From contig JAHEXI010000001.1 in the NCBI GenBank assembly GCA_023252195.1, positions 372,001 through 436,000 on the forward strand: 64,000 nucleotides of DNA, written 5' to 3'. Under the pieces are notes generated by a model, which made no database searches, was not told the DNA's origin, and saw only the letters and a list, made by a program, of their open reading frames with translations. A program made the translations under genes and the position numbers. Positions 1 to 64,000 of the stretch are shown here, piece by piece (position 1 is the stretch's first letter; the number at the start of each line of letters is the position of its first letter). Origin of the DNA: Pseudonocardiales bacterium (GTDB lineage Bacteria; Actinomycetota; Actinomycetes; Mycobacteriales; Pseudonocardiaceae).

Positions 1-1502
1 TAGCTGATGACGGCCAGACCGGCGAACCAGACCAGCAGCCACCAACCGTGGCGCAGATCCAGTGCCGGCGTGGTGCGTTTCGCAAAGGTCTGCTGTGCCA
101 CGAGCAGGACGAAGCCGAGCAGGATGGCCGCGAACATCTTCCAGTTGGTGTCCCACCCGGTCCAGTAGACGATCAGGTTCGACGACAACAGCGCCAGGAA
201 TGCGATCACCCAGGCACCTTTGAGGCGAAACGGGCGAGCAGTGTCGGGCAGCTGCTTGCGCATGGCGATCAGCACCAGCGGTCCCATGCCGAAGGACAGC
301 ACCGTGGTGTTGGTGACGAACTCGACGAGCTGCTGCCAGCCGGGAAAAGGCAGGAAGAACAGGCAACCGATCACGAACGCCAGCAGCAGGCTCAGCCACG
401 GGACCCCGTTGCTGTTCACCTTGGCCAAGGCCGCCGGGGCGTTGCGGTTTCGGCCCATCCCGTAGGACAGTCGCGCGCTGACCCCGGTGTAGATCAGGCC
501 GGTGTCGCCGGGGGAGATGATCGCGTCGACGTAGAGCAGGACGGCGAGCCAGCCGATGCCGAGCACGGTGGCGGTCGCGGCGAGTGGACCGAAGCTGCCC
601 GAGGCTGTCGCGCTGGTGCCGGGAATGATGTGGTTACCGAGCGAGGCCCACCCGCCCGCGGTGATCGACGAGGACGGGACCGCGCCGATGAAGACGAACT
701 GCAGCGCGATGTAGATGATCCCGCACAGCACCACCGAGCCCACCACCGTCAGCGGAATGTTGCGACCCGGGTTGCTCGTCTCGCCGGCGAGCTCGATGCC
801 CTGGCGGAATCCGAAGAACGCGAACGCGATCGACGCCGTGGGAATCGCCTCGAAGACCCCCTGGAGGCCGAACGGTGTGAACCCGCCGAAGCCGGTGAAG
901 TGGGTGCTGTCGAACGAGACGACGAAGAACACGATCACCACCAGGGCGATCACCGCTAGCTTCCACCAGACCAGCACGTTGTTGATCCGGGCGAACCACC
1001 GGACACCTAGGAAGTTGATCACCGTGAAGACCGCCATCAGGGCAACTGCCACACCCAGCCCCGGGTTGGTCAGCACCGGCGTGCCGTTGGCCTGCACCTG
1101 CAACCATGGCAGGTAGTTCGTGGCGTACTGGGTCACCGCCTGCACCTCGACCGGGGCCACCGATACCGTCGCCAACCAGGTGATCCAGCCCATCGTGAAA
1201 CTGGTGAACGAGCCGAAAGCGTAGTGCGGGTAGCGGGCCAGGCCACCGGAACGCGGGAACATCACCCCGACCTCGGCGTAGGTGAGCCCGATCAGAACGA
1301 ACATCACGGTGCCGATCAGCCACGAGAAGATAGCGGCAGGCCCGGCGATCTGCGACGCCTTCAGAGCGCCGAACAGCCAGCCGGATCCGATGATCGAGCC
1401 GACCGCGGTGAACAGCAACCCGATCGTGCCGAAGTCTTTTTTCAGCAGCGTGTCATCGCCGGAGTCAGCGATGCTCGGAAGCCCTACGGCGTCGACCGCC
1501 AT
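1..1502 (-). CDS. APC-family amino acid permease, C-terminus cut by window edge
   Basis: Inner-membrane amino acid or polyamine transporter of the APC superfamily. The minus-strand frame starting at ATG 1502 stays open to the window edge (500 codons). It begins with a short cytoplasmic tail ([15 protein letters not shown]) followed by the typical first helix [20 protein letters not shown], whose GSIIGSGW is the substrate-binding TM1 break of this family, and then about ten further hydrophobic segments. A GAGGAG ribosome site lies six bases before the ATG. It is divergent from ilvD, with 133 bp between the two starts. The substrate cannot be told from sequence. The permease call is secure, the specificity is not. 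Confidence 0.9.
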
Positions 1503-1635
1503 GGCGGACTCCTCACTGGTCGGCTGCTCGGGACTGGTCGGCTACTCGGGGCGTCGCCGAGGAATGCTAGTCCCCGGTACGGGGCATCGTGACATGATCC
1601 ATCAGAGATCCGATAGAGCGCCGCAGGAGGACAGC

Positions 1636-3306
1636 ATGGACACGCCAGACCTCAAACCCCGCAGCCGCGACGTCACCGATGGCATCGAGCGCGCCGCGGC
1701 CCGGGGCATGTTGCGCGCCATCGGCATGCGCGCCGACGATTTCAGCAAGCCGCAGATCGGTATCGCCTCGTCGTGGAACGAGATCACCCCGTGCAACCTG
1801 TCCCTGGCTCGGCTGGCCGAGGCCAGCAAGGAGGGCGTGCACGCCGCCGGGGGTTACCCGATGGAGTTCGGCACGATCTCCGTCTCCGACGGCATCTCCA
1901 TGGGCCACGTCGGGATGCACTACTCCCTGGTCTCCCGCGAGATCATCGCCGACTCGGTGGAGTGCGTGATGGAGGCCGAGCGGCTGGACGGGACCGTACT
2001 GCTGGCCGGTTGCGACAAGAGCCTGCCCGGGATGCTGATGGCCGCCGCGCGGCTCGACGTGGCGGCGGTGTTCCTCTACGCGGGCACGGCCCTACCCGGC
2101 CGGGTAGGGGACCGGGAGGTCAACATCGTCGACGCTTTCGAGGCGGTGGGAGCCTGCGCGCGCGGGCTGATCAGCCGCGCGGACGTCGATGCGATCGAGC
2201 GCGCCTTCTGCCCCGGGGAGGGCGCCTGCGCCGGCATGTTCACCGCCAACACGATGGCCTGTGCGGCTGAGGCGCTGGGTATGTCGCTACCCGGCTCGGC
2301 CAGCCCGCCTGCGGTGGACCGGCGTCGCGACGGGTATGCCCGAGCCAGCGGCAGCGCGGTGGTGGAGCTCATCAAACGGGGGATCACCGCCCGGCAGATC
2401 CTGACCCGCGAGGCGTTCGAGAACGCGATCGCGGTGGTGATGGCTTTCGGTGGCTCCACCAACGCGGTGCTGCACCTGCTCGCCATCGCCCACGAGGCGG
2501 GAGTGCCACTGGAGCTGGACGACTTCAACCGAGTGGGAGACAAGGTGCCGCACCTCGCCGACGTCAAACCCTTCGGTGCGCACGTGATGGCCTCGGTAGA
2601 CCACGTCGGCGGTGTGCCGGTGGTGATGAAGGCACTACTGGACGCGGGGCTGCTGCATGGCGACTGCCTCACCGTCACCGGGCGCACCGTCGCCGAGAAT
2701 CTCACCGAGCTGGATCCGCCCGACCTGGATGGCAAGATCCTGCACCGCCTCGCCGACCCGATCCACCCCACCGGCGGCATCACCATCCTGCGCGGCTCGC
2801 TGGCTCCTGATGGTGCGGTGGTGAAGACCGCCGGGCTGGACTCGACCCGCTTCGAGGGCACAGCGCGGGTTTTTGACGGCGAGCAGGCCGCGATGGACGC
2901 CGTCGGTGACCTGCAGCCCGGCGACGTGGTGGTGATCCGGTACGAGGGGCCGCAGGGTGGGCCGGGGATGCGGGAGATGCTCGCGGTCACCGGTGCGATC
3001 AAGGGCGCCGGGCTGGGCAAGGACGTCCTGCTGCTCACCGATGGGCGCTTCTCCGGCGGCACCACCGGCCTGAGCATCGCGCACGTGGCTCCGGAGGCAG
3101 CGCACGGCGGCCCGATCGCGCTGGTTCGCGACGGTGATCCGATTGTGCTGGACGTGGACCGCCGCGAGCTGAATCTGCAGGTCGACGCTGACGAACTGGC
3201 CCGGCGCCGGCAGGAGTGGAAGGCCCCCCAGCGCGTGCTGCGCGGCGTGCTGGCCAAATACGCCCGGCTCGTCGGCTCCGCCGCGGAAGGCGCTGTCTGT
3301 GGATAA
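1636..3306 (+). CDS. ilvD: Dihydroxy-acid dehydratase
   Basis: Converts 2,3-dihydroxy-isovalerate and 2,3-dihydroxy-3-methylvalerate to the 2-keto acids of valine and isoleucine synthesis in the cytoplasm, using an iron-sulfur cluster and Mg2+. The 556-residue product has the three expected cluster cysteines: C53 (TPCN), C126 (GCDKSLPG) and C198 ([14 protein letters not shown]). The C-terminal half carries the GGPGMREM and DGRFSGGT active-site motifs. ATG 1636 was chosen because AGGAGG lies five bases upstream and the product starts like other IlvD proteins; the frame is open further upstream but that part overlaps the permease gene. A 46-bp palindrome begins directly after the stop codon. 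Length is normal for the shorter actinobacterial form. Confidence 0.97.
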
Positions 3307-3352
3307 CTCGTGAGTGGGAAACAGTGTCATGACACTGTTTCCCACTCACGAG
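3307..3352. repeat. 46-bp perfect palindrome, copy 1
   Basis: The two 23-base halves are exact reverse complements with no loop (arm starts CTCGTGAGTGGGAAACAGTG). It begins at the base after the ilvD stop codon and ends five bases before the preferred start of the next gene. A diverged copy is at 6624-6669. It could work as a terminator or be a small mobile palindromic unit; there is no T-tract. Confidence 0.85.
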
Positions 3353-3357
3353 CTCGG

Positions 3358-4218
3358 GTGGGCACCTCCGGCTGGAGGTACCCACTGTGGCGGGGGACGT
3401 TCTACCCGCCGGGGTTGCCGCAGCGGCGGGAGCTGGAGTACCTGTCCCGGCAGGTGAACAGCATCGAGATCAACAGTTCGTTCTACTCGCTGCAGGGGCC
3501 GTCGAGCTACCAGGCGTGGGCGGCCCAGACACCTGATGATTTCGTTTTCGCGGTCAAGGGCGGGCGGTTCATCACACATATGAAAAAGCTGCGTGACGTC
3601 CACCCGCCATTGGCGAATTTCTTCGCCTCCGGGGTGCTCGCGTTGGGCGCCAAGCTCGGCCCGCTGCTGTGGCAGTTACCGCCCAGTCTGCCGTTCGACG
3701 CCGCCCGGCTGGCCGGGTTTTTCGACCTACTGCCGCGCAGCACGGCGGCGGCTGCGGCGCTCGCGCAGCAGCACGACGAGCGGCTCGAGGGCCGCGCCTG
3801 GACCAGCACCGACGCCGACCGGCCGCTGCGCCACGCGCTGGAGGTGCGCCACCCCAGCTACCGCGACCCGGCGCTGATCGAGCTGCTCCGCGTGCACGGC
3901 GTCGCCCTGGTGGTAGCCGACACCGCTGGCACCTGGCACTACCTTGAGGACGTCACCGCGGACTTCGTCTACGTCCGGCTGCACGGGGACTCAGAGCTCT
4001 ACGTCAGCGGCTACACCGACGAGGCGCTGGACGTCTGGGCCCAGCGGATCCGTGGCTGGCAAGCTGGTGAGAGTCCGCGTACGGATCACACGATTGCGGC
4101 GCCTGCGCCGGTGCACCCGCGGGAGGTATTCGTCTATTTCGACAATGACGTCAAGGTGCATGCTCCAGCCAACGCGATCTCGCTGGCTATCCGACTGGGT
4201 CCGGGCGCGGGTCCATGA
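3358..4218 (+). CDS. DUF72 family protein
   Basis: Member of the DUF72 (YecE-like) TIM-barrel family, whose biochemical role is not established. The signature start VGTSGWRYPLWRG, then FYPP, the INSSFY strand, F-AVKGGRFITH and the C-terminal FVYFDND-VHAPANA motif are all present in 286 residues, the usual size. The start is uncertain. GTG 3358 puts the family motif at the N-terminus. The alternative GTG 3310 would add 16 residues encoded entirely by the preceding palindrome, which looks like an insertion at the gene's 5' end. Neither start has a good ribosome site, so translation may be weak or leaderless. Confidence 0.88.
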   Translation: MGTSGWRYPLWRGTFYPPGLPQRRELEYLSRQVNSIEINSSFYSLQGPSSYQAWAAQTPDDFVFAVKGGRFITHMKKLRDVHPPLANFFASGVLALGAKLGPLLWQLPPSLPFDAARLAGFFDLLPRSTAAAAALAQQHDERLEGRAWTSTDADRPLRHALEVRHPSYRDPALIELLRVHGVALVVADTAGTWHYLEDVTADFVYVRLHGDSELYVSGYTDEALDVWAQRIRGWQAGESPRTDHTIAAPAPVHPREVFVYFDNDVKVHAPANAISLAIRLGPGAGP

Positions 4219-4608
4219 AACGGGCATCAGCGCACCGAGAGTAAGCACGCGATCGCGATGACCGCAGTGAGTGGCATCGCGGTGAGAAGACCGATGCCGC
4301 AGTCGAGCGCAGCTGGCGAGGGGGATCCGTTCGGCTGGCCCGAAACTGGTGCCGGACGCGAGGTCGTGTGGCCCGGCGGCCACTTACTCAACAAGGCAGG
4401 GCCGGTAGCAGTGGGACGCGTACTAGCGGAGTGGTCACAGCGGTGATCACGATCTGTGTGTCAGGAGCGACACGACGTGTCGTCCTCGGCACACAAACGG
4501 CGATCATGGACGTGTCCCTACGGCCGCCTCGCCGAGTGCATCGAAGACCAGGGCGCCCACTTCCAACTCCTGCAGTCATAGTCCCGACCTCGCTAGCACC
4601 GCTCCACA
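4219..4608. other. Intergenic region with an imperfect hairpin
   Basis: No convincing gene in about 390 bases between the DUF72 gene and the next hairpin. A composite stem-loop spans about 4444-4506: outer TGATC/GATCA, middle TGTGTG/CACACA and an inner stem AGGA(G)CGACAC with GTGTCGTCCT around a GAC loop. It may be a transcription terminator of the DUF72 gene. Confidence 0.5.
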
Positions 4609-4675
4609 GTTCCCGAACTCCACAGCAGGGCTGTCCCGCGGATACCCGCACAGCTCTGCTGTGGAGTTCGGGAAC
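4609..4675. terminator. 26-bp inverted repeat at the end of the serine hydrolase gene
   Basis: Arms 4609-4634 and 4650-4675 (starting GTTCCCGAACTCCACAGC) pair with a single mismatch around a 15-base loop. The repeat ends 13 bases from the stop codon of the minus-strand hydrolase gene and lies between converging genes, so a bidirectional terminator is the simplest reading. The stem is far longer than a usual terminator and has no T-tract. Confidence 0.7.
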
Positions 4676-4688
4676 GTCAGGGTTCTGC

Positions 4689-5507
4689 CTAGCGGGTGGT
4701 GAGCTCGGCGAGGACAGCGTCGGAGAAGGGGGGCCAGGCGTCGCGGGACCAGGGGCCGAAGTCGCGGGTGGTGAGCGCGATGCAGGCCGCGCCGGCCACC
4801 GGATCCACCCACAGGAACGTCCCGGACCGCCCGAAGTGCCCGAAAGTCTCCGGCGAGTTCCGGCTACCCGTCCAATGTGGACTCTTGTGGTCCCGCAGCT
4901 CGAAGCCCAACCCCCAGTCGTTGGGACGCTGCAACCCGAAGCCGGGCACGATTCCATCCAGTCCCGGATAGCTCACCTGAGTCGCCTCGGTCAGAATCTC
5001 CGGCGCCAGCAGCCTCGGCGCCTGCAGCTCCGCGGCGAACCGGGCCAGGTCCGCGCAGGTGGACACGGCACCGACGGCGGCGGAACCCGTCAGCTGTGTC
5101 GCGGTCATTCCCAGTGGTTGGAACACCCCTTCGGTCAGGTAATCAGCGAAGCCAATGCCACCTGACGACACCACCGCATCGGCCAGCGCAACGAACCCGG
5201 TGTTGGAGTAGATCCGCTTGGTTCCCGGCGCTGCCGAGACCTGCGGAGTGTCGTATTCCAGTCCGGAGGCGTGCGAAATGAGGTGGCGCACGGTGGAGCC
5301 TGGCGGCCCGGCCGGCTGCTGCCAGTCCAGCGCGCCCTCCTGCACGGCCAGCAGCACCGCGTAGCTGGACAGCAGCTTGGTCACCGAAGCGAGTTGAAAT
5401 GGGTGGTCCTGCGGGCCGTGGCTGCCCACTACCGCACCGGAGGCGTCCACCACGGCGGCGGCCACCGTATCGACCGGCCACTGCTGCACGCTGCACAGGC
5501 TGTCCAT
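4689..5507 (-). CDS. Serine hydrolase of the beta-lactamase/penicillin-binding family
   Basis: Class-C beta-lactamase-like fold used by esterases, D-aminopeptidases and beta-lactamases. The 272-residue protein has the S-x-x-K nucleophile motif S41-V-T-K44, the Y100-S-N102 motif and H224-F-G226 replacing the KTG box, which is typical of the esterase/EstB-like branch rather than of true beta-lactamases. No signal peptide is evident, so it probably acts in the cytoplasm. It is divergent from the aminotransferase gene with a 37-bp gap, so the two may share a promoter region. The substrate is unknown. Confidence 0.9.
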   Translation of the reverse strand: MDSLCSVQQWPVDTVAAAVVDASGAVVGSHGPQDHPFQLASVTKLLSSYAVLLAVQEGALDWQQPAGPPGSTVRHLISHASGLEYDTPQVSAAPGTKRIYSNTGFVALADAVVSSGGIGFADYLTEGVFQPLGMTATQLTGSAAVGAVSTCADLARFAAELQAPRLLAPEILTEATQVSYPGLDGIVPGFGLQRPNDWGLGFELRDHKSPHWTGSRNSPETFGHFGRSGTFLWVDPVAGAACIALTTRDFGPWSRDAWPPFSDAVLAELTTR

Positions 5508-5544
5508 CGGGGCGACAGTACGACAGGCGTGGCAAGATCGAGCT

Positions 5545-6630
5545 GTGCACTCGGATCGGCTGCTCCTCGGACCCGGACCGTCGAATCCCTACCCGGAGGC
5601 CATGGAGGCGTTAAGTCGGCCAGTGCTCGGGCATCTGGATCCCGAGTTTCTCACCCTGGTGGCCGACACCGCGCAACGACTGCGGACCGTCTTCGGCACC
5701 CGCAACCGCCTCACCCTGCCGGTGAGCGGCACCGGATCGGCGGGGATGGAGGCGTGCCTGGCTAGCCTGCTGGAACCCGATGACCTGGCCATTGTCGGGG
5801 TCAACGGTTACTTCGGCGAGCGGCTGTGTGAGGTGGCTCGCCGGCTGGGTGCGCAGGTGCGTGCTGTCCATGCCCCCTGGGGACGGCCGCTGGATCCCGA
5901 ACAGCTGCTCGACGCCCAGCGTCAGGCACCGCAGGCCCGGCTCGTCGCGGTGGTGCACGCCGAGACCTCCACCGGGGTGCGCAATCAGATCGCACCGCTA
6001 CGCGAACTGCAGAACACCGACACGCTGCTGCTGGTGGACACCGTCACCTCGCTGGGCGGGATTCCGGTCGAAGTCGACGCCTGGGGCGTCGACGCCTGCT
6101 ACTCGGCGACCCAGAAGTGCCTGGGTGCACCGTCGGGAATCGCGCCGGTGACCCTGTCCGAGCGGGCTGTGCAACGGATCCGGGACCGGGAACGGCCGGT
6201 CTGCTCGTTCTACCTGGATCTGAGCCTGCTGGACGCTTATTACCAGGGCGATCCGGCGCGCTATCACCACACCGCGAGTTCCACGCTGATCTCTTCGGTG
6301 CATGCGGGTCTGGGTCGGTTACTGGCCGAGGGACTGCCAGCGGTGTGGGAGCGCCACGCCCGGGTGGGGGAGCGACTCCAGGCGGCTCTGCCTGAGCTCG
6401 GTTTCGAGCTGTTCGCCGAGCAAGGCCACCGGTTACCGCAGCTCACTGCAGCCCGGCTGCCTGACGGTGTGGTCGACGCCGCAGGTCGCAAGGCGTTGCG
6501 GGAGGACTTCGGCATCGAAGTCGGTGGCGGCCTAGGTCCACTCGCGGGGACGGGTTGGCGGATCGGCCTGATGGGCCACAACGCCCAAACCCGCCCCCTC
6601 ACCACCCTCCTCGCCGCCATTACCTCGTGA
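5545..6630 (+). CDS. Class-V aminotransferase (alanine-glyoxylate / serine-pyruvate type)
   Basis: PLP-dependent aminotransferase related to alanine-glyoxylate and serine-glyoxylate aminotransferases. The 361 residues start with the family's LLLGPGPSNPYP motif, continue with the phosphate-binding SGTGSAGMEA (61-70), the PLP aspartate D165 in LLLVDTVTSLGG and the Schiff-base lysine K191 in SATQK. The C-terminus holds the IGLMGHNA motif of this subfamily. GTG 5545 gives the expected N-terminus. The TGA stop lies inside the left arm of the palindrome at 6624-6669. The amino donor cannot be assigned from sequence. Confidence 0.92.
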   Translation: MHSDRLLLGPGPSNPYPEAMEALSRPVLGHLDPEFLTLVADTAQRLRTVFGTRNRLTLPVSGTGSAGMEACLASLLEPDDLAIVGVNGYFGERLCEVARRLGAQVRAVHAPWGRPLDPEQLLDAQRQAPQARLVAVVHAETSTGVRNQIAPLRELQNTDTLLLVDTVTSLGGIPVEVDAWGVDACYSATQKCLGAPSGIAPVTLSERAVQRIRDRERPVCSFYLDLSLLDAYYQGDPARYHHTASSTLISSVHAGLGRLLAEGLPAVWERHARVGERLQAALPELGFELFAEQGHRLPQLTAARLPDGVVDAAGRKALREDFGIEVGGGLGPLAGTGWRIGLMGHNAQTRPLTTLLAAITS

Positions 6631-6669
6631 GTGGGAAACAGTGTTATGGCACTGGTAACCACTCACGAG
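6624..6669. repeat. 46-bp palindrome, diverged copy 2
   Basis: Same length and ends as the copy at 3307-3352 (shares CTCGTGAGTGGGAAACAGTG and CCACTCACGAG), but the right arm has changed so the central pairing is imperfect. It supplies the stop codon of the aminotransferase gene and ends four bases from the stop of the converging reductase gene. Terminator-like position. Confidence 0.75.
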
Positions 6670-6673
6670 CGCG

Positions 6674-7504
6674 TCAGCGCATATCGAAGGTGGCGGGGTC
6701 GGGGCCGATGCGGCGATCCGTGTCGAGGTCGGCGATGGCGGAGAGGTCTTCGGTGGAGAGGTCGAAGGTGAAGACGTCGAAGTTCTCGCGGATCCGCGCT
6801 GGGGTCACCGACTTGGGGATCACGATGTTGCCGAGCTGCAGGTGCCAGCGCAGCACCACCTGCGCCGGAGTCACGTCGTGCCGCTTGGCGAGCCCGGTGA
6901 TGGTGGCGTCGGATAGCGCCGCACCTTGGCCCAGCGGGCTCCACGCCTCGGTGGCGATCCCGTGCGCGGCGTGCTCCGCGCGCAGCGCGGTCTGCTGGAA
7001 GTGCGGGTGCAGCTCAATCTGGTTGACGGCGGGCACCGTGCCGGTTTCGGCGAACAGCCGTCGCAGGTGCTCGACGGTGAAGTTAGACACTCCGATCGCT
7101 CGCACCCGGCCGTCCGCGGCCAGCTTCTCCAGCGCCTTCCAGGTTTCGACGTACCGGTCGGCGGCGGGCACCGGCCAGTGGATGAGGTAGAGATCCACGG
7201 TATCCAGGCCCAGCCGCCGCGCGCTGGCGTCGAAAGCACGCAACGCCGGGTCATAGCCGTGATCGGAGTTCCACAGCTTCGTCGTCACGACGATCTCGTC
7301 GCGGGGTAGCCCGCTGGACGCGATCGCCCTCCCGACACCCTCTTCGTTCTGATAAGCCGCCGCAGTGTCGATGCTGCGGTACCCAGTCTCCAGTGCGGTG
7401 GACACCACACGCTCGGCGTCCTGCGGCGGTACCTGGAACACGCCGAAGCCGAGCTGGGGGATCTGTACGTTGTTGTTCAAAGTCATGGTGAGCACATCAC
7501 TCAT
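6674..7504 (-). CDS. Aldo/keto reductase (2,5-diketo-gluconate reductase type)
   Basis: NADPH-dependent cytoplasmic reductase of aldehydes and ketones, 276 residues, a normal AKR length. The catalytic tetrad is complete: D46, Y51, K76 and H109. The N-terminal LGFGVFQVP, the AIGVSNF strand and the C-terminal IPKSVTPARIRENFDVF cofactor motif are those of the AKR3/AKR5 group found in many actinobacteria. ATG 7504 gives the usual start. The gene converges on the aminotransferase gene across the palindrome. The natural substrate is unknown. Confidence 0.93.
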   Translation of the reverse strand: MSDVLTMTLNNNVQIPQLGFGVFQVPPQDAERVVSTALETGYRSIDTAAAYQNEEGVGRAIASSGLPRDEIVVTTKLWNSDHGYDPALRAFDASARRLGLDTVDLYLIHWPVPAADRYVETWKALEKLAADGRVRAIGVSNFTVEHLRRLFAETGTVPAVNQIELHPHFQQTALRAEHAAHGIATEAWSPLGQGAALSDATITGLAKRHDVTPAQVVLRWHLQLGNIVIPKSVTPARIRENFDVFTFDLSTEDLSAIADLDTDRRIGPDPATFDMR

Positions 7505-7600
7505 ACTGGGCGCAACACGTGGTCCGCGCGAATCGGTGCCACTATCTGAGGACGTCGCGCGACGCGTTGCGACTAGACGGTCTATCGAACGAGTGATCTG

Positions 7601-8314
7601 ATGATCATCGCAGCCGGCCTCGTGATCGCGGTGAGTGCGCTGGTGCAGGGTGCGGTGGGGTACGGGATGGCCCTGGTGGCGGCACCATTGCTGGCGTTGG
7701 TCGACCCCATGCTCGTGCCGGTCCCGTTGATCTTACTGACGTCCGGGCACGCTGTGCTCGCGGTGATCCGGGACGGACGCCACGCCGACTGGCCCGGGAT
7801 CGGCTGGGCGATGTTGGGCCGGCTGCCCGGCACGGGACTCGGCGTGCTCGCCGTGGTGGCGCTGTCGCAACGAGTCTTCAGCCTCCTCGTCGGGCTCAGC
7901 GTGCTCGCTTGCGTGGTGCTCTCGTTATTGGCCTGGCGCCCACGTCCCCGACCAGCCTCGCTCATGCTGGCCGGCCTGGCCAGCGGGGCTGGGGGTACCG
8001 CAGCGTCGATCGGCGGACCCCCCATCGCGCTGCTGTACCAAGACGCGGCAGGACCACGGGTCCGTGGCACGATCGGTGGCTACTTCGTCCTGGGCTCGGT
8101 GACCTCCATCATCGCGCTGGCCGTCGCGGGCCAGGTCACCGGCGACTCGTTAGCGCGTACCGTCCTGCTCACCCCATTCCTGCTGATCGGGTTCGCGCTG
8201 TCCGGTCCAGCGCGCCGGCTGCTCGACACCGGCTGGACTCGGCGCGCGGTGCTAGCGGTGAGTGCCGCTAGCGGCGTCCTGCTCATCGGCCGGGTGTTGC
8301 TGTCCCGTGGATGA
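7601..8314 (+). CDS. TauE/SafE (TSUP) family membrane transporter
   Basis: Predicted eight-helix exporter of the TSUP family, which moves sulfite, sulfoacetate and other organic or sulfur anions. The 237 residues are almost all hydrophobic. The N-terminal VIAVSALVQGAVGYGMALVA is the first TauE repeat, and the second half repeats the motif as GLASGAGGTAASIGGPPIAL with the characteristic GGPP. ATG 7601 follows the reductase gene divergently with a 96-bp gap and no strong ribosome site. Substrate unknown. Confidence 0.87.
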   Translation: MIIAAGLVIAVSALVQGAVGYGMALVAAPLLALVDPMLVPVPLILLTSGHAVLAVIRDGRHADWPGIGWAMLGRLPGTGLGVLAVVALSQRVFSLLVGLSVLACVVLSLLAWRPRPRPASLMLAGLASGAGGTAASIGGPPIALLYQDAAGPRVRGTIGGYFVLGSVTSIIALAVAGQVTGDSLARTVLLTPFLLIGFALSGPARRLLDTGWTRRAVLAVSAASGVLLIGRVLLSRG

Positions 8315-8369
8315 GGCTCTCGCCGGCGGATACTGGGACTCGCGGGTCGCCGACGGCGAGGAGCCCAGT

Positions 8370-9323
8370 ATGACTTCGCAGCGCAACCACCGTCCCGATG
8401 ACCTTGCCGGCGCGCTGCAGCGTGCCGTCGAAGCCCGGATCCTCAGTGTCGACCAGGCGCAGACCGTGCTCGCCGCCGAGCGGGTCCGAGAACCAGGAGG
8501 TCGCCGGCTGCCGGTGACCGAGGCGTTGGGCTACCTGGGCGGGTTGCTGGCGTTGTCGGGGGCGGTGACGCTCGGCATCCAGTACTGGCGCGAAGTGCCC
8601 ACTGCCGGTCGGCTCGGGCTGTTCGCCCTCGTCGCTGCCGCTACCTGGCTGGTAGGGGCCCGGATCGCGGACGGAGCGGAACCCGCACTGATCAGGCTGC
8701 GCGGCGCCCTGTGGTTCGCTTCCTCGGCTGCGGCGGCAGCGCTCGCCGGTCAAGTCGCCGGGGACGTTGCACACGCCAGGGAGTCCGTGGTGTGGCTGGC
8801 GGCAGGGGTGGCGGCGGCTGTGCAGGCGGGGCTGCTGTGGCGGATGCGGGATCGGCCGGCGCAGCACCTCGCCTGCCTGGCAGGTGTGCTCGTCGCCGCC
8901 GGTGGCGCCGCGGGTATCGCTGGTGGCCCAGCTGCGGTCGGGCTGGTGGTCGCCGCCGTAGGAGCCGCCTGGGTGGCCGCGGGCTGGCTGGCAGTGCTGC
9001 CTCCGCCCGTCCTGGCCCTGGTGGGTGGCGGTGTCGCGGTGCTCGCTGGGGCAGGAATCACCGCGGCCGACTGGTCCGATGCCGCCCCGCTGCTCGGCCT
9101 GGCCGTGGCGGCTGTGTTCGTGGCGGTGGGGGTGGCAACCGTCCGGACGCCGCTGACCGTCGTCGGTCTCGTCGGCGGGTTCGGTTACCTGCCCTGGACG
9201 ATCGGGCACTTCTTCGCCGACTCGCTGGGTGTGCCGCTGGCGATGCTGGTGTGCGGGGTTGCCCTGCTGGCCGTCACCCTGGTTATGCTGCGCCGGACTT
9301 CGCGCGCCGTGCCAGCCCGCTGA
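8370..9323 (+). CDS. DUF2157-like polytopic membrane protein
   Basis: Membrane protein of 317 residues with a short cytoplasmic N-terminal helical part (about residues 1-50, ending LPVTEALGYLGGLLALSG) and about ten hydrophobic helices, the layout of the DUF2157 group. No catalytic motif is visible. ATG 8370 was chosen because GAGGAG lies six bases upstream; a longer frame begins inside the preceding gene. It follows the TSUP gene by 55 bp on the same strand and may be co-transcribed. Function unknown. Confidence 0.75.
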   Translation: MTSQRNHRPDDLAGALQRAVEARILSVDQAQTVLAAERVREPGGRRLPVTEALGYLGGLLALSGAVTLGIQYWREVPTAGRLGLFALVAAATWLVGARIADGAEPALIRLRGALWFASSAAAAALAGQVAGDVAHARESVVWLAAGVAAAVQAGLLWRMRDRPAQHLACLAGVLVAAGGAAGIAGGPAAVGLVVAAVGAAWVAAGWLAVLPPPVLALVGGGVAVLAGAGITAADWSDAAPLLGLAVAAVFVAVGVATVRTPLTVVGLVGGFGYLPWTIGHFFADSLGVPLAMLVCGVALLAVTLVMLRRTSRAVPAR

Positions 9324-9405
9324 CCGCGTTGCTCAGTGTGCGGTTGCTTGGCGGTGGCTCACCTGAAAACCTCGCCGAGGCCGGAAATCCTGAAGACGAG
9401 GGCTT

Positions 9406-10020
9406 TCAACCCTGCTGAACAGCGCGTGCGTCCGCTTGCGCCTTCGTCAGGTCCTGGCCCACCGTCTCGGCGGCAGCGTCCACATCGGCCTGCGAACTGT
9501 GGTAGTCGACGGCGACGTGCACCCATCGGCTCAAGTCGTCGCGCATAAAGCTCATGTCGTCCACCCAGTCACGGATTGCCCGCGGTTCACTATCCGCCGT
9601 AAAGCGCCTGTCCGCCTGCCTGAATGCATCAAGGAAACTCATGTCGAACTCTGGGTCCGAGTTTTTGCGGTAGTACTGGAACCGTGCGGCGGCGGAATCC
9701 GTGTCCGCCATCGCCACCACGGCCTCCTCGCCGTTAACGTGCTGCGCCTGGCCGATGATGGCCTGGCCTTGCTCGAAGATGCTCCGGTAGTGAGCAATGT
9801 TCGCGGTGAGCACTGCGAAGGCGGCCTCTCGATCAGCAGGCGACCCTGTTGGGAACAAAGCCAGCGTCAGCGACACTGCCGTCTCATTAATCGGCGTGCT
9901 GGGCGTGACGACTCCAAACGGGGACACCAACTGCGAGCCGAAGACCAGGCCGAGGAAGAGCACGCACCCGGTCACCGGCGGACCTCGCCTTTTCGCTGAT
10001 GGCCACTGCGGCGGTGTCAC
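9406..10020 (-). CDS. Hypothetical exported or membrane-anchored protein
   Basis: I do not recognise this protein. From GTG 10020 it has a basic start (residues SAKRRG) followed by one hydrophobic segment around VTGCVLFLGLVFGSQLVSP, then about 170 mostly helical, acidic residues ending AQADARAVQQG. This suggests a signal anchor and an extracytoplasmic coiled domain. The frame is open up to ATG 10200 but the extra 60 residues do not look protein-like. Codon use and composition are less GC-biased than in neighbouring genes, which suggests recent acquisition. Confidence 0.5.
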   Translation of the reverse strand: MTPPQWPSAKRRGPPVTGCVLFLGLVFGSQLVSPFGVVTPSTPINETAVSLTLALFPTGSPADREAAFAVLTANIAHYRSIFEQGQAIIGQAQHVNGEEAVVAMADTDSAAARFQYYRKNSDPEFDMSFLDAFRQADRRFTADSEPRAIRDWVDDMSFMRDDLSRWVHVAVDYHSSQADVDAAAETVGQDLTKAQADARAVQQG

Positions 10021-10799
10021 AACGTGGTAATCGGTCCTTGCGCTTGTCGCGTTACCGACACCGGCGCAAAGTGGCTCAACTGCGGCCAGCCGGGATTTAG
10101 TGGGTAAAACCTGCCCGGGCAGGGTCTGGACCGTCCAGACCAGCCCGGCGACACGCGGCACTGAACACTGGCCGTAGCAAGTCATCGTGATCTTTGCCAA
10201 GTTGCGCCCGCGAGCGGATCGGCTGGGTCGTCGATTCTCGGGCGGCTGAACTCAACGTTTTCTATGCGCTTCAGATGGTCCCGCAGGGGCACGCATCACT
10301 GCAGCGATCCGAGAACTCCTGCGGAAGCACTGTTGCGTTGTCGCGATGAAAGATCGAGGCTAGTCCACCAGCCAGGGCCGTCGCAGCTGCGAAAACACCC
10401 AACCAATTTCTCCAACCGTATTGCATGATAACCGCCCTATTGTTTGAACGGCAGTCGACGTTCCTGCGGCGTCCGAGGTGAGATCCGGATGCTCTACAGC
10501 GACGCTCCAGCTCGTCCTGGCCGAGGTTGTCGCTTCTCGGCTGGTGATGGCACACCTCCCACCGAACATCCACGTCAGTGCCCCTAACTCTAACGTCCGC
10601 GAGTGAACATATTTTGAACAAAAGATACTTCGAAGAGTCGATATTTGAAACATACAGGTGAATGCGGCCGCTCGGCAAGCTTTACTGCAAGCGCAGATGC
10701 TCAATCACGTATGCATGGTTCCTCGATTGAGTCTGATGCGTTGCTGTCGTGCTCGGACCAGCCCACAAGCGAGTTCGACGAGCTGTGACTGCTGTTCTT
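10021..10799. other. Lower-GC region with no confident gene
   Basis: About 780 bases of clearly lower GC content than the flanks, particularly 10400-10650. Apart from one possible small minus-strand reading frame (10271-10426) no coding signal, RNA gene or repeat is visible. The composition and lack of recognisable genes suggest foreign or decayed DNA at the left edge of the island. Confidence 0.5.
10271..10426 (-). CDS. Possible 51-residue membrane peptide
   Basis: From ATG 10426 the frame encodes a short basic start (MQYGWRNWLG), one hydrophobic helix (VFAAATALAGGLASIF) and a tail with three closely spaced cysteines (CSDACPCG). No good ribosome site is visible beyond GGCGG, and the region is otherwise non-coding. 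Coding is a weak guess. Confidence 0.25.
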   Translation of the reverse strand: MQYGWRNWLGVFAAATALAGGLASIFHRDNATVLPQEFSDRCSDACPCGTI

Positions 10800-11627
10800 T
10801 CAAGCATCAGAGCGGCGCCGCACGTTCGGATGGTCGGTGACTGCGCCCACAGCGGCGGGAAGGCGCCCGCTGTAGTGGTCGATCACGTCCCTGGCTGTGC
10901 CCTGCTCGCGGCGTCGGCCTTCCTCCAACCAGATCGCGGTGCTACACCATTCGACGAGCAGATCGTTGGAGTGCGAGGCGAACACCAGGATGCCGGACCG
11001 CCTGACAAGATCATGAAGGCGGTCGCGTGCCTTATCCAGGAACCATGCATCGACGGCGCCGATGCCCTCATCGAGCAGCAGGATCTCTGGGTCGATGCAG
11101 GTAACCACGCCTAGCGCGAGTCGCACCCGCATGCCGGTGGAGTAGGTGCGCAGCGGCATGGAGAGATAGTCGCCGAGCTCGGTGAACTCGACGATATCCC
11201 CGACCCGGGCCTGCATCTGCTTGCGGGTCATGCCGAGGAACAACCCGCGGATAATGATGTTCTCGTAGCCGGAGATCTCCGGGTCCATACCGACGCCGAG
11301 GTCGAAGACGGGCGCCACGCTGCCGGAGATCCGCGCCGTGCCACGGGTCGGTTCGTAGATCCCGGCCATGACTCGCAGCAGGGTGGACTTGCCGGCGCCG
11401 TTGTGCCCGACGAGGCCGAGCCGGTCCCCCTCGCGCAGCGAGATGGTGATCCCATTCAGCGCCTCGATGATCGGGATGCGCTGGTCGGTGCCGATCTTGC
11501 CGCCGGTCTTACCCAGTGGAGACAAGCGCCGCGGAGTCAAGCCCAACATGGCCTTCTTCAATGATCTGCTCTTGGCGTCGAAAATGGGGAAGTCGACGCA
11601 GGTGTCGTGCAGGTCGATACCGGGCAT
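10800..11627 (-). CDS. ABC exporter ATP-binding protein, polysaccharide/teichoic-acid type
   Basis: Cytoplasmic ATPase of the Wzt/TagH/RfbB branch that powers export of O-antigen, teichoic acid or cell-wall galactan. The 275 residues contain Walker A G74-HNGAGKS81, the branch-typical signature YSTGM (162-166), Walker B ILLLDE (182-187) and the switch histidine H219. The early part has the family's DFPIFDAKSRSLK start. Only one base separates its ATG from the stop of the upstream PAP2 reading frame, so the two form an operon behind the fluoride riboswitch at 12.15 kb. The partner permease is not adjacent, so it must be encoded elsewhere or be lost. Confidence 0.92.
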   Translation of the reverse strand: MPGIDLHDTCVDFPIFDAKSRSLKKAMLGLTPRRLSPLGKTGGKIGTDQRIPIIEALNGITISLREGDRLGLVGHNGAGKSTLLRVMAGIYEPTRGTARISGSVAPVFDLGVGMDPEISGYENIIIRGLFLGMTRKQMQARVGDIVEFTELGDYLSMPLRTYSTGMRVRLALGVVTCIDPEILLLDEGIGAVDAWFLDKARDRLHDLVRRSGILVFASHSNDLLVEWCSTAIWLEEGRRREQGTARDVIDHYSGRLPAAVGAVTDHPNVRRRSDA

Positions 11628-11628
11628 C

Positions 11629-12121
11629 TCAGCGCTCCCTGAGCCACAGCGTCAGCCAGCCGTGCGCGAACAGCCCCCCGGCGAGCACGTCAGTCGGCCA
11701 GTGCACGCCGAGGTAGATCCGGCTCGCGCCGACGACCGCCGTCACCGGCACGATCGTTGGTAGCAGCGAGCAGTGTGGGCCGCCGACCAGCCGCCAGGCC
11801 GCGCCGGCAGCACAGCCCGGCGCGGGCCACCGTCGCGCCGAACACGGTCAGCCCGACTCTGGCGATGAGCACCGGCTTCGCCTGGGCCAGCGCTGCGGCC
11901 GTTGCGATCACCGGGTAGGCCACCTTGGGCTCGCCGAGCAGGCTGACCGCCCGCGCCAGCCCGATCACCACTGGCCGCCCGCGCCGCAGGACGCGATCGG
12001 AGAGCCAGATGTCCGCCCGGGTCAAGACCTGTCCGGGCTGGGTGAGGAGCGCCAGGGCACCGACAGCGCCGAGAGGGACAGCGGCAGTGGTCGGTGAGCA
12101 ACGGCGTAGGCGTGGCGGCAT
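11629..12121 (-). pseudogene. PAP2-family phosphatase, frameshifted and internally deleted
   Basis: Remnant of a membrane PAP2 (phosphatidic-acid or polyprenyl-phosphate phosphatase) protein. From ATG 12121 (MPPRLRRCSP) about 70 residues read normally through LSDRVLRRGRPVV and GEPKVAYPVI. After LTVFGATVARA the frame is lost. A different frame then gives the C-terminal motif SRIYLGVHWPTDVLAGG and stop TGA at 11629. The central PSGH catalytic motif is missing, so a deletion as well as a shift is needed. GGGGAGG lies five bases before the start and overlaps the riboswitch hairpin. Sequencing error alone would not explain the lost motif. Confidence 0.75.
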
Positions 12122-12126
12122 GAGAT

Positions 12127-12191
12127 CCTCCCCGGAGTGTCCGGTAGAGGCCATCAGCACGGGCCGTGCGGTTGGGGCGAGCCTCATCGCT
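12127..12191 (-). promoter_or_regulatory. Fluoride (crcB-motif) riboswitch A
   Basis: On the minus strand the aptamer reads GCGATGAGGCTCGCC, then stem 2 with GCACG/CGTGC, then CTGATGGCCTCTACC, as in the Thermotoga fluoride riboswitch. The loop TGAGGC can pair with GCCTCT (pseudoknot). The 3' strand CCTCTACCGG can instead pair with CCGGGGAGG, which holds the ribosome site of the PAP2 gene (one bulged A). This predicts translation that is on when fluoride is bound. Confidence 0.92.
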
Positions 12192-12332
12192 ACCAGCGAT
12201 CATCCCGTGGCGCTGCGCGTCGCCGCCAGCGGGGCACTCGGCGGTGGACCCCGCCACGTCAGTCGTGACGGCGGGCGAGCTGCCATTCCTGGCCGATGGG
12301 TCCTGCTCCCACGTCGGGCCCAGGAGGCCGCG

Positions 12333-12656
12333 ATGGCAGCAACAGGTGCATCTCCCACGTCCCGGCCTCCGAGCCATGGCCCATTACCTCGCGCATACTG
12401 GCTGCCGCCGCACGGCCGCGGCAACGGTCTCGACGCGGGCGCCTGGGCGCCTATCGCGGACGTACCGGCGCAGGACGTCGAGTTCCTGCTGGACGCACTT
12501 CGGGACGCCGACGTGCCCGGATACGCGGCCAAGGTCGGGCCGCCGGGTCTCCGTCGGCAATGCCGGATCTGGGTGGCGTCGCTGCGCTATTCCAGCGCCG
12601 AAGATGCCCTGCGCGAGGCGCTGAACCGGATCCACCACACGTTGCACCGCCAGTAG
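12333..12656 (+). CDS. Small conserved-looking hypothetical protein
   Basis: A 107-residue soluble protein of unknown function. The first 45 residues are proline-rich and probably disordered; the rest is a compact domain containing DVEFLLDALRDADVPGYAA, then a basic RRQCRIWVASLRYSSAEDALREAL. The domain resembles small actinobacterial proteins that carry an ADVPGYAA-type helix, but I cannot name a family. ATG 12333 has AGGAGG five bases upstream, a strong start. It is divergent from the PAP2/ABC unit and 37 bp upstream of the pyrophosphatase gene on the same strand. Confidence 0.7.
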   Translation: MAATGASPTSRPPSHGPLPRAYWLPPHGRGNGLDAGAWAPIADVPAQDVEFLLDALRDADVPGYAAKVGPPGLRRQCRIWVASLRYSSAEDALREALNRIHHTLHRQ

Positions 12657-12693
12657 CCTGGCGTGAAGTGAATCGGGGACGAGGAGGATCGAG

Positions 12694-13199
12694 ATGGAGT
12701 TCGACGTGGTCGTCGAGATCCCCAAGGGGCACCGCAACAAGTACGAAATGGACCACAAGACCGGCCGTATTCGGCTGGACCGGACTCTGTTCACCGCGAC
12801 CTCGTACCCGGCCGACTACGGCTTCATCGAGGACACACTTGGCCGCGACGGCGACCCCTTGGACGCCATGGTGCTGGTCGACGAGCCCACCTTCCCCGGC
12901 TGCGTCATCCGGTGCCGGCCGATCGGCATGTTCCGGATGACCGACGAGCACGGGCCGGACGACAAGGTGCTGTGCCTCCCGGCGGCCAACACCGCCAGAC
13001 GCACCTCCGTGACATCAACGACGTCCCGGAATTCGACAAGCTGGAGATCCAACACTTCTTCGAGGTCTATAAGGACCTCGAGCCGGGTAAGTCCGTGCAG
13101 GGCGGCACGTCCTGGGTCGGGCGGGATGTAGCCGAGGCGGAGATCGAGGAGTCCCGCCGACGCCTGGCCGAACACGAGCGTGATCGACTGCAAGGATAA
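12694..13199 (+). pseudogene. ppa: Inorganic pyrophosphatase with a single frameshift
   Basis: Family I soluble inorganic pyrophosphatase, which hydrolyses PPi and is a well-known fluoride target. From ATG 12694 the product is typical ([45 protein letters not shown]), up to about base 12995. The homologous remainder ([33 protein letters not shown]) continues in another frame to TAA 13199, so one base is missing near 12990-13005. This is either a real lesion or an indel in the sequence. No other damage is visible, so a sequence error is plausible; if real, another copy must serve the cell. The stop is 10 bp before riboswitch B. Confidence 0.85.
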
Positions 13200-13208
13200 G
13201 ATCGAAAC

Positions 13209-13272
13209 GGCGATGAGGCTCGCCGCAACCGCGCGCTCGGCGCTGATGGCCTCTACTGGTACGAGTAGAGGA
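13209..13272 (+). promoter_or_regulatory. Fluoride (crcB-motif) riboswitch B
   Basis: Contains GGCGATGAGGCTCGCC, then stem 2 (GCGC/GCGC), then CTGATGGCCTCTACT. CCTCTACT (13250-13257) is perfectly complementary to AGTAGAGG across a six-base loop, and that arm is the ribosome site (GAGGAG, 13267-13272) of the enolase gene, whose ATG is at 13284. Fluoride binding should pull CCTCT into the pseudoknot and free the site. Confidence 0.95.
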
Positions 13273-13283
13273 GTGCGCCGCTG

Positions 13284-14555
13284 ATGACCGCCGTCCAGAT
13301 CTCCAGCGTCCGCGCCATCGAGGTTCTCGACTCCCGTGGCCGCCCGACCGTCGCGGTGTGGGTCACCTCGAGCGACGATGTCACCGGCCACTGCTCGATA
13401 CCCTCGGGCGCGTCCACCGGCAGCGGTGAGGCCGTCGAGCGCCGTGACGGCGACCCGAAACGGTTCGGAGGCCTGGGGGTGCTCCGGGCGGTCGAAGCGG
13501 TGAACGGCGAGATCGCCGAGCTGCTCACCTCGCGCAAGTGGCCCGACCTGGAACACGTCGACCTGGCGCTGATCGAGCTCGACGGAACCCACAACAAGTT
13601 CCGTCTGGGCGCCAACGCCATCCTCGGCGCCTCCGTCGCGGTCGCCCGAACGATGGCTGCTACCGCTGGGGCACCACTGTGGAGCTGGCTGGCGCCCGAC
13701 GGGGTGCAGCCGCGGCTGCCGGTGCCGCACTTCAACGTTGTCAATGGGGGAGCGCACGCTCCCAACCAGCTGGATTTCCAGGAATTCATGATCGCCCCGT
13801 TGGGTGCGCCGACGATCGCTGAGGCGGTACGGGCTGGCGCTGAGGTGTACACCATGCTGCGGTCGCTGTTAACTGACCTCGGCCACCACACCGGGCTGGG
13901 TGATGAGGGGGGCTTCGCCCCGGAGATCACTGAGCCGGAGGAGGTCCTCAGACTGCTGACCGAGGCGATCGACGGTGCCGGGTACCGAGCCGGCCGCGAC
14001 GGCGTGACGATCGCGCTGGATCCGGCTGCCTCGGGGTTCCGGCAGGTGGACGGGAGCTACCGGGTCGGGGGGCAGCGACTTTCGGCGGCTGATCTGGTGG
14101 ACCGCTACGCGGCCATCATCGAGCGCTATCCGGTGTGGAGCATTGAGGACGGCCTAGGTGAGGACGATGACGACGGCTGGCGACTGCTGACCGATCGGCT
14201 TGGCGAGCGGGTGCAACTGGTTGGCGACGACTCATTCGTGACCGACCCCGACCGGATCCGTCAGGCGGCCGAGGCGGGGATCGCCAATGCGGCGCTGATC
14301 AAGCCGAACCAGATCGGCACCATGTCCCAGTGCCTGGAGGCGATGGCCACCTGTCGGCGCCTGGGCTACGCCCAGATGGTCTCGCACCGGTCTGGAGAGA
14401 CCAGCGACGACCTAATCGCCGACCTGGCGGTGGGCTTAGGCTCCGGCCAGCTCAAGTCCGGCGCGCCGGCCCGCGGCGAGCGAGTGGCCAAATACAACCG
14501 GCTGCTGGAGATCGAGTCGATCAACGCTGATCTGCCCTATGGACTTCCCGGCTAA
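13284..14555 (+). CDS. eno: Enolase, fluoride-riboswitch controlled
   Basis: Converts 2-phosphoglycerate to phosphoenolpyruvate in glycolysis. The 423-residue protein has all catalytic residues: the SGAST loop (41-45), E167, E208 in GDEGGF, metal ligands D246, E288 and D315, the base K340 in IKPNQIGT, H368 in SHRSGET and K391. Several surface motifs differ from housekeeping actinobacterial enolases (DPAASGFRQ in place of the usual DVAATEF), and the neighbours are not the usual ftsB-type genes, so it is probably a second, fluoride-induced copy. Enolase is inhibited by fluoride plus phosphate, which explains why the riboswitch directly upstream would raise its synthesis. Confidence 0.95.
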   Translation: MTAVQISSVRAIEVLDSRGRPTVAVWVTSSDDVTGHCSIPSGASTGSGEAVERRDGDPKRFGGLGVLRAVEAVNGEIAELLTSRKWPDLEHVDLALIELDGTHNKFRLGANAILGASVAVARTMAATAGAPLWSWLAPDGVQPRLPVPHFNVVNGGAHAPNQLDFQEFMIAPLGAPTIAEAVRAGAEVYTMLRSLLTDLGHHTGLGDEGGFAPEITEPEEVLRLLTEAIDGAGYRAGRDGVTIALDPAASGFRQVDGSYRVGGQRLSAADLVDRYAAIIERYPVWSIEDGLGEDDDDGWRLLTDRLGERVQLVGDDSFVTDPDRIRQAAEAGIANAALIKPNQIGTMSQCLEAMATCRRLGYAQMVSHRSGETSDDLIADLAVGLGSGQLKSGAPARGERVAKYNRLLEIESINADLPYGLPG

Positions 14556-14566
14556 CCCGTAGGCGA

Positions 14567-15031
14567 TCACTGCCGGTTGCCGGCAGTCGCGGGGTCGGTC
14601 CACTCGTGGCGGAGATACTCGGTGGCAACCATTCCATTGCGTCGGTCGTGAAGTTTTTTGAGGTGACGGGCCAACGGTGGGCGCAGGTTTATTGCACTGA
14701 ACTCGTTCAGCGGTACGAACGCCGGAGCCAGTCCGTCTTCTTTGAAGCTTGGATGGTCGACGGGGCGGGTTGGTGACAGGAACACGAGGTCGATCAGGCG
14801 TTCGGAATAAGGTCGCACCGTTTCGATGATGAATGCGCACGTACCGGGATCGACGAGCATGCCGGCTTCCTCTCGCACCTCCCGCCGGGCGCATGTCGGC
14901 AGGTCCTCCCCAGGGCGGGGGGTACCACCGGGCAGGGCCCAATCGCCTTTGTCTCGGCGACCGATCAGCAGTACGCGGTCGTTGAGGAACACCACGACCG
15001 AACAACGCAATAGGACGTGAATATGAGACAC
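14567..15031 (-). CDS. NUDIX hydrolase, riboswitch controlled (minus-strand member of a divergent pair)
   Basis: Hydrolase of nucleoside diphosphates linked to another moiety. The 154-residue protein has the Nudix box within GGTPRPGEDLPTCARREV followed by REEAGM, giving the G-x5-E-x7-REU-x-EE pattern. GTG 15031 was chosen because GGAGGGGAGG ends nine bases upstream and because it makes the protein exactly as long as its divergent paralogue at 15316. The two share RCS-VF-N-VL, the Nudix box and LRPPLA-H, so they arose by duplication. Riboswitch C sits immediately upstream. Substrate unknown; it converges tail to tail with eno, 11 bp apart. Confidence 0.92.
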   Translation of the reverse strand: MSHIHVLLRCSVVVFLNDRVLLIGRRDKGDWALPGGTPRPGEDLPTCARREVREEAGMLVDPGTCAFIIETVRPYSERLIDLVFLSPTRPVDHPSFKEDGLAPAFVPLNEFSAINLRPPLARHLKKLHDRRNGMVATEYLRHEWTDPATAGNRQ

Positions 15032-15040
15032 CGGCGCCAG

Positions 15041-15113
15041 CCTCCCCTCCACTTGATGGAGTAGAGGCCATTAGCGGAACGCGGTATCCACGGTTACGGC
15101 GAGCCTCATCGCC
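15041..15113 (-). promoter_or_regulatory. Fluoride (crcB-motif) riboswitch C
   Basis: On the minus strand: GGCGATGAGGCTCGCC, stem 2 formed by GTGGA and TCCGC (one wobble), then CTAATGGCCTCTACT. CCTCTACT can pair with AGTGGAGG (one G-T pair), which runs into the GGGGAGG ribosome site of the minus-strand NUDIX gene. Head to head with riboswitch D, with 74 bp between the two 5' boxes. Confidence 0.94.
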
Positions 15114-15187
15114 GCTTCCAGTGTTCGTGCCGACGCAAGGGTGGCGAAGTTGCGCGACGGCGCGTGATCGTCGAGACTGGTCGGCAA

Positions 15188-15279
15188 GGCGATGAGGCTC
15201 GCCTCTCAAACGCGGCGCCGTAGCCGTTGATGGCCTCTACCGCACCATCCGTGCTGGCAGCACGGACCGGTAGAGGAGG
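15188..15279 (+). promoter_or_regulatory. Fluoride (crcB-motif) riboswitch D
   Basis: GGCGATGAGGCTCGCC, stem 2 (CGGC/GCCG region), then TTGATGGCCTCTACC. The expression platform is longer than in B and C: CCTCTACCG pairs with CGGTAGAGG, enclosing a second hairpin CCGTGC/GCACGG. The outer right arm ends in GAGGAGG at 15273-15279, the ribosome site of a short leader frame coupled to the NUDIX gene at 15316. Confidence 0.94.
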
Positions 15280-15283
15280 CCCC

Positions 15284-15319
15284 TTGAGTCCGCGAGACCT
15301 TGTCAGGATCGCGCTGTGA
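15284..15319 (+). CDS. Possible 11-residue leader peptide
   Basis: TTG 15284, four bases after GAGGAGG, opens a frame MSPRDLVRIAL whose TGA (15317-15319) overlaps the GTG start of the NUDIX gene (GTGA). This is the layout of translational coupling. The rare start codon and short length make it uncertain, but riboswitch E has the same arrangement. Confidence 0.35.
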   Translation: MSPRDLVRIAL

Positions 15320-15780
15320 GCGCCGGCGAGCTTGTCGTACTTCGCTGTTCCACGATCGTCTTTCGCAACGGCGAAGTCCTCGTGGTCCACCGGTCGGCCC
15401 GAGGGGACTGGGTCCTGCCCGGGGGTCGACCCAAACCGCGGGAGGGAGCGCTGGCCTGCGCGCGCCGGGAGGTCCGCGAGGAAACCGGCCTGAACATCGA
15501 CCCTGGCCGGTGCGCGTTCGTACTCGATACGATCGCCCCGCTCGGCGGGCAGCGTGTCATCGAGGTGGTGTTCCTGTCTCCGGACCGGCTGTCCGCGCGG
15601 CCCGTCGGTTCCGAACCCGGCATGGCGCCGAAATTCGTCGCGGTTGACCGGCTCGGCGAGCTGAACTTACGACCCCCGCTGGCGGGTCACATCCGGGCGC
15701 TGCACGCGAACCGGAACTACTCGACGGCGCCATACCTGGGCAACCTGTGGCGGGCCGCGGATAAAGTGCTGGACCGGTGA
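15316..15780 (+). CDS. NUDIX hydrolase heading a three-gene operon
   Basis: Paralogue of the minus-strand NUDIX gene and also 154 residues. The Nudix box lies in GGRPKPREGALACARREV followed by REETGL. GTG 15316 has a weak AGGA seven bases upstream, so translation may depend on the leader frame whose stop overlaps the start. The stop codon overlaps the start of the zinc-ribbon/HEAT gene (ATGA), which in turn overlaps the dynamin-like gene, giving a tightly coupled operon behind riboswitch D. A role in removing a damaged or misformed nucleotide during fluoride stress is conceivable but is inference only. Confidence 0.92.
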   Translation: MSAGELVVLRCSTIVFRNGEVLVVHRSARGDWVLPGGRPKPREGALACARREVREETGLNIDPGRCAFVLDTIAPLGGQRVIEVVFLSPDRLSARPVGSEPGMAPKFVAVDRLGELNLRPPLAGHIRALHANRNYSTAPYLGNLWRAADKVLDR

Positions 15781-16187
15781 TGACCGGCCCGAGGTACTAC
15801 TGCTGGTCTTGCTATGCGCCGGCGCAGACCGCATCGGGCCGCTGTGAGCACTGCGGTGGGCGCATCGAGGCGCCGCCGGAGGCGGACTATGCCGACCTGT
15901 TGATGTGGGCCCTGGACCACCCCCTTGCCGAGCGTCGGCTCGTAGCCGCGCAGGTACTTGGCCAGCGACGCGAGGCGCGCGCTGAAGGTCGACTCCGGGA
16001 GCTGGTCTGGACCCGGGAGGACCCCTACCTGGCCGCAGCCGCGGTGCAAGCCCTGGTAGCGATCGTCGGGCGGCAGGCCTGCGCAGACCTGCTCACGGAA
16101 CTCGCTACGCGCGGTCCGGCACCGGTTCGCCGGACCGCGACCGACCTGCTCAGTGATCATGGCGGGACCAGGAAGGTGGCCGGATGA
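15780..16187 (+). CDS. Zinc-ribbon plus HEAT-repeat-like small protein
   Basis: A 135-residue soluble protein. The N-terminus holds two CxxC knuckles (YCWSCYAP and CEHCGG), which predicts a zinc ribbon. The rest reads as HEAT-like helical repeats (LAERRLVAAQVLGQR, DPYLAAAAVQALVAIVG, PAPVRRTATDLLSDHG). Such proteins are usually adaptors. The start overlaps the NUDIX stop and the end overlaps the dynamin-like start by ATGA, so it probably partners one or both. Exact role unknown. Confidence 0.8.
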   Translation: MTGPRYYCWSCYAPAQTASGRCEHCGGRIEAPPEADYADLLMWALDHPLAERRLVAAQVLGQRREARAEGRLRELVWTREDPYLAAAAVQALVAIVGRQACADLLTELATRGPAPVRRTATDLLSDHGGTRKVAG

Positions 16188-17873
16188 CCGAGCCGGCAGC
16201 GCTGGCCGCGGCGGCAGGCGTCTTGGAGCCGCTGGTCCCGGCGCAGCGGCAGGCAGCTCTGCGCGACGCGGTCGCCCGCGTTGCGCAGGGGCATGCCCGG
16301 GTACTTGTGCTCGGCGAGGCCAAACGCGGCAAGAGCACGCTGGTCAACGCGCTGTTCGGTGCACCGCTGCTACCCACCGGGGCGCTACCGCTGACCTCGG
16401 TCACGACTGTGGTCGCAGTGGGCCCCGCCGCCCGGGCGGCGGTTCGTTACCGGGACGGCACGCACGCGAACATTGAACTGAGCGCGGTCGCCGAGCTGGT
16501 CAGTGAGAGGGGCAACCCGGGCAACAAGCGCGGCGTGGACCGGGTGCTCGTCACTGCCCCCTGTGACTTCCTTCCACCCGGCACGGAGGTGGTCGACACC
16601 CCCGGAACGGGTTCGGTCAACCTCGCCAACACCGACGAAGCCCGGCGTGCGTTGTCCACTCTCGATGTTGCGGTGTTGGTGGTGGCAGCTGATCCTCCGG
16701 TCTCGGTAGCTGAGCTGGATTTGGTGGCCGATGCGATGGGCACCGCGTCGCGGGCGATCGTGGTGGTCAACAAAGCCGATCTGTTGGCCGATGATGAGCT
16801 GGCCGAGGTCGTGAATTTCACCGCGCGGGTGGTTGCCGAACGGCTCGGCCAACCGGTGCAGGTCTTCCCGCTGTCGGCGTTGCCCGCCCGTCGCCGCTGC
16901 GACGGGTTCGACACCTTCGCGGCCTGGTTGGCGGGCGAGTTGGAGTCACACGGCTCAGCCCACGCGCTGGCCTCCACCGCCCGCGCGCTGCGCCGCGAGG
17001 CAACCGTGCTGCGCGACGCCCTGCGGGTGCAGGAGGAGCTGCTGCGGCGCCGCGGCGAGCACGGCACCGTCACCATCGCCGCTCTGTCGGAGATCCTGGA
17101 CCGGGCCGGCGACCGGGCTCGGGCCGCCGTGGATCACCTGCACGGCGAGGCGCGGCGGCTGCGAGGCCGGCTCGACGAGACCCACGAAAAGGCGGTCGCG
17201 GGTGCCCTGGCGGCGTCGGCTCAGATACTCGCTGAGCTATCCGAGTGTCACGGCGACGGCTCCCCGGAGGACCTCGCCGAGAGCGTCCGGTCCACGGTGG
17301 CCGACGCGACCAGGGTTCGGGCGTAGGACTGGTTCGCCGCCACCGCCGCCGACCTTGACACCGGCATGCGGCAAGCCGCAGTCCGGGCGATGGAGTCGCT
17401 GCGCGCCGAACTGGCCCAGGCCCGCCGGGCGACCGGCGAGCTGCTGCAGGTGGAACTCTCCGACGTCGTCGACCTGCCGGGCGTAGAGCCACCGCGGACC
17501 ACCTCCTTCGAAGCGTCGGTCCATCCCGGCTGGGAGGAGCTGGTCTCAGCGGCGGTCAAGCGTCGGCTACCCGCCCGGCTGCGCCGCCGCCAGGTGCTGC
17601 GCGAGCTGGAGGGCTGGCGCCAGACGGCTGTCCCGCGCCCCTTCGGTCGGGCCCGCTCGACACTGCAGGACAGCCTGCGCGAGGCGGACCGAGCTGCCGA
17701 GCGCAGCATCGAGGCCACCCGCACCGAGCACATCGCGGCGTTGCAGCAGGGCGTGGCTGCAGCGCAGCACGAGCGAGGTCGGTCGGAGGGGCGCGATTGT
17801 CTCGGCGCTGGCGGACCTTGCACAGCGCTTCTCCATCCTGGACAAGGTGCTCACTCTGCTGGGCAGCCGCTAG
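16184..17873 (+). pseudogene. Dynamin-like GTPase, interrupted by a stop codon and a frameshift
   Basis: Large GTPase of the bacterial dynamin-like group, expected at the membrane. The first 380 residues carry the G1 loop GEAKRGKST, the switch LPLTSVTT, the G3 motif DTPGTGS and the G4 motif NKADLL, followed by helical stalk sequence. An in-frame TAG at 17324 interrupts RVRA/DWFAATAADL, yet the same frame continues with coding-like sequence to about 17780. There an extra base in a GAGGGG run shifts the frame to the true C-terminus (AIVSALADLAQRFSILDKVL, stop TAG 17871). Two lesions suggest decay; sequence errors remain possible. Confidence 0.82.
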
Positions 17874-18014
17874 CCGAGGTTCGCCTGCCATCCACACGCA
17901 GTTCGGCGAACACGTCGTGCAGCCGGGCCGTGAAGTGCTCATCCCGTTACCGCATCCAAAGGCGCCCCTCTTGTCTGACATCTTTCTTGTCTACCCACTC
18001 GGGGACGAGTATTA

Positions 18015-18030
18015 TCGAACATATGTTCGA
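18015..18030. promoter_or_regulatory. LexA (SOS) box over the start codon of the HNH gene
   Basis: TCGAACATATGTTCGA is a perfect 16-bp palindrome matching the actinobacterial LexA box (TCGAAC, four bases, GTTCGA). The ATG of the 13E12 gene (18023) lies inside it, so LexA would repress directly at the start of translation or transcription. Confidence 0.88.
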
Positions 18031-19552
18031 CACTGGCACGCTGGAGTGGCCCCCGCCAGACATCGCGGCGCCTGAGGAGGTCATCGACTGCCTGGTCGAG
18101 GACCCACCGGGCGTCGTTGAGCCGGTGCGCTGGTCCGAGTACGTGCCCGACGGCATGTTGGCCGATCTGCTGGCTCAACCCGCCGAGACGGACCCTGCGC
18201 ATTGCGAGTTCGAGGCGTTGGAACGGGTCGGGGGATGGGAGCGGGTCATCGCCTGGGCCCAAGCCCGGCAGAGTCGGGAGATGACCTCGTTCATGGCTAG
18301 CGCGCAGGCCCGGAACCGGGCGCTGGGTGCATATGACTCGCAGGCGCATGACTCGGCGGTGGCCGAGGTGGGTTTGATGTTGCGGGTGTCGGCGGGTACC
18401 GCGGCCGCCCGGGTGGGTGGCGCGTGGTCGTTGTGCACCCGGTTGCCGGCGACGTTGGCGGCGTTGGAGGCGGGTCGGATCACTCTGGCCAAGGCCTGCA
18501 TCATCGACGCCGAGACGCTGAACCTGACCGATGAGCACACCGCCGCGGTCGAAACTCAGGTGCTAGCCAAGGCTCGGCAGCAGACTCCGGGGCAGGTGCG
18601 GGTCGCGACCCGCCGGGCGGTGCTGTGCGCCGACCCGGCAGCTGCCCGGGAACGCGCCGAGCAGGCCCGCCGTGAGCGGGGAGTGCGGATGTGGCCGGAA
18701 CCCGATGGGATGGCCACGTTGTCGGCCTACCTGCCGGCAGCTGACGCTGTTGGGGTGTTCGCGGTGCTCGACGAGCACGCCCGCCAGGCCGGGTCGGCCA
18801 GCGACGAGCGCAGCATCGACGCCCGCCGCGGCGACGCGCTGGTCGACCTGGTACTCGACCCGACCGGGGTGGCCAGCGCGGCCACCACCGCCACCCGCGA
18901 CCACCCCAGCGACGAGCCCAGCGGCGCCTGGGGTGATGCTCGCGATGACATCCCGGTGCCAGACGCCACCAGCCCAGCCGGCTGCCGGTGTGAGTGCGGG
19001 CGGTGCCGGAGAGGTGGCGGGGCAGATGTGCGGGTTACCATCCCCTACACCGCGCTGCTGGGCGCCGACGACCTCCCGGGCGACCTCGCCGGCTACGGAC
19101 CGATCCCCGCCGCCGTAGCCCGCGACCTCGCAGCGCGGGGCACCTGGCGGCGCATCCTCACCGACCCCGCCTCGGGCCGCCCGGTGGACTACGGCACCAC
19201 CCGATACCGGCCACCAACACACCTCGCCGGACTGGTGATCACCCGAGACCAGACCTGCCAGTTCCCCGGCTGCCGGGTGCCCGCGCACCGCTGCGACATC
19301 GACCACGGCATCCCGCACAACCCCGACGCCGGCACAGGCCCGACCAGCGAATTCAACCTCGGTCCCAAATGTCGACGCCACCACCAGGTGAAACAGACGC
19401 CAGGCTGGTCAGTGACCCACCACGCCGACGGCTGCACCACCTGGGCCACCCCCAGCGGCCACGTCTACCATTCCCAACCGCCGCCGCTGACCGACCCCGA
19501 ACCACTTGCTCAACGCCCGACATTCGATCCGGACGAGCCCCCGCCCTTCTGA
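18023..19552 (+). CDS. 13E12/DUF222 family HNH endonuclease-like protein
   Basis: Member of the REP13E12 family with an N-terminal DUF222 domain (about residues 40-330) and a C-terminal HNH nuclease motif in FPGCRVPAHRCDIDHGIPH and LGPKCRRHHQVK, with the two CxxC-like zinc ligands and the DH and HH histidines retained. A cysteine-rich insert (CRCECGRCRRGGG) precedes the HNH part. At 509 residues it is full length and intact, unlike its broken upstream neighbour. ATG 18023 lies within a LexA box, so it is probably induced by DNA damage. Family members are multicopy and often treated as mobile repeats or phage targets; their activity is unproven. Confidence 0.93.
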   Translation: MFDTGTLEWPPPDIAAPEEVIDCLVEDPPGVVEPVRWSEYVPDGMLADLLAQPAETDPAHCEFEALERVGGWERVIAWAQARQSREMTSFMASAQARNRALGAYDSQAHDSAVAEVGLMLRVSAGTAAARVGGAWSLCTRLPATLAALEAGRITLAKACIIDAETLNLTDEHTAAVETQVLAKARQQTPGQVRVATRRAVLCADPAAARERAEQARRERGVRMWPEPDGMATLSAYLPAADAVGVFAVLDEHARQAGSASDERSIDARRGDALVDLVLDPTGVASAATTATRDHPSDEPSGAWGDARDDIPVPDATSPAGCRCECGRCRRGGGADVRVTIPYTALLGADDLPGDLAGYGPIPAAVARDLAARGTWRRILTDPASGRPVDYGTTRYRPPTHLAGLVITRDQTCQFPGCRVPAHRCDIDHGIPHNPDAGTGPTSEFNLGPKCRRHHQVKQTPGWSVTHHADGCTTWATPSGHVYHSQPPPLTDPEPLAQRPTFDPDEPPPF

Positions 19553-19563
19553 GTGGTCGCAGG

Positions 19564-19872
19564 TTGAGAGAGGCTCTGCGACTGCTACCCGACGGCATCC
19601 GGCTGCTGCGCCGACTGGCCGCCGATCCTGCGCTGCCCCGCGGCGTCCGGGTCCGGCTCTGGCTGTTGCTGGGTTATCTGCTGCTTCCCTTCGACCTGAT
19701 CCCGGACTTTATCCCCGTCTTGGGTTACGCCGATGACGCCCTCGTCGTCGCGCTCGCACTACGCTCGATAACCCGTCGTGCCGGCGCAGATGCTCTGGCG
19801 AGGAACTGGCCCGGCACGCCCACCGGGCTCCGTACCGTCCAGCGCCTCGCCGGTCTGGCCATCGACCACTAA
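19564..19872 (+). CDS. DUF1232 (YkvA-like) small membrane protein
   Basis: A 102-residue protein with the DUF1232 core LLGYLLLPFDLIPDFIPVLG followed by YADDALVVALALRSI, in which the PFDLIPDFIP turn is diagnostic. One or two membrane segments are predicted. The start is taken as TTG 19564, because no ATG or GTG lies in frame between it and the stop of the HNH gene (19552). It is 27 bp upstream of the PAP2 gene and probably co-transcribed with it. The function of the family is not established. Confidence 0.85.
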   Translation: MREALRLLPDGIRLLRRLAADPALPRGVRVRLWLLLGYLLLPFDLIPDFIPVLGYADDALVVALALRSITRRAGADALARNWPGTPTGLRTVQRLAGLAIDH

Positions 19873-19899
19873 CCCGATGAGGGGTGAGGAGGAACAAGA

Positions 19900-20526
19900 G
19901 TGGGTGTCGATCTGTGGTGGTATCTCGAGGTGAACGAGTTAGCTCGGCAGACGCCGTGGCTACATGACGTTTTCGCCGCGTACGCGCTGTGGGGCGGGCT
20001 CGTCGTTCTCGCCGGGATGCTGGTCGCCGGCTATCTGGTGGGCCGTAGACGTGACAGGTCGGTGTCGGTGGTGTCGGCGGTGGTCTGCGCCGGGGTGGGC
20101 ACCGTGGTCGCGCTGCTGGTCAACCAGGATCTGGTCTCCCCGGCGGTGGGACGGGCGCGACCATGCCAGGTCCTGGCGCACGTGGAGGTGCTGTTGAGCT
20201 GTGCGCACGACTACTCGTTCCCGAGTGATCATTGTGTGCTGGCGGGCGCGTTTGTAGCTGGGTTGGCGTTCCTAGGGGTGCGCTGGGCGGTACCGGCGGC
20301 CGGGGTGGCGTTGATGCTGGCTTTCTCCCGCGTGTACACGGGGGTGCATTATCCCAGCGACGCCGCAGCGGGGCTGGTGATGGGCGCCGTGATCGGAGTG
20401 GTGGTGGTCGTCGTACTGAGGCCGACGGTCGGCCGGCTCGCTAGCCGGATGGCCGGCACCCGCCTGTACCCGCTGGTTGCGTCCCGCCCCAGCACGACTC
20501 CACGCTGCGCCCCCGTGGCGCATTAA
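19900..20526 (+). CDS. PAP2-family undecaprenyl-diphosphatase-like protein
   Basis: Integral membrane phosphatase of 208 residues with six hydrophobic segments. The PAP2 active site is present as GRARPCQ, YSFPSDHCVLAGA and SRVYTGVHYPSD, where the S-x-H of motif 2 is SDH as in the BcrC branch of undecaprenyl-pyrophosphate phosphatases. GTG 19900 is preceded by GAGGAGG at nine bases. A role in recycling the lipid carrier of cell-wall synthesis is likely by family. It is unrelated in sequence to the broken PAP2 gene at 11.6 kb. Confidence 0.9.
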   Translation: MGVDLWWYLEVNELARQTPWLHDVFAAYALWGGLVVLAGMLVAGYLVGRRRDRSVSVVSAVVCAGVGTVVALLVNQDLVSPAVGRARPCQVLAHVEVLLSCAHDYSFPSDHCVLAGAFVAGLAFLGVRWAVPAAGVALMLAFSRVYTGVHYPSDAAAGLVMGAVIGVVVVVVLRPTVGRLASRMAGTRLYPLVASRPSTTPRCAPVAH

Positions 20527-20643
20527 CGCGATCTCACCCCCCAATACGGCACTGCATCCGTTCGACAGGAATGGTAACCACAGTTAGATTTCGCTGCGGC
20601 GGCGCTTACTTGGCACCAGCGCCGCGGGGAAAGGCGGACGCGA
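20527..20643. other. Short intergenic stretch
   Basis: About 117 bases with a GCGGCGGCGC/GCGCCGC pairing near 20600-20625 just upstream of the next start. No riboswitch box of the fluoride type is present here. Nothing else recognised. Confidence 0.3.
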
Positions 20644-21420
20644 ATGCGGGACGCGCTGCTCGTTCTCGTTGTCTTTTTGGCCTGCGCCGTCGAAGCGGTG
20701 GAGGCGTTGACCATCGTCCTCGCGGTCGGAGTCAGCCGGGGCTGGCGCTCGGCGGTGCAGGGCGTCGCCGCCGGCCTGCTGGCCCTCGCGGTGATCGTGG
20801 CTGCGCTCAGCCCGACGCTGATTTTCGTCCCACTGGGCGCGTTGCGGCTTGTCGTCGGTGGTCTGTTGCTCATCTTCGGTCTTGGTTGGCTGCGCAAGGC
20901 GATCCTGCGGGCCTCGGGGTTCAAGGCGTTGCACGACGAGGACGCGATCTACGCCCGTGAGCTTGCCGCCGCCCGCGCGGCCGGACGGACCCGCCGCGCC
21001 GCCGTCGACGACTGGTACGCCTTCACCCTGTCGTTCAAGGGCGTGCTGCTCGAAGGCCTCGAGGTGGTATTCATCGTGGTCACGTTCGGCGCCAACCAGG
21101 GCAGCATCCCGCTGGCTGTGCTCGGCGCCGGCATCGCCGTCGTGGTCGTCACCGTCGCCGGGATCGCGGTGCGGGGCCCGCTGGGCCGGGTACCGGAGAA
21201 CACCCTGAAGTTCGCGGTGGGAATCCTGCTGACCTCCTTCGGCACCTTCTGGGGGGCGGAAGGGGCCGGCGCCCACTGGCCCGGTGCCGACGCGGCGCTG
21301 CTCGGAGTCATCGCCGTCGTCACGCTCACCGCGCTGGGGTTCGTCGCGCTGCTGCGCCGGGCGCATGGCCGCCAGATCCCGGGGCCGCCGCCGGTGATCG
21401 AACCGATGGAGGTGACCTGA
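20644..21420 (+). CDS. COG4280-family predicted membrane protein
   Basis: Polytopic membrane protein of 258 residues with about seven helices. Two acidic transmembrane motifs repeat each other: EAVEALTIVLAVG near residue 16 and EGLEVVFIVVTFG near residue 140. Paired acidic motifs of this kind occur in cation transporters such as the FTR1 and TMEM165 groups, so ion transport is plausible but unproven. ATG 20644 follows a GGGGAAAGG sequence. Its stop overlaps the ATG of the next small membrane gene, so the two are translationally coupled. Confidence 0.82.
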   Translation: MRDALLVLVVFLACAVEAVEALTIVLAVGVSRGWRSAVQGVAAGLLALAVIVAALSPTLIFVPLGALRLVVGGLLLIFGLGWLRKAILRASGFKALHDEDAIYARELAAARAAGRTRRAAVDDWYAFTLSFKGVLLEGLEVVFIVVTFGANQGSIPLAVLGAGIAVVVVTVAGIAVRGPLGRVPENTLKFAVGILLTSFGTFWGAEGAGAHWPGADAALLGVIAVVTLTALGFVALLRRAHGRQIPGPPPVIEPMEVT

Positions 21421-21641
21421 TGGGTGCGCTTGGCCGCTGGCTGCGCAGCTTCGGCGCCTTCTGGTGGGATTTCATCGTCGGGGATGACTGGCGGGTCGCG
21501 GCGGGCGTGGTGGCAGCGCTGGCCATCACCGCCGGCCTCGCCGCCGCCCGGGTGCCGGCCTGGTGGTTCCTGCCGGTGACAGTGCTCGTCCTACTAGGCG
21601 TGTCGCTGCGGCGAGCCATCCGCCGTGCCAGCACCCGGTGA
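21420..21641 (+). CDS. Small two-helix membrane protein
   Basis: A 73-residue protein with an amphipathic start (GRWLRSFGAFWWDFIVGDDW) and two hydrophobic helices, ending in basic residues (RRAIRRASTR). It overlaps the stop codon of the COG4280 gene by four bases and is likely its partner. No known domain. The MutS-like remnant follows in the same reading frame directly after its stop codon. Confidence 0.75.
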   Translation: MGALGRWLRSFGAFWWDFIVGDDWRVAAGVVAALAITAGLAAARVPAWWFLPVTVLVLLGVSLRRAIRRASTR

Positions 21642-22590
21642 GCACCCACGCAAGCCGCCACGCTGCGCTACGCCTACCAGCGCGAGAGCTGGTTCCTCGA
21701 CGGTGTGGCGCTGTATGTCGACGCCGTGCACCGCCTGGCGCGGGACCTGAGCCAGCTCGACCTGCACTCGCGCGGTCTGCTAGCCGTCCGCGATCATCTG
21801 TTGGATTACGTCGCCTCGGATAACGTCACCAGGCTGACCGCCGAGATCGGGCAGCTCAAGGATCAGCTGTCCGGCGTCCGGTACTGCCTGGACATCTCCG
21901 ATGGCCGGATCAAAGTCAGTCGGTACGAGGGGGAGGCGGACTACAGCACGGAAGTGGCTGCCACCTTCGCGAAGTTCCGGCAGGGTGCGGTAAAGGACTA
22001 CCGGGTCAAGTTCTCCAACTACACAGAGATGAACCACGTCGAAGCCGCTGTCCTGGATCTGGTCGCCCGGCTCTACCCGGAAGTCTTCGCCGCGCTGGAC
22101 GGTTTCTGCGTGCGCCACCGCGACTATCTGGACTCCACGGTTGCCGCCTTCGACCGGGACGTGCAGTTCTACCTCGCCTACCGCGACTTCACCGGACGAC
22201 TCGAGCGCCACGGCCTGACGTTCTGCTACCCGCAGATCTCCGAGCAGTCCAAAGAAGTCCTCGGCCGCGAAACCTTCGACATCGCCCTGGCCAGCAAGCT
22301 GACCGCGGAGCACTCGCCGTTGGTCTGCAACGACTTCCACCTGACCGACCCGGAGCGCATCTTCGTGGTGTCCGGTCCGAACCAGGGCGGCAAAACGACC
22401 TTTGCGCGAACCTTCGGACAGCTTGCACTACCTGGCCAGCCTAGGACTGCCGGTACCGGGCAGTCAGGCCCGGCTGTGGCTGTTCGGGCACCCTGTTCGC
22501 CGCCATGGGCGGCGGGGACAAGTTCCTGACCGAGGTCACGCGACGGGGCGTGCTGTCCAGCCTGGAGATCGCCGATGCCCGCGACCGGTC
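21642..22590 (+). pseudogene. MutS-family ATPase remnant, truncated and scrambled
   Basis: Pieces of a MutS-like (lever/ATPase) protein of the short type without mismatch-recognition domains. The frame running to about 22425 lacks the N-terminal third (it begins at RYAYQRESWFLDGVA) but has the Walker A motif GPNQGGKTTFART. It then shifts into HYLASLGLPVPGS-ARLWLFG and shifts again into LFAAMGGGDKFLTEVTRRG-LSSL, which resembles the N-terminal part of such proteins and is out of order. The end meets a truncated transporter on the other strand. A collapse between two tandem MutS-like genes plus deletion explains this best. Confidence 0.75.
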
Positions 22591-22982
22591 TTGCTACTGC
22601 CCTGGGCGAGCATGGTGTCCCGCGCCGGAGTCCGCACGGCCTTGCCGAAGCGCTCGGCGACGACGAGCAGTGCGGCTTGCCACAGTGTCTGGGTCAGCGC
22701 CAGCAGTGGCACCGCGACCACGGTCACCACGTAGCCGATGATCGACAAAGCCCAGTGCCGGCCGGTGCGGTCGGACAGCCGCCCGGTGCCTAACCGCAGC
22801 ACCAGCGCGACCGCCTCGCCGAACCCGGTCACGAACCCGACGACGAGCGCGCTGGCGCCTATCGTCGCCAGAAACGGGCCGACGATCGCGCGAGCACCCT
22901 CGTAGACGAAGTCCGCCAGGCAGCTGACCAGGCCAAAGGTCAGCACGAACCGCAGCGGAGACAGCCGGTTACCGACCGTCAC
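22583..22982 (-). pseudogene. MFS transporter, N-terminal third only
   Basis: Begins as a normal major-facilitator protein from GTG 22982 (LSPLRFVLTFGLVSCLADFV, then GASALVVGFVTGFGEA and the RLSDRTGRHW loop between helices 2 and 3) and continues to TPARDTMLAQ near residue 118. After that the sequence loses similarity where it meets the MutS-like remnant. Intact relatives have about 400 residues. Its start overlaps the stop of the HyfB-like gene (GTGA), so it was the last gene of the riboswitch E operon before being cut. Confidence 0.8.
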
Positions 22983-25039
22983 GCGAGTCCGGCCACGACC
23001 GCGAGCACGGCGAGCAGAGCGATCAACATGTAGCCGAGGTAGGCGTCCAGCCGGCCGTTCTGCATTCTCTTCGCGGTGCGCACCAACAGCAGCAGTGGTA
23101 GGCGCAGCGGGCGGTACAGGAACCGCTCGACGACCTCCACGACGTCAGCGGTGTAACCGACGTGGGCTCCCGCGGCGTCGCGGTGCGGGTCGCCGGTGCG
23201 CCCGCCGGTCTCCCGTTCCAGGACGGTGAGCTCGGATCGGGTGAGCAGCAGGTTGGCCAGCACCTTGCGGGTCGGGTTGGCGAACCCGAAGGGGGTGTAC
23301 TGGTTCTCGCCGGCCACCCCGCCGGTCGCCGAGCGCCAGGCCGGGACCCGACGCACCGCGAACAGCCGACTGCCCCCGAAGGCGACACTCATCCCCAGCA
23401 CCGCTAGCAGCAGCAAGGGCATCACGACGACGAGCCAGGACGGCGACAGGGCGGAGAACTCGGAGTAGACCGGCTGCAGCACCCACTCCGATTTGAGCGC
23501 CCCGGCGGCGACGTCTCGCCCCACGACGGGGTCGAGTCCAGCGGCCAGCACCCTGATCCAAAGCGGGGCAACCGCGGCCACGCCCAGGCATCCCGCCCCA
23601 AGTATGGCCAGACCGGCGGTGCCCAGCGGGCCGACGTCGCGACCGCGGATCGCCTCGGCCGGTCCCCGAGGCCCGAGCACGATGAGCCCAACGATCCGGA
23701 CAAATGCCACTGCGGCGAACCCGGCGGTGATCGCGACCAGGGCGCCGGCCAGCGCCAGCGGCAGCGCATAGGCCAGCCGACCGATCCGGAACTGCTGCAT
23801 GAGCGATTCGAGCAGGAACCACTCCGACACGAACCCCACAGTCAACGGCAGGCCCGCCAGGGTGAGCGCCCCGACGGCCAGACCCGTTCCGCTGGCGGGC
23901 AGGCGATGCCCAACGCCGCGCAGCGCCTCTAGGTCGGTGGTGCCCGTCGCATCCTCCAGCCCGGACGTGGCCGAGAACAGTAACGATTTGGCCAGGGCGT
24001 GCGCCACCACTTGCAAGGTCGCCGCGAGCAGACCCACCGCGACCAGCGGCGGCCGGTCCACTGCGGCTCCGACCATGGCGACGCCGTAGCCGACGCTGAT
24101 CAGACCACCGTTCTCAATGCTGGAATACGCCACCACTTCGGCCAGATCGGTCTGCACGGTGGCGTGCGCGATGCCCAGCAACGCAGTGAACCCGCCCAGC
24201 AGCAGGATGATCACCGCCAGCCAGCCGGGTGGGACCCGCAGCAGGTCCAGGGTGCGCCACATCCCGTAGAAGCCGACGTTGACGGCCACCCCGGCCATCA
24301 CGGCGCGCAGCGGTCCGGGAGCGGCCCGGTAGCCGCGCGGCATCCAGACGTGCAGCGGGACCAGCCCGACCTTGACGGCGAACCCGCCGACCAGCAGCGC
24401 GAACGCGGCATCGCGCAGCCCAGAACGCGGCACCGACGCGAGCTGGGCGAAACTGAAGCCGCCCGCGCGTGCGGCGAGCAACAGAAAACCGAGCAGCAGT
24501 GCCGCGCCGCTGACCTTGCCGAGGGTGACCGTGATGATCGCCGCGTCGGCGCGGCCAACTTTGGTCCGCTCGAAGCCGGCCAGCAGGTAGAACGCGATCG
24601 TGAGCAGCTCCCAGGCCAGCAGGAATAGGAACGCGTTGTCGGCGGTGACGATGACCGCTACCGAACCCAGCGCCAGGCAGTGCGTCGCTGCCAAGCTCCG
24701 GTACCGGACCCGGCCCGGGCGGGCGGCCCACGCCGCACACACCAGGCTCACCGGCACCGCGACCGCGAAACTGATCATCAGGAACAGTCCGGACAGCCGA
24801 TCGATGGTCAGGGCTGTGGTGCCGAAGCCCAGCGCCCCCGATCCCAGAGCAGAGTCCAGACCGAGCCGAACGCCCGCGCCGGAGATGCCCGCGGCACCGA
24901 CCACGACCAGCAGCACCGACGCCGCAGCAGCCATCAGGTAGGGCACCGCGCGCGGAATGGCGTAGCGCACCCCTGCCACCAGGTCGATCAGTCCGGCACC
25001 GAGCAGGGCCAGCAAGGCTATGGCGAGCACCCACACCAT
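22979..25039 (-). CDS. HyfB-like (NuoL/antiporter-type) membrane subunit
   Basis: Proton- or ion-pumping antiporter-type subunit of a complex-I/hydrogenase-4-like complex, similar to mycobacterial Rv0083. The 686 residues form about 16 helices. The pumping motifs are present: ELLTIAFYLLAGFERT (acidic residue in helix 5), VGLVPLHVWMPRGYRAAPGP in the broken helix 7, and VVAHALAKSLLFSATSG. ATG 25039 is seven bases after the stop of the HyfI-like gene; a longer frame overlaps that gene and looks non-coding. The C-terminal half includes a long loop and a final helix (YLGYMLIALLAVLAVVAGL) as in HyfB. Confidence 0.9.
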   Translation of the reverse strand: MVWVLAIALLALLGAGLIDLVAGVRYAIPRAVPYLMAAAASVLLVVVGAAGISGAGVRLGLDSALGSGALGFGTTALTIDRLSGLFLMISFAVAVPVSLVCAAWAARPGRVRYRSLAATHCLALGSVAVIVTADNAFLFLLAWELLTIAFYLLAGFERTKVGRADAAIITVTLGKVSGAALLLGFLLLAARAGGFSFAQLASVPRSGLRDAAFALLVGGFAVKVGLVPLHVWMPRGYRAAPGPLRAVMAGVAVNVGFYGMWRTLDLLRVPPGWLAVIILLLGGFTALLGIAHATVQTDLAEVVAYSSIENGGLISVGYGVAMVGAAVDRPPLVAVGLLAATLQVVAHALAKSLLFSATSGLEDATGTTDLEALRGVGHRLPASGTGLAVGALTLAGLPLTVGFVSEWFLLESLMQQFRIGRLAYALPLALAGALVAITAGFAAVAFVRIVGLIVLGPRGPAEAIRGRDVGPLGTAGLAILGAGCLGVAAVAPLWIRVLAAGLDPVVGRDVAAGALKSEWVLQPVYSEFSALSPSWLVVVMPLLLLAVLGMSVAFGGSRLFAVRRVPAWRSATGGVAGENQYTPFGFANPTRKVLANLLLTRSELTVLERETGGRTGDPHRDAAGAHVGYTADVVEVVERFLYRPLRLPLLLLVRTAKRMQNGRLDAYLGYMLIALLAVLAVVAGLA

Positions 25040-25046
25040 CGGCGGT

Positions 25047-25829
25047 TCACCGACCTTCCGGGGGGATCCGGCCGACGGCCAGCAGCAGCGCATGCAGCAG
25101 GCTGAACGGGGACGGGGGTGAGCCGGGGACCCACACATCGACGTCGACCAGTTCGCCGATTCCCTCAGCAACCGCGTAGCTGGGGGCGACCAGCCCGCCA
25201 CTAACGGCATCGGTTCCGGCAGCGATCACGACCAGCGGTCGGGGGGTGGCTTCGACCGTGCGGCGTAGTGGCTCGGCCATGCCGTGCGACCCGACCCCGG
25301 TGATCAGTAGGACGTCGGCGTGCCGGGGGCTTGCGGTGAAGAAGATTCCCAGCCGGTGCACGTCGTAGACGGGGTTGAGCAGGGCTAGCGCTTCCCACTC
25401 CTCCGACCCGTCCGAGCCCGCGTCGACGTGCCTGATGTGCACAGATCGGCGAAACATCCGCCGGACCCGGGCCGCCAACTGGCGGCGGACCAGTTCGACG
25501 GCCTCGTCGGTTTCCGGGAGTTGCGGCACGACCAGGGCCTGGCGATGCAGCCGCGCGGTCTGGCTACCGGATACCCAGCCGAACAGGTCCGGCCGTTCCC
25601 GCACACACCGTCCACATAGGATGCACTGGCCGGCGTCGAGCTGTAGCGCACCGGCCCGGTTGTGGATCGCCCCTGTTGGGCACAGCGTGTCGTCGACCGG
25701 TACGCCGTTGGCAGACCCGACGACTAGTGGGCGTACCGAAGCGGGGAACGCCTCGGCGTAGGGGTCCGACCGGCGCGGGTAGCCGGTGGTGACTACCCCG
25801 TTGCGCAGCCCGCGCAGCACCCACGGCAT
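25047..25829 (-). CDS. HyfI-like subunit: ferredoxin domain fused to a NuoB-like domain without N2 cysteines
   Basis: Peripheral small subunit resembling mycobacterial Rv0082. Residues 40-80 hold a ferredoxin-type site: C50-P in LCPTGAI plus C69, C72 and C75 in CILCGRC, enough for one [4Fe-4S] cluster; the partner cluster is lost (RP instead of CP at 79-80). The C-terminal part follows NuoB/HyfI, but every cysteine that would bind cluster N2 is replaced: AAGTDAVSGG and VPGSPPSPF stand where GSCANGGG and VPGCPP are usual, and the CC pair is absent. It therefore cannot pass electrons in the standard way. The stop of the upstream gene touches its ATG. Confidence 0.88.
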   Translation of the reverse strand: MPWVLRGLRNGVVTTGYPRRSDPYAEAFPASVRPLVVGSANGVPVDDTLCPTGAIHNRAGALQLDAGQCILCGRCVRERPDLFGWVSGSQTARLHRQALVVPQLPETDEAVELVRRQLAARVRRMFRRSVHIRHVDAGSDGSEEWEALALLNPVYDVHRLGIFFTASPRHADVLLITGVGSHGMAEPLRRTVEATPRPLVVIAAGTDAVSGGLVAPSYAVAEGIGELVDVDVWVPGSPPSPFSLLHALLLAVGRIPPEGR

Positions 25830-27338
25830 CTACATCACCACCCCGGCGATGGACAACCCAAAACTGGCCTCGTTGAACGGAAAGTCGGTCAGGATGTCGC
25901 CGACGAAGATCGACGGGAACAGCATGAGGTTGTGAAACGATGCCGAGCGCGGCGCGCAGTAGCTGATCCGCGCGGCATCGTCGACGTCGAGGAGGTAGAG
26001 CACCTCGCCCTGGGGGGCTTCGGCCCACCCCACGGCCTGCCCCGCCCCCGGCTGCGCGACCACGCTGAGCTGGTCGGTGTCGCAATCCGGCAACCGTCCG
26101 ATCGCCTGACGGGTGAGATAGAAAGCCGCTTCGATCTCGTCGATCCGGACCTGCATCCGAGCCTGCGCGTCGCCCGCGCTGCGGACCGCGACAGGTGGCG
26201 GCGCCAGCTGCTGGTAGCCGTCGTAGGGGCGGGACGCCCGGCAGTCGTCGGTGCAGCCCGAGCCGCGGCCGATCGGTCCGAGCGCGCCGTGGGTCCGGGC
26301 CAGCTCGGGATCCAGGGGCCCAGCGGTGCGGACGCGATCCAGGAACGACGAAGTGTCCAGCAACGCGCGCACGTCACCGTTGATGGCGTGTTGCAGCCGG
26401 TCGAGCTCGGCGGTGACCTCGTCGGCGGGCAATCGGGGCAGAGCGGTCACGCCACCGGGGACGACGACGCCGCGGCCGAAGCGGCTGCCGGACAGCGCGC
26501 CGACCAGCCGCAGGGTGTGTTCCTTGTGCAGCCCGAACCGCGCGGTGGCCACGGCTAGGCCGGCGGCGTCGGTGAGCTTGCCCAGGACGTCGAGGTGGTT
26601 GGCGATGCGCTCCAGCTCAGCGTGCAGCACCCGGATCATCGCAGCGGCGACCGGGACGCGGGCGACGGCGAGGGTCTCCACAGCGTGCGCGAAGGCCAAC
26701 GCATGCGCCACCGACGCGATGCCCTCGACCCGTTCGGCCAGCAGCACCCCATCGTCGACGGTCATACCCTCGAACCGCTTCTGTACGCCGCGGTGCTTGG
26801 CGTGCGGGCGGATCCGCAGGTGCGGGATGTCCTCACCGGGTGTTTCCACCAGGTATTCCACCGATTCGAAGACACCGGAGCGCACCGGGCCGTGCGGGAT
26901 GGTGAAAACCCCGGTGCCGTGCAGGTGCACCGACAGCGCCCGCTCGTAGGGCTCGATCCGGTCCGGCTGACCGGGTGCGCCGGGGTGGGGCAACAAGCGG
27001 CTGGCGTCATCTCTGTGCGGCAGTACCAACGGGTCCAATCGGGGGTGCCCGTCGGGCAGCAGCCCGACCAGGTCGTGGATCGCCCGCTCGTACCAGAACG
27101 CCGCGGGCAGCTGCGGCGTCAGGGCCGGATAGTGGGTGACGCCGGCCGGCAGGGTCGCCGAAAGCGCGGTGACGTCGCCGTCGTGCGCGACCAGCGCGGT
27201 GAGCGAGGTTCCTGCATCGGGATCACCCCGGCCGAGCAGCGCAGCGAAGCGCTGGCCGCTGGCCAGGCGCATGTGCAGGGCATGGTGTAGGGCGCCGACC
27301 GGATCCTGCGCGGGGCTGCGCACCGCGGACCGGCTCAC
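25830..27338 (-). CDS. HyfG/HycE-like subunit (NuoC-NuoD fusion) lacking the [NiFe] ligands
   Basis: Large subunit of a hydrogenase-4-like complex, related to mycobacterial Rv0087. The N-terminal 150 residues are the NuoC-like part (YERAIHDLVGLLPDGHPRLD) and the rest is NuoD/HycE-like (HLRIRPHAKHRGVQKRFEGM, AELERIANHLDVLGKLTD). The two CxxC pairs that bind nickel and iron in real hydrogenases are absent: the first site reads ERVEGIASVAHA and the C-terminus ends DFPFNEASFGLSIAGVVM. It may have become a structural or quinone-linked subunit. GTG 27338 overlaps the stop of the HyfF-like gene (GTGA). Confidence 0.9.
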   Translation of the reverse strand: MSRSAVRSPAQDPVGALHHALHMRLASGQRFAALLGRGDPDAGTSLTALVAHDGDVTALSATLPAGVTHYPALTPQLPAAFWYERAIHDLVGLLPDGHPRLDPLVLPHRDDASRLLPHPGAPGQPDRIEPYERALSVHLHGTGVFTIPHGPVRSGVFESVEYLVETPGEDIPHLRIRPHAKHRGVQKRFEGMTVDDGVLLAERVEGIASVAHALAFAHAVETLAVARVPVAAAMIRVLHAELERIANHLDVLGKLTDAAGLAVATARFGLHKEHTLRLVGALSGSRFGRGVVVPGGVTALPRLPADEVTAELDRLQHAINGDVRALLDTSSFLDRVRTAGPLDPELARTHGALGPIGRGSGCTDDCRASRPYDGYQQLAPPPVAVRSAGDAQARMQVRIDEIEAAFYLTRQAIGRLPDCDTDQLSVVAQPGAGQAVGWAEAPQGEVLYLLDVDDAARISYCAPRSASFHNLMLFPSIFVGDILTDFPFNEASFGLSIAGVVM

Positions 27339-28807
27339 AACGCACCTCCCAGTTCGGCGGCCCCGCGGGCGATGAGGGCGGCCAGCGCGTCGGGCGGGTG
27401 CAGGCCCAGCACCAGCAGTGCGAGCACTCCAACGACCATGGGTGCCACCATCCAGGCGCTCGGCTCGCCGCGCGGCGCTGTCGCGGCGCCCGGGCCGCCA
27501 GGGCGCGGCACGAACAGCATCCGGGTGGTCGCCATCGACAGCCCGAGGAAGGCCAGCGTGACCAGGGCGACCATCGCTGCGGCCGGCACGTAGCGGGCCG
27601 AGGCCAGGCCGCCGGCGACGATCTGGAACTCGCTGCGGAACAGCCCGAACGGGGGCATCGCAGACAGCGCGAGGATCGCACAGAGGAACAGCGGGGCGGT
27701 CCACGGCAGGCGGTCGAGGCCGCCTCGGATCCGTCCGATCTCCTTGGTGCCGTAGGCGCGCACCAGCACGCCGGCACCGAAGAACGCGTTGCTCTTGGCC
27801 GCGGCGTGCGCCAGCACGTGCAGCAGCACTCCGGTGAACGCGATCGGGGCGCCGAAGGAAACCCCGATGGCCAGGATGCCCATGTGCTCGACACTGGAGT
27901 AGGCCAGCAGCCGTTTGAGGTTGCCCTGCTCGACCAGATACAGCGCGGCCAGCAGCAGTGACAACATGCCGAAGACGAGCAGCACCCCGCGCGGGAAGCC
28001 GCTGCCCAGGGTGGTGGCGGCGATCTGGTAGTAGCGCAGCACGGCGTAGAAGCTGACCGCGAGCAGCGCCCCTGACAGCATCGCCGAAACCGGGGTGGGG
28101 GCCTCGGAGTGCGCATCGGGTAGCCAGGTGTGCACCGGGAACAGTCCCACTTTCGTGCCGAACCCGACCACCGCCAGCACGAACGCAAGCTGCACCGCCG
28201 GGTGTGGCAGCGCCGTCCCGGCGTGCAGCAGCGGGGTGAAGGCCAGGTCGAAGGACGGCCCGAGCACCGAGGCGCCGGCGTAGTCCATGACGATGGTCGC
28301 CAGCAGCGCGATCCCCAGCCCGGCCGAGGCGATGAGCACGTACTTCCACGCGGCCTCCGCGCTGCCCCGGGTGCCGTCCAGCGCGACCAGCAACGCCGAG
28401 ACCACCGTGGTGATCTCCACCGCGATCCACAGCAGCGCGAGGCCGTTCATCAACGGCGCGCACAGCATGGACCAGGCGAACAGGTTCAGCCCGACCCAGA
28501 ACAGCCCCGAGTAGCGGGAGAAGTCGGCTCGCTCGTGCTCGCCGCGCAGGTACCCAACGGAGTACACGGCGGCCGTCGCGTAGAGAAATGCGGTGCCCAG
28601 CTCGAAGACGACCGAGATTGCGTCGGCTCGCAGGAAGCCCAGCACGACCGGCCCGTGGGCCGCGGCGGGCACCAGGGTCAGCGTGAGCCCGAGGCACGCC
28701 ACGCCGATCGTCACCGAGACAGCGGGCGCGATCCACCGTCCGGGCAGCAGCGACAGGACCACGCCGAGCAGCGGCAACACGGTCAGGGCAAGTAGTACAG
28801 CTGGCAT
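27335..28807 (-). CDS. HyfF-like (NuoN/antiporter-type) membrane subunit
   Basis: Second antiporter-type pumping subunit, 490 residues and about 14 helices, similar to mycobacterial HycQ (Rv0086). The conserved helix-7 lysine is in GTKVGLFPVHTWLPDAHSEA, the helix-5 glutamate in LLWIAVEITTVVSALLVAL, and the second half has LLAYSSVEHMGILAIG with HVLAHAAAKSNAFFGAG. It starts at ATG 28807, four bases after the HyfE-like stop. Intact pumping motifs contrast with the missing redox centres of its partner subunits. Confidence 0.92.
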   Translation of the reverse strand: MPAVLLALTVLPLLGVVLSLLPGRWIAPAVSVTIGVACLGLTLTLVPAAAHGPVVLGFLRADAISVVFELGTAFLYATAAVYSVGYLRGEHERADFSRYSGLFWVGLNLFAWSMLCAPLMNGLALLWIAVEITTVVSALLVALDGTRGSAEAAWKYVLIASAGLGIALLATIVMDYAGASVLGPSFDLAFTPLLHAGTALPHPAVQLAFVLAVVGFGTKVGLFPVHTWLPDAHSEAPTPVSAMLSGALLAVSFYAVLRYYQIAATTLGSGFPRGVLLVFGMLSLLLAALYLVEQGNLKRLLAYSSVEHMGILAIGVSFGAPIAFTGVLLHVLAHAAAKSNAFFGAGVLVRAYGTKEIGRIRGGLDRLPWTAPLFLCAILALSAMPPFGLFRSEFQIVAGGLASARYVPAAAMVALVTLAFLGLSMATTRMLFVPRPGGPGAATAPRGEPSAWMVAPMVVGVLALLVLGLHPPDALAALIARGAAELGGAL

Positions 28808-28811
28808 GTCC

Positions 28812-29498
28812 TCACCCCCGCAGCTCGGTGAGCGCTTCGGTGGACAGTGACTCCGACTGCTCGTGATGGACCCGGATGAGCACGCCGAACACCACGACGG
28901 CGACCAGCAGGTCGAACAGGAACGCGACCTCGAGGATCAGCGGCAGCCCGGCGGCGACCACCAGGCTGGCCAGCGACACTCCATTTTCCAGCGCGAAGAA
29001 CCCGATCGCCTGGGAGGCGACGTCCCGCCGGACGATCATCAGCACGAACGACACCAGGATGACGGCCACCGGCACCGCGAGCGCGGCAGCCGGCAGCACC
29101 GGGCTGCCCAGCTGAAACCGGGCACTGGCGAAGAACCCGAACGCGGCGACGGCGACGGCGAGCAGAACCATGCTGGCCACCCCGAGGGCGCGGCTACCCG
29201 CGATCTCCTGGTTGGTCCGGCGCAGCAGCCGGAACATGACCAGCGGGACCGCTACCACCTTGAGCAGCACCGAGAATGCTGCCAGCCCATAGAGCTCGGG
29301 CACGTCCCGGGCGAAGGCCACCACCACGGCGAGCACCGAGATCACCACCGACTGCGCCGCGTAGAGCCGGATCTGGGCACGCAACAGGGTCGCTTGCAGC
29401 ATGCCGAACTCGATGACCAGCATGAGCACCGCCAACGCGGTGGTCAGCCCGGCGAAGCTGGACGGCGGCTCGGCGACACCGGCGATGAGCGATGCCAT
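28812..29498 (-). CDS. HyfE-like (NuoK-type) membrane subunit
   Basis: A 228-residue membrane protein with seven hydrophobic helices, the size and pattern of hydrogenase-4 component E and of mycobacterial HycP (Rv0085). The NuoK-like region near the end contains AIGFFALENGVSLASLVVAA with the membrane glutamate used in proton transfer. The ATG overlaps the stop of the HyfC/HycD-like gene by ATGA, so the two are coupled. Confidence 0.9.
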   Translation of the reverse strand: MASLIAGVAEPPSSFAGLTTALAVLMLVIEFGMLQATLLRAQIRLYAAQSVVISVLAVVVAFARDVPELYGLAAFSVLLKVVAVPLVMFRLLRRTNQEIAGSRALGVASMVLLAVAVAAFGFFASARFQLGSPVLPAAALAVPVAVILVSFVLMIVRRDVASQAIGFFALENGVSLASLVVAAGLPLILEVAFLFDLLVAVVVFGVLIRVHHEQSESLSTEALTELRG

Positions 29499-30454
29499 CA
29501 GCCACCCCCGAAGTACAGCGTGAACACCGACAGAACCGCCAGCATGAAGGCCGCCGACACGAATTCAGTGATCTTGAACAGGCGAAGCTTGGCGAACGAG
29601 TCGTCGATCACCGCGATGCCGACGCCGAGCAGCGCACACTTGCCCACCAGCGCCAGGATCGCCAGCGCCACGGCGAGCAGGGAGGCGTCAGACGCAAGCC
29701 CCCACGGCGCGATGAACACATTGATCAGGATCACGAACAGGATGAGCTGCTTCATCGTCGAACCCCAGCGCAGCAGAGCCAGATAGGGGCCGGAGTGCTC
29801 GAACGACCGGGCCTCCTCGATCATCCCGAACTCGTTAGTGCCGGTATGGGTCTCGACCGGGATCCGTCCCGTCTCGAAGAGGATCACCATGAACAGTGCC
29901 GCCGCGGCGAGCAGGTGCGCGGGGCGAACAATTTGGTCAGCCGAGGCCCGGACGGTCTTCGCCAGCGCGTACGGCAGATCGGTACCAGTGACCAGCGCGA
30001 CGGTGAACACCACGAACAGCACCACCGGTTCGGTGATCGCGCTGAAGGTCTTGGCGCGGCTGGCTCCCAACTGAGCATAGGGCGAGCCGGTACTGGCAGC
30101 GGCGATGGCGATGACGAAGCTGGCCAGGGCGAGGATGAACCCACCGCCCAGGATGTCGCCCATGTACCCGAACGGCAGCGGGAACGTCGTCAGCACCGGG
30201 ATGAGCAGTGGCACAGTGAGATAGCAGGTCATTGCGACCAGCGGCGCGGCCAGAAACACCCAGCCCGTCCCGAACGGCGCCAGCGCCTCTTTACCGAACA
30301 GCTTGGCGATGTCGTAGTACGGCTGCAGCACCCGTGACCCACGCCGGCCCTGCAGCCGGGTCTCCACCCGGGCGATCACGCCGTTGATCCCCGGCGCCAC
30401 GACCAGCACCGTGAGCACCTGCAGGGCCTGGACCACGGGGATAGCTAGGGTCAT
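29498..30454 (-). CDS. HycD/HyfC-like (NuoH-type) membrane subunit, first gene of the operon
   Basis: Membrane subunit that anchors the peripheral arm and forms the quinone or proton channel in complex-I-like enzymes; relative of mycobacterial HycD (Rv0084). The 318 residues contain PGINGVIARVETRLQGRRG, LQPYYDIAKLFGKE and the acidic loop FETGRIPVETHTGTNEF, all NuoH-like. ATG 30454 was chosen because it fits the family start (MTLAIPVVQ) and is overlapped by the stop of a leader frame with a strong ribosome site. GTG 30520 would place the ribosome site inside the coding sequence. Riboswitch E lies directly upstream. Confidence 0.92.
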   Translation of the reverse strand: MTLAIPVVQALQVLTVLVVAPGINGVIARVETRLQGRRGSRVLQPYYDIAKLFGKEALAPFGTGWVFLAAPLVAMTCYLTVPLLIPVLTTFPLPFGYMGDILGGGFILALASFVIAIAAASTGSPYAQLGASRAKTFSAITEPVVLFVVFTVALVTGTDLPYALAKTVRASADQIVRPAHLLAAAALFMVILFETGRIPVETHTGTNEFGMIEEARSFEHSGPYLALLRWGSTMKQLILFVILINVFIAPWGLASDASLLAVALAILALVGKCALLGVGIAVIDDSFAKLRLFKITEFVSAAFMLAVLSVFTLYFGGG

Positions 30455-30504
30455 CGCTGGCACCACCGCATGGCAGGCCAGCTCGTGCAATGCCCGTCGA
30501 CCAC
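30451..30504 (-). CDS. Possible 17-residue leader peptide of riboswitch E
   Basis: GGAGGAGG (30511-30518) is followed after six bases by GTG 30504, which opens MVDGHCTSWPAMRWCQR. The TGA stop overlaps the ATG of the HycD-like gene (ATGA). The spacing is ideal, so ribosomes released by the riboswitch would translate this frame and then reinitiate. The peptide itself need not have a function. Confidence 0.45.
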   Translation of the reverse strand: MVDGHCTSWPAMRWCQR

Positions 30505-30510
30505 CCCAGA

Positions 30511-30604
30511 CCTCCTCCACCGTCGACCAGCGCGCAGCACTGGATGATTCGGTAGAGACCGTCAGCGTCCCGGGTGGTCCGCGGTTTCGGCGAGCCTCAT
30601 CGCC
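30511..30604 (-). promoter_or_regulatory. Fluoride (crcB-motif) riboswitch E
   Basis: On the minus strand: GGCGATGAGGCTCGCC, a stem 2 built from GCG/CGC and CC/GG around a GA/GA internal loop, then CTGACGGTCTCTACC. TCTCTACCG can pair with CGGTGGAGG (two wobble pairs), enclosing CCAGTG/CGCTGG, and the right arm leads into the GGAGGAGG ribosome site. The changes relative to copies A-D keep both the pseudoknot and the hairpin pairings. Confidence 0.92.
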
Positions 30605-30662
30605 GTAGCCTCAGTGTGGCCGGTGATCGTAAGCCGACGCAAGTGGACGCGGCGGTCGGCGG

Positions 30663-31739
30663 CTAGAAGCCGTACCGGGACAGGCTCAAGCCGCCGCGCT
30701 GCTCGTCGTCGTTGATCGCGGTCAGGGCCGGCACCATCTCGCTGGTGACCACGCCGTGCTCGGCCGTGAGCTCGTCGATGATGGCGAAGGAGGCCGCGAT
30801 CCGGTCCGGTGCGTCGACGATGATCGTCACGACCGGGACGCGGCGGCCTAGCTGCAGCAGCCGATCACCGTGCGGGACGCCCTCGTCGTGGAAACCCCAT
30901 ATTCCGCGCAGCGCAGTAGCTCCCCGAGCGCCGGATTCGCGCAGCCGCCGCACTAGCGCTCGGTGCACCGGTTGACCGTTGTGCAACGCCCGTTCCGAGG
31001 TGTAGACCATCAGTTTCTGCCACACTGCCCTCCCGCGCTCGTCGGTGGCCGGCAGGATGTGCGGGGCCTCGAGGAGCTCGCCATCACGTTTGCACACCCG
31101 CACCCGTTCGAGGGTGATCAGCGGCCGGCGCAGCAGCCCACCCAGTTCGGGCAGGACCCGTCCGATGCGCTCACCCGAACCTACCGCGATGATCATCATC
31201 GGCACGTCGGCGTTGCGCCCGAAGAACCGGGCACGGGTCCGCTGACCGTGCGCCGTCCCGTCGACGCCGAGCAGCACGGTTGCTCCGGCGATGCCACGGC
31301 GGTGCAACAGGTCGCATACCGCGGCGAAGGCCGGCACCCGGTAGACGCGCTCTTGGCGGCCGACGTACACGGTCAGCTTGGTGGCCTCGTTGAAGTCTTC
31401 GGGCACGCGCAGCGGGCTGATGTCACCGCGCAGCATGCGTGCTCGCTCGAGAGTCACCAGCCCCCGGTGCTTGATCGTCTGCAGGTCGTCGAGCAAAGTC
31501 TCGATCTTGGGCCGAGTATCCACCGCGATGGAGACGATCGGTAGATCTTCCGACAGCGTGAGCAATCGATCTGTTCGCAGGTGGTGCTTCAGGCCGAAGC
31601 CCTCCACACCACGCAGCAGGACACTGGTAGCGATTTCTCTGCTGCCGAAGAGGTTTAGTTGGGCATCGGCGAAAAAGGCTCCGCCGACCCGTTGCCGCTC
31701 ACCGGAGTAAGTAGTCAGCTTCAGGCAGTCCTCGTTCAT
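30663..31739 (-). CDS. Triple DUF190 (PII-like) protein
   Basis: Three DUF190 domains in one 358-residue chain: about 1-110 (LKLTTYSGERQ), 120-235 (KLTVYVGRQERV) and 250-358 (KLMVYTSERALHNGQPVH). Each repeats the strand-helix pattern with a central G-A-T-LL-GV/GI segment and a V-I-V-D/GS strand. DUF190 proteins are single-domain, have a PII-like fold that assembles as trimers, and are often encoded beside crcB. ATG 31739 overlaps the stop of the second crcB gene (ATGA). A role in sensing or modulating fluoride or its export is inferred from context. Confidence 0.9.
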   Translation of the reverse strand: MNEDCLKLTTYSGERQRVGGAFFADAQLNLFGSREIATSVLLRGVEGFGLKHHLRTDRLLTLSEDLPIVSIAVDTRPKIETLLDDLQTIKHRGLVTLERARMLRGDISPLRVPEDFNEATKLTVYVGRQERVYRVPAFAAVCDLLHRRGIAGATVLLGVDGTAHGQRTRARFFGRNADVPMMIIAVGSGERIGRVLPELGGLLRRPLITLERVRVCKRDGELLEAPHILPATDERGRAVWQKLMVYTSERALHNGQPVHRALVRRLRESGARGATALRGIWGFHDEGVPHGDRLLQLGRRVPVVTIIVDAPDRIAASFAIIDELTAEHGVVTSEMVPALTAINDDEQRGGLSLSRYGF

Positions 31740-32101
31740 AGGTGGCTCCCGATCAGCCGACCCAGCGCGGCGGCGGCGATGCCGGCGACCAGACTCACCA
31801 CGATGTTCGCCGCCAGGTTCTGGACCTGGCGATCCTCGCCAAGGCGTTGGGTCTCGAACATCCACGTCGAGAAGGTCGTGTAGGAGCCCACCGCGGCGGT
31901 GCCGACCAACAGCGCCCGGTCATGGCTGAAGGCTAGACCGGTGACCAGGCCGAGCAGGACCGCGCCGGAAATGTTGACCACCAACGTGCCGAACGGGAAC
32001 GCCCGACCCGTTCGGGACGCGATCGCACCATCGACGACGAAACGCAACACCGAACCCGCGCCGCCGATCAGTGCCATTCCGACCCACAACACGACGATCA
32101 T
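31736..32101 (-). CDS. crcB: CrcB/Fluc fluoride channel subunit 2
   Basis: Small four-helix fluoride channel subunit, 121 residues, membrane located. It has the CrcB features GGAGSVLRF at the start, [16 protein letters not shown] with the pore asparagine, and [12 protein letters not shown], which is the conserved T-FST phenylalanine-box motif. The ATG overlaps the stop of the first crcB gene. Paired crcB genes usually make a heterodimer with antiparallel subunits, which suits two adjacent genes of unlike sequence. Confidence 0.95.
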
Positions 32102-32496
32102 GTCCGGACCCGCACCCGGCGCACCATGGCGGTGGCAAGGTGGATCGCGGCGTAGCCACCGACGACGCTGGCGGATGCGTAACCGACGGCGAGCCCGAAA
32201 TGACGAGCGTCGATCATCCTGAGCAACTCCACCTGCATCGTCGAGAACGTGGTGAGCCCGCCGCACAGACCGGTACCCAGCAGCGGCCGCCGGTAGCTGG
32301 ACAGCGGCAACCGCTCCTGCAGGCGGGTGGCGAAGTAGCCCAGGAGGAAGGCGCCGATGAGGTTCACTGCGAAGGTGACCCACGGCCAACTCGATGCCGA
32401 CAGGGGATATGACTCGCAGAGCAGGCCACGACACAGGGTGCCGATGGCGCCGCCGGCGAAGATCGCCGCCAGCTCCCGGCGGTCCGGTGTAGGCAT
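32098..32496 (-). CDS. crcB: CrcB/Fluc fluoride channel subunit 1
   Basis: Fluoride channel subunit of 132 residues with four helices: [30 protein letters not shown] with the pore asparagine, [15 protein letters not shown] with the FST motif, and a last helix ending in basic residues. ATG 32496 gives the usual start [13 protein letters not shown]; a longer frame to 32604 reads into a hairpin and is unlikely. No fluoride riboswitch precedes it in the window, so control may come from the hairpin at 32564-32602 and the operator-like repeat at 32678. Confidence 0.95.
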
Positions 32497-32563
32497 CACG
32501 GTGACTGATCCAAACACGGCGGTCCGCGGCGCCTCGCGCCGACACAGGTTGTTCGCCGTTCGC

Positions 32564-32602
32564 GGTCGCCCGGGGCGGTCGTCCCTACCGCCCCGGGCGA
32601 CC
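32564..32602. repeat. 16-bp perfect hairpin upstream of crcB
   Basis: Arms 32564-32579 (GGTCGCCCGGGGCGGT) and 32587-32602 are exact reverse complements around a seven-base loop. It lies about 70 bp before the crcB start, between divergent promoters, so it would be in the crcB 5' leader and could attenuate transcription. Confidence 0.7.
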
Positions 32603-32677
32603 ACACCCCCCGCGGGACCCCCACACGTGCTGATCCCTACGGTGTGTCGCTCACTACGGACGCAGCATCACCCAATG

Positions 32678-32699
32678 AAACATACCAGTGGGTGTGTTT
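32678..32699. promoter_or_regulatory. Operator-like inverted repeat (ARE type)
   Basis: AAACATACC (32678-32686) and GGTGTGTTT (32691-32699) form an inverted repeat with one mismatch around AGTG. This resembles the sites bound by gamma-butyrolactone receptor proteins (ACATACC...GGT-TGTTT pattern). It lies between crcB (minus) and the TetR gene (plus), where autoregulation by that TetR protein is expected. Confidence 0.65.
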
Positions 32700-32762
32700 G
32701 CGCCGCCACCTGAAAACTAAATGCAGCCTAGAGCGCGTGAGGCGGGTAGCTTTCACAGCGTC

Positions 32763-33458
32763 ATGTCCAGCACCGGTCCGCAACGACCCGGAGCCGGCGA
32801 CAGGGATGCCAACGACAGGGATGCTGGCGCCGGCCGAGCCGCGTTGCAGCCGCGGGCCCGGGCGACTCGGCTGGCGATCATGACCGCTGCCGCCGAGCAT
32901 TTCGGTCGCAACGGGTACCACGCAACCTCTTTGGACAGCGTGCTGGCCGACAGCGGCGGAACCAAGGGCGCGCTGTACTTTCACTTCGCCTCTAAGGAGG
33001 CGCTTGCGCGGGCGGTTATCGCTGAGATGGTGCAGCGATGGGCAGACCTTCGCGGGCAGGTCAGCCACCCCGGGCTGGACCCGCTTGAGGCGCTGTTGGC
33101 GCTGGTCGACGAGGTGATCAGGCGACTGATCGAAGATCCGATCGCTCGTGGTGGTACGCGGTTGCTCAATGATCTGCCGAGGAGCGCTCAAGACGCCGGC
33201 GGGCACTACGGCTGCGGCGAACGCGACGCTGCGGCTTTGTTGGCCGAGGCCGCACAAGCCGGCCTGCTCCGGGAAGGGATCGACCCCGCATTGGTCGCCC
33301 GGCAGATCGTCGCACTGGTTACCGGCCACCGGCAGATCTGCGATGCCGTGGAGGACCGCCACAGCCTGCGGCAGCGGATTGATGAGGCTTGGACGTTCCT
33401 GCTCCCGACGATCGCCACCGACGCATGGTTGGCGTCTTGGCGGGCCGCACGCCCTTGA
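32763..33458 (+). CDS. TetR-family regulator, gamma-butyrolactone-receptor-like
   Basis: DNA-binding repressor of 231 residues. The helix-turn-helix is in RLAIMTAAAEHFGRNGYHAT, then TKGALYFHFASKEALARAV, which is nearly the ArpA/ScbR consensus. The C-terminal ligand domain is helical, with tryptophans near the end as in that subfamily. ATG 32763 was preferred; the first 35 residues (rich in G, R and D) look disordered. It is divergent from crcB across the operator-like repeat, so it may repress itself and perhaps the fluoride channel genes. No butyrolactone synthase is present in the window. Confidence 0.88.
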   Translation: MSSTGPQRPGAGDRDANDRDAGAGRAALQPRARATRLAIMTAAAEHFGRNGYHATSLDSVLADSGGTKGALYFHFASKEALARAVIAEMVQRWADLRGQVSHPGLDPLEALLALVDEVIRRLIEDPIARGGTRLLNDLPRSAQDAGGHYGCGERDAAALLAEAAQAGLLREGIDPALVARQIVALVTGHRQICDAVEDRHSLRQRIDEAWTFLLPTIATDAWLASWRAARP

Positions 33459-33719
33459 TTGGCCCGACGTGGTATTTCCGGGTGTGTCGCGGCGTGTTGT
33501 GGAACAGTTTGCGGTAAGAATTGCCCGGAATTACTTACGCTGATTAATGAGGGCCCCGGCGTCACGGGGGCAACGCGACGCCGGGGCCGTAAACCCGATC
33601 CGCCCGGGCGCGGTCGGACAGATCGGGGGTTCATTGCGGCAGGGTTGGTCGACCTGGGATCGGCGAAGCCGACCCGTGGGACCGTCGCCGGAAACGGCGA
33701 TCACCCGGGTGTCGCGAGA
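33459..33719. other. Structured intergenic region between converging genes
   Basis: No gene. The first hairpin, GGCCCCGGCGTC (33552-33563) with its complement at 33577-33588, is a likely terminator of the TetR gene. Further stems follow: CCCGATC/GATCGGG (33594-33627) and, near 33650-33720, a hairpin TCGCCG-GAAA-CGGCGA with a GNRA loop. A structured RNA is possible, but I could not match it to a known class. Confidence 0.5.
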
Positions 33720-34562
33720 TCAGTCTGGTGATGTGGAGGGCTGCTCGGCGGCTGACCGTGGAAGGTCGCTGCCACTGAGATACCCCAGGCGATGCGTCGA
33801 GGCCATCCCTGCGTTCGTCCCGCTTTCGGTCGCCGCAAGGTCAGGCGAACCCTTGGTGCCGCCACCGCCTGAAGCGCTGCCGATCATGCATGACGCGGTG
33901 GAGCTGTCCGGTGGACTGGTGGGAATCGGCGATGCCGGGTCCCTGCCGAGGGCTAGCACGTCTGAGGCTAACGCTGTATCACGGGGATTCGCAGCGGGGG
34001 CGCAGGCTGGAGCATGAGGTGGGGCGTGGGCCGCCACAGCAGGCGCGGAGGTGGCCGCTGGCGTCGTCGCGGACGCTGGCCGAACGACGGGCGCAGTTCG
34101 TGGGACCGCCGCGAGTTCGTGGGCCGGCTGCTGCGACCGGATACCGGCGCTGTGCTGGGTGGGCGCGGACATCGGCCGGGATACCGTGGTGAGGACCTGG
34201 GTCAGGGGTCGGGGCACAGCGACAGCGCGCACGACCGGTTTTAGAACATCGACCGGCTGGACGGACAGCCGTGGTACCGAGGCGTGGGACAGCACGCTGT
34301 GCATAGCGGACGCGACCATGGGCGGCAGGCCGGCCTGAGTGCCGGACCCACCATCAGATGATGCGGCAATGTCAACCGGATCGCTGGCCAGCTGGCCCAA
34401 GCCGACGCCTGGCTGTCCTAGATTCTCATTGGCGTGGCCGACACCTGAGCCCAGCAGCCATCCGGCGATGACGAGGCCGGCGAGTACGACGAACCGCAAT
34501 AGCGCGCGCATCACCCCGCGGGGCGCGTACCTCGCGCCACCTGCATCGGGGATGGTCGCCAC
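33720..34562 (-). CDS. Secreted alanine/proline-rich hypothetical protein
   Basis: From GTG 34562 (AGGGGG five bases upstream) the 280-residue protein starts with a basic N-terminus (YAPRGVMRALLR) and one hydrophobic segment FVVLAGLVIAGWLLG, then GHANENLG, which looks like a signal peptide cleavage zone. The rest is low-complexity, rich in Ala, Pro, Ser and Thr, without a recognised domain. It may be a wall-associated or surface protein. Function unknown. Confidence 0.65.
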   Translation of the reverse strand: MATIPDAGGARYAPRGVMRALLRFVVLAGLVIAGWLLGSGVGHANENLGQPGVGLGQLASDPVDIAASSDGGSGTQAGLPPMVASAMHSVLSHASVPRLSVQPVDVLKPVVRAVAVPRPLTQVLTTVSRPMSAPTQHSAGIRSQQPAHELAAVPRTAPVVRPASATTPAATSAPAVAAHAPPHAPACAPAANPRDTALASDVLALGRDPASPIPTSPPDSSTASCMIGSASGGGGTKGSPDLAATESGTNAGMASTHRLGYLSGSDLPRSAAEQPSTSPD

Positions 34563-34656
34563 CGGTTCCCCCTCGACCCTTCCGTCCAATCCGGCCTGGC
34601 CCGGACAGTAGTGACCTCACACTACACGCTGTGACCGATTAACGTAATCTCCGTAG

Positions 34657-35844
34657 TCATTGATCGGAGGGTTGTAGCCGAGCAATCGCTTCGTCGAGTA
34701 CCTCGTCGCGTTTGCAGAACGCGAAGCGCACCAGATGCCGCCACTGCGCGGGGTCATCGACGAAGACCTGTACGGGTATCGCCACCACACCGGTGCGGGT
34801 CGGTAGATCGCGGCAGAACTCGACTCCGTCGCAATAGCCCAGCGGCCGGATGTCAGCGCAGATGAAGTAGGTCCCTTCCGAGCGGAGCACACCGAATCCC
34901 GCTGCACGCAGCCCTGCGGCCAGCCGGCGCTGTTTGTCCTGCAACGCCGCTCGATGCTCCGCCACCCAGCCATGTTCGGCGCGCAGCGCGTGGGCCACGG
35001 CCGGCTGCAATGGCGCTCCCGCGACGAAGGTCAGGAACTGCTTGACCGCTCGTACCGCTTCCACCAGGTGCGCGGGCCCGCACACCCAGCCGATCTTCCA
35101 GCCGGTGACGCTGAACGTCTTGCCTGCACTGGAGACGGACAGGGTGCGCTGGGCCATCCCGGGGAACGTGGCGATCGGTAGGTGCGGCGCTCCATCGAAA
35201 ACCAGGTGCTCATACACCTCGTCGGTGATCACCAGTAGATCGTGCTCAACCGCTAGCGCAGCCAGCGCCGCGAGCTCGCAACGGCGCAACACTGTGCCGG
35301 TGGGGTTGTGCGGGCTGTTGAGGAGCAGCGCTTTGGTAGCCGGCGTGATGGCGCTGGCCAGCGCGTCGAGATCCAGCGTGAACCGGTCCCCGTCGGGTAC
35401 CAGCGGCACGCACCGCCGGGTCGCGCCGGCCAGCGCCACCGCGGCGGGGTAGGAGTCGTAGTAAGGCTCGATGAGTAGCACCTCATCGCCGTGGCCGACC
35501 AGGGCGAGCAGCGCAGCACTGATTGCCTCGGTGGCGCCGACGGTCACCAGCACCTCGGTATCCGGATCGTGCACCAGGCCGTAGCAGGCCGTCCGCTGCT
35601 CGGCGACGGCGTTGCGCAATTCAGGGATCCCCGACCCGGGTGGGTACTGATTGTGTCCGCTTGTGATGGCCGATCGAGCAACCTCGAGCATGCCGGCTGG
35701 GCCGTCGGTGTCCGGGAAGCCCTGACCGAGGTTCACCGCGCCGGTGCGCACCGCCAGCGCGGTCATCTCAGCGAAGATCGTTGAGCGCAACGGTTGCAGT
35801 CGGGGAACCAGTCCGTGATTTCGCGGGGATCGCACTCCTGTCAT
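34657..35844 (-). CDS. Class-I PLP aminotransferase (DapC-like)
   Basis: Fold-type I aminotransferase of 395 residues, closest in pattern to the actinobacterial DapC / kynurenine aminotransferase-like group. It contains NLGQGFPDTDGP, YPPGSGIPELRNAVA, the NSPHNPTG substrate loop, ITDEVYEHLVFDG and the PLP lysine in SSAGKTFSVTGWKIGW. DapC would make N-succinyl-diaminopimelate for lysine and cell-wall synthesis, but other keto acids are possible. ATG 35844 was chosen; an AGCAGG abuts it. It is divergent from the DUF445 gene. Confidence 0.9.
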   Translation of the reverse strand: MTGVRSPRNHGLVPRLQPLRSTIFAEMTALAVRTGAVNLGQGFPDTDGPAGMLEVARSAITSGHNQYPPGSGIPELRNAVAEQRTACYGLVHDPDTEVLVTVGATEAISAALLALVGHGDEVLLIEPYYDSYPAAVALAGATRRCVPLVPDGDRFTLDLDALASAITPATKALLLNSPHNPTGTVLRRCELAALAALAVEHDLLVITDEVYEHLVFDGAPHLPIATFPGMAQRTLSVSSAGKTFSVTGWKIGWVCGPAHLVEAVRAVKQFLTFVAGAPLQPAVAHALRAEHGWVAEHRAALQDKQRRLAAGLRAAGFGVLRSEGTYFICADIRPLGYCDGVEFCRDLPTRTGVVAIPVQVFVDDPAQWRHLVRFAFCKRDEVLDEAIARLQPSDQ

Positions 35845-35882
35845 CCTGCTGTACGCCGACTCGGCGGGGCACAATCAGCAGA

Positions 35883-37133
35883 GTGGAGCTGACTCCCAAC
35901 GAGCAGGACAAGCAGCGCGCGCTGCGCCGGATGAAGGCGATCGCGCTGGCGTTCCTGCTGGGCGCCGCGGTGGTGTTCGTCGTCGCGCAGCTCAATGTCA
36001 ACGCCGGCCCGTGGGTGGGGTACGTGGCGGCGATGGCCGAGGCCGGCATGGTCGGCGCGCTGGCCGACTGGTTCGCCGTGACCGCGCTGTTCCGCCATCC
36101 GCTCGGGTTGCCGATCCCGCACACCGCGATCATCCCGAGCAAGAAGGACGCGCTGGGGGACAACCTCGGTGACTTCGTGGGTGCGAACTTCCTCGCCGAG
36201 TCGGTGGTGATCGACAAGTTGCGCCGGGTGGGCATCGGTGGGCGACTCGGTGGCTGGCTGGCGCAGCCTCTCAACGCCGAGCGCCTCACCGCGGAGCTTG
36301 CCACCGCAGTGCGTGCCGCGGTGACCGTGCTGCGCGATGAGGACGTTGCCGCAGTGCTGGAGAACGCTCTGGTGAAGCGCTTGATCGAGCAGCCGTGGGG
36401 ACCGCCATTGGGTCGATTACTCGGTCAGCTGCTCACCGACGGGGCGCACCACAAACTCGTCGACCTGCTCACCGAGCGGGCCTATGAGTGGGTGCGGGAC
36501 AACCACGGCGCGGTTTCGCGGGTGGTCAGCCAGCGCTTGCCGGGCTGGTCGCCGAGATTCGTCGACGGGCTGGTCGCCGACAAGCTCTACGGGGAGGTGC
36601 TGGCATTCGCCTGGGCGGTGCACAGCGATCCCGAACACGCCATGCGCAAGGCCGTCGACACCTTCTTGCTCGAGTTCGCCCATGACCTGCGCACGGACCC
36701 GGCGACGATCGAGCGGGCCGAGGCGGTCAAGCTCCAGGTGCTTGCCCACCCAGAGGTTCAGATTCTGTTCGGTTCGGCCTGGGGCACCGCGAAGAAGATG
36801 CTCCTCGACGCCGCCGAGGACAAGTCGTCGGAGCTGCGCCGTCGGGTGCGCGACGGGCTGGTTGCGCTCGGTGGGCGGCTGAGTGAGGACGCGGAGCTGA
36901 GGTCGAAGGTGGACAACTGGCTGCAGGGGGTAGCCAGTTACGTGGTGGCCAACTACCGCGGTGAGATCATCACGCTGATCACCGACACGGTGCAGCGCTG
37001 GGATGCCGAGGAGACCTCCCGCAAGGTCGAGCTGCAGGTGGGCCGGGATCTCCAGTTCATCCGGATCAACGGCACCGTGGTCGGGGCGCTGGCCGGCCTG
37101 GCGATCCACACGGTCGCCCAATTCCTCATGTAA
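35883..37133 (+). CDS. DUF445 family membrane protein
   Basis: A 416-residue protein of the DUF445 (YjiN/YheB-like) family. It has an N-terminal transmembrane pair (IALAFLLGAAVVFVVAQL and VGYVAAMAEAGMVGALADW), the diagnostic DWFAVTALFRHPLGLPIPHTA segment (split here as DWFAVTALFRHP and LGLPIPHTA), a long helical cytoplasmic or periplasmic part and a C-terminal helix (GTVVGALAGLAIHTVAQFL). GTG 35883 gives the usual start. The family is implicated in envelope processes in some bacteria, but its role is not defined. Confidence 0.9.
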   Translation: MELTPNEQDKQRALRRMKAIALAFLLGAAVVFVVAQLNVNAGPWVGYVAAMAEAGMVGALADWFAVTALFRHPLGLPIPHTAIIPSKKDALGDNLGDFVGANFLAESVVIDKLRRVGIGGRLGGWLAQPLNAERLTAELATAVRAAVTVLRDEDVAAVLENALVKRLIEQPWGPPLGRLLGQLLTDGAHHKLVDLLTERAYEWVRDNHGAVSRVVSQRLPGWSPRFVDGLVADKLYGEVLAFAWAVHSDPEHAMRKAVDTFLLEFAHDLRTDPATIERAEAVKLQVLAHPEVQILFGSAWGTAKKMLLDAAEDKSSELRRRVRDGLVALGGRLSEDAELRSKVDNWLQGVASYVVANYRGEIITLITDTVQRWDAEETSRKVELQVGRDLQFIRINGTVVGALAGLAIHTVAQFLM

Positions 37134-37179
37134 CCTGCCACGCCCGCCACGTCGGCCGTTGTCTGCGTATCCTAGGCGG

Positions 37180-37476
37180 GTGCTGCTGCAGTCGTTGGAT
37201 CTCTGGGTCTTTCAGATCCTGTACTGGCTCGCGGTTCCGGTCGGGCTCTTCGCGTTCATCCACGCTGCGCTCCAGCGGGCCGATGCCTATACCGCAACCG
37301 ACAAGCTGACCAAGCCGGCCTGGCTGGGCATCACCGGCGCCGCCACGGCAGGTCTGTTCCTGTTCGCACCCTGGGGTAGCTTGCTGATGCTCTGGCTGAT
37401 CGCGCTGGTGGCGGTGCTGGTCTACATCGTCGACGTCAAACCCGCGGTGACCGAGGTGCAGCGCGGACAGCGCTGA
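37180..37476 (+). CDS. DUF2516 family small membrane protein
   Basis: A 98-residue protein with three hydrophobic helices (WVFQILYWLAVPVGLFAFIH, LGITGAATAGLFLFAPWG and LLMLWLIALVAVLVYIVDV) and the motif VDVKPAV near the end, as in DUF2516 proteins of mycobacteria and relatives. GTG 37180 has GGCGG just upstream. It follows the DUF445 gene by 46 bp. Function unknown. Confidence 0.85.
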   Translation: MLLQSLDLWVFQILYWLAVPVGLFAFIHAALQRADAYTATDKLTKPAWLGITGAATAGLFLFAPWGSLLMLWLIALVAVLVYIVDVKPAVTEVQRGQR

Positions 37477-37485
37477 TGATTCCCT

Positions 37486-37977
37486 CTAGGCGTGTGAGTT
37501 GCGCAGCCACTCCAGAGTGAACCGGTACTCGGACTCCATCAGCCCGGCGATGTTGTCGGTGATGATCTTCTCCACTGTTGCGCCGATCAGCGGCAGCCCG
37601 ACGTCGGCCGTCAGTCGCGCGCCGAGCACGCATCCGGCAGGGTCAGGCTCCAGGCGCATTATCCCGCTGATCGTTCCCGGCGCCCCGTCGACCACCGCGT
37701 GCACGCTGCCACCTGAGCTGTTCCAGGTCTCCGTACGGCGGATCGTCAGGCCGCTGGGCAGCATAGACCGCAGAAACGACGGCATCGCGTCCTCAGGAAC
37801 CGCCTGGTGCAGCACCACGGTAATGCCGCGCTCGTCGCGCTCCCAGGACACCAGTTCGCCGCGTGGCCCGCCCACCGTGCGGAGTTTGTCCCGCAGGTAT
37901 TGCTGGTCGGTGAGAACCTCCCGCATGCGCTCTGGCGACTCCGGGTACCGGTGCCGCAGCGCCAATTGGCTGGCCAT
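37486..37977 (-). CDS. DUF2505 family protein
   Basis: A 163-residue soluble protein of the DUF2505 family, which has an SRPBCC-like (ligand-binding) pattern. It starts MASQLALRHRYPESPERM and ends in the helix IGATVEKIITDNIAGLMESE. ATG 37977 fits the family start; the longer upstream frame overlaps murB and is a shadow. The gene is divergent from murB with a 25-bp gap, the arrangement also seen in mycobacteria. Function unknown. Confidence 0.88.
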   Translation of the reverse strand: MASQLALRHRYPESPERMREVLTDQQYLRDKLRTVGGPRGELVSWERDERGITVVLHQAVPEDAMPSFLRSMLPSGLTIRRTETWNSSGGSVHAVVDGAPGTISGIMRLEPDPAGCVLGARLTADVGLPLIGATVEKIITDNIAGLMESEYRFTLEWLRNSHA

Positions 37978-38002
37978 AATTCGGAGGCTACCGTGAGCGT
38001 CC

Positions 38003-39082
38003 GTGACGAGCCCCGCGCCGACGAGCCCTGCGCGCGATGCAGTTGACCTTTCCGCGTTCACCACCCTGCGGCTGGGTGGGCCGGCCCGCCGCTTCGTCGT
38101 GGCGAGCACGGAGCGGTCCTGCGTCGACGCCATCGGCGCCGCCGATGCCGCTGGTGAGCCGGTGCTACTACTGGCCGGCGGATCCAATCTCGTGATCGCT
38201 GACAATGGTTTCGACGGCACCGCCGTGCTGATGGCCACTACGGGCTTTGAGATCGATGGTGCCGGCATGTTGCATGCCGCCGCCGGGCAGGACTGGGACG
38301 CGGTGGTGGCGCGGACGGTGGCAGCCGGCTATGGAGGGTTGGAGTGCCTGTCTGGCATCCCCGGGTCGGTCGGTGCCACCCCGGTGCAGAACGTCGGCGC
38401 CTACGGGGTGGAGTTGTCCGATCTGCTGCATGAGGTGGATCTCTACGATCGCCGCCGCGGTGCCGTGCGCACTGTGCCTGCATCGGAATTGGCGCTGGGC
38501 TACCGGAGCAGCGCGCTGAAGAGCACCGATGCCGCCGTCGTGCTCACGATCCGGCTCAGGCTGTGCCGCGATGGGCTGTCCGCCCCGATCCGTTTCCCCG
38601 AACTGGCTCGCGCGCTCGATGTCGATCTCGGCGCCCGGGTACCCGCGGCGCTGGTCAGGGCTGCGGTGCTGAACCTACGTAGGGCTAAGGGAATGGTGCT
38701 TGATGCGGGCGACCACGACACCTGGTCGGCGGGATCCTTCTTTACCAACCCGTTGTTGGACGCTGGACAGGCTGCGGCGGTACTGGAGCGCATCCGAGCC
38801 CAGGTGGACCCGAATGTTGTGGTGCCGCAGTACCCGGGCGGCACTGGGCGGATCAAGCTGTCCGCTGCTTGGCTGATCGAACAGGCCGGATTCGCCCGCG
38901 GGCACCCCGGACCGGGCGGCCGGGTTGCGCTGTCGGGCAAGCACACGCTGGCGCTGACCAATCGCGGCGGCGCGGCTACCGAGGATCTACTCGTCCTCGC
39001 ACGAGAGATCCGAGACGGGGTGGCCGCCCACTTTGGAGTGGCCCTCACCCCCGAACCAGTATTGATCAACTGCAAGCTCTGA
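38003..39082 (+). CDS. murB: UDP-N-acetylenolpyruvoylglucosamine reductase
   Basis: FAD enzyme that reduces UDP-GlcNAc-enolpyruvate to UDP-MurNAc in peptidoglycan synthesis. The 359-residue product has the N-terminal FAD motif TLRLGGPARRF, LLAGGSNLVIADNGFDG, GLECLSGIPGSVGATPVQNVG (as GIPGSVGATPVQNVGAYG), the active-site arginine in GYRSSALK, the serine in SAGSFFTNP and the C-terminal glutamate in TPEPVLIN. This is the long actinobacterial type. GTG 38003 is assigned by homology; no clear ribosome site is present. Confidence 0.95.
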   Translation: MTSPAPTSPARDAVDLSAFTTLRLGGPARRFVVASTERSCVDAIGAADAAGEPVLLLAGGSNLVIADNGFDGTAVLMATTGFEIDGAGMLHAAAGQDWDAVVARTVAAGYGGLECLSGIPGSVGATPVQNVGAYGVELSDLLHEVDLYDRRRGAVRTVPASELALGYRSSALKSTDAAVVLTIRLRLCRDGLSAPIRFPELARALDVDLGARVPAALVRAAVLNLRRAKGMVLDAGDHDTWSAGSFFTNPLLDAGQAAAVLERIRAQVDPNVVVPQYPGGTGRIKLSAAWLIEQAGFARGHPGPGGRVALSGKHTLALTNRGGAATEDLLVLAREIRDGVAAHFGVALTPEPVLINCKL

Positions 39083-39109
39083 AGCCCTCGAAAGTGTCAG
39101 CCGCGGTAG

Positions 39110-39850
39110 TCAGGGATGCCGGTAGGAGCGCATCGCGGAATGCTGGTCGCGCGGCTTGACGACGATGAGGTCCAGGTTGACGTGGGACGGCCTGGTTACC
39201 GCGAAGGCGACCACTTCGGCGACGTCTTGGGCGGTCAGTGGGGTGAGCCCGGCGTAGACGTGGTCGGCCTGCTCGGCGTCGCCGCCGAAGCGCACCAGCG
39301 AGAACTCAGTCTCCACCATGCCGGGCGCGACCTCGACGAACCGCACCGGTTGCCCGAGGTGCTCGCCACGCAGTGTGCGGTGCACAGCCGCCTGCGCGTG
39401 CTTGGCGGAGGTGTAGCCGGAGCCGTTGTCGTAGGTCTCAAGCGCGGCGATCGAGGTCACCGTGACCAGCACACCATCCCCGGAAGCGATCAACTTCGGC
39501 AGCAGGGCCCTGGTCATCCGGAGCGTGCCGAGCACGTTGGCCTCCCACATCCAGCGCCACTGGTCTTCATCGGCCGCCACCGCCGGCTCAAAGCCCTTCG
39601 CGCCACCTGCGTTGTTCACCAGCACCCGCGCGGCGGGTATCGCCTCGGCGAAGGCGGCCACCGAGTCGGGATCCAGCACGTCAAGCACCATGGCGCTGCC
39701 GTCGATCTCGTCGGCGATCTGCTGGCACCGCTGCACCCGCCGCGCCCCGAGCACCACATGAAACCGCGCCGCTGCCAACGCCCGAGCCGTAGCCGCCCCA
39801 ATCCCGCTGCTAGCCCCAGTCACCACCGCGGTAGGTCGCTGTTCGCTCAC
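39110..39850 (-). CDS. Short-chain dehydrogenase/reductase
   Basis: NAD(P)-dependent oxidoreductase of 246 residues in the classical SDR family. It has the TGASSGIG dinucleotide loop at residues 13-20, the NNAGG strand, the catalytic serine in [10 protein letters not shown] and the YTSAK motif. The last part ([18 protein letters not shown]) matches the clade-of-unknown-substrate SDRs such as YdfG. GTG 39850 is just downstream of a 22-bp inverted repeat shared with the mshA promoter region. Confidence 0.92.
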
Positions 39851-39862
39851 ACCGCAACCCTC

Positions 39863-39924
39863 GCATCCAGCAGGCTCAGCGGGGTAAAGAGGGCATCGAT
39901 AGCCCCGCTGAGCCTGCTGGATGC
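39863..39924. repeat. 22-bp perfect inverted repeat between divergent genes
   Basis: Arms 39863-39884 (GCATCCAGCAGGCTCAGCGG plus GG) and 39903-39924 are exact reverse complements around an 18-base loop. Unlike the other long palindromes it lies between two gene starts (SDR and mshA), so it is not a terminator; it could be an operator, an attenuator or an inserted palindromic unit. Confidence 0.8.
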
Positions 39925-39961
39925 GCCAGCGCGCGGGGAGGACGGGCAAGATGGGTTCGTG

Positions 39962-41251
39962 ATGGGGCGGATAGGGGTGGTGTTGCGGCGGGTCGCGGTG
40001 CTTTCGGTGCATACGTCGCCGCTGGACGTGCCGGGCACCGGCGACGCCGGGGGGATGAACGTCTATATCGTTCAAACGGCAACCCGGATGGCCCGCCGTG
40101 GCGTCGAGGTGGAGATCTTCACCCGAGCCACGTCGTCGGGGCTGCCCCCGGTGGTGGAACTTGCTCCGGGTGTCACCGTGCGGCACATCATGGCCGGCCC
40201 ATACGAAGGTCTGGCAAAGAACGACCTACCGGCCCAGTTGTGCGCGTTCACCGCTGGGGTGTTGCGGGCCGAGGCGCGCCGCGAGCCGGGCTACTACGAC
40301 GTAGTCCACTCGCATTACTGGCTCTCCGGTCAGGTCGGTTGGTTGGCCCGGGACCGCTGGGGGGTGCCGCTGGTGCACAGCGCGCACACCCTGGCCAAAG
40401 TGAAGAACGCCGCGCTTGCCGAAGATGACATTCCGGAACCGCACACCCGGGTGATCGGTGAGCAGCAGGTTGTGGCCGAAGCTGACCGGCTGGTCGCGAA
40501 CACTCCAGCCGAGACTGCTCAGCTCGTCGAGCTCTACGGCGCCGACTCGGCTCGCACCGTCACCATCGCGCCAGGAGTCGACCTGGAGCTCTTCACGCCG
40601 GGGTCGCGGCAAGCCGCCCGGGCCGTGTTGGGCCTGCCGGCTGACGCCGTGGTGCTTGCCTTTGTCGGTCGCATCCAACCGCTGAAGGGACCAGACGTGC
40701 TGTTGCGCGCCGCGGCCGTGATGATGCGTCGGGATCCGGCGCTGCGTGACCGGTTGCGGGTGCTGGTGGTAGGCGGACCGTCGGGTAACGGGCTGGCCGA
40801 ACCCACCGTATTGCACCAGCTGGCAGTACGGCTCGGCATCTCCGAGCAGGTCGTGTTCGCTGCCCCGCAGGCAGGTTCCGGGCTGGTCGGGGTCTACCGG
40901 GCTGCCGATGTGGTGGCGGTACCGAGCTACAGCGAGTCGTTCGGCCTGGTGGCATTGGAGGCGCAGGCATGCGGGACCCCGGTGGTTGCCGCTGAGGTGG
41001 GTGGCCTGCCGGTGGCGGTGGCCGATGGGGTGTCGGGTCGGTTGGTGAGCAGTCACCAGCCGGTCGACTGGGCCGATGTGCTCTCTGCCGTCGCGCTGCA
41101 CCCGCAGCGGCGTGCGGAGCTCGCGACTGGTGCCGCCCGGCATGCCCGGCGGTTCTCCTGGGAGCGGACCACCGAGGCGCTGCTGCGCGTGTACGCCGAC
41201 GCGGCGGCCGTCTACCGGGCCGACGCGCTGCCCTGTGAGGTCGCGGTGTGA
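39962..41251 (+). CDS. mshA: D-inositol-3-phosphate glycosyltransferase (mycothiol synthesis)
   Basis: First committed enzyme of mycothiol synthesis; joins UDP-GlcNAc to inositol 3-phosphate. The GT4-family protein of 429 residues begins with [20 protein letters not shown] and [11 protein letters not shown], has [30 protein letters not shown], the [15 protein letters not shown] fold-switch strand and the donor site [23 protein letters not shown] 39962 is the family-like start, although GTG codons slightly upstream and downstream are possible. It heads the run mshA-ybjN-gpm as in mycobacteria. Confidence 0.95.
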
Positions 41252-41264
41252 GGGAGGTAGCGGT

Positions 41265-41753
41265 GTGAGCGCTCCGGCTGAGCTGGATCAGGTCATCATC
41301 GGGGTACTCGACGGGTCCGGCCTCGAGCACGAACACCGCGGACCGGGCAGCTTCACCGTCACCTTGCCGGGTACCAAGAGACTGCGGACCACGTGCTGGG
41401 TGTTGGTCGGCAGGCATGGGGTCTTGGTGGAGGCATTCGTGTGTCGGCGTCCCGATGAGTCACATGAGGACGTCTATCGCTGGCTGCTGCACCGCAACAC
41501 CAGGCTCTACGGCGTGCACTACGCGCTGGACAAGGTCGGCGACATCTACCTCATCGGTCGGCTTGCTCATCATGCGCTGACAGCCGAGGAGTTGGACCGG
41601 GTGCTGGGTCAGGTGGTCGAGGCCGCTGATGGTGACTTCAACACCCTGCTGGAAATCGGGTTTGCCTCCTCGATCCGGCGTGAATGGGCCTGGCGGGTGG
41701 CCCGCGGCGAGTCTTTGAACAACCTCGCTGCCTTTGCACACCTGGTGCGTTGA
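41265..41753 (+). CDS. YbjN-domain protein
   Basis: A 162-residue soluble protein with the YbjN/type-III-chaperone-like fold, equivalent to mycobacterial Rv0487. Motifs include FVCRRPDESHEDVYRWLLHR and LARGE-type end RVARGESLNNLAAFAHLV (shown in part). GTG 41265 has GGGAGG six bases upstream and follows mshA by 13 bp, so the two are one transcription unit. YbjN proteins are thought to be regulators or chaperones; the precise role here is unknown. Confidence 0.88.
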   Translation: MSAPAELDQVIIGVLDGSGLEHEHRGPGSFTVTLPGTKRLRTTCWVLVGRHGVLVEAFVCRRPDESHEDVYRWLLHRNTRLYGVHYALDKVGDIYLIGRLAHHALTAEELDRVLGQVVEAADGDFNTLLEIGFASSIRREWAWRVARGESLNNLAAFAHLVR

Positions 41754-42405
41754 CTCGTCGCTGGCGGTTGAGCTGACTCGTTGGAGCGCTGGCTCGGCGG
41801 CGGTAGTGGCGGGGCGGCCCGGGGGGAGGGGGAGTCGCATCTCGGGCCGGCCCCGCCACTGTGTCCCGCGTAAACGGATCCTCCTGGGTGGGGGGAACCC
41901 AGGGACCCTGGCGGGCCGCGGTCCGACGGGGGGAGGACGAACCGCGGGCTTGCGCTCACCTGCCGGGAACTGCCATGGGAGCGGCGAGGAGAGCGGTGTC
42001 ACACTCTCAGCCAAGCGAACAGATCTCAAGCCCTTTCCGGTAGTTGATTGCGGCGTAACCCGATCGGCCTACGAACCGAGCGGTGGCGACCCGACGGGTT
42101 GGCGAGTAACGCTTCGTGCGGCTACCGCGACAACACAGTGAGTGCAAGCACCAACACGCTGAGTGTGGGCACTTTGATCGTCCTGGCGCCACTTCTCGGC
42201 GTGCGTCAGGCGGTAAGTCCCGTTCGCCAGCGTCAACGAAGAATTGTCCAATGACCCGTCACGGAGCGTATGCTGATGGTTGCGCAGCGAAGTTGTCGCC
42301 CAATCGGCTGCTTCTCCAGACCGAAATGCCACTGGTATGAAGTGCGATCTGGCTGCGTGCTTGAAGGGGTAGTAGGGTGCACCGATCTCTGGGAGGTAGA
42401 TGGAC
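41754..42405. other. Intergenic region, lower GC in its right half
   Basis: About 650 bases. 41800-41960 is G-rich with GGGG runs; 42000-42390 drops clearly in GC. No frame looks like a gene and no RNA structure was recognised. The corresponding place in mycobacteria holds a LysE-type gene, which is absent here. It may be a decayed insertion. Confidence 0.45.
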
Positions 42406-42630
42406 ATGAGCATGGCAGCGATCCTGGCCGAGTTGCCGGACATGTGGCGAAGTGCGTTGACCGCGCATGTGCCCGACCCGCGGGGTAACTGCTGGGCTTG
42501 TCGCGACGAAAGCGGCGTCGCGGCGTCCTGGCCATGTCTGACTCGTGAGGTCGCCGAAGAAGCTAAGTATCTCTACGAAGGCGGGCTTCCGGGCACCTTC
42601 GGCGGGCGCCACGCCGCGCGCAACGGTTGA
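42406..42630 (+). CDS. Small cysteine-containing hypothetical protein
   Basis: A 74-residue protein MSMAAILAELPDMW... with a central CWACRD and SWPCLTREVAEEA, a pattern seen in small actinobacterial proteins that often accompany XRE-family regulators. No such regulator is next to it. ATG 42406 lies nine bases after GGGAGG; ATG 42400 would be too close. Possible zinc binding through C-x2-C and a third cysteine. Function unknown. Confidence 0.6.
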   Translation: MSMAAILAELPDMWRSALTAHVPDPRGNCWACRDESGVAASWPCLTREVAEEAKYLYEGGLPGTFGGRHAARNG

Positions 42631-42703
42631 CCATTGGCGCCGCTAGCTGTGATCGACACCACGGTTTGTCGCCCCTGAGCATTTCTCCCAAGGAAACCGC
42701 TGC

Positions 42704-42771
42704 GCAGGGAACCGCTGTGCAACCAGCCTTTCCCGGGGGGCGGGGGAAGCGGGCGAGCAGCGGTTCCCTGC
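42704..42771. repeat. 14-bp inverted repeat with nested hairpin
   Basis: GCAGGGAACCGCTG (42704-42717) and its exact complement at 42758-42771, with CTTTCCC/GGGGAAG pairing inside the loop. It lies after the small protein gene and before gpm in a 360-bp gap that otherwise shows no gene. Terminator or palindromic unit. Confidence 0.65.
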
Positions 42772-42990
42772 AACGACGGTGGGGTGTCAGCAGGGGGTGC
42801 CAGCGCACCGTCGTCGCACGTTAATGTACGGGTAACCCGCCTGTCACGGCCAGCGCCCGTTCGGGCCATTCGGCTGACGCGGATTGATCGCCATTTCGTA
42901 GGCCCAGCTTCTGGCTCCGCGGGTGCCCCGGACGCATTGGCGGCGGGACCTCAATGGATCCTGCTTCGCCGCACCTGCAAGGCTGCCGGT

Positions 42991-43731
42991 ATGAGCGTTG
43001 GCACCCTGGTCCTGCTTCGCCACGGCGAGAGCGAGTGGAATGCCAAAAACCTGTTCACCGGATGGGTGGATGTGCCGTTGACGCATCTGGGCGAGCGGGA
43101 GGCGACGCGGTCCGGTGCCCTGATGCGCGAAGCCGGGCTGCTTCCCGACGTGGTGCACACATCGCTGCTGCGCCGAGCGATCAGCACCGCTTATCTCGCG
43201 CTCGAGGTCGCCGACCGGCACTGGATTCCGGTCCGCCGAGATTGGCGGCTCAACGAGCGGCACTACGGCGCACTGCAAGGCCTGGACAAGGCGCAGATCC
43301 GCGACGAGTACGGCGATGAGCAGTTCGCGTTGTGGCGCCGCTCATACGGCACCCGGCCACCGCCCATCGAGCCGGGCGGTGAGTTCAGCCAGGACGGCGA
43401 CCCGCGATACGCCGGCATCGACATCCCTAGGAGCGAGTGCCTCGCCGACGTGGTGGACCGAATGCTGCCATACTGGGAATCGTCGATCGTGCCGGATCTG
43501 GCAGCCGGGCGCACCGTGCTGGTTGCCGCGCACGGGAATTCGCTGCGGGCGTTGGTCAAGTATCTCGACGATATCGACACGCAGATCATCGCCGGCGTCA
43601 ACATCCCGACGGGCATCCCGCTGCGCTACGACCTTGATGATCGGCTGCGGCCGATCACCGCCGGCGGACGCTATCTCGATCCAGAATCGGCGGTCGATGC
43701 GATGGCCGTGGTCGCCCAACAAGGCCGGTAG
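42991..43731 (+). CDS. gpm: 2,3-bisphosphoglycerate-dependent phosphoglycerate mutase
   Basis: Interconverts 3- and 2-phosphoglycerate in glycolysis. The 246-residue protein begins with the catalytic phosphohistidine motif [18 protein letters not shown] (H11), then [35 protein letters not shown] and the second histidine in [17 protein letters not shown]. This is the cofactor-dependent type. ATG 42991 is preceded by AAGG at nine bases. It is followed by senX3-regX3 exactly as in mycobacteria. Confidence 0.95.
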
Positions 43732-43876
43732 TTCCGCTGCCCAGACGCCAGTGCGGCGCCGGGGATGAACCCACGGTGAACGACGGACGAAAGTTTGCCC
43801 TATTGCGGGTGGATGTCCTCACTTGTGGTGCGCCGAGATTAGGGGTTTCGCCCGGTCCGGTGCATACGATTGCGGC

Positions 43877-45073
43877 GTGACACTCGCAGTCGTCGTGTTC
43901 ATCGCGATCGGCGCGCTGATGGTCGGGTTGTTCGGGGGGTTCCTGATCAGCCGGCGCTCCGGGACGCCGACAACGCCGCCGTCTCCGGACGGCGCGACGG
44001 TCGCTGACTTGGTCCAGCGGGTCGTGCTGTCCTCACACAACGGGATAGTGCTGCTCGACCGGCTGGGCGATGTGGTGCTGGCCAACCCGCCGGCCGTCGA
44101 ATTGGGCCTGGTCCATGGGCCGCGTCCGGATGAGCGGGCCCGCAAGGCCGCCGAGCAGGTGCGCGACACCGGCGAGGTGGTCCATGTCGACCTTTCGCCG
44201 CTGGACCAGGGCGCGCGATCTGGTCGCGGGCCCACCGCTGTTCTCGGGGAGGTCCGGCCGCTGGGTGACGAGTACACCGTGATCGACGCGTCCGATGAAT
44301 CGGACGCGGTTCGGCTGGAAGCGACCCGGCGAGATTTCGTGGCCAATGTCAGCCACGAGCTCAAGACCCCGGTCGGGGCGATGGCACTGCTGGCCGAGGC
44401 AGTGCTGGATGCCGCCGACGACCCGCACGAGGTGCGCCGATTCGGCACCAAGATCCTCAACGAGGCCAACCGGCTGGGCACGCTGGTGACCGAGCTGATC
44501 GCGCTGTCGCGGCTGCAGGGCGCCGAACGGCTCCCTGAGCTGGCCACCGTTGAGGTCGACAAGGTCGTCCGCGCGGCACTGGATCGCTGCCGGCTGGCGG
44601 CGGAATCGGCCAACATCCGGATCACCGTCGACCCGCCCAGCGGATTGTTGCTCGACGGTGATGCGACGCTACTGGTCACCGCGCTGTCCAACCTGCTCGA
44701 CAACGCGGTCTCCTACTCGCAGCCCGGCAGCCCGGTGTCGGTCAGCAGGCGGTTGGAGGATGGCTTCGTGGAGATCGCCGTCACCGACCGCGGCCTCGGT
44801 ATAGCCCCCGAGCATCAGGAACGCGTCTTCGAGCGGTTCTTTCGCATCGATCAGGCGCGCAGCCGATCCACCGGCGGCACCGGGCTGGGGCTGGCGATCG
44901 TCAAACACGTCGCCGCCAACCATGGCGGTGCGGTCACGCTCTGGAGCAAACCCGGCACCGGCTCCACCTTCACCCTACGGATTCCGGCCCACCCGAAGGC
45001 GCCACAGCCGGACGCTTCGCAAGACACCGTGCGCACCTCGTCGACACCCGAGTATGTGGGAGGACCGCCATGA
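43877..45073 (+). CDS. senX3: Sensor histidine kinase SenX3
   Basis: Membrane kinase of the phosphate-responsive SenX3-RegX3 system. GTG 43877 starts a 398-residue protein: one N-terminal transmembrane helix (VVVFIAIGALMVGLFGGFLI), a PAS-like region (NGIVLLDRLGDVVLANPPAV), the dimerisation box with H160 in FVANVSHELKTPVGAMALLA and an ATPase domain with LLDNAVSYS, DRGLGIAPE and STGGTGLGLAIVKH. Its stop overlaps the regX3 start (ATGA). Predicted role: phosphate starvation and envelope control. Confidence 0.95.
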   Translation: MTLAVVVFIAIGALMVGLFGGFLISRRSGTPTTPPSPDGATVADLVQRVVLSSHNGIVLLDRLGDVVLANPPAVELGLVHGPRPDERARKAAEQVRDTGEVVHVDLSPLDQGARSGRGPTAVLGEVRPLGDEYTVIDASDESDAVRLEATRRDFVANVSHELKTPVGAMALLAEAVLDAADDPHEVRRFGTKILNEANRLGTLVTELIALSRLQGAERLPELATVEVDKVVRAALDRCRLAAESANIRITVDPPSGLLLDGDATLLVTALSNLLDNAVSYSQPGSPVSVSRRLEDGFVEIAVTDRGLGIAPEHQERVFERFFRIDQARSRSTGGTGLGLAIVKHVAANHGGAVTLWSKPGTGSTFTLRIPAHPKAPQPDASQDTVRTSSTPEYVGGPP

Positions 45074-45771
45074 TCAGAGTTCTGATCGTCGAGGACGAGG
45101 AGGACTTCGCTGATCCGCTGGCCTTCTTGCTGCGCAAGGAGGGCTTCTCCGCCGCGGTGGCCACCACCGGATCCGAGGCGTTGGAGGAGTTCGATCGCAA
45201 CGGTGCCGACATCGTGCTGCTGGACCTGATGCTGCCCGGGATGAGCGGCACCGACGTCTGCAAGCAACTCCGGGTGCGGTCCACTGTCCCGGTGATCATG
45301 GTAACCGCCCGCGACAGCGAGATCGACAAGGTCGTGGGGCTGGAGCTGGGCGCCGACGACTATGTCACCAAGCCGTACTCGGCCCGCGAGCTCATCGCCC
45401 GAATCCGCGCGGTGTTGCGCCGCGGGGCGGAAGGCGCCGATGGCGCGACGGCCACCGCCACTCTCGGACCGGCAGTGCTGGAGGCCGGGTCGGTGCGGAT
45501 GGACGTCGAGCGGCACATCGTGACCGTCGCCGGACACGAGGTGGGCCTGCCGCTGAAGGAATTCGACCTCCTGGAGTACCTGTTGCGCAACGTGGGCCGG
45601 GTCCTCACCCGCGGCCAGCTCATCGATCGGGTGTGGGGAGCGGACTACGTCGGCGATACCAAAACACTGGATGTACACGTCAAACGGCTGCGCTCCAAGA
45701 TCGAGCAGGATCCGTCCGCGCCCCGGCACCTCCTCACCGTCCGCGGCCTTGGCTACAAGTACGACATCTGA
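45070..45771 (+). CDS. regX3: Response regulator RegX3
   Basis: OmpR-family transcription factor of 233 residues, phosphorylated by SenX3. The receiver has acidic E8-D9-E10, the phosphoacceptor D52 in VLLDLMLPG and K in DDYVTKPYSARE. The DNA-binding winged helix ends with DVHVKRLRSKIEQDP and RGLGYKYDI. The overlap with senX3 indicates coupled translation. The ppx gene follows by 28 bp; in mycobacteria these genes relate to phosphate metabolism. Confidence 0.96.
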   Translation: MIRVLIVEDEEDFADPLAFLLRKEGFSAAVATTGSEALEEFDRNGADIVLLDLMLPGMSGTDVCKQLRVRSTVPVIMVTARDSEIDKVVGLELGADDYVTKPYSARELIARIRAVLRRGAEGADGATATATLGPAVLEAGSVRMDVERHIVTVAGHEVGLPLKEFDLLEYLLRNVGRVLTRGQLIDRVWGADYVGDTKTLDVHVKRLRSKIEQDPSAPRHLLTVRGLGYKYDI

Positions 45772-45799
45772 ACGGCCACCCGGCGTAGCCTGGCCTCTC

Positions 45800-46810
45800 G
45801 TGCGGCTAGGTGTGCTGGACGTGGGTTCCAACACCGTCCATCTGCTGGTAGTGGATGCCCACCATGGTGCCCACCCGTTGCCGCAGACCTCAGAGAAGTC
45901 GGTGCTGAGGTTGGCCGAGCAGATGGACTCCCGCGGGAAGATCACTCGGGCAGGAGCCGATCACTTGATCCGCACCGTGCACGACGCCGTTGAGTCGGCC
46001 GCCGCGATGGGTTGTGAGGATCTGGTGGCTTTCGCTACCTCCGCGGTACGTGATGCCTCCAACTCCGTCGCTGTGCTCACCCGAGTACTGGCCGGTACCG
46101 GGGTCGAGCTCCAGGTCCTCTCCGGTGAGGAGGAGGCCATCCTCACGTTCCTCGCGGTCCGCCGGTGGTGTGGTTGGTCGGCTGGTCGGCTGCTCATGGT
46201 GGACGTCGGTGGCGGATCACTGGAGGTCGCCAGCGGGATGGACGAGGAACCTGAGGTGGCGGTATCGCTGCCGCTGGGAGCGGGCCGGCTCACCCGGTCC
46301 TGGCTGACCCGCGACCCGCCCCGCCGGCGCGAGCTGGAAGCCCTGCGCGAGCACATCGTCGAGCAGCTTGCGGAACCAGCGCGCACACTGCGCGAGGCAG
46401 GCATCCCAGACCGGGTAGTGGGCACGTCGAAGACGATCCGGTCGCTGGCCCGGCTCAGTGGTGCCGCACCATCCTCGGCGGGCCCGCGGGTCCGGCGTAC
46501 CCTCACCGATGCCGGGCTTAGCCAGGTGATCGCCTTCATCTCCCGGATGAGCGCCGAAGACCTGGCCGAGCTGGAGGGCGTCAGCGCCAGCCGGTCACAT
46601 CAGCTCGTCGCCGGAGCCCTGGTGGTGCAGGAGACCATGCGTGCGCTGGACGTCGATGAGATGACATTGTGCCCGTGGGCGTTGCGCGAAGGTGTGATTT
46701 TGCGGAGGTTGGATTGGCTGGACTGGTTGGACGGAATCGACCGGACGGCGCAGCCGGGGCGCCGCCCACCTCGACGGACTAGACGCAGAGTGGCCCGAGG
46801 TGCACGGTGA
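45800..46810 (+). CDS. ppx: Exopolyphosphatase / pppGpp phosphatase family
   Basis: Ppx/GppA phosphatase of 336 residues, acting on polyphosphate or pppGpp. It opens with the ASKHA phosphate-1 loop LGVLDVGSNTVHLLVVDA, then FATSAVRDASNS, the EEEAILTFLAV segment and the phosphate-2 loop LMVDVGGGSLEVASG. GTG 45800 was chosen because it puts the loop at the N-terminus as in Rv0496. The last 25 residues are a basic tail. Location next to senX3-regX3 links it to phosphate response. Confidence 0.93.
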   Translation: MRLGVLDVGSNTVHLLVVDAHHGAHPLPQTSEKSVLRLAEQMDSRGKITRAGADHLIRTVHDAVESAAAMGCEDLVAFATSAVRDASNSVAVLTRVLAGTGVELQVLSGEEEAILTFLAVRRWCGWSAGRLLMVDVGGGSLEVASGMDEEPEVAVSLPLGAGRLTRSWLTRDPPRRRELEALREHIVEQLAEPARTLREAGIPDRVVGTSKTIRSLARLSGAAPSSAGPRVRRTLTDAGLSQVIAFISRMSAEDLAELEGVSASRSHQLVAGALVVQETMRALDVDEMTLCPWALREGVILRRLDWLDWLDGIDRTAQPGRRPPRRTRRRVARGAR

Positions 46811-46813
46811 GAG

Positions 46814-47662
46814 ATGATGAGGCGCAGTAGCGAACCGCAGGAGCGGGCGCAGTTCACCGTGGCTGAGCTGCTGGCTCGTTATGGCGATCCGGCCCCGGCG
46901 GCCGCCGGGCGGCGGCACCGCCGGGCCGACGACGATCGCGACGACGGTGGCGCCGCCGACACTGTGGCCGGTCGCGGCGCGGCGCAGCCGGTCGCTGCGC
47001 CGCCGGTCGCTGCGCCGCCGGTCATGGAGCGGAACTGGACTGTCAGCAGTGCAGAGTCGACCCAGCCACGCCTGACCGGTCCCACCCTCCAGCAGTGGGC
47101 CCCAGCGGTAGGATCACCGTCCGCGGTCGCGGCACCAATGCCAGTGGCCCCTCCGGCACTGCCCAGGCGATCACCGCTGCCCAGGACGACACCACCACTT
47201 GACGGCCCGATCACCGAGCAGTTGCCGCGACTTGATCAAGCGCCGGTGAACTCCGCTAACTGGTCGAGCCGCCGTCCGGCCAGCGCCAATCCTGATACCA
47301 GCCAACCCCCCGCCGGGCTGCGCACCGTCAGCCGCGCTATCGCTGAGCCGACTGAGAACGCCATCGTCGCGGATGAGGAGACGGCGCAACAGGCCGGCTC
47401 GCCGCTGTGGGAGTGGGCGGTGATGGTGAGCCAGGTCGGGATCGGCATCGTCGGGGGAGCCGCGCTGTGGCTGATCTGCGAGTGGCTCTGGCAGCGGATC
47501 CCCGTGGTGGCGCTGGTCGTTGCCCTCGCTGTGATCACCGGACTGGTCTGGGTGGTGCGCCGGGTGCGGGGTGCCGAGGACCTGCAGACGACGGTCGTCG
47601 CGGTGCTCGTCGGTCTGTTCGTCACAGTGTCCCCGGCAGCACTGCTGCTCGTCGGCCGATAG
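46814..47662 (+). CDS. Proline/alanine-rich protein with C-terminal membrane domain
   Basis: Counterpart of mycobacterial Rv0497. The 282 residues start with FTVAELLARYGDPA, continue with about 170 disordered residues rich in Ala, Pro and Thr (including a short AAPPV duplication) and end in three transmembrane helices (MVSQVGIGIVGGAALWLICE, VALVVALAVITGLVWVV and VAVLVGLFVTVSPAALLLV). ATG 46814 follows ppx by three bases. Function unknown. Confidence 0.85.
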   Translation: MMRRSSEPQERAQFTVAELLARYGDPAPAAAGRRHRRADDDRDDGGAADTVAGRGAAQPVAAPPVAAPPVMERNWTVSSAESTQPRLTGPTLQQWAPAVGSPSAVAAPMPVAPPALPRRSPLPRTTPPLDGPITEQLPRLDQAPVNSANWSSRRPASANPDTSQPPAGLRTVSRAIAEPTENAIVADEETAQQAGSPLWEWAVMVSQVGIGIVGGAALWLICEWLWQRIPVVALVVALAVITGLVWVVRRVRGAEDLQTTVVAVLVGLFVTVSPAALLLVGR

Positions 47663-47665
47663 CCG

Positions 47666-48451
47666 GTGTTACCGGCCAACTCGATCCGGGTGGCCCTGTC
47701 CACCGCCTCGGCATGGCCTGAACCGATCGCTGTGGCTTTCCAGCTGGCCGCCGAACTCGGCTATGACGGCGTCGAGGTGATGGTCTGGGGCGACGTGGGC
47801 AGCCAGGACATCGCCGCCGTCGCGGCGTTGGCGGATCGCTATCGGATGCCCGTGCTTGCCTTGCACTCTCCCTGCTTGCTGATCTCCCAACGGGTGTGGG
47901 CAGCAGACCCGGCGGTACGGCTGCAACGCTCCGTGCAAGCGGCCACCGAACTCGGTGCCGGCATCGTCGTGGTGCACCCCCCATTTCGCTGGCAACAAGA
48001 TTACGCCACGGGTTTCGGTCAGCAGGTCGCTGCGCTGGAGGCCGCCTCCGGGCTTGCTATCGCAGTGGAGAACATGTTCCCGGTGCGCCGTGGCCGGCTT
48101 GAGGTATCCAGCTTCGTGCCATCGCCTGACCCGACCGATGTCGGATACCCGCATTACACGCTGGATCTGTCGCATACCGCCGCGGCCGGTGTCGACGCGC
48201 TGGAGATGGCCCGGCGAATGGGCCGCCAGTTGACCCACGTACATCTGGCAGACGGCAGCGGCGCGCCGCGTGACGAGCACTTGGTGCCCGGCCGCGGTAG
48301 CCAGCCGTGCGCGGAAGTGTGCCTGGGATTGGTCGAGCGTGGGTTCACCGGCACCGTGGTACTCGAGGTGAGTACCCGACGCGCCCGGACTCGCCCTGAG
48401 CGCCGCGCATTGCTGACAGAAGCTCTCCTTTTCGCGCGTCTGAACCTCTGA
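47666..48451 (+). CDS. Sugar phosphate isomerase/epimerase-like TIM-barrel protein
   Basis: A 261-residue AP-endonuclease-2-type TIM barrel, counterpart of mycobacterial Rv0498. It has the strand ELGYDGVEVMVWG, VVVHPPFRWQ, AVENMFPVR, TLDLSHTAAAG and THVHLADGSGAPRDEHLVPG, where the His, Glu and Asp residues form the family's metal site. GTG 47666 is three bases after the upstream stop. Substrate unknown. Confidence 0.9.
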   Translation: MLPANSIRVALSTASAWPEPIAVAFQLAAELGYDGVEVMVWGDVGSQDIAAVAALADRYRMPVLALHSPCLLISQRVWAADPAVRLQRSVQAATELGAGIVVVHPPFRWQQDYATGFGQQVAALEAASGLAIAVENMFPVRRGRLEVSSFVPSPDPTDVGYPHYTLDLSHTAAAGVDALEMARRMGRQLTHVHLADGSGAPRDEHLVPGRGSQPCAEVCLGLVERGFTGTVVLEVSTRRARTRPERRALLTEALLFARLNL

Positions 48452-48467
48452 GGGAGAGTCGACGCAT

Positions 48468-48532
48468 GTCGTGAACTCGACGCCACCTACGTCCCAAGGC
48501 GCTGACAACGTCGGCCCTGTCGAGTTCACGAC
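48468..48532. repeat. 14-bp inverted repeat after the isomerase gene
   Basis: GTCGTGAACTCGAC (48468-48481) and its exact complement at 48519-48532, with a 37-base loop that can fold further. It begins 17 bases after the isomerase stop and ends 31 bases before the proline dehydrogenase start. The TCGTGA edge recalls the palindromes at 3.3 and 6.6 kb. Probably terminator-like. Confidence 0.65.
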
Positions 48533-48562
48533 GATGACCCTGCTACGCGCTAGCGTGCAGCT

Positions 48563-49483
48563 GTGCTGCGTCTGCTGATTCTGTCCGTTGCCGGCCACCC
48601 GGCCGTGCGGCGGCTTGTCGGCACTGCGCCGGTCAGCCGGTACGTCGTACAGCGTTTCGTGGCCGGGGTGAGCACCGCGCAGGCGGTGGCCGCCACTGCC
48701 GCCCTGGTGTCAGCCGGCTTGGCGGTGACCCTGGACCACCTCGGCGAGAGCGTTGCCGATGCGGCCGGTGCGCAGTCCACCGTGCAGTCTTATCTCGAGC
48801 TACTGGCGTGCTTGGCGGCCGAGGGCCTGACCAGCCGGGCGGAGGTCAGCGTGAAGCTGTCCGCTGTGGGTCAGCGGCTGGACGAGGCGTTGGCGTTGCG
48901 CAATGCCGCTCGGATCTGCGCCGCCGCCGAGCAGGCTGGTACCACCGTCACCCTGGACGCCGAAGACCACACCGTCACCGACTCCACGCTGCGGGTGCAC
49001 GCCGAACTGCGCCGGAACTGGCCCACCACCGGGGCGGTACTGCAGGCGTACCTGCATCGCACACTGGATGACTGCCGGGCATTAGCGGTCGAAGGCGCCC
49101 GGGTGCGGCTGTGCAAGGGCGCCTACGCCGAACCGTCTGAGCTAGCATACCGGACCTCGGCGGAGGTCGCGGGTAGCTTTGTACGCTGCGCCAATGTGCT
49201 GCTCGCCGGACCGGGCTACCCGATGTTCGCCACTCACGATCCGCGACTGATCGACATCGTGGGCGAACGGACCCGCTGGTACGGGCGCCTACCGAATAGC
49301 TTTGAGTACCAGATGCTCTACGGGGTGCGTCCGGCCGAGCAGCGACGCTTGGCCGCTGCCGGCAACACCGTGCGGGTGTACCTGCCCTACGGATCGGATT
49401 GGTACTCCTACCTCATCCGACGGCTTGCCGAGCGACCCGGCAATGTCGCCTTCTTCCTTCGCGCCGCGGTGTCCGGGGGCTGA
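48563..49483 (+). CDS. Proline dehydrogenase
   Basis: FAD-dependent oxidation of proline to pyrroline-5-carboxylate. The 306-residue protein shows the PRODH barrel: SVKLSAVGQRLD, VTLDAEDHTVTD, QAYLHRTLDDC, VRLCKGAYAEP (substrate and FAD site), MFATHDPRLID and the C-terminal VYLPYGSDWYSYLIRRLAERP with the two arginines that bind proline carboxylate. GTG 48563 gives the usual short monofunctional form. It precedes proC by 44 bp, so the opposing steps of the proline cycle lie side by side. Confidence 0.93.
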   Translation: MLRLLILSVAGHPAVRRLVGTAPVSRYVVQRFVAGVSTAQAVAATAALVSAGLAVTLDHLGESVADAAGAQSTVQSYLELLACLAAEGLTSRAEVSVKLSAVGQRLDEALALRNAARICAAAEQAGTTVTLDAEDHTVTDSTLRVHAELRRNWPTTGAVLQAYLHRTLDDCRALAVEGARVRLCKGAYAEPSELAYRTSAEVAGSFVRCANVLLAGPGYPMFATHDPRLIDIVGERTRWYGRLPNSFEYQMLYGVRPAEQRRLAAAGNTVRVYLPYGSDWYSYLIRRLAERPGNVAFFLRAAVSGG

Positions 49484-49527
49484 GCCTCCAGCGCCTGACT
49501 GTCGGGCCGCTGTGGCACCGTAGCGCC

Positions 49528-50337
49528 ATGACCACGATCGCTGTCCTGGGCACCGGTAAGATCGGTGAGGCCCTGCTTTCGGGGCTGCTCGATGCTGGCC
49601 GCAGTCCAGATGACCTGATGTTCACGGAGCGCTATCCCGATCGGGCCGCGGAACTCGAGCAGACCTACCGGGTACGCGCGGTCGATACCGCCACTGCGGC
49701 AGGTAAGGCCGACGTTCTGATCGTCGCGGTGAAGCCCCAGGACATCGACCCACTATTGGCCGAGCTCGCCGGACTGATCCGCCCGAGCACTCTGGTGGTG
49801 AGCTTGTGCGCCGGGTTGCCTACCGCGCTCTACGAGCGCCGGCTTCCTGATGGTGTACCGGTCGTGCGGGTGATGCCCAACACCCCGATGCTGGTCGGCG
49901 AGGCGATGAGCGCGATATCCGCCGGCCGCTTCGCCGCCGACGCGCAACTGCAGCTGACCGAGGAGTTACTGGGCAGCGTGGGCAAGGTGGTCCGGGTACC
50001 GGAAAGCCAGCAGGACGCCGTCACCGCGCTGTCCGGGTCCGGCCCAGCCTACTTCTTCTACCTGGTCGAGGCGATGATCGATGCGGGGATCATGCTCGGG
50101 TTACCCCGGCCGATGGTGACCGAGCTGATCACCCAATCCGCGGTGGGGGCAGCCCGGATGTTGCGCGAAACTGGCGAGCACCCGGTGCTGTTGCGAGAGG
50201 CCGTGACCTCTCCCGGCGGGACGACGATCATGGCGATCCGGGAGTTGGAGCGGCACGGCGTGCGGGCCGCGATATTGGCGGCCATCGAGGCGGCTCGGGA
50301 TCGATCGGTCGAACTCGGTGCGGCTCATCGGATCTAA
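49528..50337 (+). CDS. proC: Pyrroline-5-carboxylate reductase
   Basis: Last enzyme of proline synthesis, NAD(P)H dependent. The 269 residues have the Rossmann start IAVLGTGKIGEALLSGLL, the KPQDIDPLL and VRVMPNTPMLVGE segments, and the C-terminal dimer and active-site motif ALSGSGPAYFFYLVEAM and SPGGTT. ATG 49528 gives the standard N-terminus. The gene order ppx ... proC - bldC-like - bS22 is conserved in mycobacteria. Confidence 0.96.
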   Translation: MTTIAVLGTGKIGEALLSGLLDAGRSPDDLMFTERYPDRAAELEQTYRVRAVDTATAAGKADVLIVAVKPQDIDPLLAELAGLIRPSTLVVSLCAGLPTALYERRLPDGVPVVRVMPNTPMLVGEAMSAISAGRFAADAQLQLTEELLGSVGKVVRVPESQQDAVTALSGSGPAYFFYLVEAMIDAGIMLGLPRPMVTELITQSAVGAARMLRETGEHPVLLREAVTSPGGTTIMAIRELERHGVRAAILAAIEAARDRSVELGAAHRI

Positions 50338-50480
50338 TGCTCACTGCAACCGGTGCGAAGTACAACTGATCGGAGTCGCACGGCCACCACCAGTCCCGCT
50401 ACTCTCATCAGAACAGGTACGTCACGGACCGCGGGAGGGGAAGCCCGGCGGCGCGTGATGTAGTGAGGACGCGATAACCC

Positions 50481-50687
50481 ATGCTGATGAATGAACAGGC
50501 CGGGGCGGCCAAGGTACAGTTCCTCACGGTCGCCGAAGTGGCCGCGATGATGCGAGTCTCCAAGATGACGGTCTACCGGCTGGTACATGCGGGTGACCTG
50601 CCAGCGGTTCGCGTCGGGCGTTCCTTCCGCGTTCCGGAGGCGGCCGTGCATGGTTACCTGGAGAACGCCTATTTCGATGCGGGATGA
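50481..50687 (+). CDS. BldC-like MerR/excisionase-type HTH protein
   Basis: A 68-residue DNA-binding protein with one winged helix-turn-helix: FLTVAEVAAMMRVSKMTVYR, LVHAGDLPAVRVGRSFRVPE. This is the BldC/Rv0500A type, a single-domain MerR-like regulator that binds direct repeats cooperatively. Either ATG 50481 or ATG 50487 may be used. In streptomycetes BldC delays differentiation; here the role is inferred only from similarity. Confidence 0.92.
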   Translation: MLMNEQAGAAKVQFLTVAEVAAMMRVSKMTVYRLVHAGDLPAVRVGRSFRVPEAAVHGYLENAYFDAG

Positions 50688-50838
50688 GATCAGGGTCGGG
50701 TGCCGGCAGCGCCTGACTTTGTGGGGATCCTGCGATGAGGGGTAACCTGGGCGCCCGTTCGCGCCCGTTGCTGGGCGCTCCGCAGCGGACCAGTGATCAG
50801 CACATCCAGCGGATCCACGACCAGCGAGGAGGCCGAGC

Positions 50839-50940
50839 ATGGGCTCGGTGATCAAGAAACGCCGTAAGCGCATGTCCAAGAAGAAGCACCGCAAGTTGCT
50901 TCGCAAGACGCGGGTGCAGCGTCGCAAGCTGAAGAAGTAA
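50839..50940 (+). CDS. Ribosomal protein bS22 (AURKAIP1/COX24 domain), 33 residues
   Basis: Very small basic protein starting [19 protein letters not shown] and ending RRKLKK. It is the actinobacterial 30S subunit protein bS22, homologous to Rv0500B. ATG 50839 has AGGAGG six bases upstream. Location after the BldC-like gene is as in mycobacteria. Confidence 0.96.
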
Positions 50941-50972
50941 TCTCTGCGCGCGAGCGCAGGGAGCAGGCCAGC

Positions 50973-52022
50973 ATGTTGCCTTCCACGGTCCTCGTCACCG
51001 GAGCCAGCCGCTTCATCGGCGGGCAGCTGACTGTTCGACTCGCGGCCGATCCCGACATCGACCGCGTCCTCGCTGTGGACACGGTGCCGCCGGGGCCGGA
51101 ATTGTTGCGGCGGATGGGGCGTGCCGAGTTTGTGCGCGCCGACTTGCGTAATCCGCTGATCGCCAGGGTGATCTCTACTGCCAAGGTCGATACCGTGGTG
51201 CACGCCTCGACCAGCGCCAACCCGCCGCACGCAGGCGGGTACCGGAGCGGTCGAAGCACGATCAAAGAGATGAACGTCATCGGCACCATGCAGCTCCTCG
51301 CGGCTTGCCAGAGGTCGACGACGGTGGCCCGGCTGATCGTGAAATCCACCGGCGCGGTGTATGGCGCGAGCCCGCTGGATCAGGCGATATTCACCGAACA
51401 TGACGAGCCTCATGCGATACCGGCCTCCGGGTACATGAAGGATGCGGTCGAGGTCGAGGGCTACGTCCGCGGTTTCGCGCGGCGGCGCGACGACGTGGAC
51501 GTCACGGTGCTGCGCTTCGCGAACCTCATCGGGCCACGCCTCGATACGGTGCTCAGCCGGTACTTCTCGCTTCCCGTAGTGCCCACCGTGTTGGGCTATG
51601 ACGGTCGGTTGCAGTTGTTGCACGAGCAGGACGCACTGGCGGTGCTCGAGCGGGCCACCCGAGCGGGGCCACCGGGGGTTTTCAACGTCGGCGGCGACGG
51701 GGTACTGCTGGTGTCACAAGCGATCCGCCGGCTGGGTCGGATTCCGGTCCCCCTACCGGGGCCAGCCGTGGCCGCCGTCGGTTGGTTGTTGCACAGTGCG
51801 GCACTCATCGATTACGCACCGGAGCAAACCCGGTTCCTCAACTTCGGCCGGGTGCTTGATACCACCCGGTTGCGCACCGAGTTCGGCTACCTGCCCCGCT
51901 GGACGACTTCGCAGGCGTTCGACGATTTTGCCCGTGGCGCAGCGTTGCGGCCCACGGTCGACCCGAAGTGGATTGCCACCGCGGAGCGAGGCGTGCTCAG
52001 CCTCGCGGGCCGGTTCCGGTAG
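50973..52022 (+). CDS. NAD-dependent epimerase/dehydratase
   Basis: Extended SDR of 349 residues, counterpart of Rv0501 (annotated GalE2). It has the NAD-binding start VLVTGASRFIGGQLTVRLA, followed by the strand VDTVVHAS and the catalytic-type serine/threonine in VKSTGAVYGA; the usual YxxxK is SGYMKDAVEVE, so Y and K are retained. The C-terminal part (LLHSAALIDYAPEQTRFLNF) matches the actinobacterial group linked to lipid or sugar modification. Substrate unknown. Confidence 0.9.
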   Translation: MLPSTVLVTGASRFIGGQLTVRLAADPDIDRVLAVDTVPPGPELLRRMGRAEFVRADLRNPLIARVISTAKVDTVVHASTSANPPHAGGYRSGRSTIKEMNVIGTMQLLAACQRSTTVARLIVKSTGAVYGASPLDQAIFTEHDEPHAIPASGYMKDAVEVEGYVRGFARRRDDVDVTVLRFANLIGPRLDTVLSRYFSLPVVPTVLGYDGRLQLLHEQDALAVLERATRAGPPGVFNVGGDGVLLVSQAIRRLGRIPVPLPGPAVAAVGWLLHSAALIDYAPEQTRFLNFGRVLDTTRLRTEFGYLPRWTTSQAFDDFARGAALRPTVDPKWIATAERGVLSLAGRFR

Positions 52023-52025
52023 TCG

Positions 52026-52988
52026 GTGGTGGGCAGGATGCCGCAAGCGCGAGTGATCCCACTGCACCGCCCCGGCGAAGCGACGGATAGCGAGCTGCCA
52101 GCGGGACCGTCGACCGCCGTGGCCGTGGGCGACGATCAAATCGCGCCGCAGTGGTACCGCGAGCTGGCTGGCCTGCTGGAGTTTGCGCGCAGGCGGTGCT
52201 CCGGCGACTACGGCGTCGACCCGTTCGGCTTCGACCCGGATCTCACCGACCATGTGCTGCTCCCGCTGCTGCGACCGCTGTACCGCACGTGGTTCCGGGT
52301 GGAGACGATCGGCATCCACCACGTGCCCGCCGACGGCGGCGCGCTGGTGGTCGCGAACCATTCCGGGACACTGCCGCTGGATGCGGTGATGACCGCGATC
52401 GCGGTGCGCGACGAGCATCCAGCCGGGCGGCAGCTGCGGATGCTCGGCGCCGACCTGGTATTCCGCACTCCGCTGCTCGGCTCGTTAGCTCGCAAATCGG
52501 GCCAGACGCTGGCCTGCGCCCCCGACGCAGAGCGGTTGCTGGACTCTGGCGAACTTGTGGGGGTGTGGCCGGAGGGTTTCAAAGGCCTCGGCAAGCGCTA
52601 CCGCGACCGATACAAGCTGCAGCGTTTCGGGCGCGGGGGATTCGTCGCGGCAGCGTTGCGTACCCGGACGACCATCATCCCGTGCTCCATCGTGGGCGCC
52701 GAGGAGATCTACCCGATGATCGGCGACATCACCCCGCTGGCTCGACTGCTGCGCACTCCGTACTTTCCGGTGACGCCGTTGTTCCCGCTGCTAGGGCCAC
52801 TGGGAATGGTCCCACTACCGTCGAAGTGGTACATCGAGTTCGGTGAGCCGGTCCGCACCGACGGCTACGAGCCGGGCTCGGCTGACGATGCGACGCTGGT
52901 CTTCAACCTCACCGACCAGATCCGCGAGACCATCCAGCAGACGCTGCACCGGTTACTTATTCAGCGCCGTAACCCGTTCCTTGGCTGA
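52026..52988 (+). CDS. Lysophospholipid acyltransferase (PlsC family)
   Basis: Membrane-associated acyltransferase of 320 residues, counterpart of Rv0502. The HX4D catalytic motif is N-H-SGTLPL-D, followed by [14 protein letters not shown], the [11 protein letters not shown] glycerophosphate-binding motif and [14 protein letters not shown]. The first 80 residues are specific to this actinobacterial subgroup. It starts three bases after the epimerase stop, at GTG 52026 or possibly ATG 52038. Its end overlaps the converging HAD gene by 32 bases. Confidence 0.92.
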
Positions 52989-53790
52989 GCGACGGTCGGG
53001 GGTGAGCGCGACGTTGGTAGGCCAGCCGGGCAGCGACCGCGCCCGCGGCCATGCCGATGCCCACCGCGGAGGTTCTGGCCGCTTTGCGACCGGTCCGGAA
53101 GTCGCGGATCTCCCAGCCCCGTGCCCGGGCGGTCTCTCGAAGGTTGGGGTCCGGATTCACTGCGACCGCGGTGCCCACCAACGAGAGCATCGGGATGTCG
53201 TTGGCTGAGTCGGAGTAGGCGGTGCAGCGCTGCAGGTCGAGACCTTCTTTGATGGCCAACGCTCGCACCGCCTGGGCCTTCGCCGCACCGTGCAGGATGT
53301 CGCCGACCAGTCGGCCGGTGTAGATGCCGTCAACAGCCTCCGCGACGGTGCCCAGCGCACCAGTGAGGCCGAGGCGGCGAGCGATGATCGTGGCCAGCTC
53401 CACCGGAGTGGCGCTGACCAGCCACACCCGCTGGCCCGCTGCGAGGTGCATCTGTGCCAGCGCCAGCGTGCCGGACCAGATCCGGTGAGCCATCAGCTCG
53501 TCGTAGATGTCCTCACTGAGCCCGACGAACTGCGCAGTTGATCTACCGGCTACGAACGACAGCGCCTGCTCCCGACTGGTACGGATCTGCGCGAGGCTGA
53601 GCTCCTTGCCGACTACTCTGAACTTCAGTTGCTGCCACGCAAACGACGTGAGCGCACCGGCGGGAAAGAATTTTCTAGCGGCCAGGCCTTGCGCGAAGTA
53701 GAAGGCCGACGCGCCCTGCATCATGGTGTTGTCGAGGTCGAAGAAGGCGGCCGCCACAGGATCTGTGCGAACCGCCAGCGCGGTCTCCAC
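52957..53790 (-). CDS. HAD-superfamily subfamily IB phosphatase
   Basis: Phosphatase of the HAD-IB group, counterpart of Rv0505c (SerB1). Motif I is [11 protein letters not shown] (second Asp retained), motif [12 protein letters not shown], motif III lysine in [12 protein letters not shown] and motif [15 protein letters not shown]-terminal hydrophobic segment follows ([11 protein letters not shown]). GTG 53790 gives a 12-residue lead before motif I; the frame extends to GTG 53922 but the extra part looks non-coding. Phosphoserine or a lipid phosphate are possible substrates. Confidence 0.9.
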
Positions 53791-54072
53791 TTCCGCGACA
53801 GCCAAGCCAACAAGGGTCAACCCGGCGGCGCCTCGCCCGGTAAGGGCGGTCAGGACGGCCGTGTCGTTTCGGATGTCCTGATGACCATCTCGATGGCCGT
53901 TCTGGTCACACCGTGGTGGCACTGGGTCCTGCCCTGAATATCGGAGTGGGTCCTTCCTCGTCCCTCTTGCTCACAGCGCGAAGCCGATCACAAGACTGCC
54001 GTGATGACTTCCCGTGAGCAACCGAACAGTAAGGATCTACTCGACATACGGTGGGTGGAGTTAAGTTGACAG
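53791..54072. other. Intergenic region
   Basis: About 280 bases between the HAD gene and the end of the anti-sigma gene, both on the minus strand. It should hold the HAD promoter; near 53930-54060 the GC content falls. No gene or clear repeat is visible. Confidence 0.35.
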
Positions 54073-55281
54073 CTATCCAGGTGGCAACAACCGCGGCTGC
54101 AGAATCCACGGCGGCAGCGGCGCAGCGGGCGTTGGTGAATCGTGTGCGGGGAAGGGCCGCCACGGCTCCGGCCGCAACCGCTCGGATCCAGGTCGAGCCG
54201 GGTTCGGCAGAACATCACCGGGGCTTCGGGTTGTGGGGAGCCCGGACCGGCTGTTCGTACCGTTCTCGGCGGGCACCGGAACCTTCACTGCAGGCGGATG
54301 AAGCAGCAGGTTGGGTGGCACGATTGCGCTGGGTGTGGTCACCGCTGGCAAAGCTGGAACGCCCGGCAGTGGTACTGCCGCGGAGGTTCCATCTACCGGC
54401 ACCGGCCTGCAGGCTTCCTTCGCCGGCAACGCACCCAGCTCGTCACGGACGCCAGAAGTGATCGTGATGCAGCCAGACCGGTTGTCCAGCGCGGAAGCTC
54501 TCGCGACCACCCGATCTAGCAGTCCGAGAGTGCTGTCCAGCCGGGCACTGATGGGCATTGGCAAGGCGGCGCGAACCACTGCCAAGCGGGCCTTCTGCTG
54601 CTCGGCCCAGGCGCGCAACGCAGGCAGGCTGCCGGGTTGGCCATGCAGGGCGAGACCGGTCAGCAGCCGGGCACCCGAGGCGGCGTCTGAATCGAAGTCA
54701 TCGAGAACCCGGACGAACTTGCCCTGCCCCGCAGACCAGTTGCCGGCGCTGTCGGCTTGCTGCGCCATGATCTCGATCTCGTTCACCCGATCGCCAGCGA
54801 ACTCCAGGTGTTTCAGCGCCTTGGGCTGGTCTCCGAACGTCAATCCGAGTTCGGCGGACTCGGCGGTGCGCTTGAAGGTGTAAAGGGCGTCGCCGGGCAC
54901 TGCATCGCGGGACAACAACACGCTCATCCCAGACAGCGACATCGTCAGGCACAGTGCCGCAGCCGCTGCCACCACCACGCGTCCCCGGGTCTCGTCGGGA
55001 AGCCAGCGTCGCCGCCGAGCGGCCCGCAGTGGCAGGACTGGACTGTTGCCTTCGTGAACCACCGACGAGAACTCCGCCAAGACACGCTGGCGCATCCGGT
55101 CACGTTCCGCGGTAGTCGGCCCAACCTCAGCGCCGGTCTGGCGCAAAGCCGCGACTACCGTCAGGTCCCGCTGCAAGGTCTGGTCGGAGACGTCGTGGAT
55201 ACCGCTATCCACTGCGCGGGCGAAGTTGTCCTGCTCTTGCCCGTCGCTGCTCCGACCCCCGGATGTACGCGTCGTCCTCAC
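54073..55281 (-). CDS. DUF5667 protein, probable RsbN-like anti-sigma factor
   Basis: Single-pass membrane protein of about 402 residues. The N-terminal 95 residues are cytoplasmic (DNFARAVDSG, AERDRMRQRVLAEFSSVV) and should bind the sigma factor. A transmembrane helix (VVVAAAAALCLTMSLSGMSV) follows, then the DUF5667 region with DAVPGDALYTFKRTAESAEL and DRVNEIEIMAQQ, and a long Pro-rich tail outside the membrane. DUF5667 is the domain of RsbN, the anti-sigma of BldN. It lies 94 bp after the sigma gene. GTG 55281 is the likely start; an upstream TTG is possible. Confidence 0.85.
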   Translation of the reverse strand: MRTTRTSGGRSSDGQEQDNFARAVDSGIHDVSDQTLQRDLTVVAALRQTGAEVGPTTAERDRMRQRVLAEFSSVVHEGNSPVLPLRAARRRRWLPDETRGRVVVAAAAALCLTMSLSGMSVLLSRDAVPGDALYTFKRTAESAELGLTFGDQPKALKHLEFAGDRVNEIEIMAQQADSAGNWSAGQGKFVRVLDDFDSDAASGARLLTGLALHGQPGSLPALRAWAEQQKARLAVVRAALPMPISARLDSTLGLLDRVVARASALDNRSGCITITSGVRDELGALPAKEACRPVPVDGTSAAVPLPGVPALPAVTTPSAIVPPNLLLHPPAVKVPVPAENGTNSRSGLPTTRSPGDVLPNPARPGSERLRPEPWRPFPAHDSPTPAAPLPPWILQPRLLPPG

Positions 55282-55375
55282 CACCTTCGGGCCCGTGGGC
55301 CGTGTCCCTGGGAGCAACGAGCGGTTATCCGGCTAGTTACGCCCAGGCGCACAGTGTCGGGGGTGAATGTGATAG

Positions 55376-56191
55376 TCATCGCAGCCCATCCGGCAGCAGC
55401 TGCGCCAGCCTGCGGACCGCACGGTGTTGCAGCGCCTTGACCGCGCCCTCGTTGCGGCCCATCACGGCCGCCGTCTCCGAGACCGACATGCCCTGCATGA
55501 ACCGCAGCATGATGCACTCCTGCTGATCCCGGCCCAGTTGGGCGACGCAGCGCATGAGTTCGGCAGCGGTGGCCTCTTCGACCACCTCGTGCTCAGGGCC
55601 GCGGTCGTCCGCGCTGGAGTCCAGAATCTCGGCGGTGGTCATCTCCAGCCGGTACCGGCTGGATTTGACGTGGTCGAGAACCAGGTTACGCGCGATGGTG
55701 ACGAACCAGGCTCCGACGTCACGGCCTTGGTAGCTCACCGACGAGATCCGGCGCAGGGCTCGCAGGAAGGTCTCACTGGTGAGGTCCTCGGCCAGCGGAC
55801 GGTCGCTCACTCGGAACAAGATGAACCGGAAGACCACATCGACATACCGGTCGTAAAGTTGGCCGAAGGCGTTCTGGTCACCCTGCTGGGCGGCCGTGAC
55901 GAGGTCCCATGCGGCGGTGTCTACCTCTGGTCCGGCGTGTTCGATACCGGCACCCTCGGCGGGTTGATCCGCGGCGCCCGGGTCCGGTGAGCCCGGGTCC
56001 GGTGAGGCCGACTCGGGCTTGTCCGGATGGGGCGCGCGCGGATCGGGGACCGGCTGGGTGGCGGGGCGGGCGAACTTCACGCGATCAGGCGTCGGCGTAA
56101 CCGGCGCAGCTGGGGTCGGGGACCCTCCGCACGCGCGGCTGCGGATCGGTCCTGGGATTCCGAGGACCATCTCGGTTGCGGCATGAGCCAC
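55376..56191 (-). CDS. ECF sigma factor, BldN-like
   Basis: RNA polymerase sigma factor of 271 residues. Region 2 (AAQQGDQNAFGQLYDRYVDV, DLTSETFLRALRRI) and region 4 (LGRDQQECIMLRFMQGMSVS, ETAAVMGRNEGAVKALQHRA) are complete. Before region 2 there is a Pro- and Asp-rich extension of about 90 residues, reminiscent of the processed pro-sequence of streptomycete BldN, although part of it may be upstream of the true start. The next gene encodes a DUF5667 protein, as with BldN/RsbN. The regulon is unknown. Confidence 0.9.
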   Translation of the reverse strand: MAHAATEMVLGIPGPIRSRACGGSPTPAAPVTPTPDRVKFARPATQPVPDPRAPHPDKPESASPDPGSPDPGAADQPAEGAGIEHAGPEVDTAAWDLVTAAQQGDQNAFGQLYDRYVDVVFRFILFRVSDRPLAEDLTSETFLRALRRISSVSYQGRDVGAWFVTIARNLVLDHVKSSRYRLEMTTAEILDSSADDRGPEHEVVEEATAAELMRCVAQLGRDQQECIMLRFMQGMSVSETAAVMGRNEGAVKALQHRAVRRLAQLLPDGLR

Positions 56192-56392
56192 TCCTCAGTT
56201 CGCTCGTGCCGACCGTTCGCGTCAACGGTCGCCTAAACGGGTCGCCTCAAGGCGTGCGGAAGCATACGACGGCGACACGCTACGCGCTGCACCTCCTAGG
56301 CTTCGGGTAGTAGGTCTGCTAGAAGCGAACTGCGGTGCGCGGACAGAACGGACCAAACCAGGCATGGCAACTGCCGCGTGGAGCTGACTCTG

Positions 56393-56632
56393 ATGAAGCA
56401 CGAGGTGACGTTGCTGGTGCGCGCGCAGTGCCATGCGTGCGCGGCGGCCCAAACGGACATCGCCCGGATCTGCACCGAACTGGACGTCGCGTGGCACACC
56501 AGCGATGTGGATGCGGATCCAGAGCTGCGAGCCGAGTACGGTGACCGGGTTCCGGTGATCCTCATCGACGGTCGGGAGCACGGCTTCTGGTCGGTGGAGG
56601 AGCCGCGGCTACGCGCCGCGCTCACCGGGTAA
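56393..56632 (+). CDS. Glutaredoxin-like (DUF836) protein
   Basis: Small thioredoxin-fold protein of 79 residues, counterpart of Rv0508. The redox motif is C-H-A-C in LLVRAQCHACAAAQ, with the cis-proline in RVPVILIDG. GGAG lies nine bases before ATG 56393; GTG 56378 is an alternative. It is divergent from the sigma factor gene. Probably handles mycothiol- or thioredoxin-linked disulfides, which is inferred. Confidence 0.88.
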   Translation: MKHEVTLLVRAQCHACAAAQTDIARICTELDVAWHTSDVDADPELRAEYGDRVPVILIDGREHGFWSVEEPRLRAALTG

Positions 56633-56693
56633 GCACTATTACGATCTGATTTCTGGTTGAACCTCTCACCCCGGCACGTGCGAACTGGCGGAC

Positions 56694-58268
56694 ATGACTA
56701 CGACTCGGTCGTCTCCCATCGCGGCGGCTCCTCATGCGTCATCTCGCTTATCCGCCCCGGTGGCAGGCCTGGTTGGGCTGCTGTCGATGGTTGCGGGGTT
56801 GGCGATCGGGCACCTGGTGGGCGGCTTCATCTCGCCGACTGCCTCGCCGTTCCTCGCGGTGGGCGCCAGCGCGATCGACCTGACCCCGCTGTGGCTCAAG
56901 GATTTCGCGGTTCGGACGTTCGGTAGCTACGACAAAGTCGTCTTGCTTTCGGGCATGGCCGTGGTGATCGGGCTGGTGGGAGTGGCCGCCGGGCTGATCT
57001 CGCGGCGCTCCCGCACACCCGGCCTGGTGCTGATCGTGGTGCTCGGCGTGGTTGCCAGTGTCGCGGTGCTGTCCCGTCCCACCGCGGGTTCGCTTGACGT
57101 GTTCGCCCCGTTGGCGGCACTGATCGTCAGCGCGGGCGTGTTCGTCTTCCTGCACCGCCTGGGTCGGCTGAGTCAACCTCCGACGGCCAGGGGGGAAGCG
57201 GGGATGCCTCGCCGGACACTGCTCGCCGGCTCGGTGGCGGTCGCCGCAGGTGCCGGGATCGCCGCGGCCGGTGGCCAGCTACTCATCGGCCGTAGTGATA
57301 TCGAGGCCTCTCGCAAGGCGGTCGGACGGATCGTGCCCAGGGCGCCCGCGTCGCCGATCCCGGCCGGGGCGGATTTCTCCGCCGACGGATCGCCGACGTT
57401 CATCACGCCGAACCCGGACTTCTACCGGGTGGACATCAACCTCACGCTGCCGCAGTTGAGCACCCAGGACTGGCGGTTGCGCATTCATGGGATGGTCGAC
57501 CGGGAGGTCAACATCAACTGGTCCCAGCTGACCTCGCGACCGTTGATCGAGCGCCCCGTGACGATGACCTGCGTGTCCAACGAGGTTGGCGGGCCTTACC
57601 TGTCCACCGGCAACTTCACCGGTGTGCTTCTCGCCGACGTCCTCAAAGAGGCGGGTGTGCGGCCAGGCGCCGATCAGGTGTACACCACCAGCGTCGATGG
57701 ATGGACCTGCGGCACCCCGACCACGACGCTGCTCGACCCAACCAGGCAGGCCATGTTGGTGATTGGGATGAACGGCGAGCCGTTGCCGATCGAGCACGGC
57801 TTCCCGGTCCGGCTGCTCGTCCCCGGGCTGTACGGCTTCGTCTCCGGCACCAAGTGGATCACCGATATGGAGCTCACCACCTTCGACGCGAAGCGGGCCT
57901 ACTGGCTGCAGCGCGGCTGGGCGCAGCGGGCGCCGATCAAGACGATGTCCCGGATCGACAGCCCTGGGCCGTTCGAACGGGTCAGTCCCAACACACCGAT
58001 CACCGGGGTGGCCTGGGCGCAGACCAGAGGCATCGAGAAGGTGGAGGTACGCCTCGACCACGGACAGTGGCTCCCCGCTGAGCTGTCCACCGAGGTCAAC
58101 GTCGACACCTGGCGGATGTTCCGGCTGCGGGGCCGGTGGGAACCCGGTGCCCACGTCGCCGAGGTGCGCGCGACGGACAAGACTGGCTACACCCAGACCG
58201 CAGACCGAGCCGCACCCATCCCCGACGGCGCGACCGGATGGCATTCGGTACAGTTCACCGTCCAATGA
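56694..58268 (+). CDS. Membrane-anchored molybdopterin-dependent oxidoreductase (sulfite oxidase fold)
   Basis: Molybdenum enzyme of 524 residues. The N-terminal 160 residues form about four transmembrane helices. A twin-arginine-like segment PRRTLLAGSVAVAAGAGIAA then leads to an external SUOX-fold domain with YRVDINLTLPQL, the molybdenum-binding cysteine in TMTCVSNEVGGP and HGFPVRLLVPGLYG. The last part is an Ig-like dimerisation domain (ITGVAWAQTRGIEKVEVRLD). Substrate is unknown; actinobacterial relatives are exported. It starts at ATG 56694, 61 bp after the glutaredoxin gene. Confidence 0.93.
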   Translation: MTTTRSSPIAAAPHASSRLSAPVAGLVGLLSMVAGLAIGHLVGGFISPTASPFLAVGASAIDLTPLWLKDFAVRTFGSYDKVVLLSGMAVVIGLVGVAAGLISRRSRTPGLVLIVVLGVVASVAVLSRPTAGSLDVFAPLAALIVSAGVFVFLHRLGRLSQPPTARGEAGMPRRTLLAGSVAVAAGAGIAAAGGQLLIGRSDIEASRKAVGRIVPRAPASPIPAGADFSADGSPTFITPNPDFYRVDINLTLPQLSTQDWRLRIHGMVDREVNINWSQLTSRPLIERPVTMTCVSNEVGGPYLSTGNFTGVLLADVLKEAGVRPGADQVYTTSVDGWTCGTPTTTLLDPTRQAMLVIGMNGEPLPIEHGFPVRLLVPGLYGFVSGTKWITDMELTTFDAKRAYWLQRGWAQRAPIKTMSRIDSPGPFERVSPNTPITGVAWAQTRGIEKVEVRLDHGQWLPAELSTEVNVDTWRMFRLRGRWEPGAHVAEVRATDKTGYTQTADRAAPIPDGATGWHSVQFTVQ

Positions 58269-58413
58269 GCAGTGTCCAATCAGGACGGCTCACTTACAGC
58301 GGCAATGTGTCCTATTCGTAATCTGGGAGCCGTGAACCAACCGCTGTGGATTACCGAAGTAATACCTGTGAGGCCCGGACCGGCCGGGCAGCCCGATGAG
58401 GAGTTGAAATCGA

Positions 58414-59100
58414 GTGAGGAAGATCCAGCGACTGGCCGCGGTCGGCGCTCTGGCGGCCCTGACTGCCGTGGTTGGCGCATGCAGCAACTCGCAACAGCCG
58501 GCCACCGGAAGTCAAGCTTCCGCACCGGCCAGCGAGTCGGCTGCGCCCACCGGCGAGGCGACCGCGCCCACTGGTAGTGGCGTCACGAAGATCAGTGACA
58601 TCTTCGGTCCGGCCTGCAGCCAGGTGCCCACCGAGGGACCCGGCTCGGCCCAAGGCATGGTCAACGACCCGGTCGCCACCGCGGCCAGCCACAACCCGCT
58701 GCTGACCACCCTGACCAAGGCCGTGACCGCGGCCAACCTGGTCGACACGCTCAACAGCGCTCCCGCGCTGACCGTGTTCGCCCCGGCTGATCCGGCATTT
58801 CAGGCTCTGGAGGCCGAGCACCCGGGCATCCTCAAGCAGCTGACCACCGCTCCGGACGTGGCGTCGCCGAACAGCCAGCTCGCCAAGATCCTGACCTACC
58901 ACGTGGTCGGCACCCGCTACGATGCCGCGGGCCTCGTCCAGGCCGGCACGCTGGACAGCCTGGAAGGTGCCAAGCTCAAGATCGGTGGCACCGCGGCGGC
59001 ACCGACCGTCAACGGCGCTCCGGTGCTGTGCGGCAACATTCCCACCAAGAACGCCACTGTGTTCGTGATCGGGCAGGTGCTGTCCCTGCCGGCTTCCTAG
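58414..59100 (+). CDS. Fasciclin-domain lipoprotein 1 (MPT70/MPT83-like)
   Basis: Secreted, lipid-anchored protein of 228 residues. The signal peptide RLAAVGALAALTAVVGAC ends in a lipobox cysteine (C23). A Ser/Ala/Pro linker and one fasciclin domain follow, with LTVFAPADPAFQAL (H1 box) and LTYHVV...VLCGNIPTKNATVFVIG (H2 box). GTG 58414 has GAGGAG upstream. It precedes a near-identical paralogue, separated by a strong terminator. Such proteins act in adhesion or cell-surface interactions. Confidence 0.93.
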   Translation: MRKIQRLAAVGALAALTAVVGACSNSQQPATGSQASAPASESAAPTGEATAPTGSGVTKISDIFGPACSQVPTEGPGSAQGMVNDPVATAASHNPLLTTLTKAVTAANLVDTLNSAPALTVFAPADPAFQALEAEHPGILKQLTTAPDVASPNSQLAKILTYHVVGTRYDAAGLVQAGTLDSLEGAKLKIGGTAAAPTVNGAPVLCGNIPTKNATVFVIGQVLSLPAS

Positions 59101-59118
59101 GCAACCGCACAGCTACTC

Positions 59119-59156
59119 ACGTCAGGGGCGGCTCCGGATGGAGTCGCCCCTGACGT
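59119..59156. terminator. Terminator hairpin after fasciclin gene 1
   Basis: A 17-bp stem (ACGTCAGGGGCGGCTCC with its partner, one G-T pair) around a GGAT tetraloop, 19 bases after the stop codon. The stem shares CAGGGGCGGCT with the terminator of the second fasciclin gene, so it was duplicated with the gene. Confidence 0.88.
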
Positions 59157-59353
59157 ATGTCGCACGTGCATTGTCGTGGGCTCTTCAGTTCGTAACGATT
59201 TCGTATACATCGACCGGTAATTGTTTTGGCTTTCGGGCGCCGGGAACACCCATTTCGTCATCCGTCTGGCGCGATCCGGCCTGGCGGGATCACTGAAAGT
59301 AATGCAGGCGGGACGCAAGGCTAGCCCGCCAGCAGACGAGGAGTTGAGGTTTA

Positions 59354-60049
59354 GTGAGGAAGATCCAGCGAGTGGCCGCGGTCGGTGCTATGGCGGCACT
59401 GACCGCCGTGGTCGGCGCATGCAGCAATTCGCAGGGGCCGGCGACCGGCGGCCAAGCTTCCAGCGAGACACAGCAGTCGAGCGCGCAGGCTGCGCCCAAC
59501 CCGGGGGTCACGGCACCCACCGGCAATGGCGTCACCCAGATCAGTGACATCTTCGGACCGGCCTGCAGCCAGGTGCCTACCGAGGGCCCGGGCTCGGCGC
59601 AGGGCATGGTCAATGATCCGGTGGCCACCGCGGCCAGCCACAATCCGCTGCTGACCACCCTGACCAAGGCCGTGACCGCGGCCAACCTGGGCGATACGCT
59701 CAACAGCGCACCCGCGCTGACCGTGTTCGCCCCGTCCGACTCGGCGTTCCAGGCTCTGGAGGCCAAGAACCCGGGCATCCTCAACCAACTGACCACCGCG
59801 CCGGATGTGGGGACACCTAACAGCAAACTGGCCAAGATCCTGACCTACCACGTGGTCGGCACCCGCTACGACGCGGCCGGCCTGGTCCGAGCCGGCACGG
59901 TGGACAGTCTGGAAGGCGCCAAGCTCACGATCGGCGGCACCGCGGCAGCACCGACGGTCAATGGTGCGCCGGTGCTGTGCGGCAACATTCCCACCAAGAA
60001 CGCCACAGTGTTCGTCATCGGCCAGGTGCTCTCACTGCCGGCTTCCTAA
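59354..60049 (+). CDS. Fasciclin-domain lipoprotein 2
   Basis: Tandem paralogue of the preceding gene, 231 residues. The mature domain is almost the same (VFAPSDSAFQAL, LTYHVVGTRYDAAGLVRAGT) but the linker after the lipobox cysteine (VVGACSNSQGP) differs. GTG 59354 has GAGGAG upstream and the 5' region resembles that of gene 1 (TGAAAGTAAT / CGAAGTAAT), so promoter and gene were duplicated together. Confidence 0.93.
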   Translation: MRKIQRVAAVGAMAALTAVVGACSNSQGPATGGQASSETQQSSAQAAPNPGVTAPTGNGVTQISDIFGPACSQVPTEGPGSAQGMVNDPVATAASHNPLLTTLTKAVTAANLGDTLNSAPALTVFAPSDSAFQALEAKNPGILNQLTTAPDVGTPNSKLAKILTYHVVGTRYDAAGLVRAGTVDSLEGAKLTIGGTAAAPTVNGAPVLCGNIPTKNATVFVIGQVLSLPAS

Positions 60050-60085
60050 CCCGCACCACAGCAGCTTTTACCTGCTGCTGGCACT

Positions 60086-60120
60086 GTCAGGGGCGGCTTC
60101 CCGACCGAGCCGCCCCTGAC
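60086..60120. terminator. Terminator hairpin after fasciclin gene 2
   Basis: GTCAGGGGCGGCT (60086-60098) pairs perfectly with 60108-60120 around a nine-base loop. A smaller hairpin CAGCAGC/GCTGCTG (60059-60080) lies just before it. The pair follows the stop codon by 10 bases. Confidence 0.85.
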
Positions 60121-60149
60121 CCGTGTCCTGGGCAAGCAAGATCGCGACT

Positions 60150-60167
60150 TTGTTCCTGCGTTCACAA
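60150..60167. promoter_or_regulatory. Probable Rex operator
   Basis: TTGTTCCTGCGTTCACAA matches the Rex site TTGTGAACG..CGTTCACAA perfectly in the right half and partly in the left. It lies 80 bp before rex. In streptomycetes Rex represses its own rex-hemACD operon in an NADH-sensitive way, so autoregulation is likely. Confidence 0.65.
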
Positions 60168-60246
60168 GCGGCTACCGTGGACGCCTGGCAGGACAGCGCC
60201 ACCAGCCCCGGAAGCGGTTTGCCAGTGGGTCGAGAGGAAGGCACTC

Positions 60247-60978
60247 GTGACGGTGCACGAGCACGGCAGGTACAGCACTGGGGTCGAAGACCTGCCGTAC
60301 CGCTCCGTACCCGAGGCTGCGGTCGGCCGCCTCGCCGTCTACCTTCGGGTGCTTACCTCGATGATTGAGCAGGGCGTGACCACGATGTCGAGCGAGGTAC
60401 TCGCCGGCGCTGCTGGGGTGAACTCGGCGACTCTGCGCAAGGACTTGTCGTATGTGGGTTCCTACGGCACTCGCGGGGTGGGTTACGACACCGCGCGGCT
60501 GGTGGAGCACATCGAGCGGCTGCTCGGGCTTACCCGGCACCACAGTATCGCCGTGGTCGGCATCGGCAACCTTGGTCATGCACTTGCCAACTACCCGGGC
60601 TTCCCTGACCGTGGCTTCCCGGTCACGGCCTTGTTCGACCTCGACGAGGACCTGATCGGGGTCCCCGTCGGTGGGTTGCCGGTAGACCACGTCGACAGCA
60701 TCCCGGCGATATGCGCCGAGCGAGAGGTAACCATCGGCGTGATCTGCACCCCGGTCCCCGCCGCGCAAGGGGTGTGTGAGCTGCTTGTGGCTGGTGGGGT
60801 CCGGTGCATCCTGAACTTCGCCCCGATCGTGCTGCAGGTCCCCGACGATGTCGAGGTTCGCCGGGTCGACCTCGCAGTGGAGCTGCAAATCCTGTCGTTT
60901 CACCAGGTCCGTCGGTGCAATGGCAACGGGGTCGGACCGGTGGTCGAGCCGATCGATCCGATCGCGGTGAGCCGATGA
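60247..60978 (+). CDS. rex: Redox-sensing repressor Rex
   Basis: NAD+/NADH-sensing repressor of 243 residues. It has an N-terminal winged helix ([24 protein letters not shown] as [13 protein letters not shown] and [10 protein letters not shown]), the Y-G-TRGVGY motif, the Rossmann site [12 protein letters not shown] and a C-terminal swapped helix. GTG 60247 has AGGAAGG five bases upstream. Its stop overlaps the hemA start (ATGA), so Rex controls tetrapyrrole synthesis directly within one operon. Confidence 0.95.
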
Positions 60979-62348
60979 GTCTTCTGGTCGTCGGTCTGTC
61001 TCATCGCAGTGCGCCGGTTGAAGTGCTGGAACGAGTCGCGGTGTCGGCCTTGGACGCCGGTAAGGTGCTGTGTCAGTTGCTTGCGCGCGAGAACGTCGCG
61101 GAGGCGCTGCTGCTGTCGACCTGTAATCGGGTCGAAGTCTATGCGGTGGTCGCGACCTTCCACGGTGGCCTCGCCGATATCACCGATGTGCTGGCGGGCC
61201 AGTCCGCGATAGCGCTCGACGAACTGTCCGAGCACCTCTACGTGCACTACGCGGCCGCCGGTGTGGAGCATCTGTTCTCGGTAGCCGCCGGGCTGGACTC
61301 GATGGTCGTCGGCGAGCCGCAGATCCTCGGTCAACTGCGCGCCGCGTACGCCGGCGCCGAACAAGCGGGCACAATCGGGCGCACCCTCCATGAGGTGGTG
61401 CAGCAAGCGCTTCGGGTCGGCAAACGGATCCACACCGAGACCGGCATCGGCGCCGCCGGCGCCTCCGTGGTCTCCGAAGCCCTTGCCGCGACGGCGGCCG
61501 CGCTGGCCGGTGCCTCGGGGGTCAACGGGGCAGGTGGCAACGGGGCGGGTTTGGCCGGTCGGCGGGTGTTGGTTCTCGGCGCCGGTTCGATGGGCTCGCT
61601 GGCCGCGGCGCAGCTACGCCGTGCCGGGGTGGCCGAGATCGTGGTGGCCAATCGCACCCACGTCAGTGCGCAGCGGCTGGCCACGCTGTGCCAGGGCGAG
61701 GGCACGCCCGCCCGGGCCGTCAGCCTGGATGATGTGGCTGGCGTGTTGGCCGCGGTAGACGTGGTGATCTGCTGCACCAACGCGACCGGCGCGGTGCTCG
61801 GCGTCGAGCAGATAATCGAGAGCCACCGTCGGGTCCCGCTCGTCGTGTGTGATCTGGGCCTGCCCCGCAACGTCGAACCCGGGGTGGGCGGTGTCCCCGG
61901 CGTGATCCTGCTGGATCTCAGCGCCGTGGCTCGCCGGCTGGAACAGCGCGGTACCGGGTCCGACGCGGTCAGCACCGCGCACTGCCTTGTCGCACAGGAG
62001 GTGTGCCAGTACCTGGCCGCCCAGCGCACCGCGGAAGTCACGCCGACAGTCGCCGCGCTACGCAAGCGCGCGGCCGAGGTGGTGGACGCGGAATTGCTGC
62101 GGCTGGACGGACGGCTGCCGGGACTTGATGCCGGGGTGCGCGACGAGCTAGCCCGGAGTGTCCGTCGGGTGGTGGACAAGCTGTTGCACGCCCCGACCGT
62201 GCGGGTCAAGCAGCTCGCCGAGGCCGGTGGCGGGCAGGCTTACGCCGACGCGCTGCGCGAGCTGTTCGAACTCGACCCGCAAGCAGCTGCCGCCATCGCC
62301 GCGCCGATTCGCCCAGCGTCGACCGATGATCCACCCGGGACTCGGTGA
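60975..62348 (+). CDS. hemA: Glutamyl-tRNA reductase
   Basis: Makes glutamate-1-semialdehyde from glutamyl-tRNA, the first step of C5 tetrapyrrole synthesis. The 457-residue protein has the catalytic C50 in [13 protein letters not shown], the active-site [15 protein letters not shown], the NADPH loop [14 protein letters not shown] and a C-terminal dimerisation helix. A Gly/Asn-rich insert (about residues 182-194) precedes the Rossmann domain. ATG 60975 overlaps the rex stop. The next gene overlaps its stop as well. Confidence 0.96.
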
Positions 62349-63361
62349 TGGCCGTGGCGAAACGGTCACCGTTGCTGCTGGGAGCCGGGGGTGGTGCGTT
62401 GGCACTCGCCCAGACCGACTTGGTGGCGCAACGGTTGCGGGCCGCCGGCGTTGCGGTTCGTGTCGTGCCTATCGCCGGTGATGGCTACTCGGCGTTGCGT
62501 GCGGCCCTGGCCGGGGGTGCAATTGATGTCGCGGTGCACTCCTACAAGGATCTGCCCATCGCGACGGATCCCCGCGTGGTAGTGGCCGCGGTACCGCATC
62601 GCGCGGATCCACGCGATGCGTTAGTTGCCCGGGATGCAATGGTGCTGGGTGAGTTGCCCGCCGGGGCGGTGCTCGGCACTGGGTCGCCGCGGCGGTGCGC
62701 GCAACTGCGGGCCCTGGGCCTGGGACTGCAGACGGTGCCGATCCAGGGTGACATCGACTCGCGGATCCGTCGCGTCGATGACGGCGAGGTCGACGGAGTG
62801 GTGATCGCCGCTGCCGGGCTGGCCCGACTCGGACGCAGCGATCGTGCCACTGAGTTACTCGACCCGTTGCAGATGTTGCCCGCGCCTGGGCAGGGCGCGC
62901 TGGCCTACGAATGCCGGGTCGATGACCTGGACACCGAGCATCTGCTGGGCACGCTGCTCGATGACGCCGGGGTGCGCGCCGCGGTCACCGCCGAGCGGGC
63001 ATTGCTTGCCACGGTGGCGGCCGCCTGCATCGCTCCGGTCGGTGCGCTCGCCGATGTCGTCGAGGACCTCGATGACGAGGGGCGGGTTGTGCTGCGGCTG
63101 TTCCTGCGCGGAGCTGCAGCCACTGTTGACGATGGAATGCTCCGGTCGTCGGCCACTGTGGCGTATTCCGATGGGCCGTATTCCGCTGGGCCGTATTCCG
63201 CTGGGCCGAATTTCGCTGGGCCGAATTTCGCTGGGGAGCCAACCGATGCCGAGAAGCTCGGCCGCCTGGTCGCGGCCGAGTTGCTGGATCTGGGTGCTGG
63301 CGCGCTGGGTGTGGACCCAGCGCTGCGCGGCCCGGGTCGCGGCCTGATGGGAAACGAGTAG
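62348..63361 (+). CDS. hemC: Porphobilinogen deaminase, divergent
   Basis: Hydroxymethylbilane synthase, joining four porphobilinogens. The 337-residue protein keeps HSYKDLP (catalytic D68), GTGSPRRCAQLRAL, IQGDIDSRI and the dipyrromethane cysteine C227 in AACIAPVGA. Unusually, the N-terminal GTR-x-S motif reads GAGGGALALAQT, the STEGD region is shortened, and a run of five 5-residue repeats (63164-63238) sits in the C-terminal domain. ATG 62348 overlaps the hemA stop. Its gene position makes the function nearly certain although these changes are odd. Confidence 0.9.
   Translation: MAVAKRSPLLLGAGGGALALAQTDLVAQRLRAAGVAVRVVPIAGDGYSALRAALAGGAIDVAVHSYKDLPIATDPRVVVAAVPHRADPRDALVARDAMVLGELPAGAVLGTGSPRRCAQLRALGLGLQTVPIQGDIDSRIRRVDDGEVDGVVIAAAGLARLGRSDRATELLDPLQMLPAPGQGALAYECRVDDLDTEHLLGTLLDDAGVRAAVTAERALLATVAAACIAPVGALADVVEDLDDEGRVVLRLFLRGAAATVDDGMLRSSATVAYSDGPYSAGPYSAGPNFAGPNFAGEPTDAEKLGRLVAAELLDLGAGALGVDPALRGPGRGLMGNE
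63164..63238 (+). repeat. Five tandem 15-bp repeats inside hemC
   Basis: Units of TATTCCGCTGGGCCG, with the last two changed to AATTTCGCTGGGCCG-type, encode YSAGP/NFAGP repeats. The array is in frame, so its length can vary by five residues without breaking the gene. Confidence 0.9.
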
Positions 63362-63365
63362 GTAG

Positions 63366-64000
63366 ATGAGCCGTGTCTGCAAGACCGCTGGACAGATTGC
63401 CTTTGTCGGTGCTGGTCCCGGTGACGCCGGGATGCTCACTGTGCGAGCGCAGCATCTGCTGAACTGCGCCGAGTTGCTGGTGACCGACCCCGACGTGCCG
63501 CCCGACGTGCTCACGCTGGCAGCCCCGAGCGCCGAGGTGCGTCCGGCGGTGGGGGAGCCCGGCGAGGTCGCCAAGGACCTGGTAGCCGAGGCCAACGGCG
63601 GCCGAGTCGTGGTGCGTCTGGTATCCGGGGACCCGCTCACCGCCGACGCGGTAGTCGCGGAGGCGCTGGCGGTGGCCCGCATGTCCACCCCGTTCGAGGT
63701 GGTGCCCGGGGTGCCGATGAGTACCGCGGTGCCGGCCTTCGCTGGGGTGCCGCTGGGCTCTGGGCACACGGAAGCGGACGTCCGAGCGGGCGTTGACTGG
63801 GCGTCGCTGGCCGCGGTACCGGGCCCGCTGGTGCTACACGCCACCGCGTCACACCTGGCTGAGACGGCCGCCGCGCTGGTCGAACACGGGCTGGCGCCGA
63901 ACACCCCAGTGGCGGTCACCGCGGCGGGGACCATGCCCACCCAGCACACGGTGGAGACCACGCTGGCATCGCTGAACGGTGACATCGGCGAGCTCGTCGG
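63366..64000 (+). CDS. Uroporphyrinogen-III C-methyltransferase/synthase (CobA-HemD), cut by window edge
   Basis: N-terminal part of the fused enzyme that follows hemC in actinobacteria. The visible 211 residues form the SAM-dependent methyltransferase domain: the start IAFVGAGPGDAG (SAM loop), VVRLVSGDPL, the VVPGVPMSTAVPAF segment and AVTAAGTMPTQ. The HemD synthase half would lie beyond the window. ATG 63366 is five bases after the hemC stop. The domain would make precorrin-2 for siroheme or cobalamin. Confidence 0.9.
   Translation, partial: MSRVCKTAGQIAFVGAGPGDAGMLTVRAQHLLNCAELLVTDPDVPPDVLTLAAPSAEVRPAVGEPGEVAKDLVAEANGGRVVVRLVSGDPLTADAVVAEALAVARMSTPFEVVPGVPMSTAVPAFAGVPLGSGHTEADVRAGVDWASLAAVPGPLVLHATASHLAETAAALVEHGLAPNTPVAVTAAGTMPTQHTVETTLASLNGDIGELV

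Follow-up and report, generated by a model that had tools for sequence, protein, structure and literature searches.

The window analysed here, a 64,000-nucleotide stretch of a Pseudonocardiales genome, carries what is probably a patchily distributed fluoride-defence island. Its fluoride riboswitch copy E heads a six-gene operon that, judged by sequence, encodes an Ehr-like complex (energy-converting hydrogenase-related; PMC6349859, PMC10284858), kin of complex I and group 4 hydrogenases. Across actinobacteria, riboswitch-linked complexes form a single clade in which the linkage is near-constant. We are fairly confident of the overall explanation, a fluoride-defence island whose riboswitch-induced genes would include a proton-moving Ehr-like complex.

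An earlier sequence-only reading had proposed five crcB-motif aptamers in the window and named a covariance search as the check; the Rfam model RF01734 matches all five (E<1e-4), spread over 18.5 kb. Copy A (12138–12200, minus strand, 32.5 bits) lies ahead of a PAP2-like gene and an ABC ATPase, copy B (13200–13262, plus, 48.5 bits) ahead of an enolase and copy C (15055–15122, minus, 37.5 bits) ahead of NUDIX gene 1. Copy D (15179–15246, plus, 31.0 bits), divergent from C, precedes NUDIX gene 2 and the HEAT and dynamin genes, and copy E (30546–30613, minus, 33.6 bits) precedes the complex-I-like operon. B and C exceed the gathering score of 34; A, D and E fall 0.4–3 bits short of it (E 7.8e-6 to 5.8e-5, with 31 kb searched). 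Searching the whole 4.74 Mb genome (E ≤ 0.001) returns exactly the same five matches and none elsewhere. The sites originally proposed are real, but their ends were off by 9–35 nt and some spans entered the expression platform. Nor are the shared boxes identical in every copy: copy A deviates in the initial base of box 1, giving a non-standard outermost P1 pair, and C (CTAATGGCCTCTAC), D (TTGATGGCCTCTAC) and E (CTGACGGTCTCTAC) vary too. Over 42 sequences, the window's five included, 98.9% of cells in P1, P3 and the pseudoknot are paired, a level reached by 0 of 500 shuffles, and all three helices display two-sided changes. At the sequence level, the five copies are thus confirmed as real fluoride riboswitches. 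A covariance model built in this analysis (R1) scores copy E at 60.2 bits, copy E being one of its training sequences. R1 alone also finds a weak sixth candidate at 9968–10015 (plus, E 0.0024), where Rfam has no match.

The 3′ strand of the pseudoknot can pair with the downstream Shine–Dalgarno sequence in all five copies, which makes translational ON switching the most likely mode of these leaders. When fluoride is absent, this strand would sequester the Shine–Dalgarno; with fluoride the pseudoknot would form and free it, making fluoride the inducer. For 160 riboswitches, themselves related to each other, cognate duplexes are stronger than those formed with swapped downstream DNA or with shuffles that preserve base content only. 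A quarter of the 160 (25%) beat all 20 of their own shuffles—among the window copies, only D—and the duplex of copy A equals its shuffled mean. The strong duplexes have a Shine–Dalgarno-like partner in 108/157 cases and are followed by a T-run in 4/157; this scarcity, with no terminator-like site found in 12000–15700, disfavours terminator control. The five riboswitches would induce a spare enolase, the NUDIX hydrolases, the HEAT/dynamin operon and the six-gene complex, which is the largest unit.

Copy E had been recognized as a gene leader, which it is, but the operon that it heads had been overlooked. Its six genes, all on the minus strand, encode a NuoH/HycD-like membrane subunit (hyfC-like; 29498–30490, start codon approximate; Pfam NADHdh), a HyfE-like membrane subunit (28812–29498; NCBIfam NF008556 at 86.8 bits against a cut-off of 136), a HyfF-like antiporter-type subunit (27335–28807), a fused 30k+49k large subunit (25830–27341), a 20-kDa NuoB/HycG-like subunit (25047–25829) and a HyfB-like antiporter-type subunit (22979–25210). 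Both antiporter-type subunits match Pfam Proton_antipo_M and have the conserved Glu/Lys. Pfam identifies no NADH-oxidising module among the six genes. A separate NuoD-like match is borne by contig C48.

The [NiFe] CxxC positions of the large subunit are occupied by Glu, Ala, Ser and Gly. Among 62 rows, the window included, the first of these cysteines is Glu in 61/61 rows with a letter (one has a gap), and a lone Cys occurs at the second position in one row, at the third in five and at the fourth in none. In the 20-kDa subunit, the proximal [4Fe–4S] ligand positions, selected by the HycG cysteines that we take to be proximal-cluster ligands, hold Asp, Glu, Asp and Ser; none of the 58 rows of actinobacterial homologues (window included) has a Cys in these columns. 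The His and Tyr of the NuoD quinone site, presumably H224 and Y273, are Phe and Gly in the window, with Gly at the Tyr position in 61/61 rows with a letter.

Other features are retained. The N terminus of the 20-kDa subunit has a ferredoxin-like four-cysteine motif (CP...CxxCxxC) present in 58/58 rows and also in the distant linked relatives L089–L091, L093, L100 and L101. TM5 Glu, TM7 Lys and TM12 Glu are invariant wherever the alignment has a letter (56 HyfF and 53–54 HyfB rows, from 55 and 53 loci at >40% identity and >60% length). In place of the NuoM TM8 Lys stands Ala or Asn. The operon thus has the features that define Ehr: a complex-I/group-4 core, antiporter-like subunits and no [NiFe] cysteines. 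As described in PMC6349859 and PMC10284858, Ehr complexes share with the window complex this kinship, the antiporter-like subunits and the missing [NiFe] ligands; the window clade differs in that its main branch also lacks the proximal ligands, in its ferredoxin-like 20-kDa N terminus and in its tie to fluoride riboswitches. Basal linked relatives (L089–L091, L093–L095) keep the proximal-cluster cysteines in part or whole, so cofactor loss is not required for the fluoride link.

A protein search blind to RNA yielded 62 loci with the complex, Amycolatopsis orientalis and Streptomyces being among the carriers of the operon. An aptamer lies upstream of the complex operon in 53 of 55 testable loci (50 at E ≤ 0.01), five of the 53 positives (L026, L028, L031, L035 and L081) having supplied riboswitches of the complex operon to R1 training. 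Rfam at its gathering score recovers the operon's aptamer in 10/13 loci submitted. On the tree, which omits L030, a single branch (SH-aLRT 97) collects 61 linked rows, 7 untestable and 1 unlinked, and the label changes twice when untestable rows are excluded; L051, L067, L073 and L101 are scored as linked from weak matches (E 0.04–0.07), and L089–L091 from an aptamer about 1.9 kb upstream. L103, scored as unlinked, has a partial opposite-strand match (E 0.0014) ahead of its operon. On this tree, which holds no published Ehr reference rows, the complex sits beside further Cys-less complexes and apart from hydrogenases (support 88, unstarred). Among 20 distant loci, taken from the 27 best non-own places with G405, G383, G668, G556, G567, G470 and G362 left out, the four complexes that keep the complete set of [NiFe] cysteines have no riboswitch match at E ≤ 0.01. 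In G405 and G383 an Rfam match lies 3.56 kb upstream. Of two islands without the complex, L006 and L010 (a partial scan of ten ORFs), L010 holds a Na+/H+ antiporter whose nearest riboswitch faces away. The literature searched, in the portions available and excluding the gene lists of the original fluoride riboswitch paper, holds no description of a link between fluoride riboswitch and complex.

From these sequence features, the complex likely translocates protons or cations against an HF acid load. HF would enter as a weak acid and F− leave through Fluc channels; because of this, each fluoride cycle would import a proton. By moving protons, either through redox pumping or through Mrp-like Na+/K+–H+ exchange, the complex would most likely restore pH and the proton-motive force. 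Complex I and Mrp-type antiporters share with it Proton_antipo_M subunits bearing the key Glu/Lys; complex I, unlike the window complex, has an NADH module and a quinone site. Mrp is not known to have a hydrophilic arm.

Two narrower versions of this role can be weighed. A redox-dead, fluoride-induced Mrp-like cation/proton antiporter is a tentative candidate: the active-site and proximal-cluster residues are gone and the antiporter residues retained, and according to PMC11139923 Na+/H+ antiporters are the next commonest riboswitch-associated class after exporters, yet the conserved ferredoxin-like cysteines and the whole hydrophilic arm would then be needless. The constancy of the four-cysteine motif points instead to some electron transfer rather than a plain antiporter. 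A proton pump powered by redox chemistry, with electrons arriving via the ferredoxin-like domain and an acceptor left unspecified, would make use of those cysteines, kept as they are into the distant linked relatives, and of the antiporter residues; it too is a tentative candidate, and against it no proximal cluster, quinone His/Tyr or [NiFe] site is there to accept electrons. The broader proposal, to which we incline, is of an actinobacterial clade of complex-I-like machines devoted to fluoride survival, which would be translated only on fluoride sensing and would move protons or cations, with hydrogenase and quinone sites lost, the proximal cluster lost in the main branch and 'formate hydrogenlyase' a misnaming.

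The remaining island genes are a mixture of open and broken frames. Each aptamer points into a gene, as proposed, although the one behind copy A, a PAP2-like membrane phosphatase gene (minus, likely start ATG 12121), is frameshifted by three-frame reading; its label was given by eye and by the sequence-only reading, the first gene piece having no Pfam match. The ABC ATPase behind it, the other suggested target, is open (10800–11627, minus; Pfam ABC_tran). The genome's second inorganic pyrophosphatase (12694–13198, plus; PF00719) is in two open pieces, a frameshift by three-frame reading. Its second enolase (13284–14555, plus; PF00113/PF03952) is open, the other copy lying on contig C5. NUDIX hydrolase 1 (14567–15028, minus; PF00293 on a longer ORF) probably starts at GTG 15028, given the Shine–Dalgarno position. 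NUDIX hydrolase 2 (15316–15780, plus; PF00293) has a GTG start overlapped by an 11-codon TTG leader ORF (15286–15321), an overlap that makes coupling possible. A HEAT-repeat protein (15777–16187, plus) matches Pfam HEAT_2; the zinc ribbon ascribed to it has no Pfam match. The dynamin-like GTPase (16184–17326, plus; Pfam Dynamin_N) is cut short by an in-frame TAG, and a DUF222 match falls on the ORF that follows in that frame (17366–19552, plus). A truncated MutS-like ATPase fragment (21705–22529, plus) was identified by its blast match to riboswitch-fronted homologues, one of which (L037) has a MutS_V domain. On the minus strand lie a DUF190 protein (30663–31865; PF02641 in three matched stretches) and a crcB (Fluc) pair (31736–32604): crcB1 (about 32098–32496) matches Pfam CRCB, and crcB2 (about 31736–32104) is known by tblastn overlap with crcB1 relatives only, both starts being approximate. 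Of the genes earlier grouped into one fluoride regulon, the enolase is riboswitch-fronted; crcB/DUF190 and the pyrophosphatase are in the island without an aptamer directly ahead of them.

The set recurs. NUDIX, MutS-like, enolase and dynamin genes are found repeatedly, and the suggested NUDIX–fluoride link is supported as a recurring association with fluoride riboswitches: NUDIX is the next gene for 13/198 riboswitches (12 loci), counted after removing the duplicates L028, L081 and L030, with downstream ORFs chosen by rough score and 44/198 rows singletons, some spurious. Five mycobacterial loci have the order riboswitch–NUDIX–complex. The high aptamer density of the island stands, but is not unique: at E ≤ 1e-6, three or more riboswitches occur in 28/62 related loci and five or more in 10/62 (L029 and L030, among the 62, are near-duplicates). 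At least five matches occur in five of 297 family genomes, the window's included. Within the genus, 4/11 genomes have an aptamer; block 9302–32561 (roughly 23 kb) is missing at the same site of one genome (G048), and other members retain parts of it.

Such patchiness, with five broken-looking genes (PAP2-like, pyrophosphatase, dynamin, MutS-like and MFS) and the loss of part of the complex from relatives L015/L081, L017 and L033, could mean that the five aptamers are little-expressed relics of a decaying island. The broken genes may reflect decay of this island copy or indels in the assembly. We consider relics improbable: aptamer pairing is near-complete, frames are open in the enolase, both NUDIX genes, crcB, DUF190 and the whole six-gene complex operon, and the indels may be assembly errors.

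It is very improbable that copy E heads a true formate hydrogenlyase/hydrogenase-4 operon, one that shifts metabolism to fermentation under fluoride: formate hydrogenlyase is listed among crcB-motif or fluoride-riboswitch genes in PMC2864571 and PMC11139923, its subunit 5 is the best solved relative, hydrogenase 4 supplies the nearest NCBIfam names of three membrane subunits and the genome has HypD, but the NCBIfam scores are under cut-offs, the 20-kDa subunit has no proximal ligands, the distant complexes with [NiFe] cysteines lack a riboswitch match (E ≤ 0.01; 20 loci) and the cysteine pairs missing from the large subunit rule out a hydrogenase identity by sequence at that site. An argument from absent HypD failed, HypD being found in 12/14 genomes searched, the window's included. 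The genes so labelled in those two papers are probably the same kind of operon; that of the window, contrary to the label, is not a hydrogenase by sequence. The nearest known island, GI3 of Enterobacter cloacae FRM, is described in PMC5533749 as a genomic island that likewise holds crcB, eno and a pyrophosphatase gene, there under fluoride-riboswitch control; it has one riboswitch upstream of six genes, whereas the window has five riboswitches, NUDIX and dynamin genes and the complex-I-like operon.

Accounts of fluoride resistance usually combine exporters with antiporters and spare enzymes. If HF entry becomes a proton leak through fluoride export, cells need proton extrusion, and a fluoride-switched complex I relative would supply it. 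NUDIX, MutS-like and dynamin genes would likewise be tied to fluoride stress, testable by simple deletions. If true, the 'formate hydrogenlyase' label repeated in a recent review would be corrected, and the family would offer a test bed for the functions of cofactor-less complex I relatives. Ehr-type complexes, whose physiological role is given as unknown for those found in a 2023 paper, would gain one.

An Rfam RF01734 covariance search, the check proposed by the sequence-only reading, matches at all five of its claimed fluoride riboswitches. Copies B (13200–13262, +; 48.5 bits) and C (15055–15122, −; 37.5 bits) lie above the gathering score of 34; copies E (30546–30613, −; 33.6 bits), A (12138–12200, −; 32.5 bits) and D (15179–15246, +; 31.0 bits) fall just below it, with E values of 7.8e-6 to 5.8e-5. 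These are the sole RF01734 matches at E ≤ 0.001 in the whole genome (4.74 Mb, 48 contigs). Our custom covariance model R1, built on 42 aptamers, scores the window's five copies at 53.7–62.6 bits, all five being in its training set. Across the 42 sequences, 98.9% of cells in the pseudoknot, P1 and P3 are paired (equalled by 0/500 shuffles), and each element contains two-sided base changes. R1 alone gives a weak sixth aptamer-like match by the island's left edge (9968–10015, +; 16.3 bits, E 0.0024). A match in another genome's locus (L014:9645–9693) keeps P1 and the pseudoknot, with P3 seemingly absent. Divergent riboswitch pairs with 57–168 nt between them occur in the window (15055–15246) and in loci L006, L011, L012 and L014.

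All five copies point into gene starts, as had been read, with the qualification that copy A's PAP2-like gene is frame-shifted; an ABC ATPase gene follows it. The PAP2-like label comes from that reading and from inspection by eye, the gene's first piece having no Pfam match. Copy B precedes an enolase gene and E a six-gene complex-I-like operon (22979–30490, −); C and D each lead into one gene of a divergent NUDIX pair, with HEAT and dynamin genes after D's. The proposal of one fluoride regulon is supported for enolase, fronted by copy B, and not directly for the crcB pair, DUF190 or pyrophosphatase, none of which has an aptamer immediately in front. The island's enolase and pyrophosphatase are second genome copies, the others lying on contigs C5 and C18. 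Several genes seem broken in this assembly: PAP2-like, pyrophosphatase, dynamin (cut by an in-frame TAG), MutS-like (truncated) and MFS (148 aa only). After the interrupted dynamin gene, and in frame with it, lies an ORF with a DUF222 match (17366–19552); a genus relative's reduced island (L027, L138) contains homologous DNA. A palindrome at 39864–39923, with perfect 21-base arms (CATCCAGCAGGCTCAGCGGGG / CCCCGCTGAGCCTGCTGGATG) and an 18-base loop, gave a sub-threshold miRNA-family match.

In all five copies a GAGG-type stretch further downstream, resembling the next gene's Shine–Dalgarno sequence, could base-pair with the pseudoknot 3′ strand (GCCTCTAC or GTCTCTAC). Over 160 riboswitches, the cognate duplex averages −14.3 kcal/mol versus −11.8 with shuffled and −11.7 with swapped downstream DNA, and 40 of the 160 beat all 20 of their own shuffles; the p-values are not independent, since the shuffles preserve base content only and the riboswitch sequences are related to one another. 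Among the window copies, D alone beats all its shuffles, and A is no stronger than its shuffled mean. An SD-like motif lies inside or touching 108 of 157 strong duplexes, a T-run follows only 4, and no terminator-like site was found in window 12000–15700. We infer that the fluoride riboswitches are translational ON switches. For NUDIX gene 2, coupling to a leader ORF of 11 codons (15286–15321), whose stop overlaps the gene's GTG, is possible.

The island is patchily distributed. In the same-genus genome G048, homology to the window runs to ~9302 and resumes from ~32561; the island block is absent, with ~3 kb of other ORFs in its place (one of which, on visual inspection, has an ABC-type Walker A). 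Genomes G138 and G191 have DUF190–crcB homology at the island site, and no fluoride aptamer matched anywhere in either genome. Under strict filters, 4 of 11 genus and 30 of 297 family genomes contain any aptamer. For 198 riboswitches in loci (three duplicate loci removed), the commonest next gene is the complex (46 in 44 loci); others are MutS-like (23 in 22 loci), NUDIX (13 in 12 loci), histidine phosphatase (12), the pyrophosphatase/universal-stress group (11), crcB (11) and enolase (9), and 44 rows are singletons. Window-type proteins matched among 102 loci, duplicates included, are MutS-like (30), enolase (23), dynamin (15) and HEAT (3); the second PAP2 gene (19900–20526) has matches in 2.

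The copy E operon encodes NuoH/HycD-like, HyfE-like, HyfF-like, fused 30k+49k, ferredoxin/20k and HyfB-like products. Among solved structures, formate hydrogenlyase subunit 5 is the fused large subunit's closest relative (E 9.1e-40). A [NiFe] hydrogenase identity was rejected, the [NiFe] and HycG-ligand cysteines being gone from the sequence. At the four [NiFe] cysteine positions of E. coli HycE the window protein has Glu, Ala, Ser and Gly. Across 62 aligned rows (61 actinobacterial loci and the window, archaeal L086 left out), 61 have Glu at the first position, the remaining row being gapped there; a lone cysteine occupies the second in one row, the third in five and the fourth in none. The HycG cluster-ligand columns of the 20-kDa subunit hold Cys in 0/58 rows, mostly Asp/Glu and Ser/Ala, and its N-terminal ferredoxin-like CP...CxxCxxC is conserved in 58/58. 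In L092, L099, L086 and the window, the NuoB-like subunit has some or all of its Fe–S cysteines replaced, often by Asp/Glu; such acidic residues could possibly form a hard-metal or proton site. Where NuoCD has its quinone-site His and Tyr (at their presumed residue numbers), the window large subunit carries Phe and Gly, and Gly fills the Tyr column in all 61 non-gap rows. TM5 Glu, TM7 Lys and TM12 Glu are conserved in 56/56 HyfF rows and in every HyfB row with a letter (53/53, 53/53 and 54/54); TM8 Lys is replaced, mostly by Ala, else Asn. We presume that these four residues correspond to those of NuoM. Complex operons of the close relatives L015/L081, L017 and L033 show internal match gaps, which may reflect decay of the complex in some of that group. 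Outside the window, contig C7 of the genome (215348–216397) encodes HypD, making a separate [NiFe] hydrogenase likely.

The fluoride-riboswitch link is near-universal in this complex clade. Searching GTDB genomes with A1, the large-subunit alignment, a query blind to RNA, gave 62 loci, of which one is archaeal and 61, by record title, are actinobacterial; seven lack a usable operon start and were left out. Of the 55 testable loci, 53 (five being R1 training sequences) carry a same-strand R1 aptamer ahead of the hyfC-like gene, 50 at E ≤ 0.01 and L051, L067 and L073 at 0.04–0.07. Neither R1 at this position nor Rfam with lax filters found one in L068 or archaeal L086; in L073 lax Rfam gave only a weak match. 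At gathering score, Rfam recovers the operon's aptamer in 7/7 and 3/6 of the loci given. The aptamer-to-gene gap is ≤153 nt in 48 loci and ~500 nt, occupied by a NUDIX gene, in five mycobacterial ones. We also took 20 more distant complexes, at 20 of the top 27 non-own places from a sample of 396 genomes of the phylum. No aptamer reaches E ≤ 0.01 in the four with the full [NiFe] Cys set, and in eight Cys-less ones none lies close by and directed into the operon (L103, Cys-less and unlinked, has a partial opposite-strand match, E 0.0014); eight have an upstream aptamer (L101 weak, E 0.054; L089–L091 at ~1.9 kb). A quick-method tree of 83 rows, in which the outgroup and L086 were flagged as long branches, places the linked complexes in one branch (SH-aLRT 97; 61 linked, 7 untestable and 1 unlinked rows), and the link label changes twice, untestable rows omitted.

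The island is a dense example of already known riboswitch-controlled fluoride resistance: the E. cloacae FRM island, as described in PMC5533749, combines a single riboswitch with six genes, crcB, eno and ppaC among them, whereas the window's has five riboswitches. Formate hydrogenlyase is named among riboswitch-linked genes by Weinberg et al. 2010 (PMC2864571) and likewise by a 2024 review (PMC11139923), which puts Na+/H+ antiporters directly behind exporters in frequency. Excerpts of PMC6349859 and PMC10284858 describe energy-converting hydrogenase-related (Ehr) complexes as without [NiFe] ligands, one giving their function as unknown. We noticed no Ehr–fluoride link among the papers that our literature searches on fluoride riboswitches listed. 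The new element is a strong association, clade-wide, of fluoride riboswitches with a hydrogenase-less relative of complex I. It would put right a label in repeated use and opens the role of the complex to testing.
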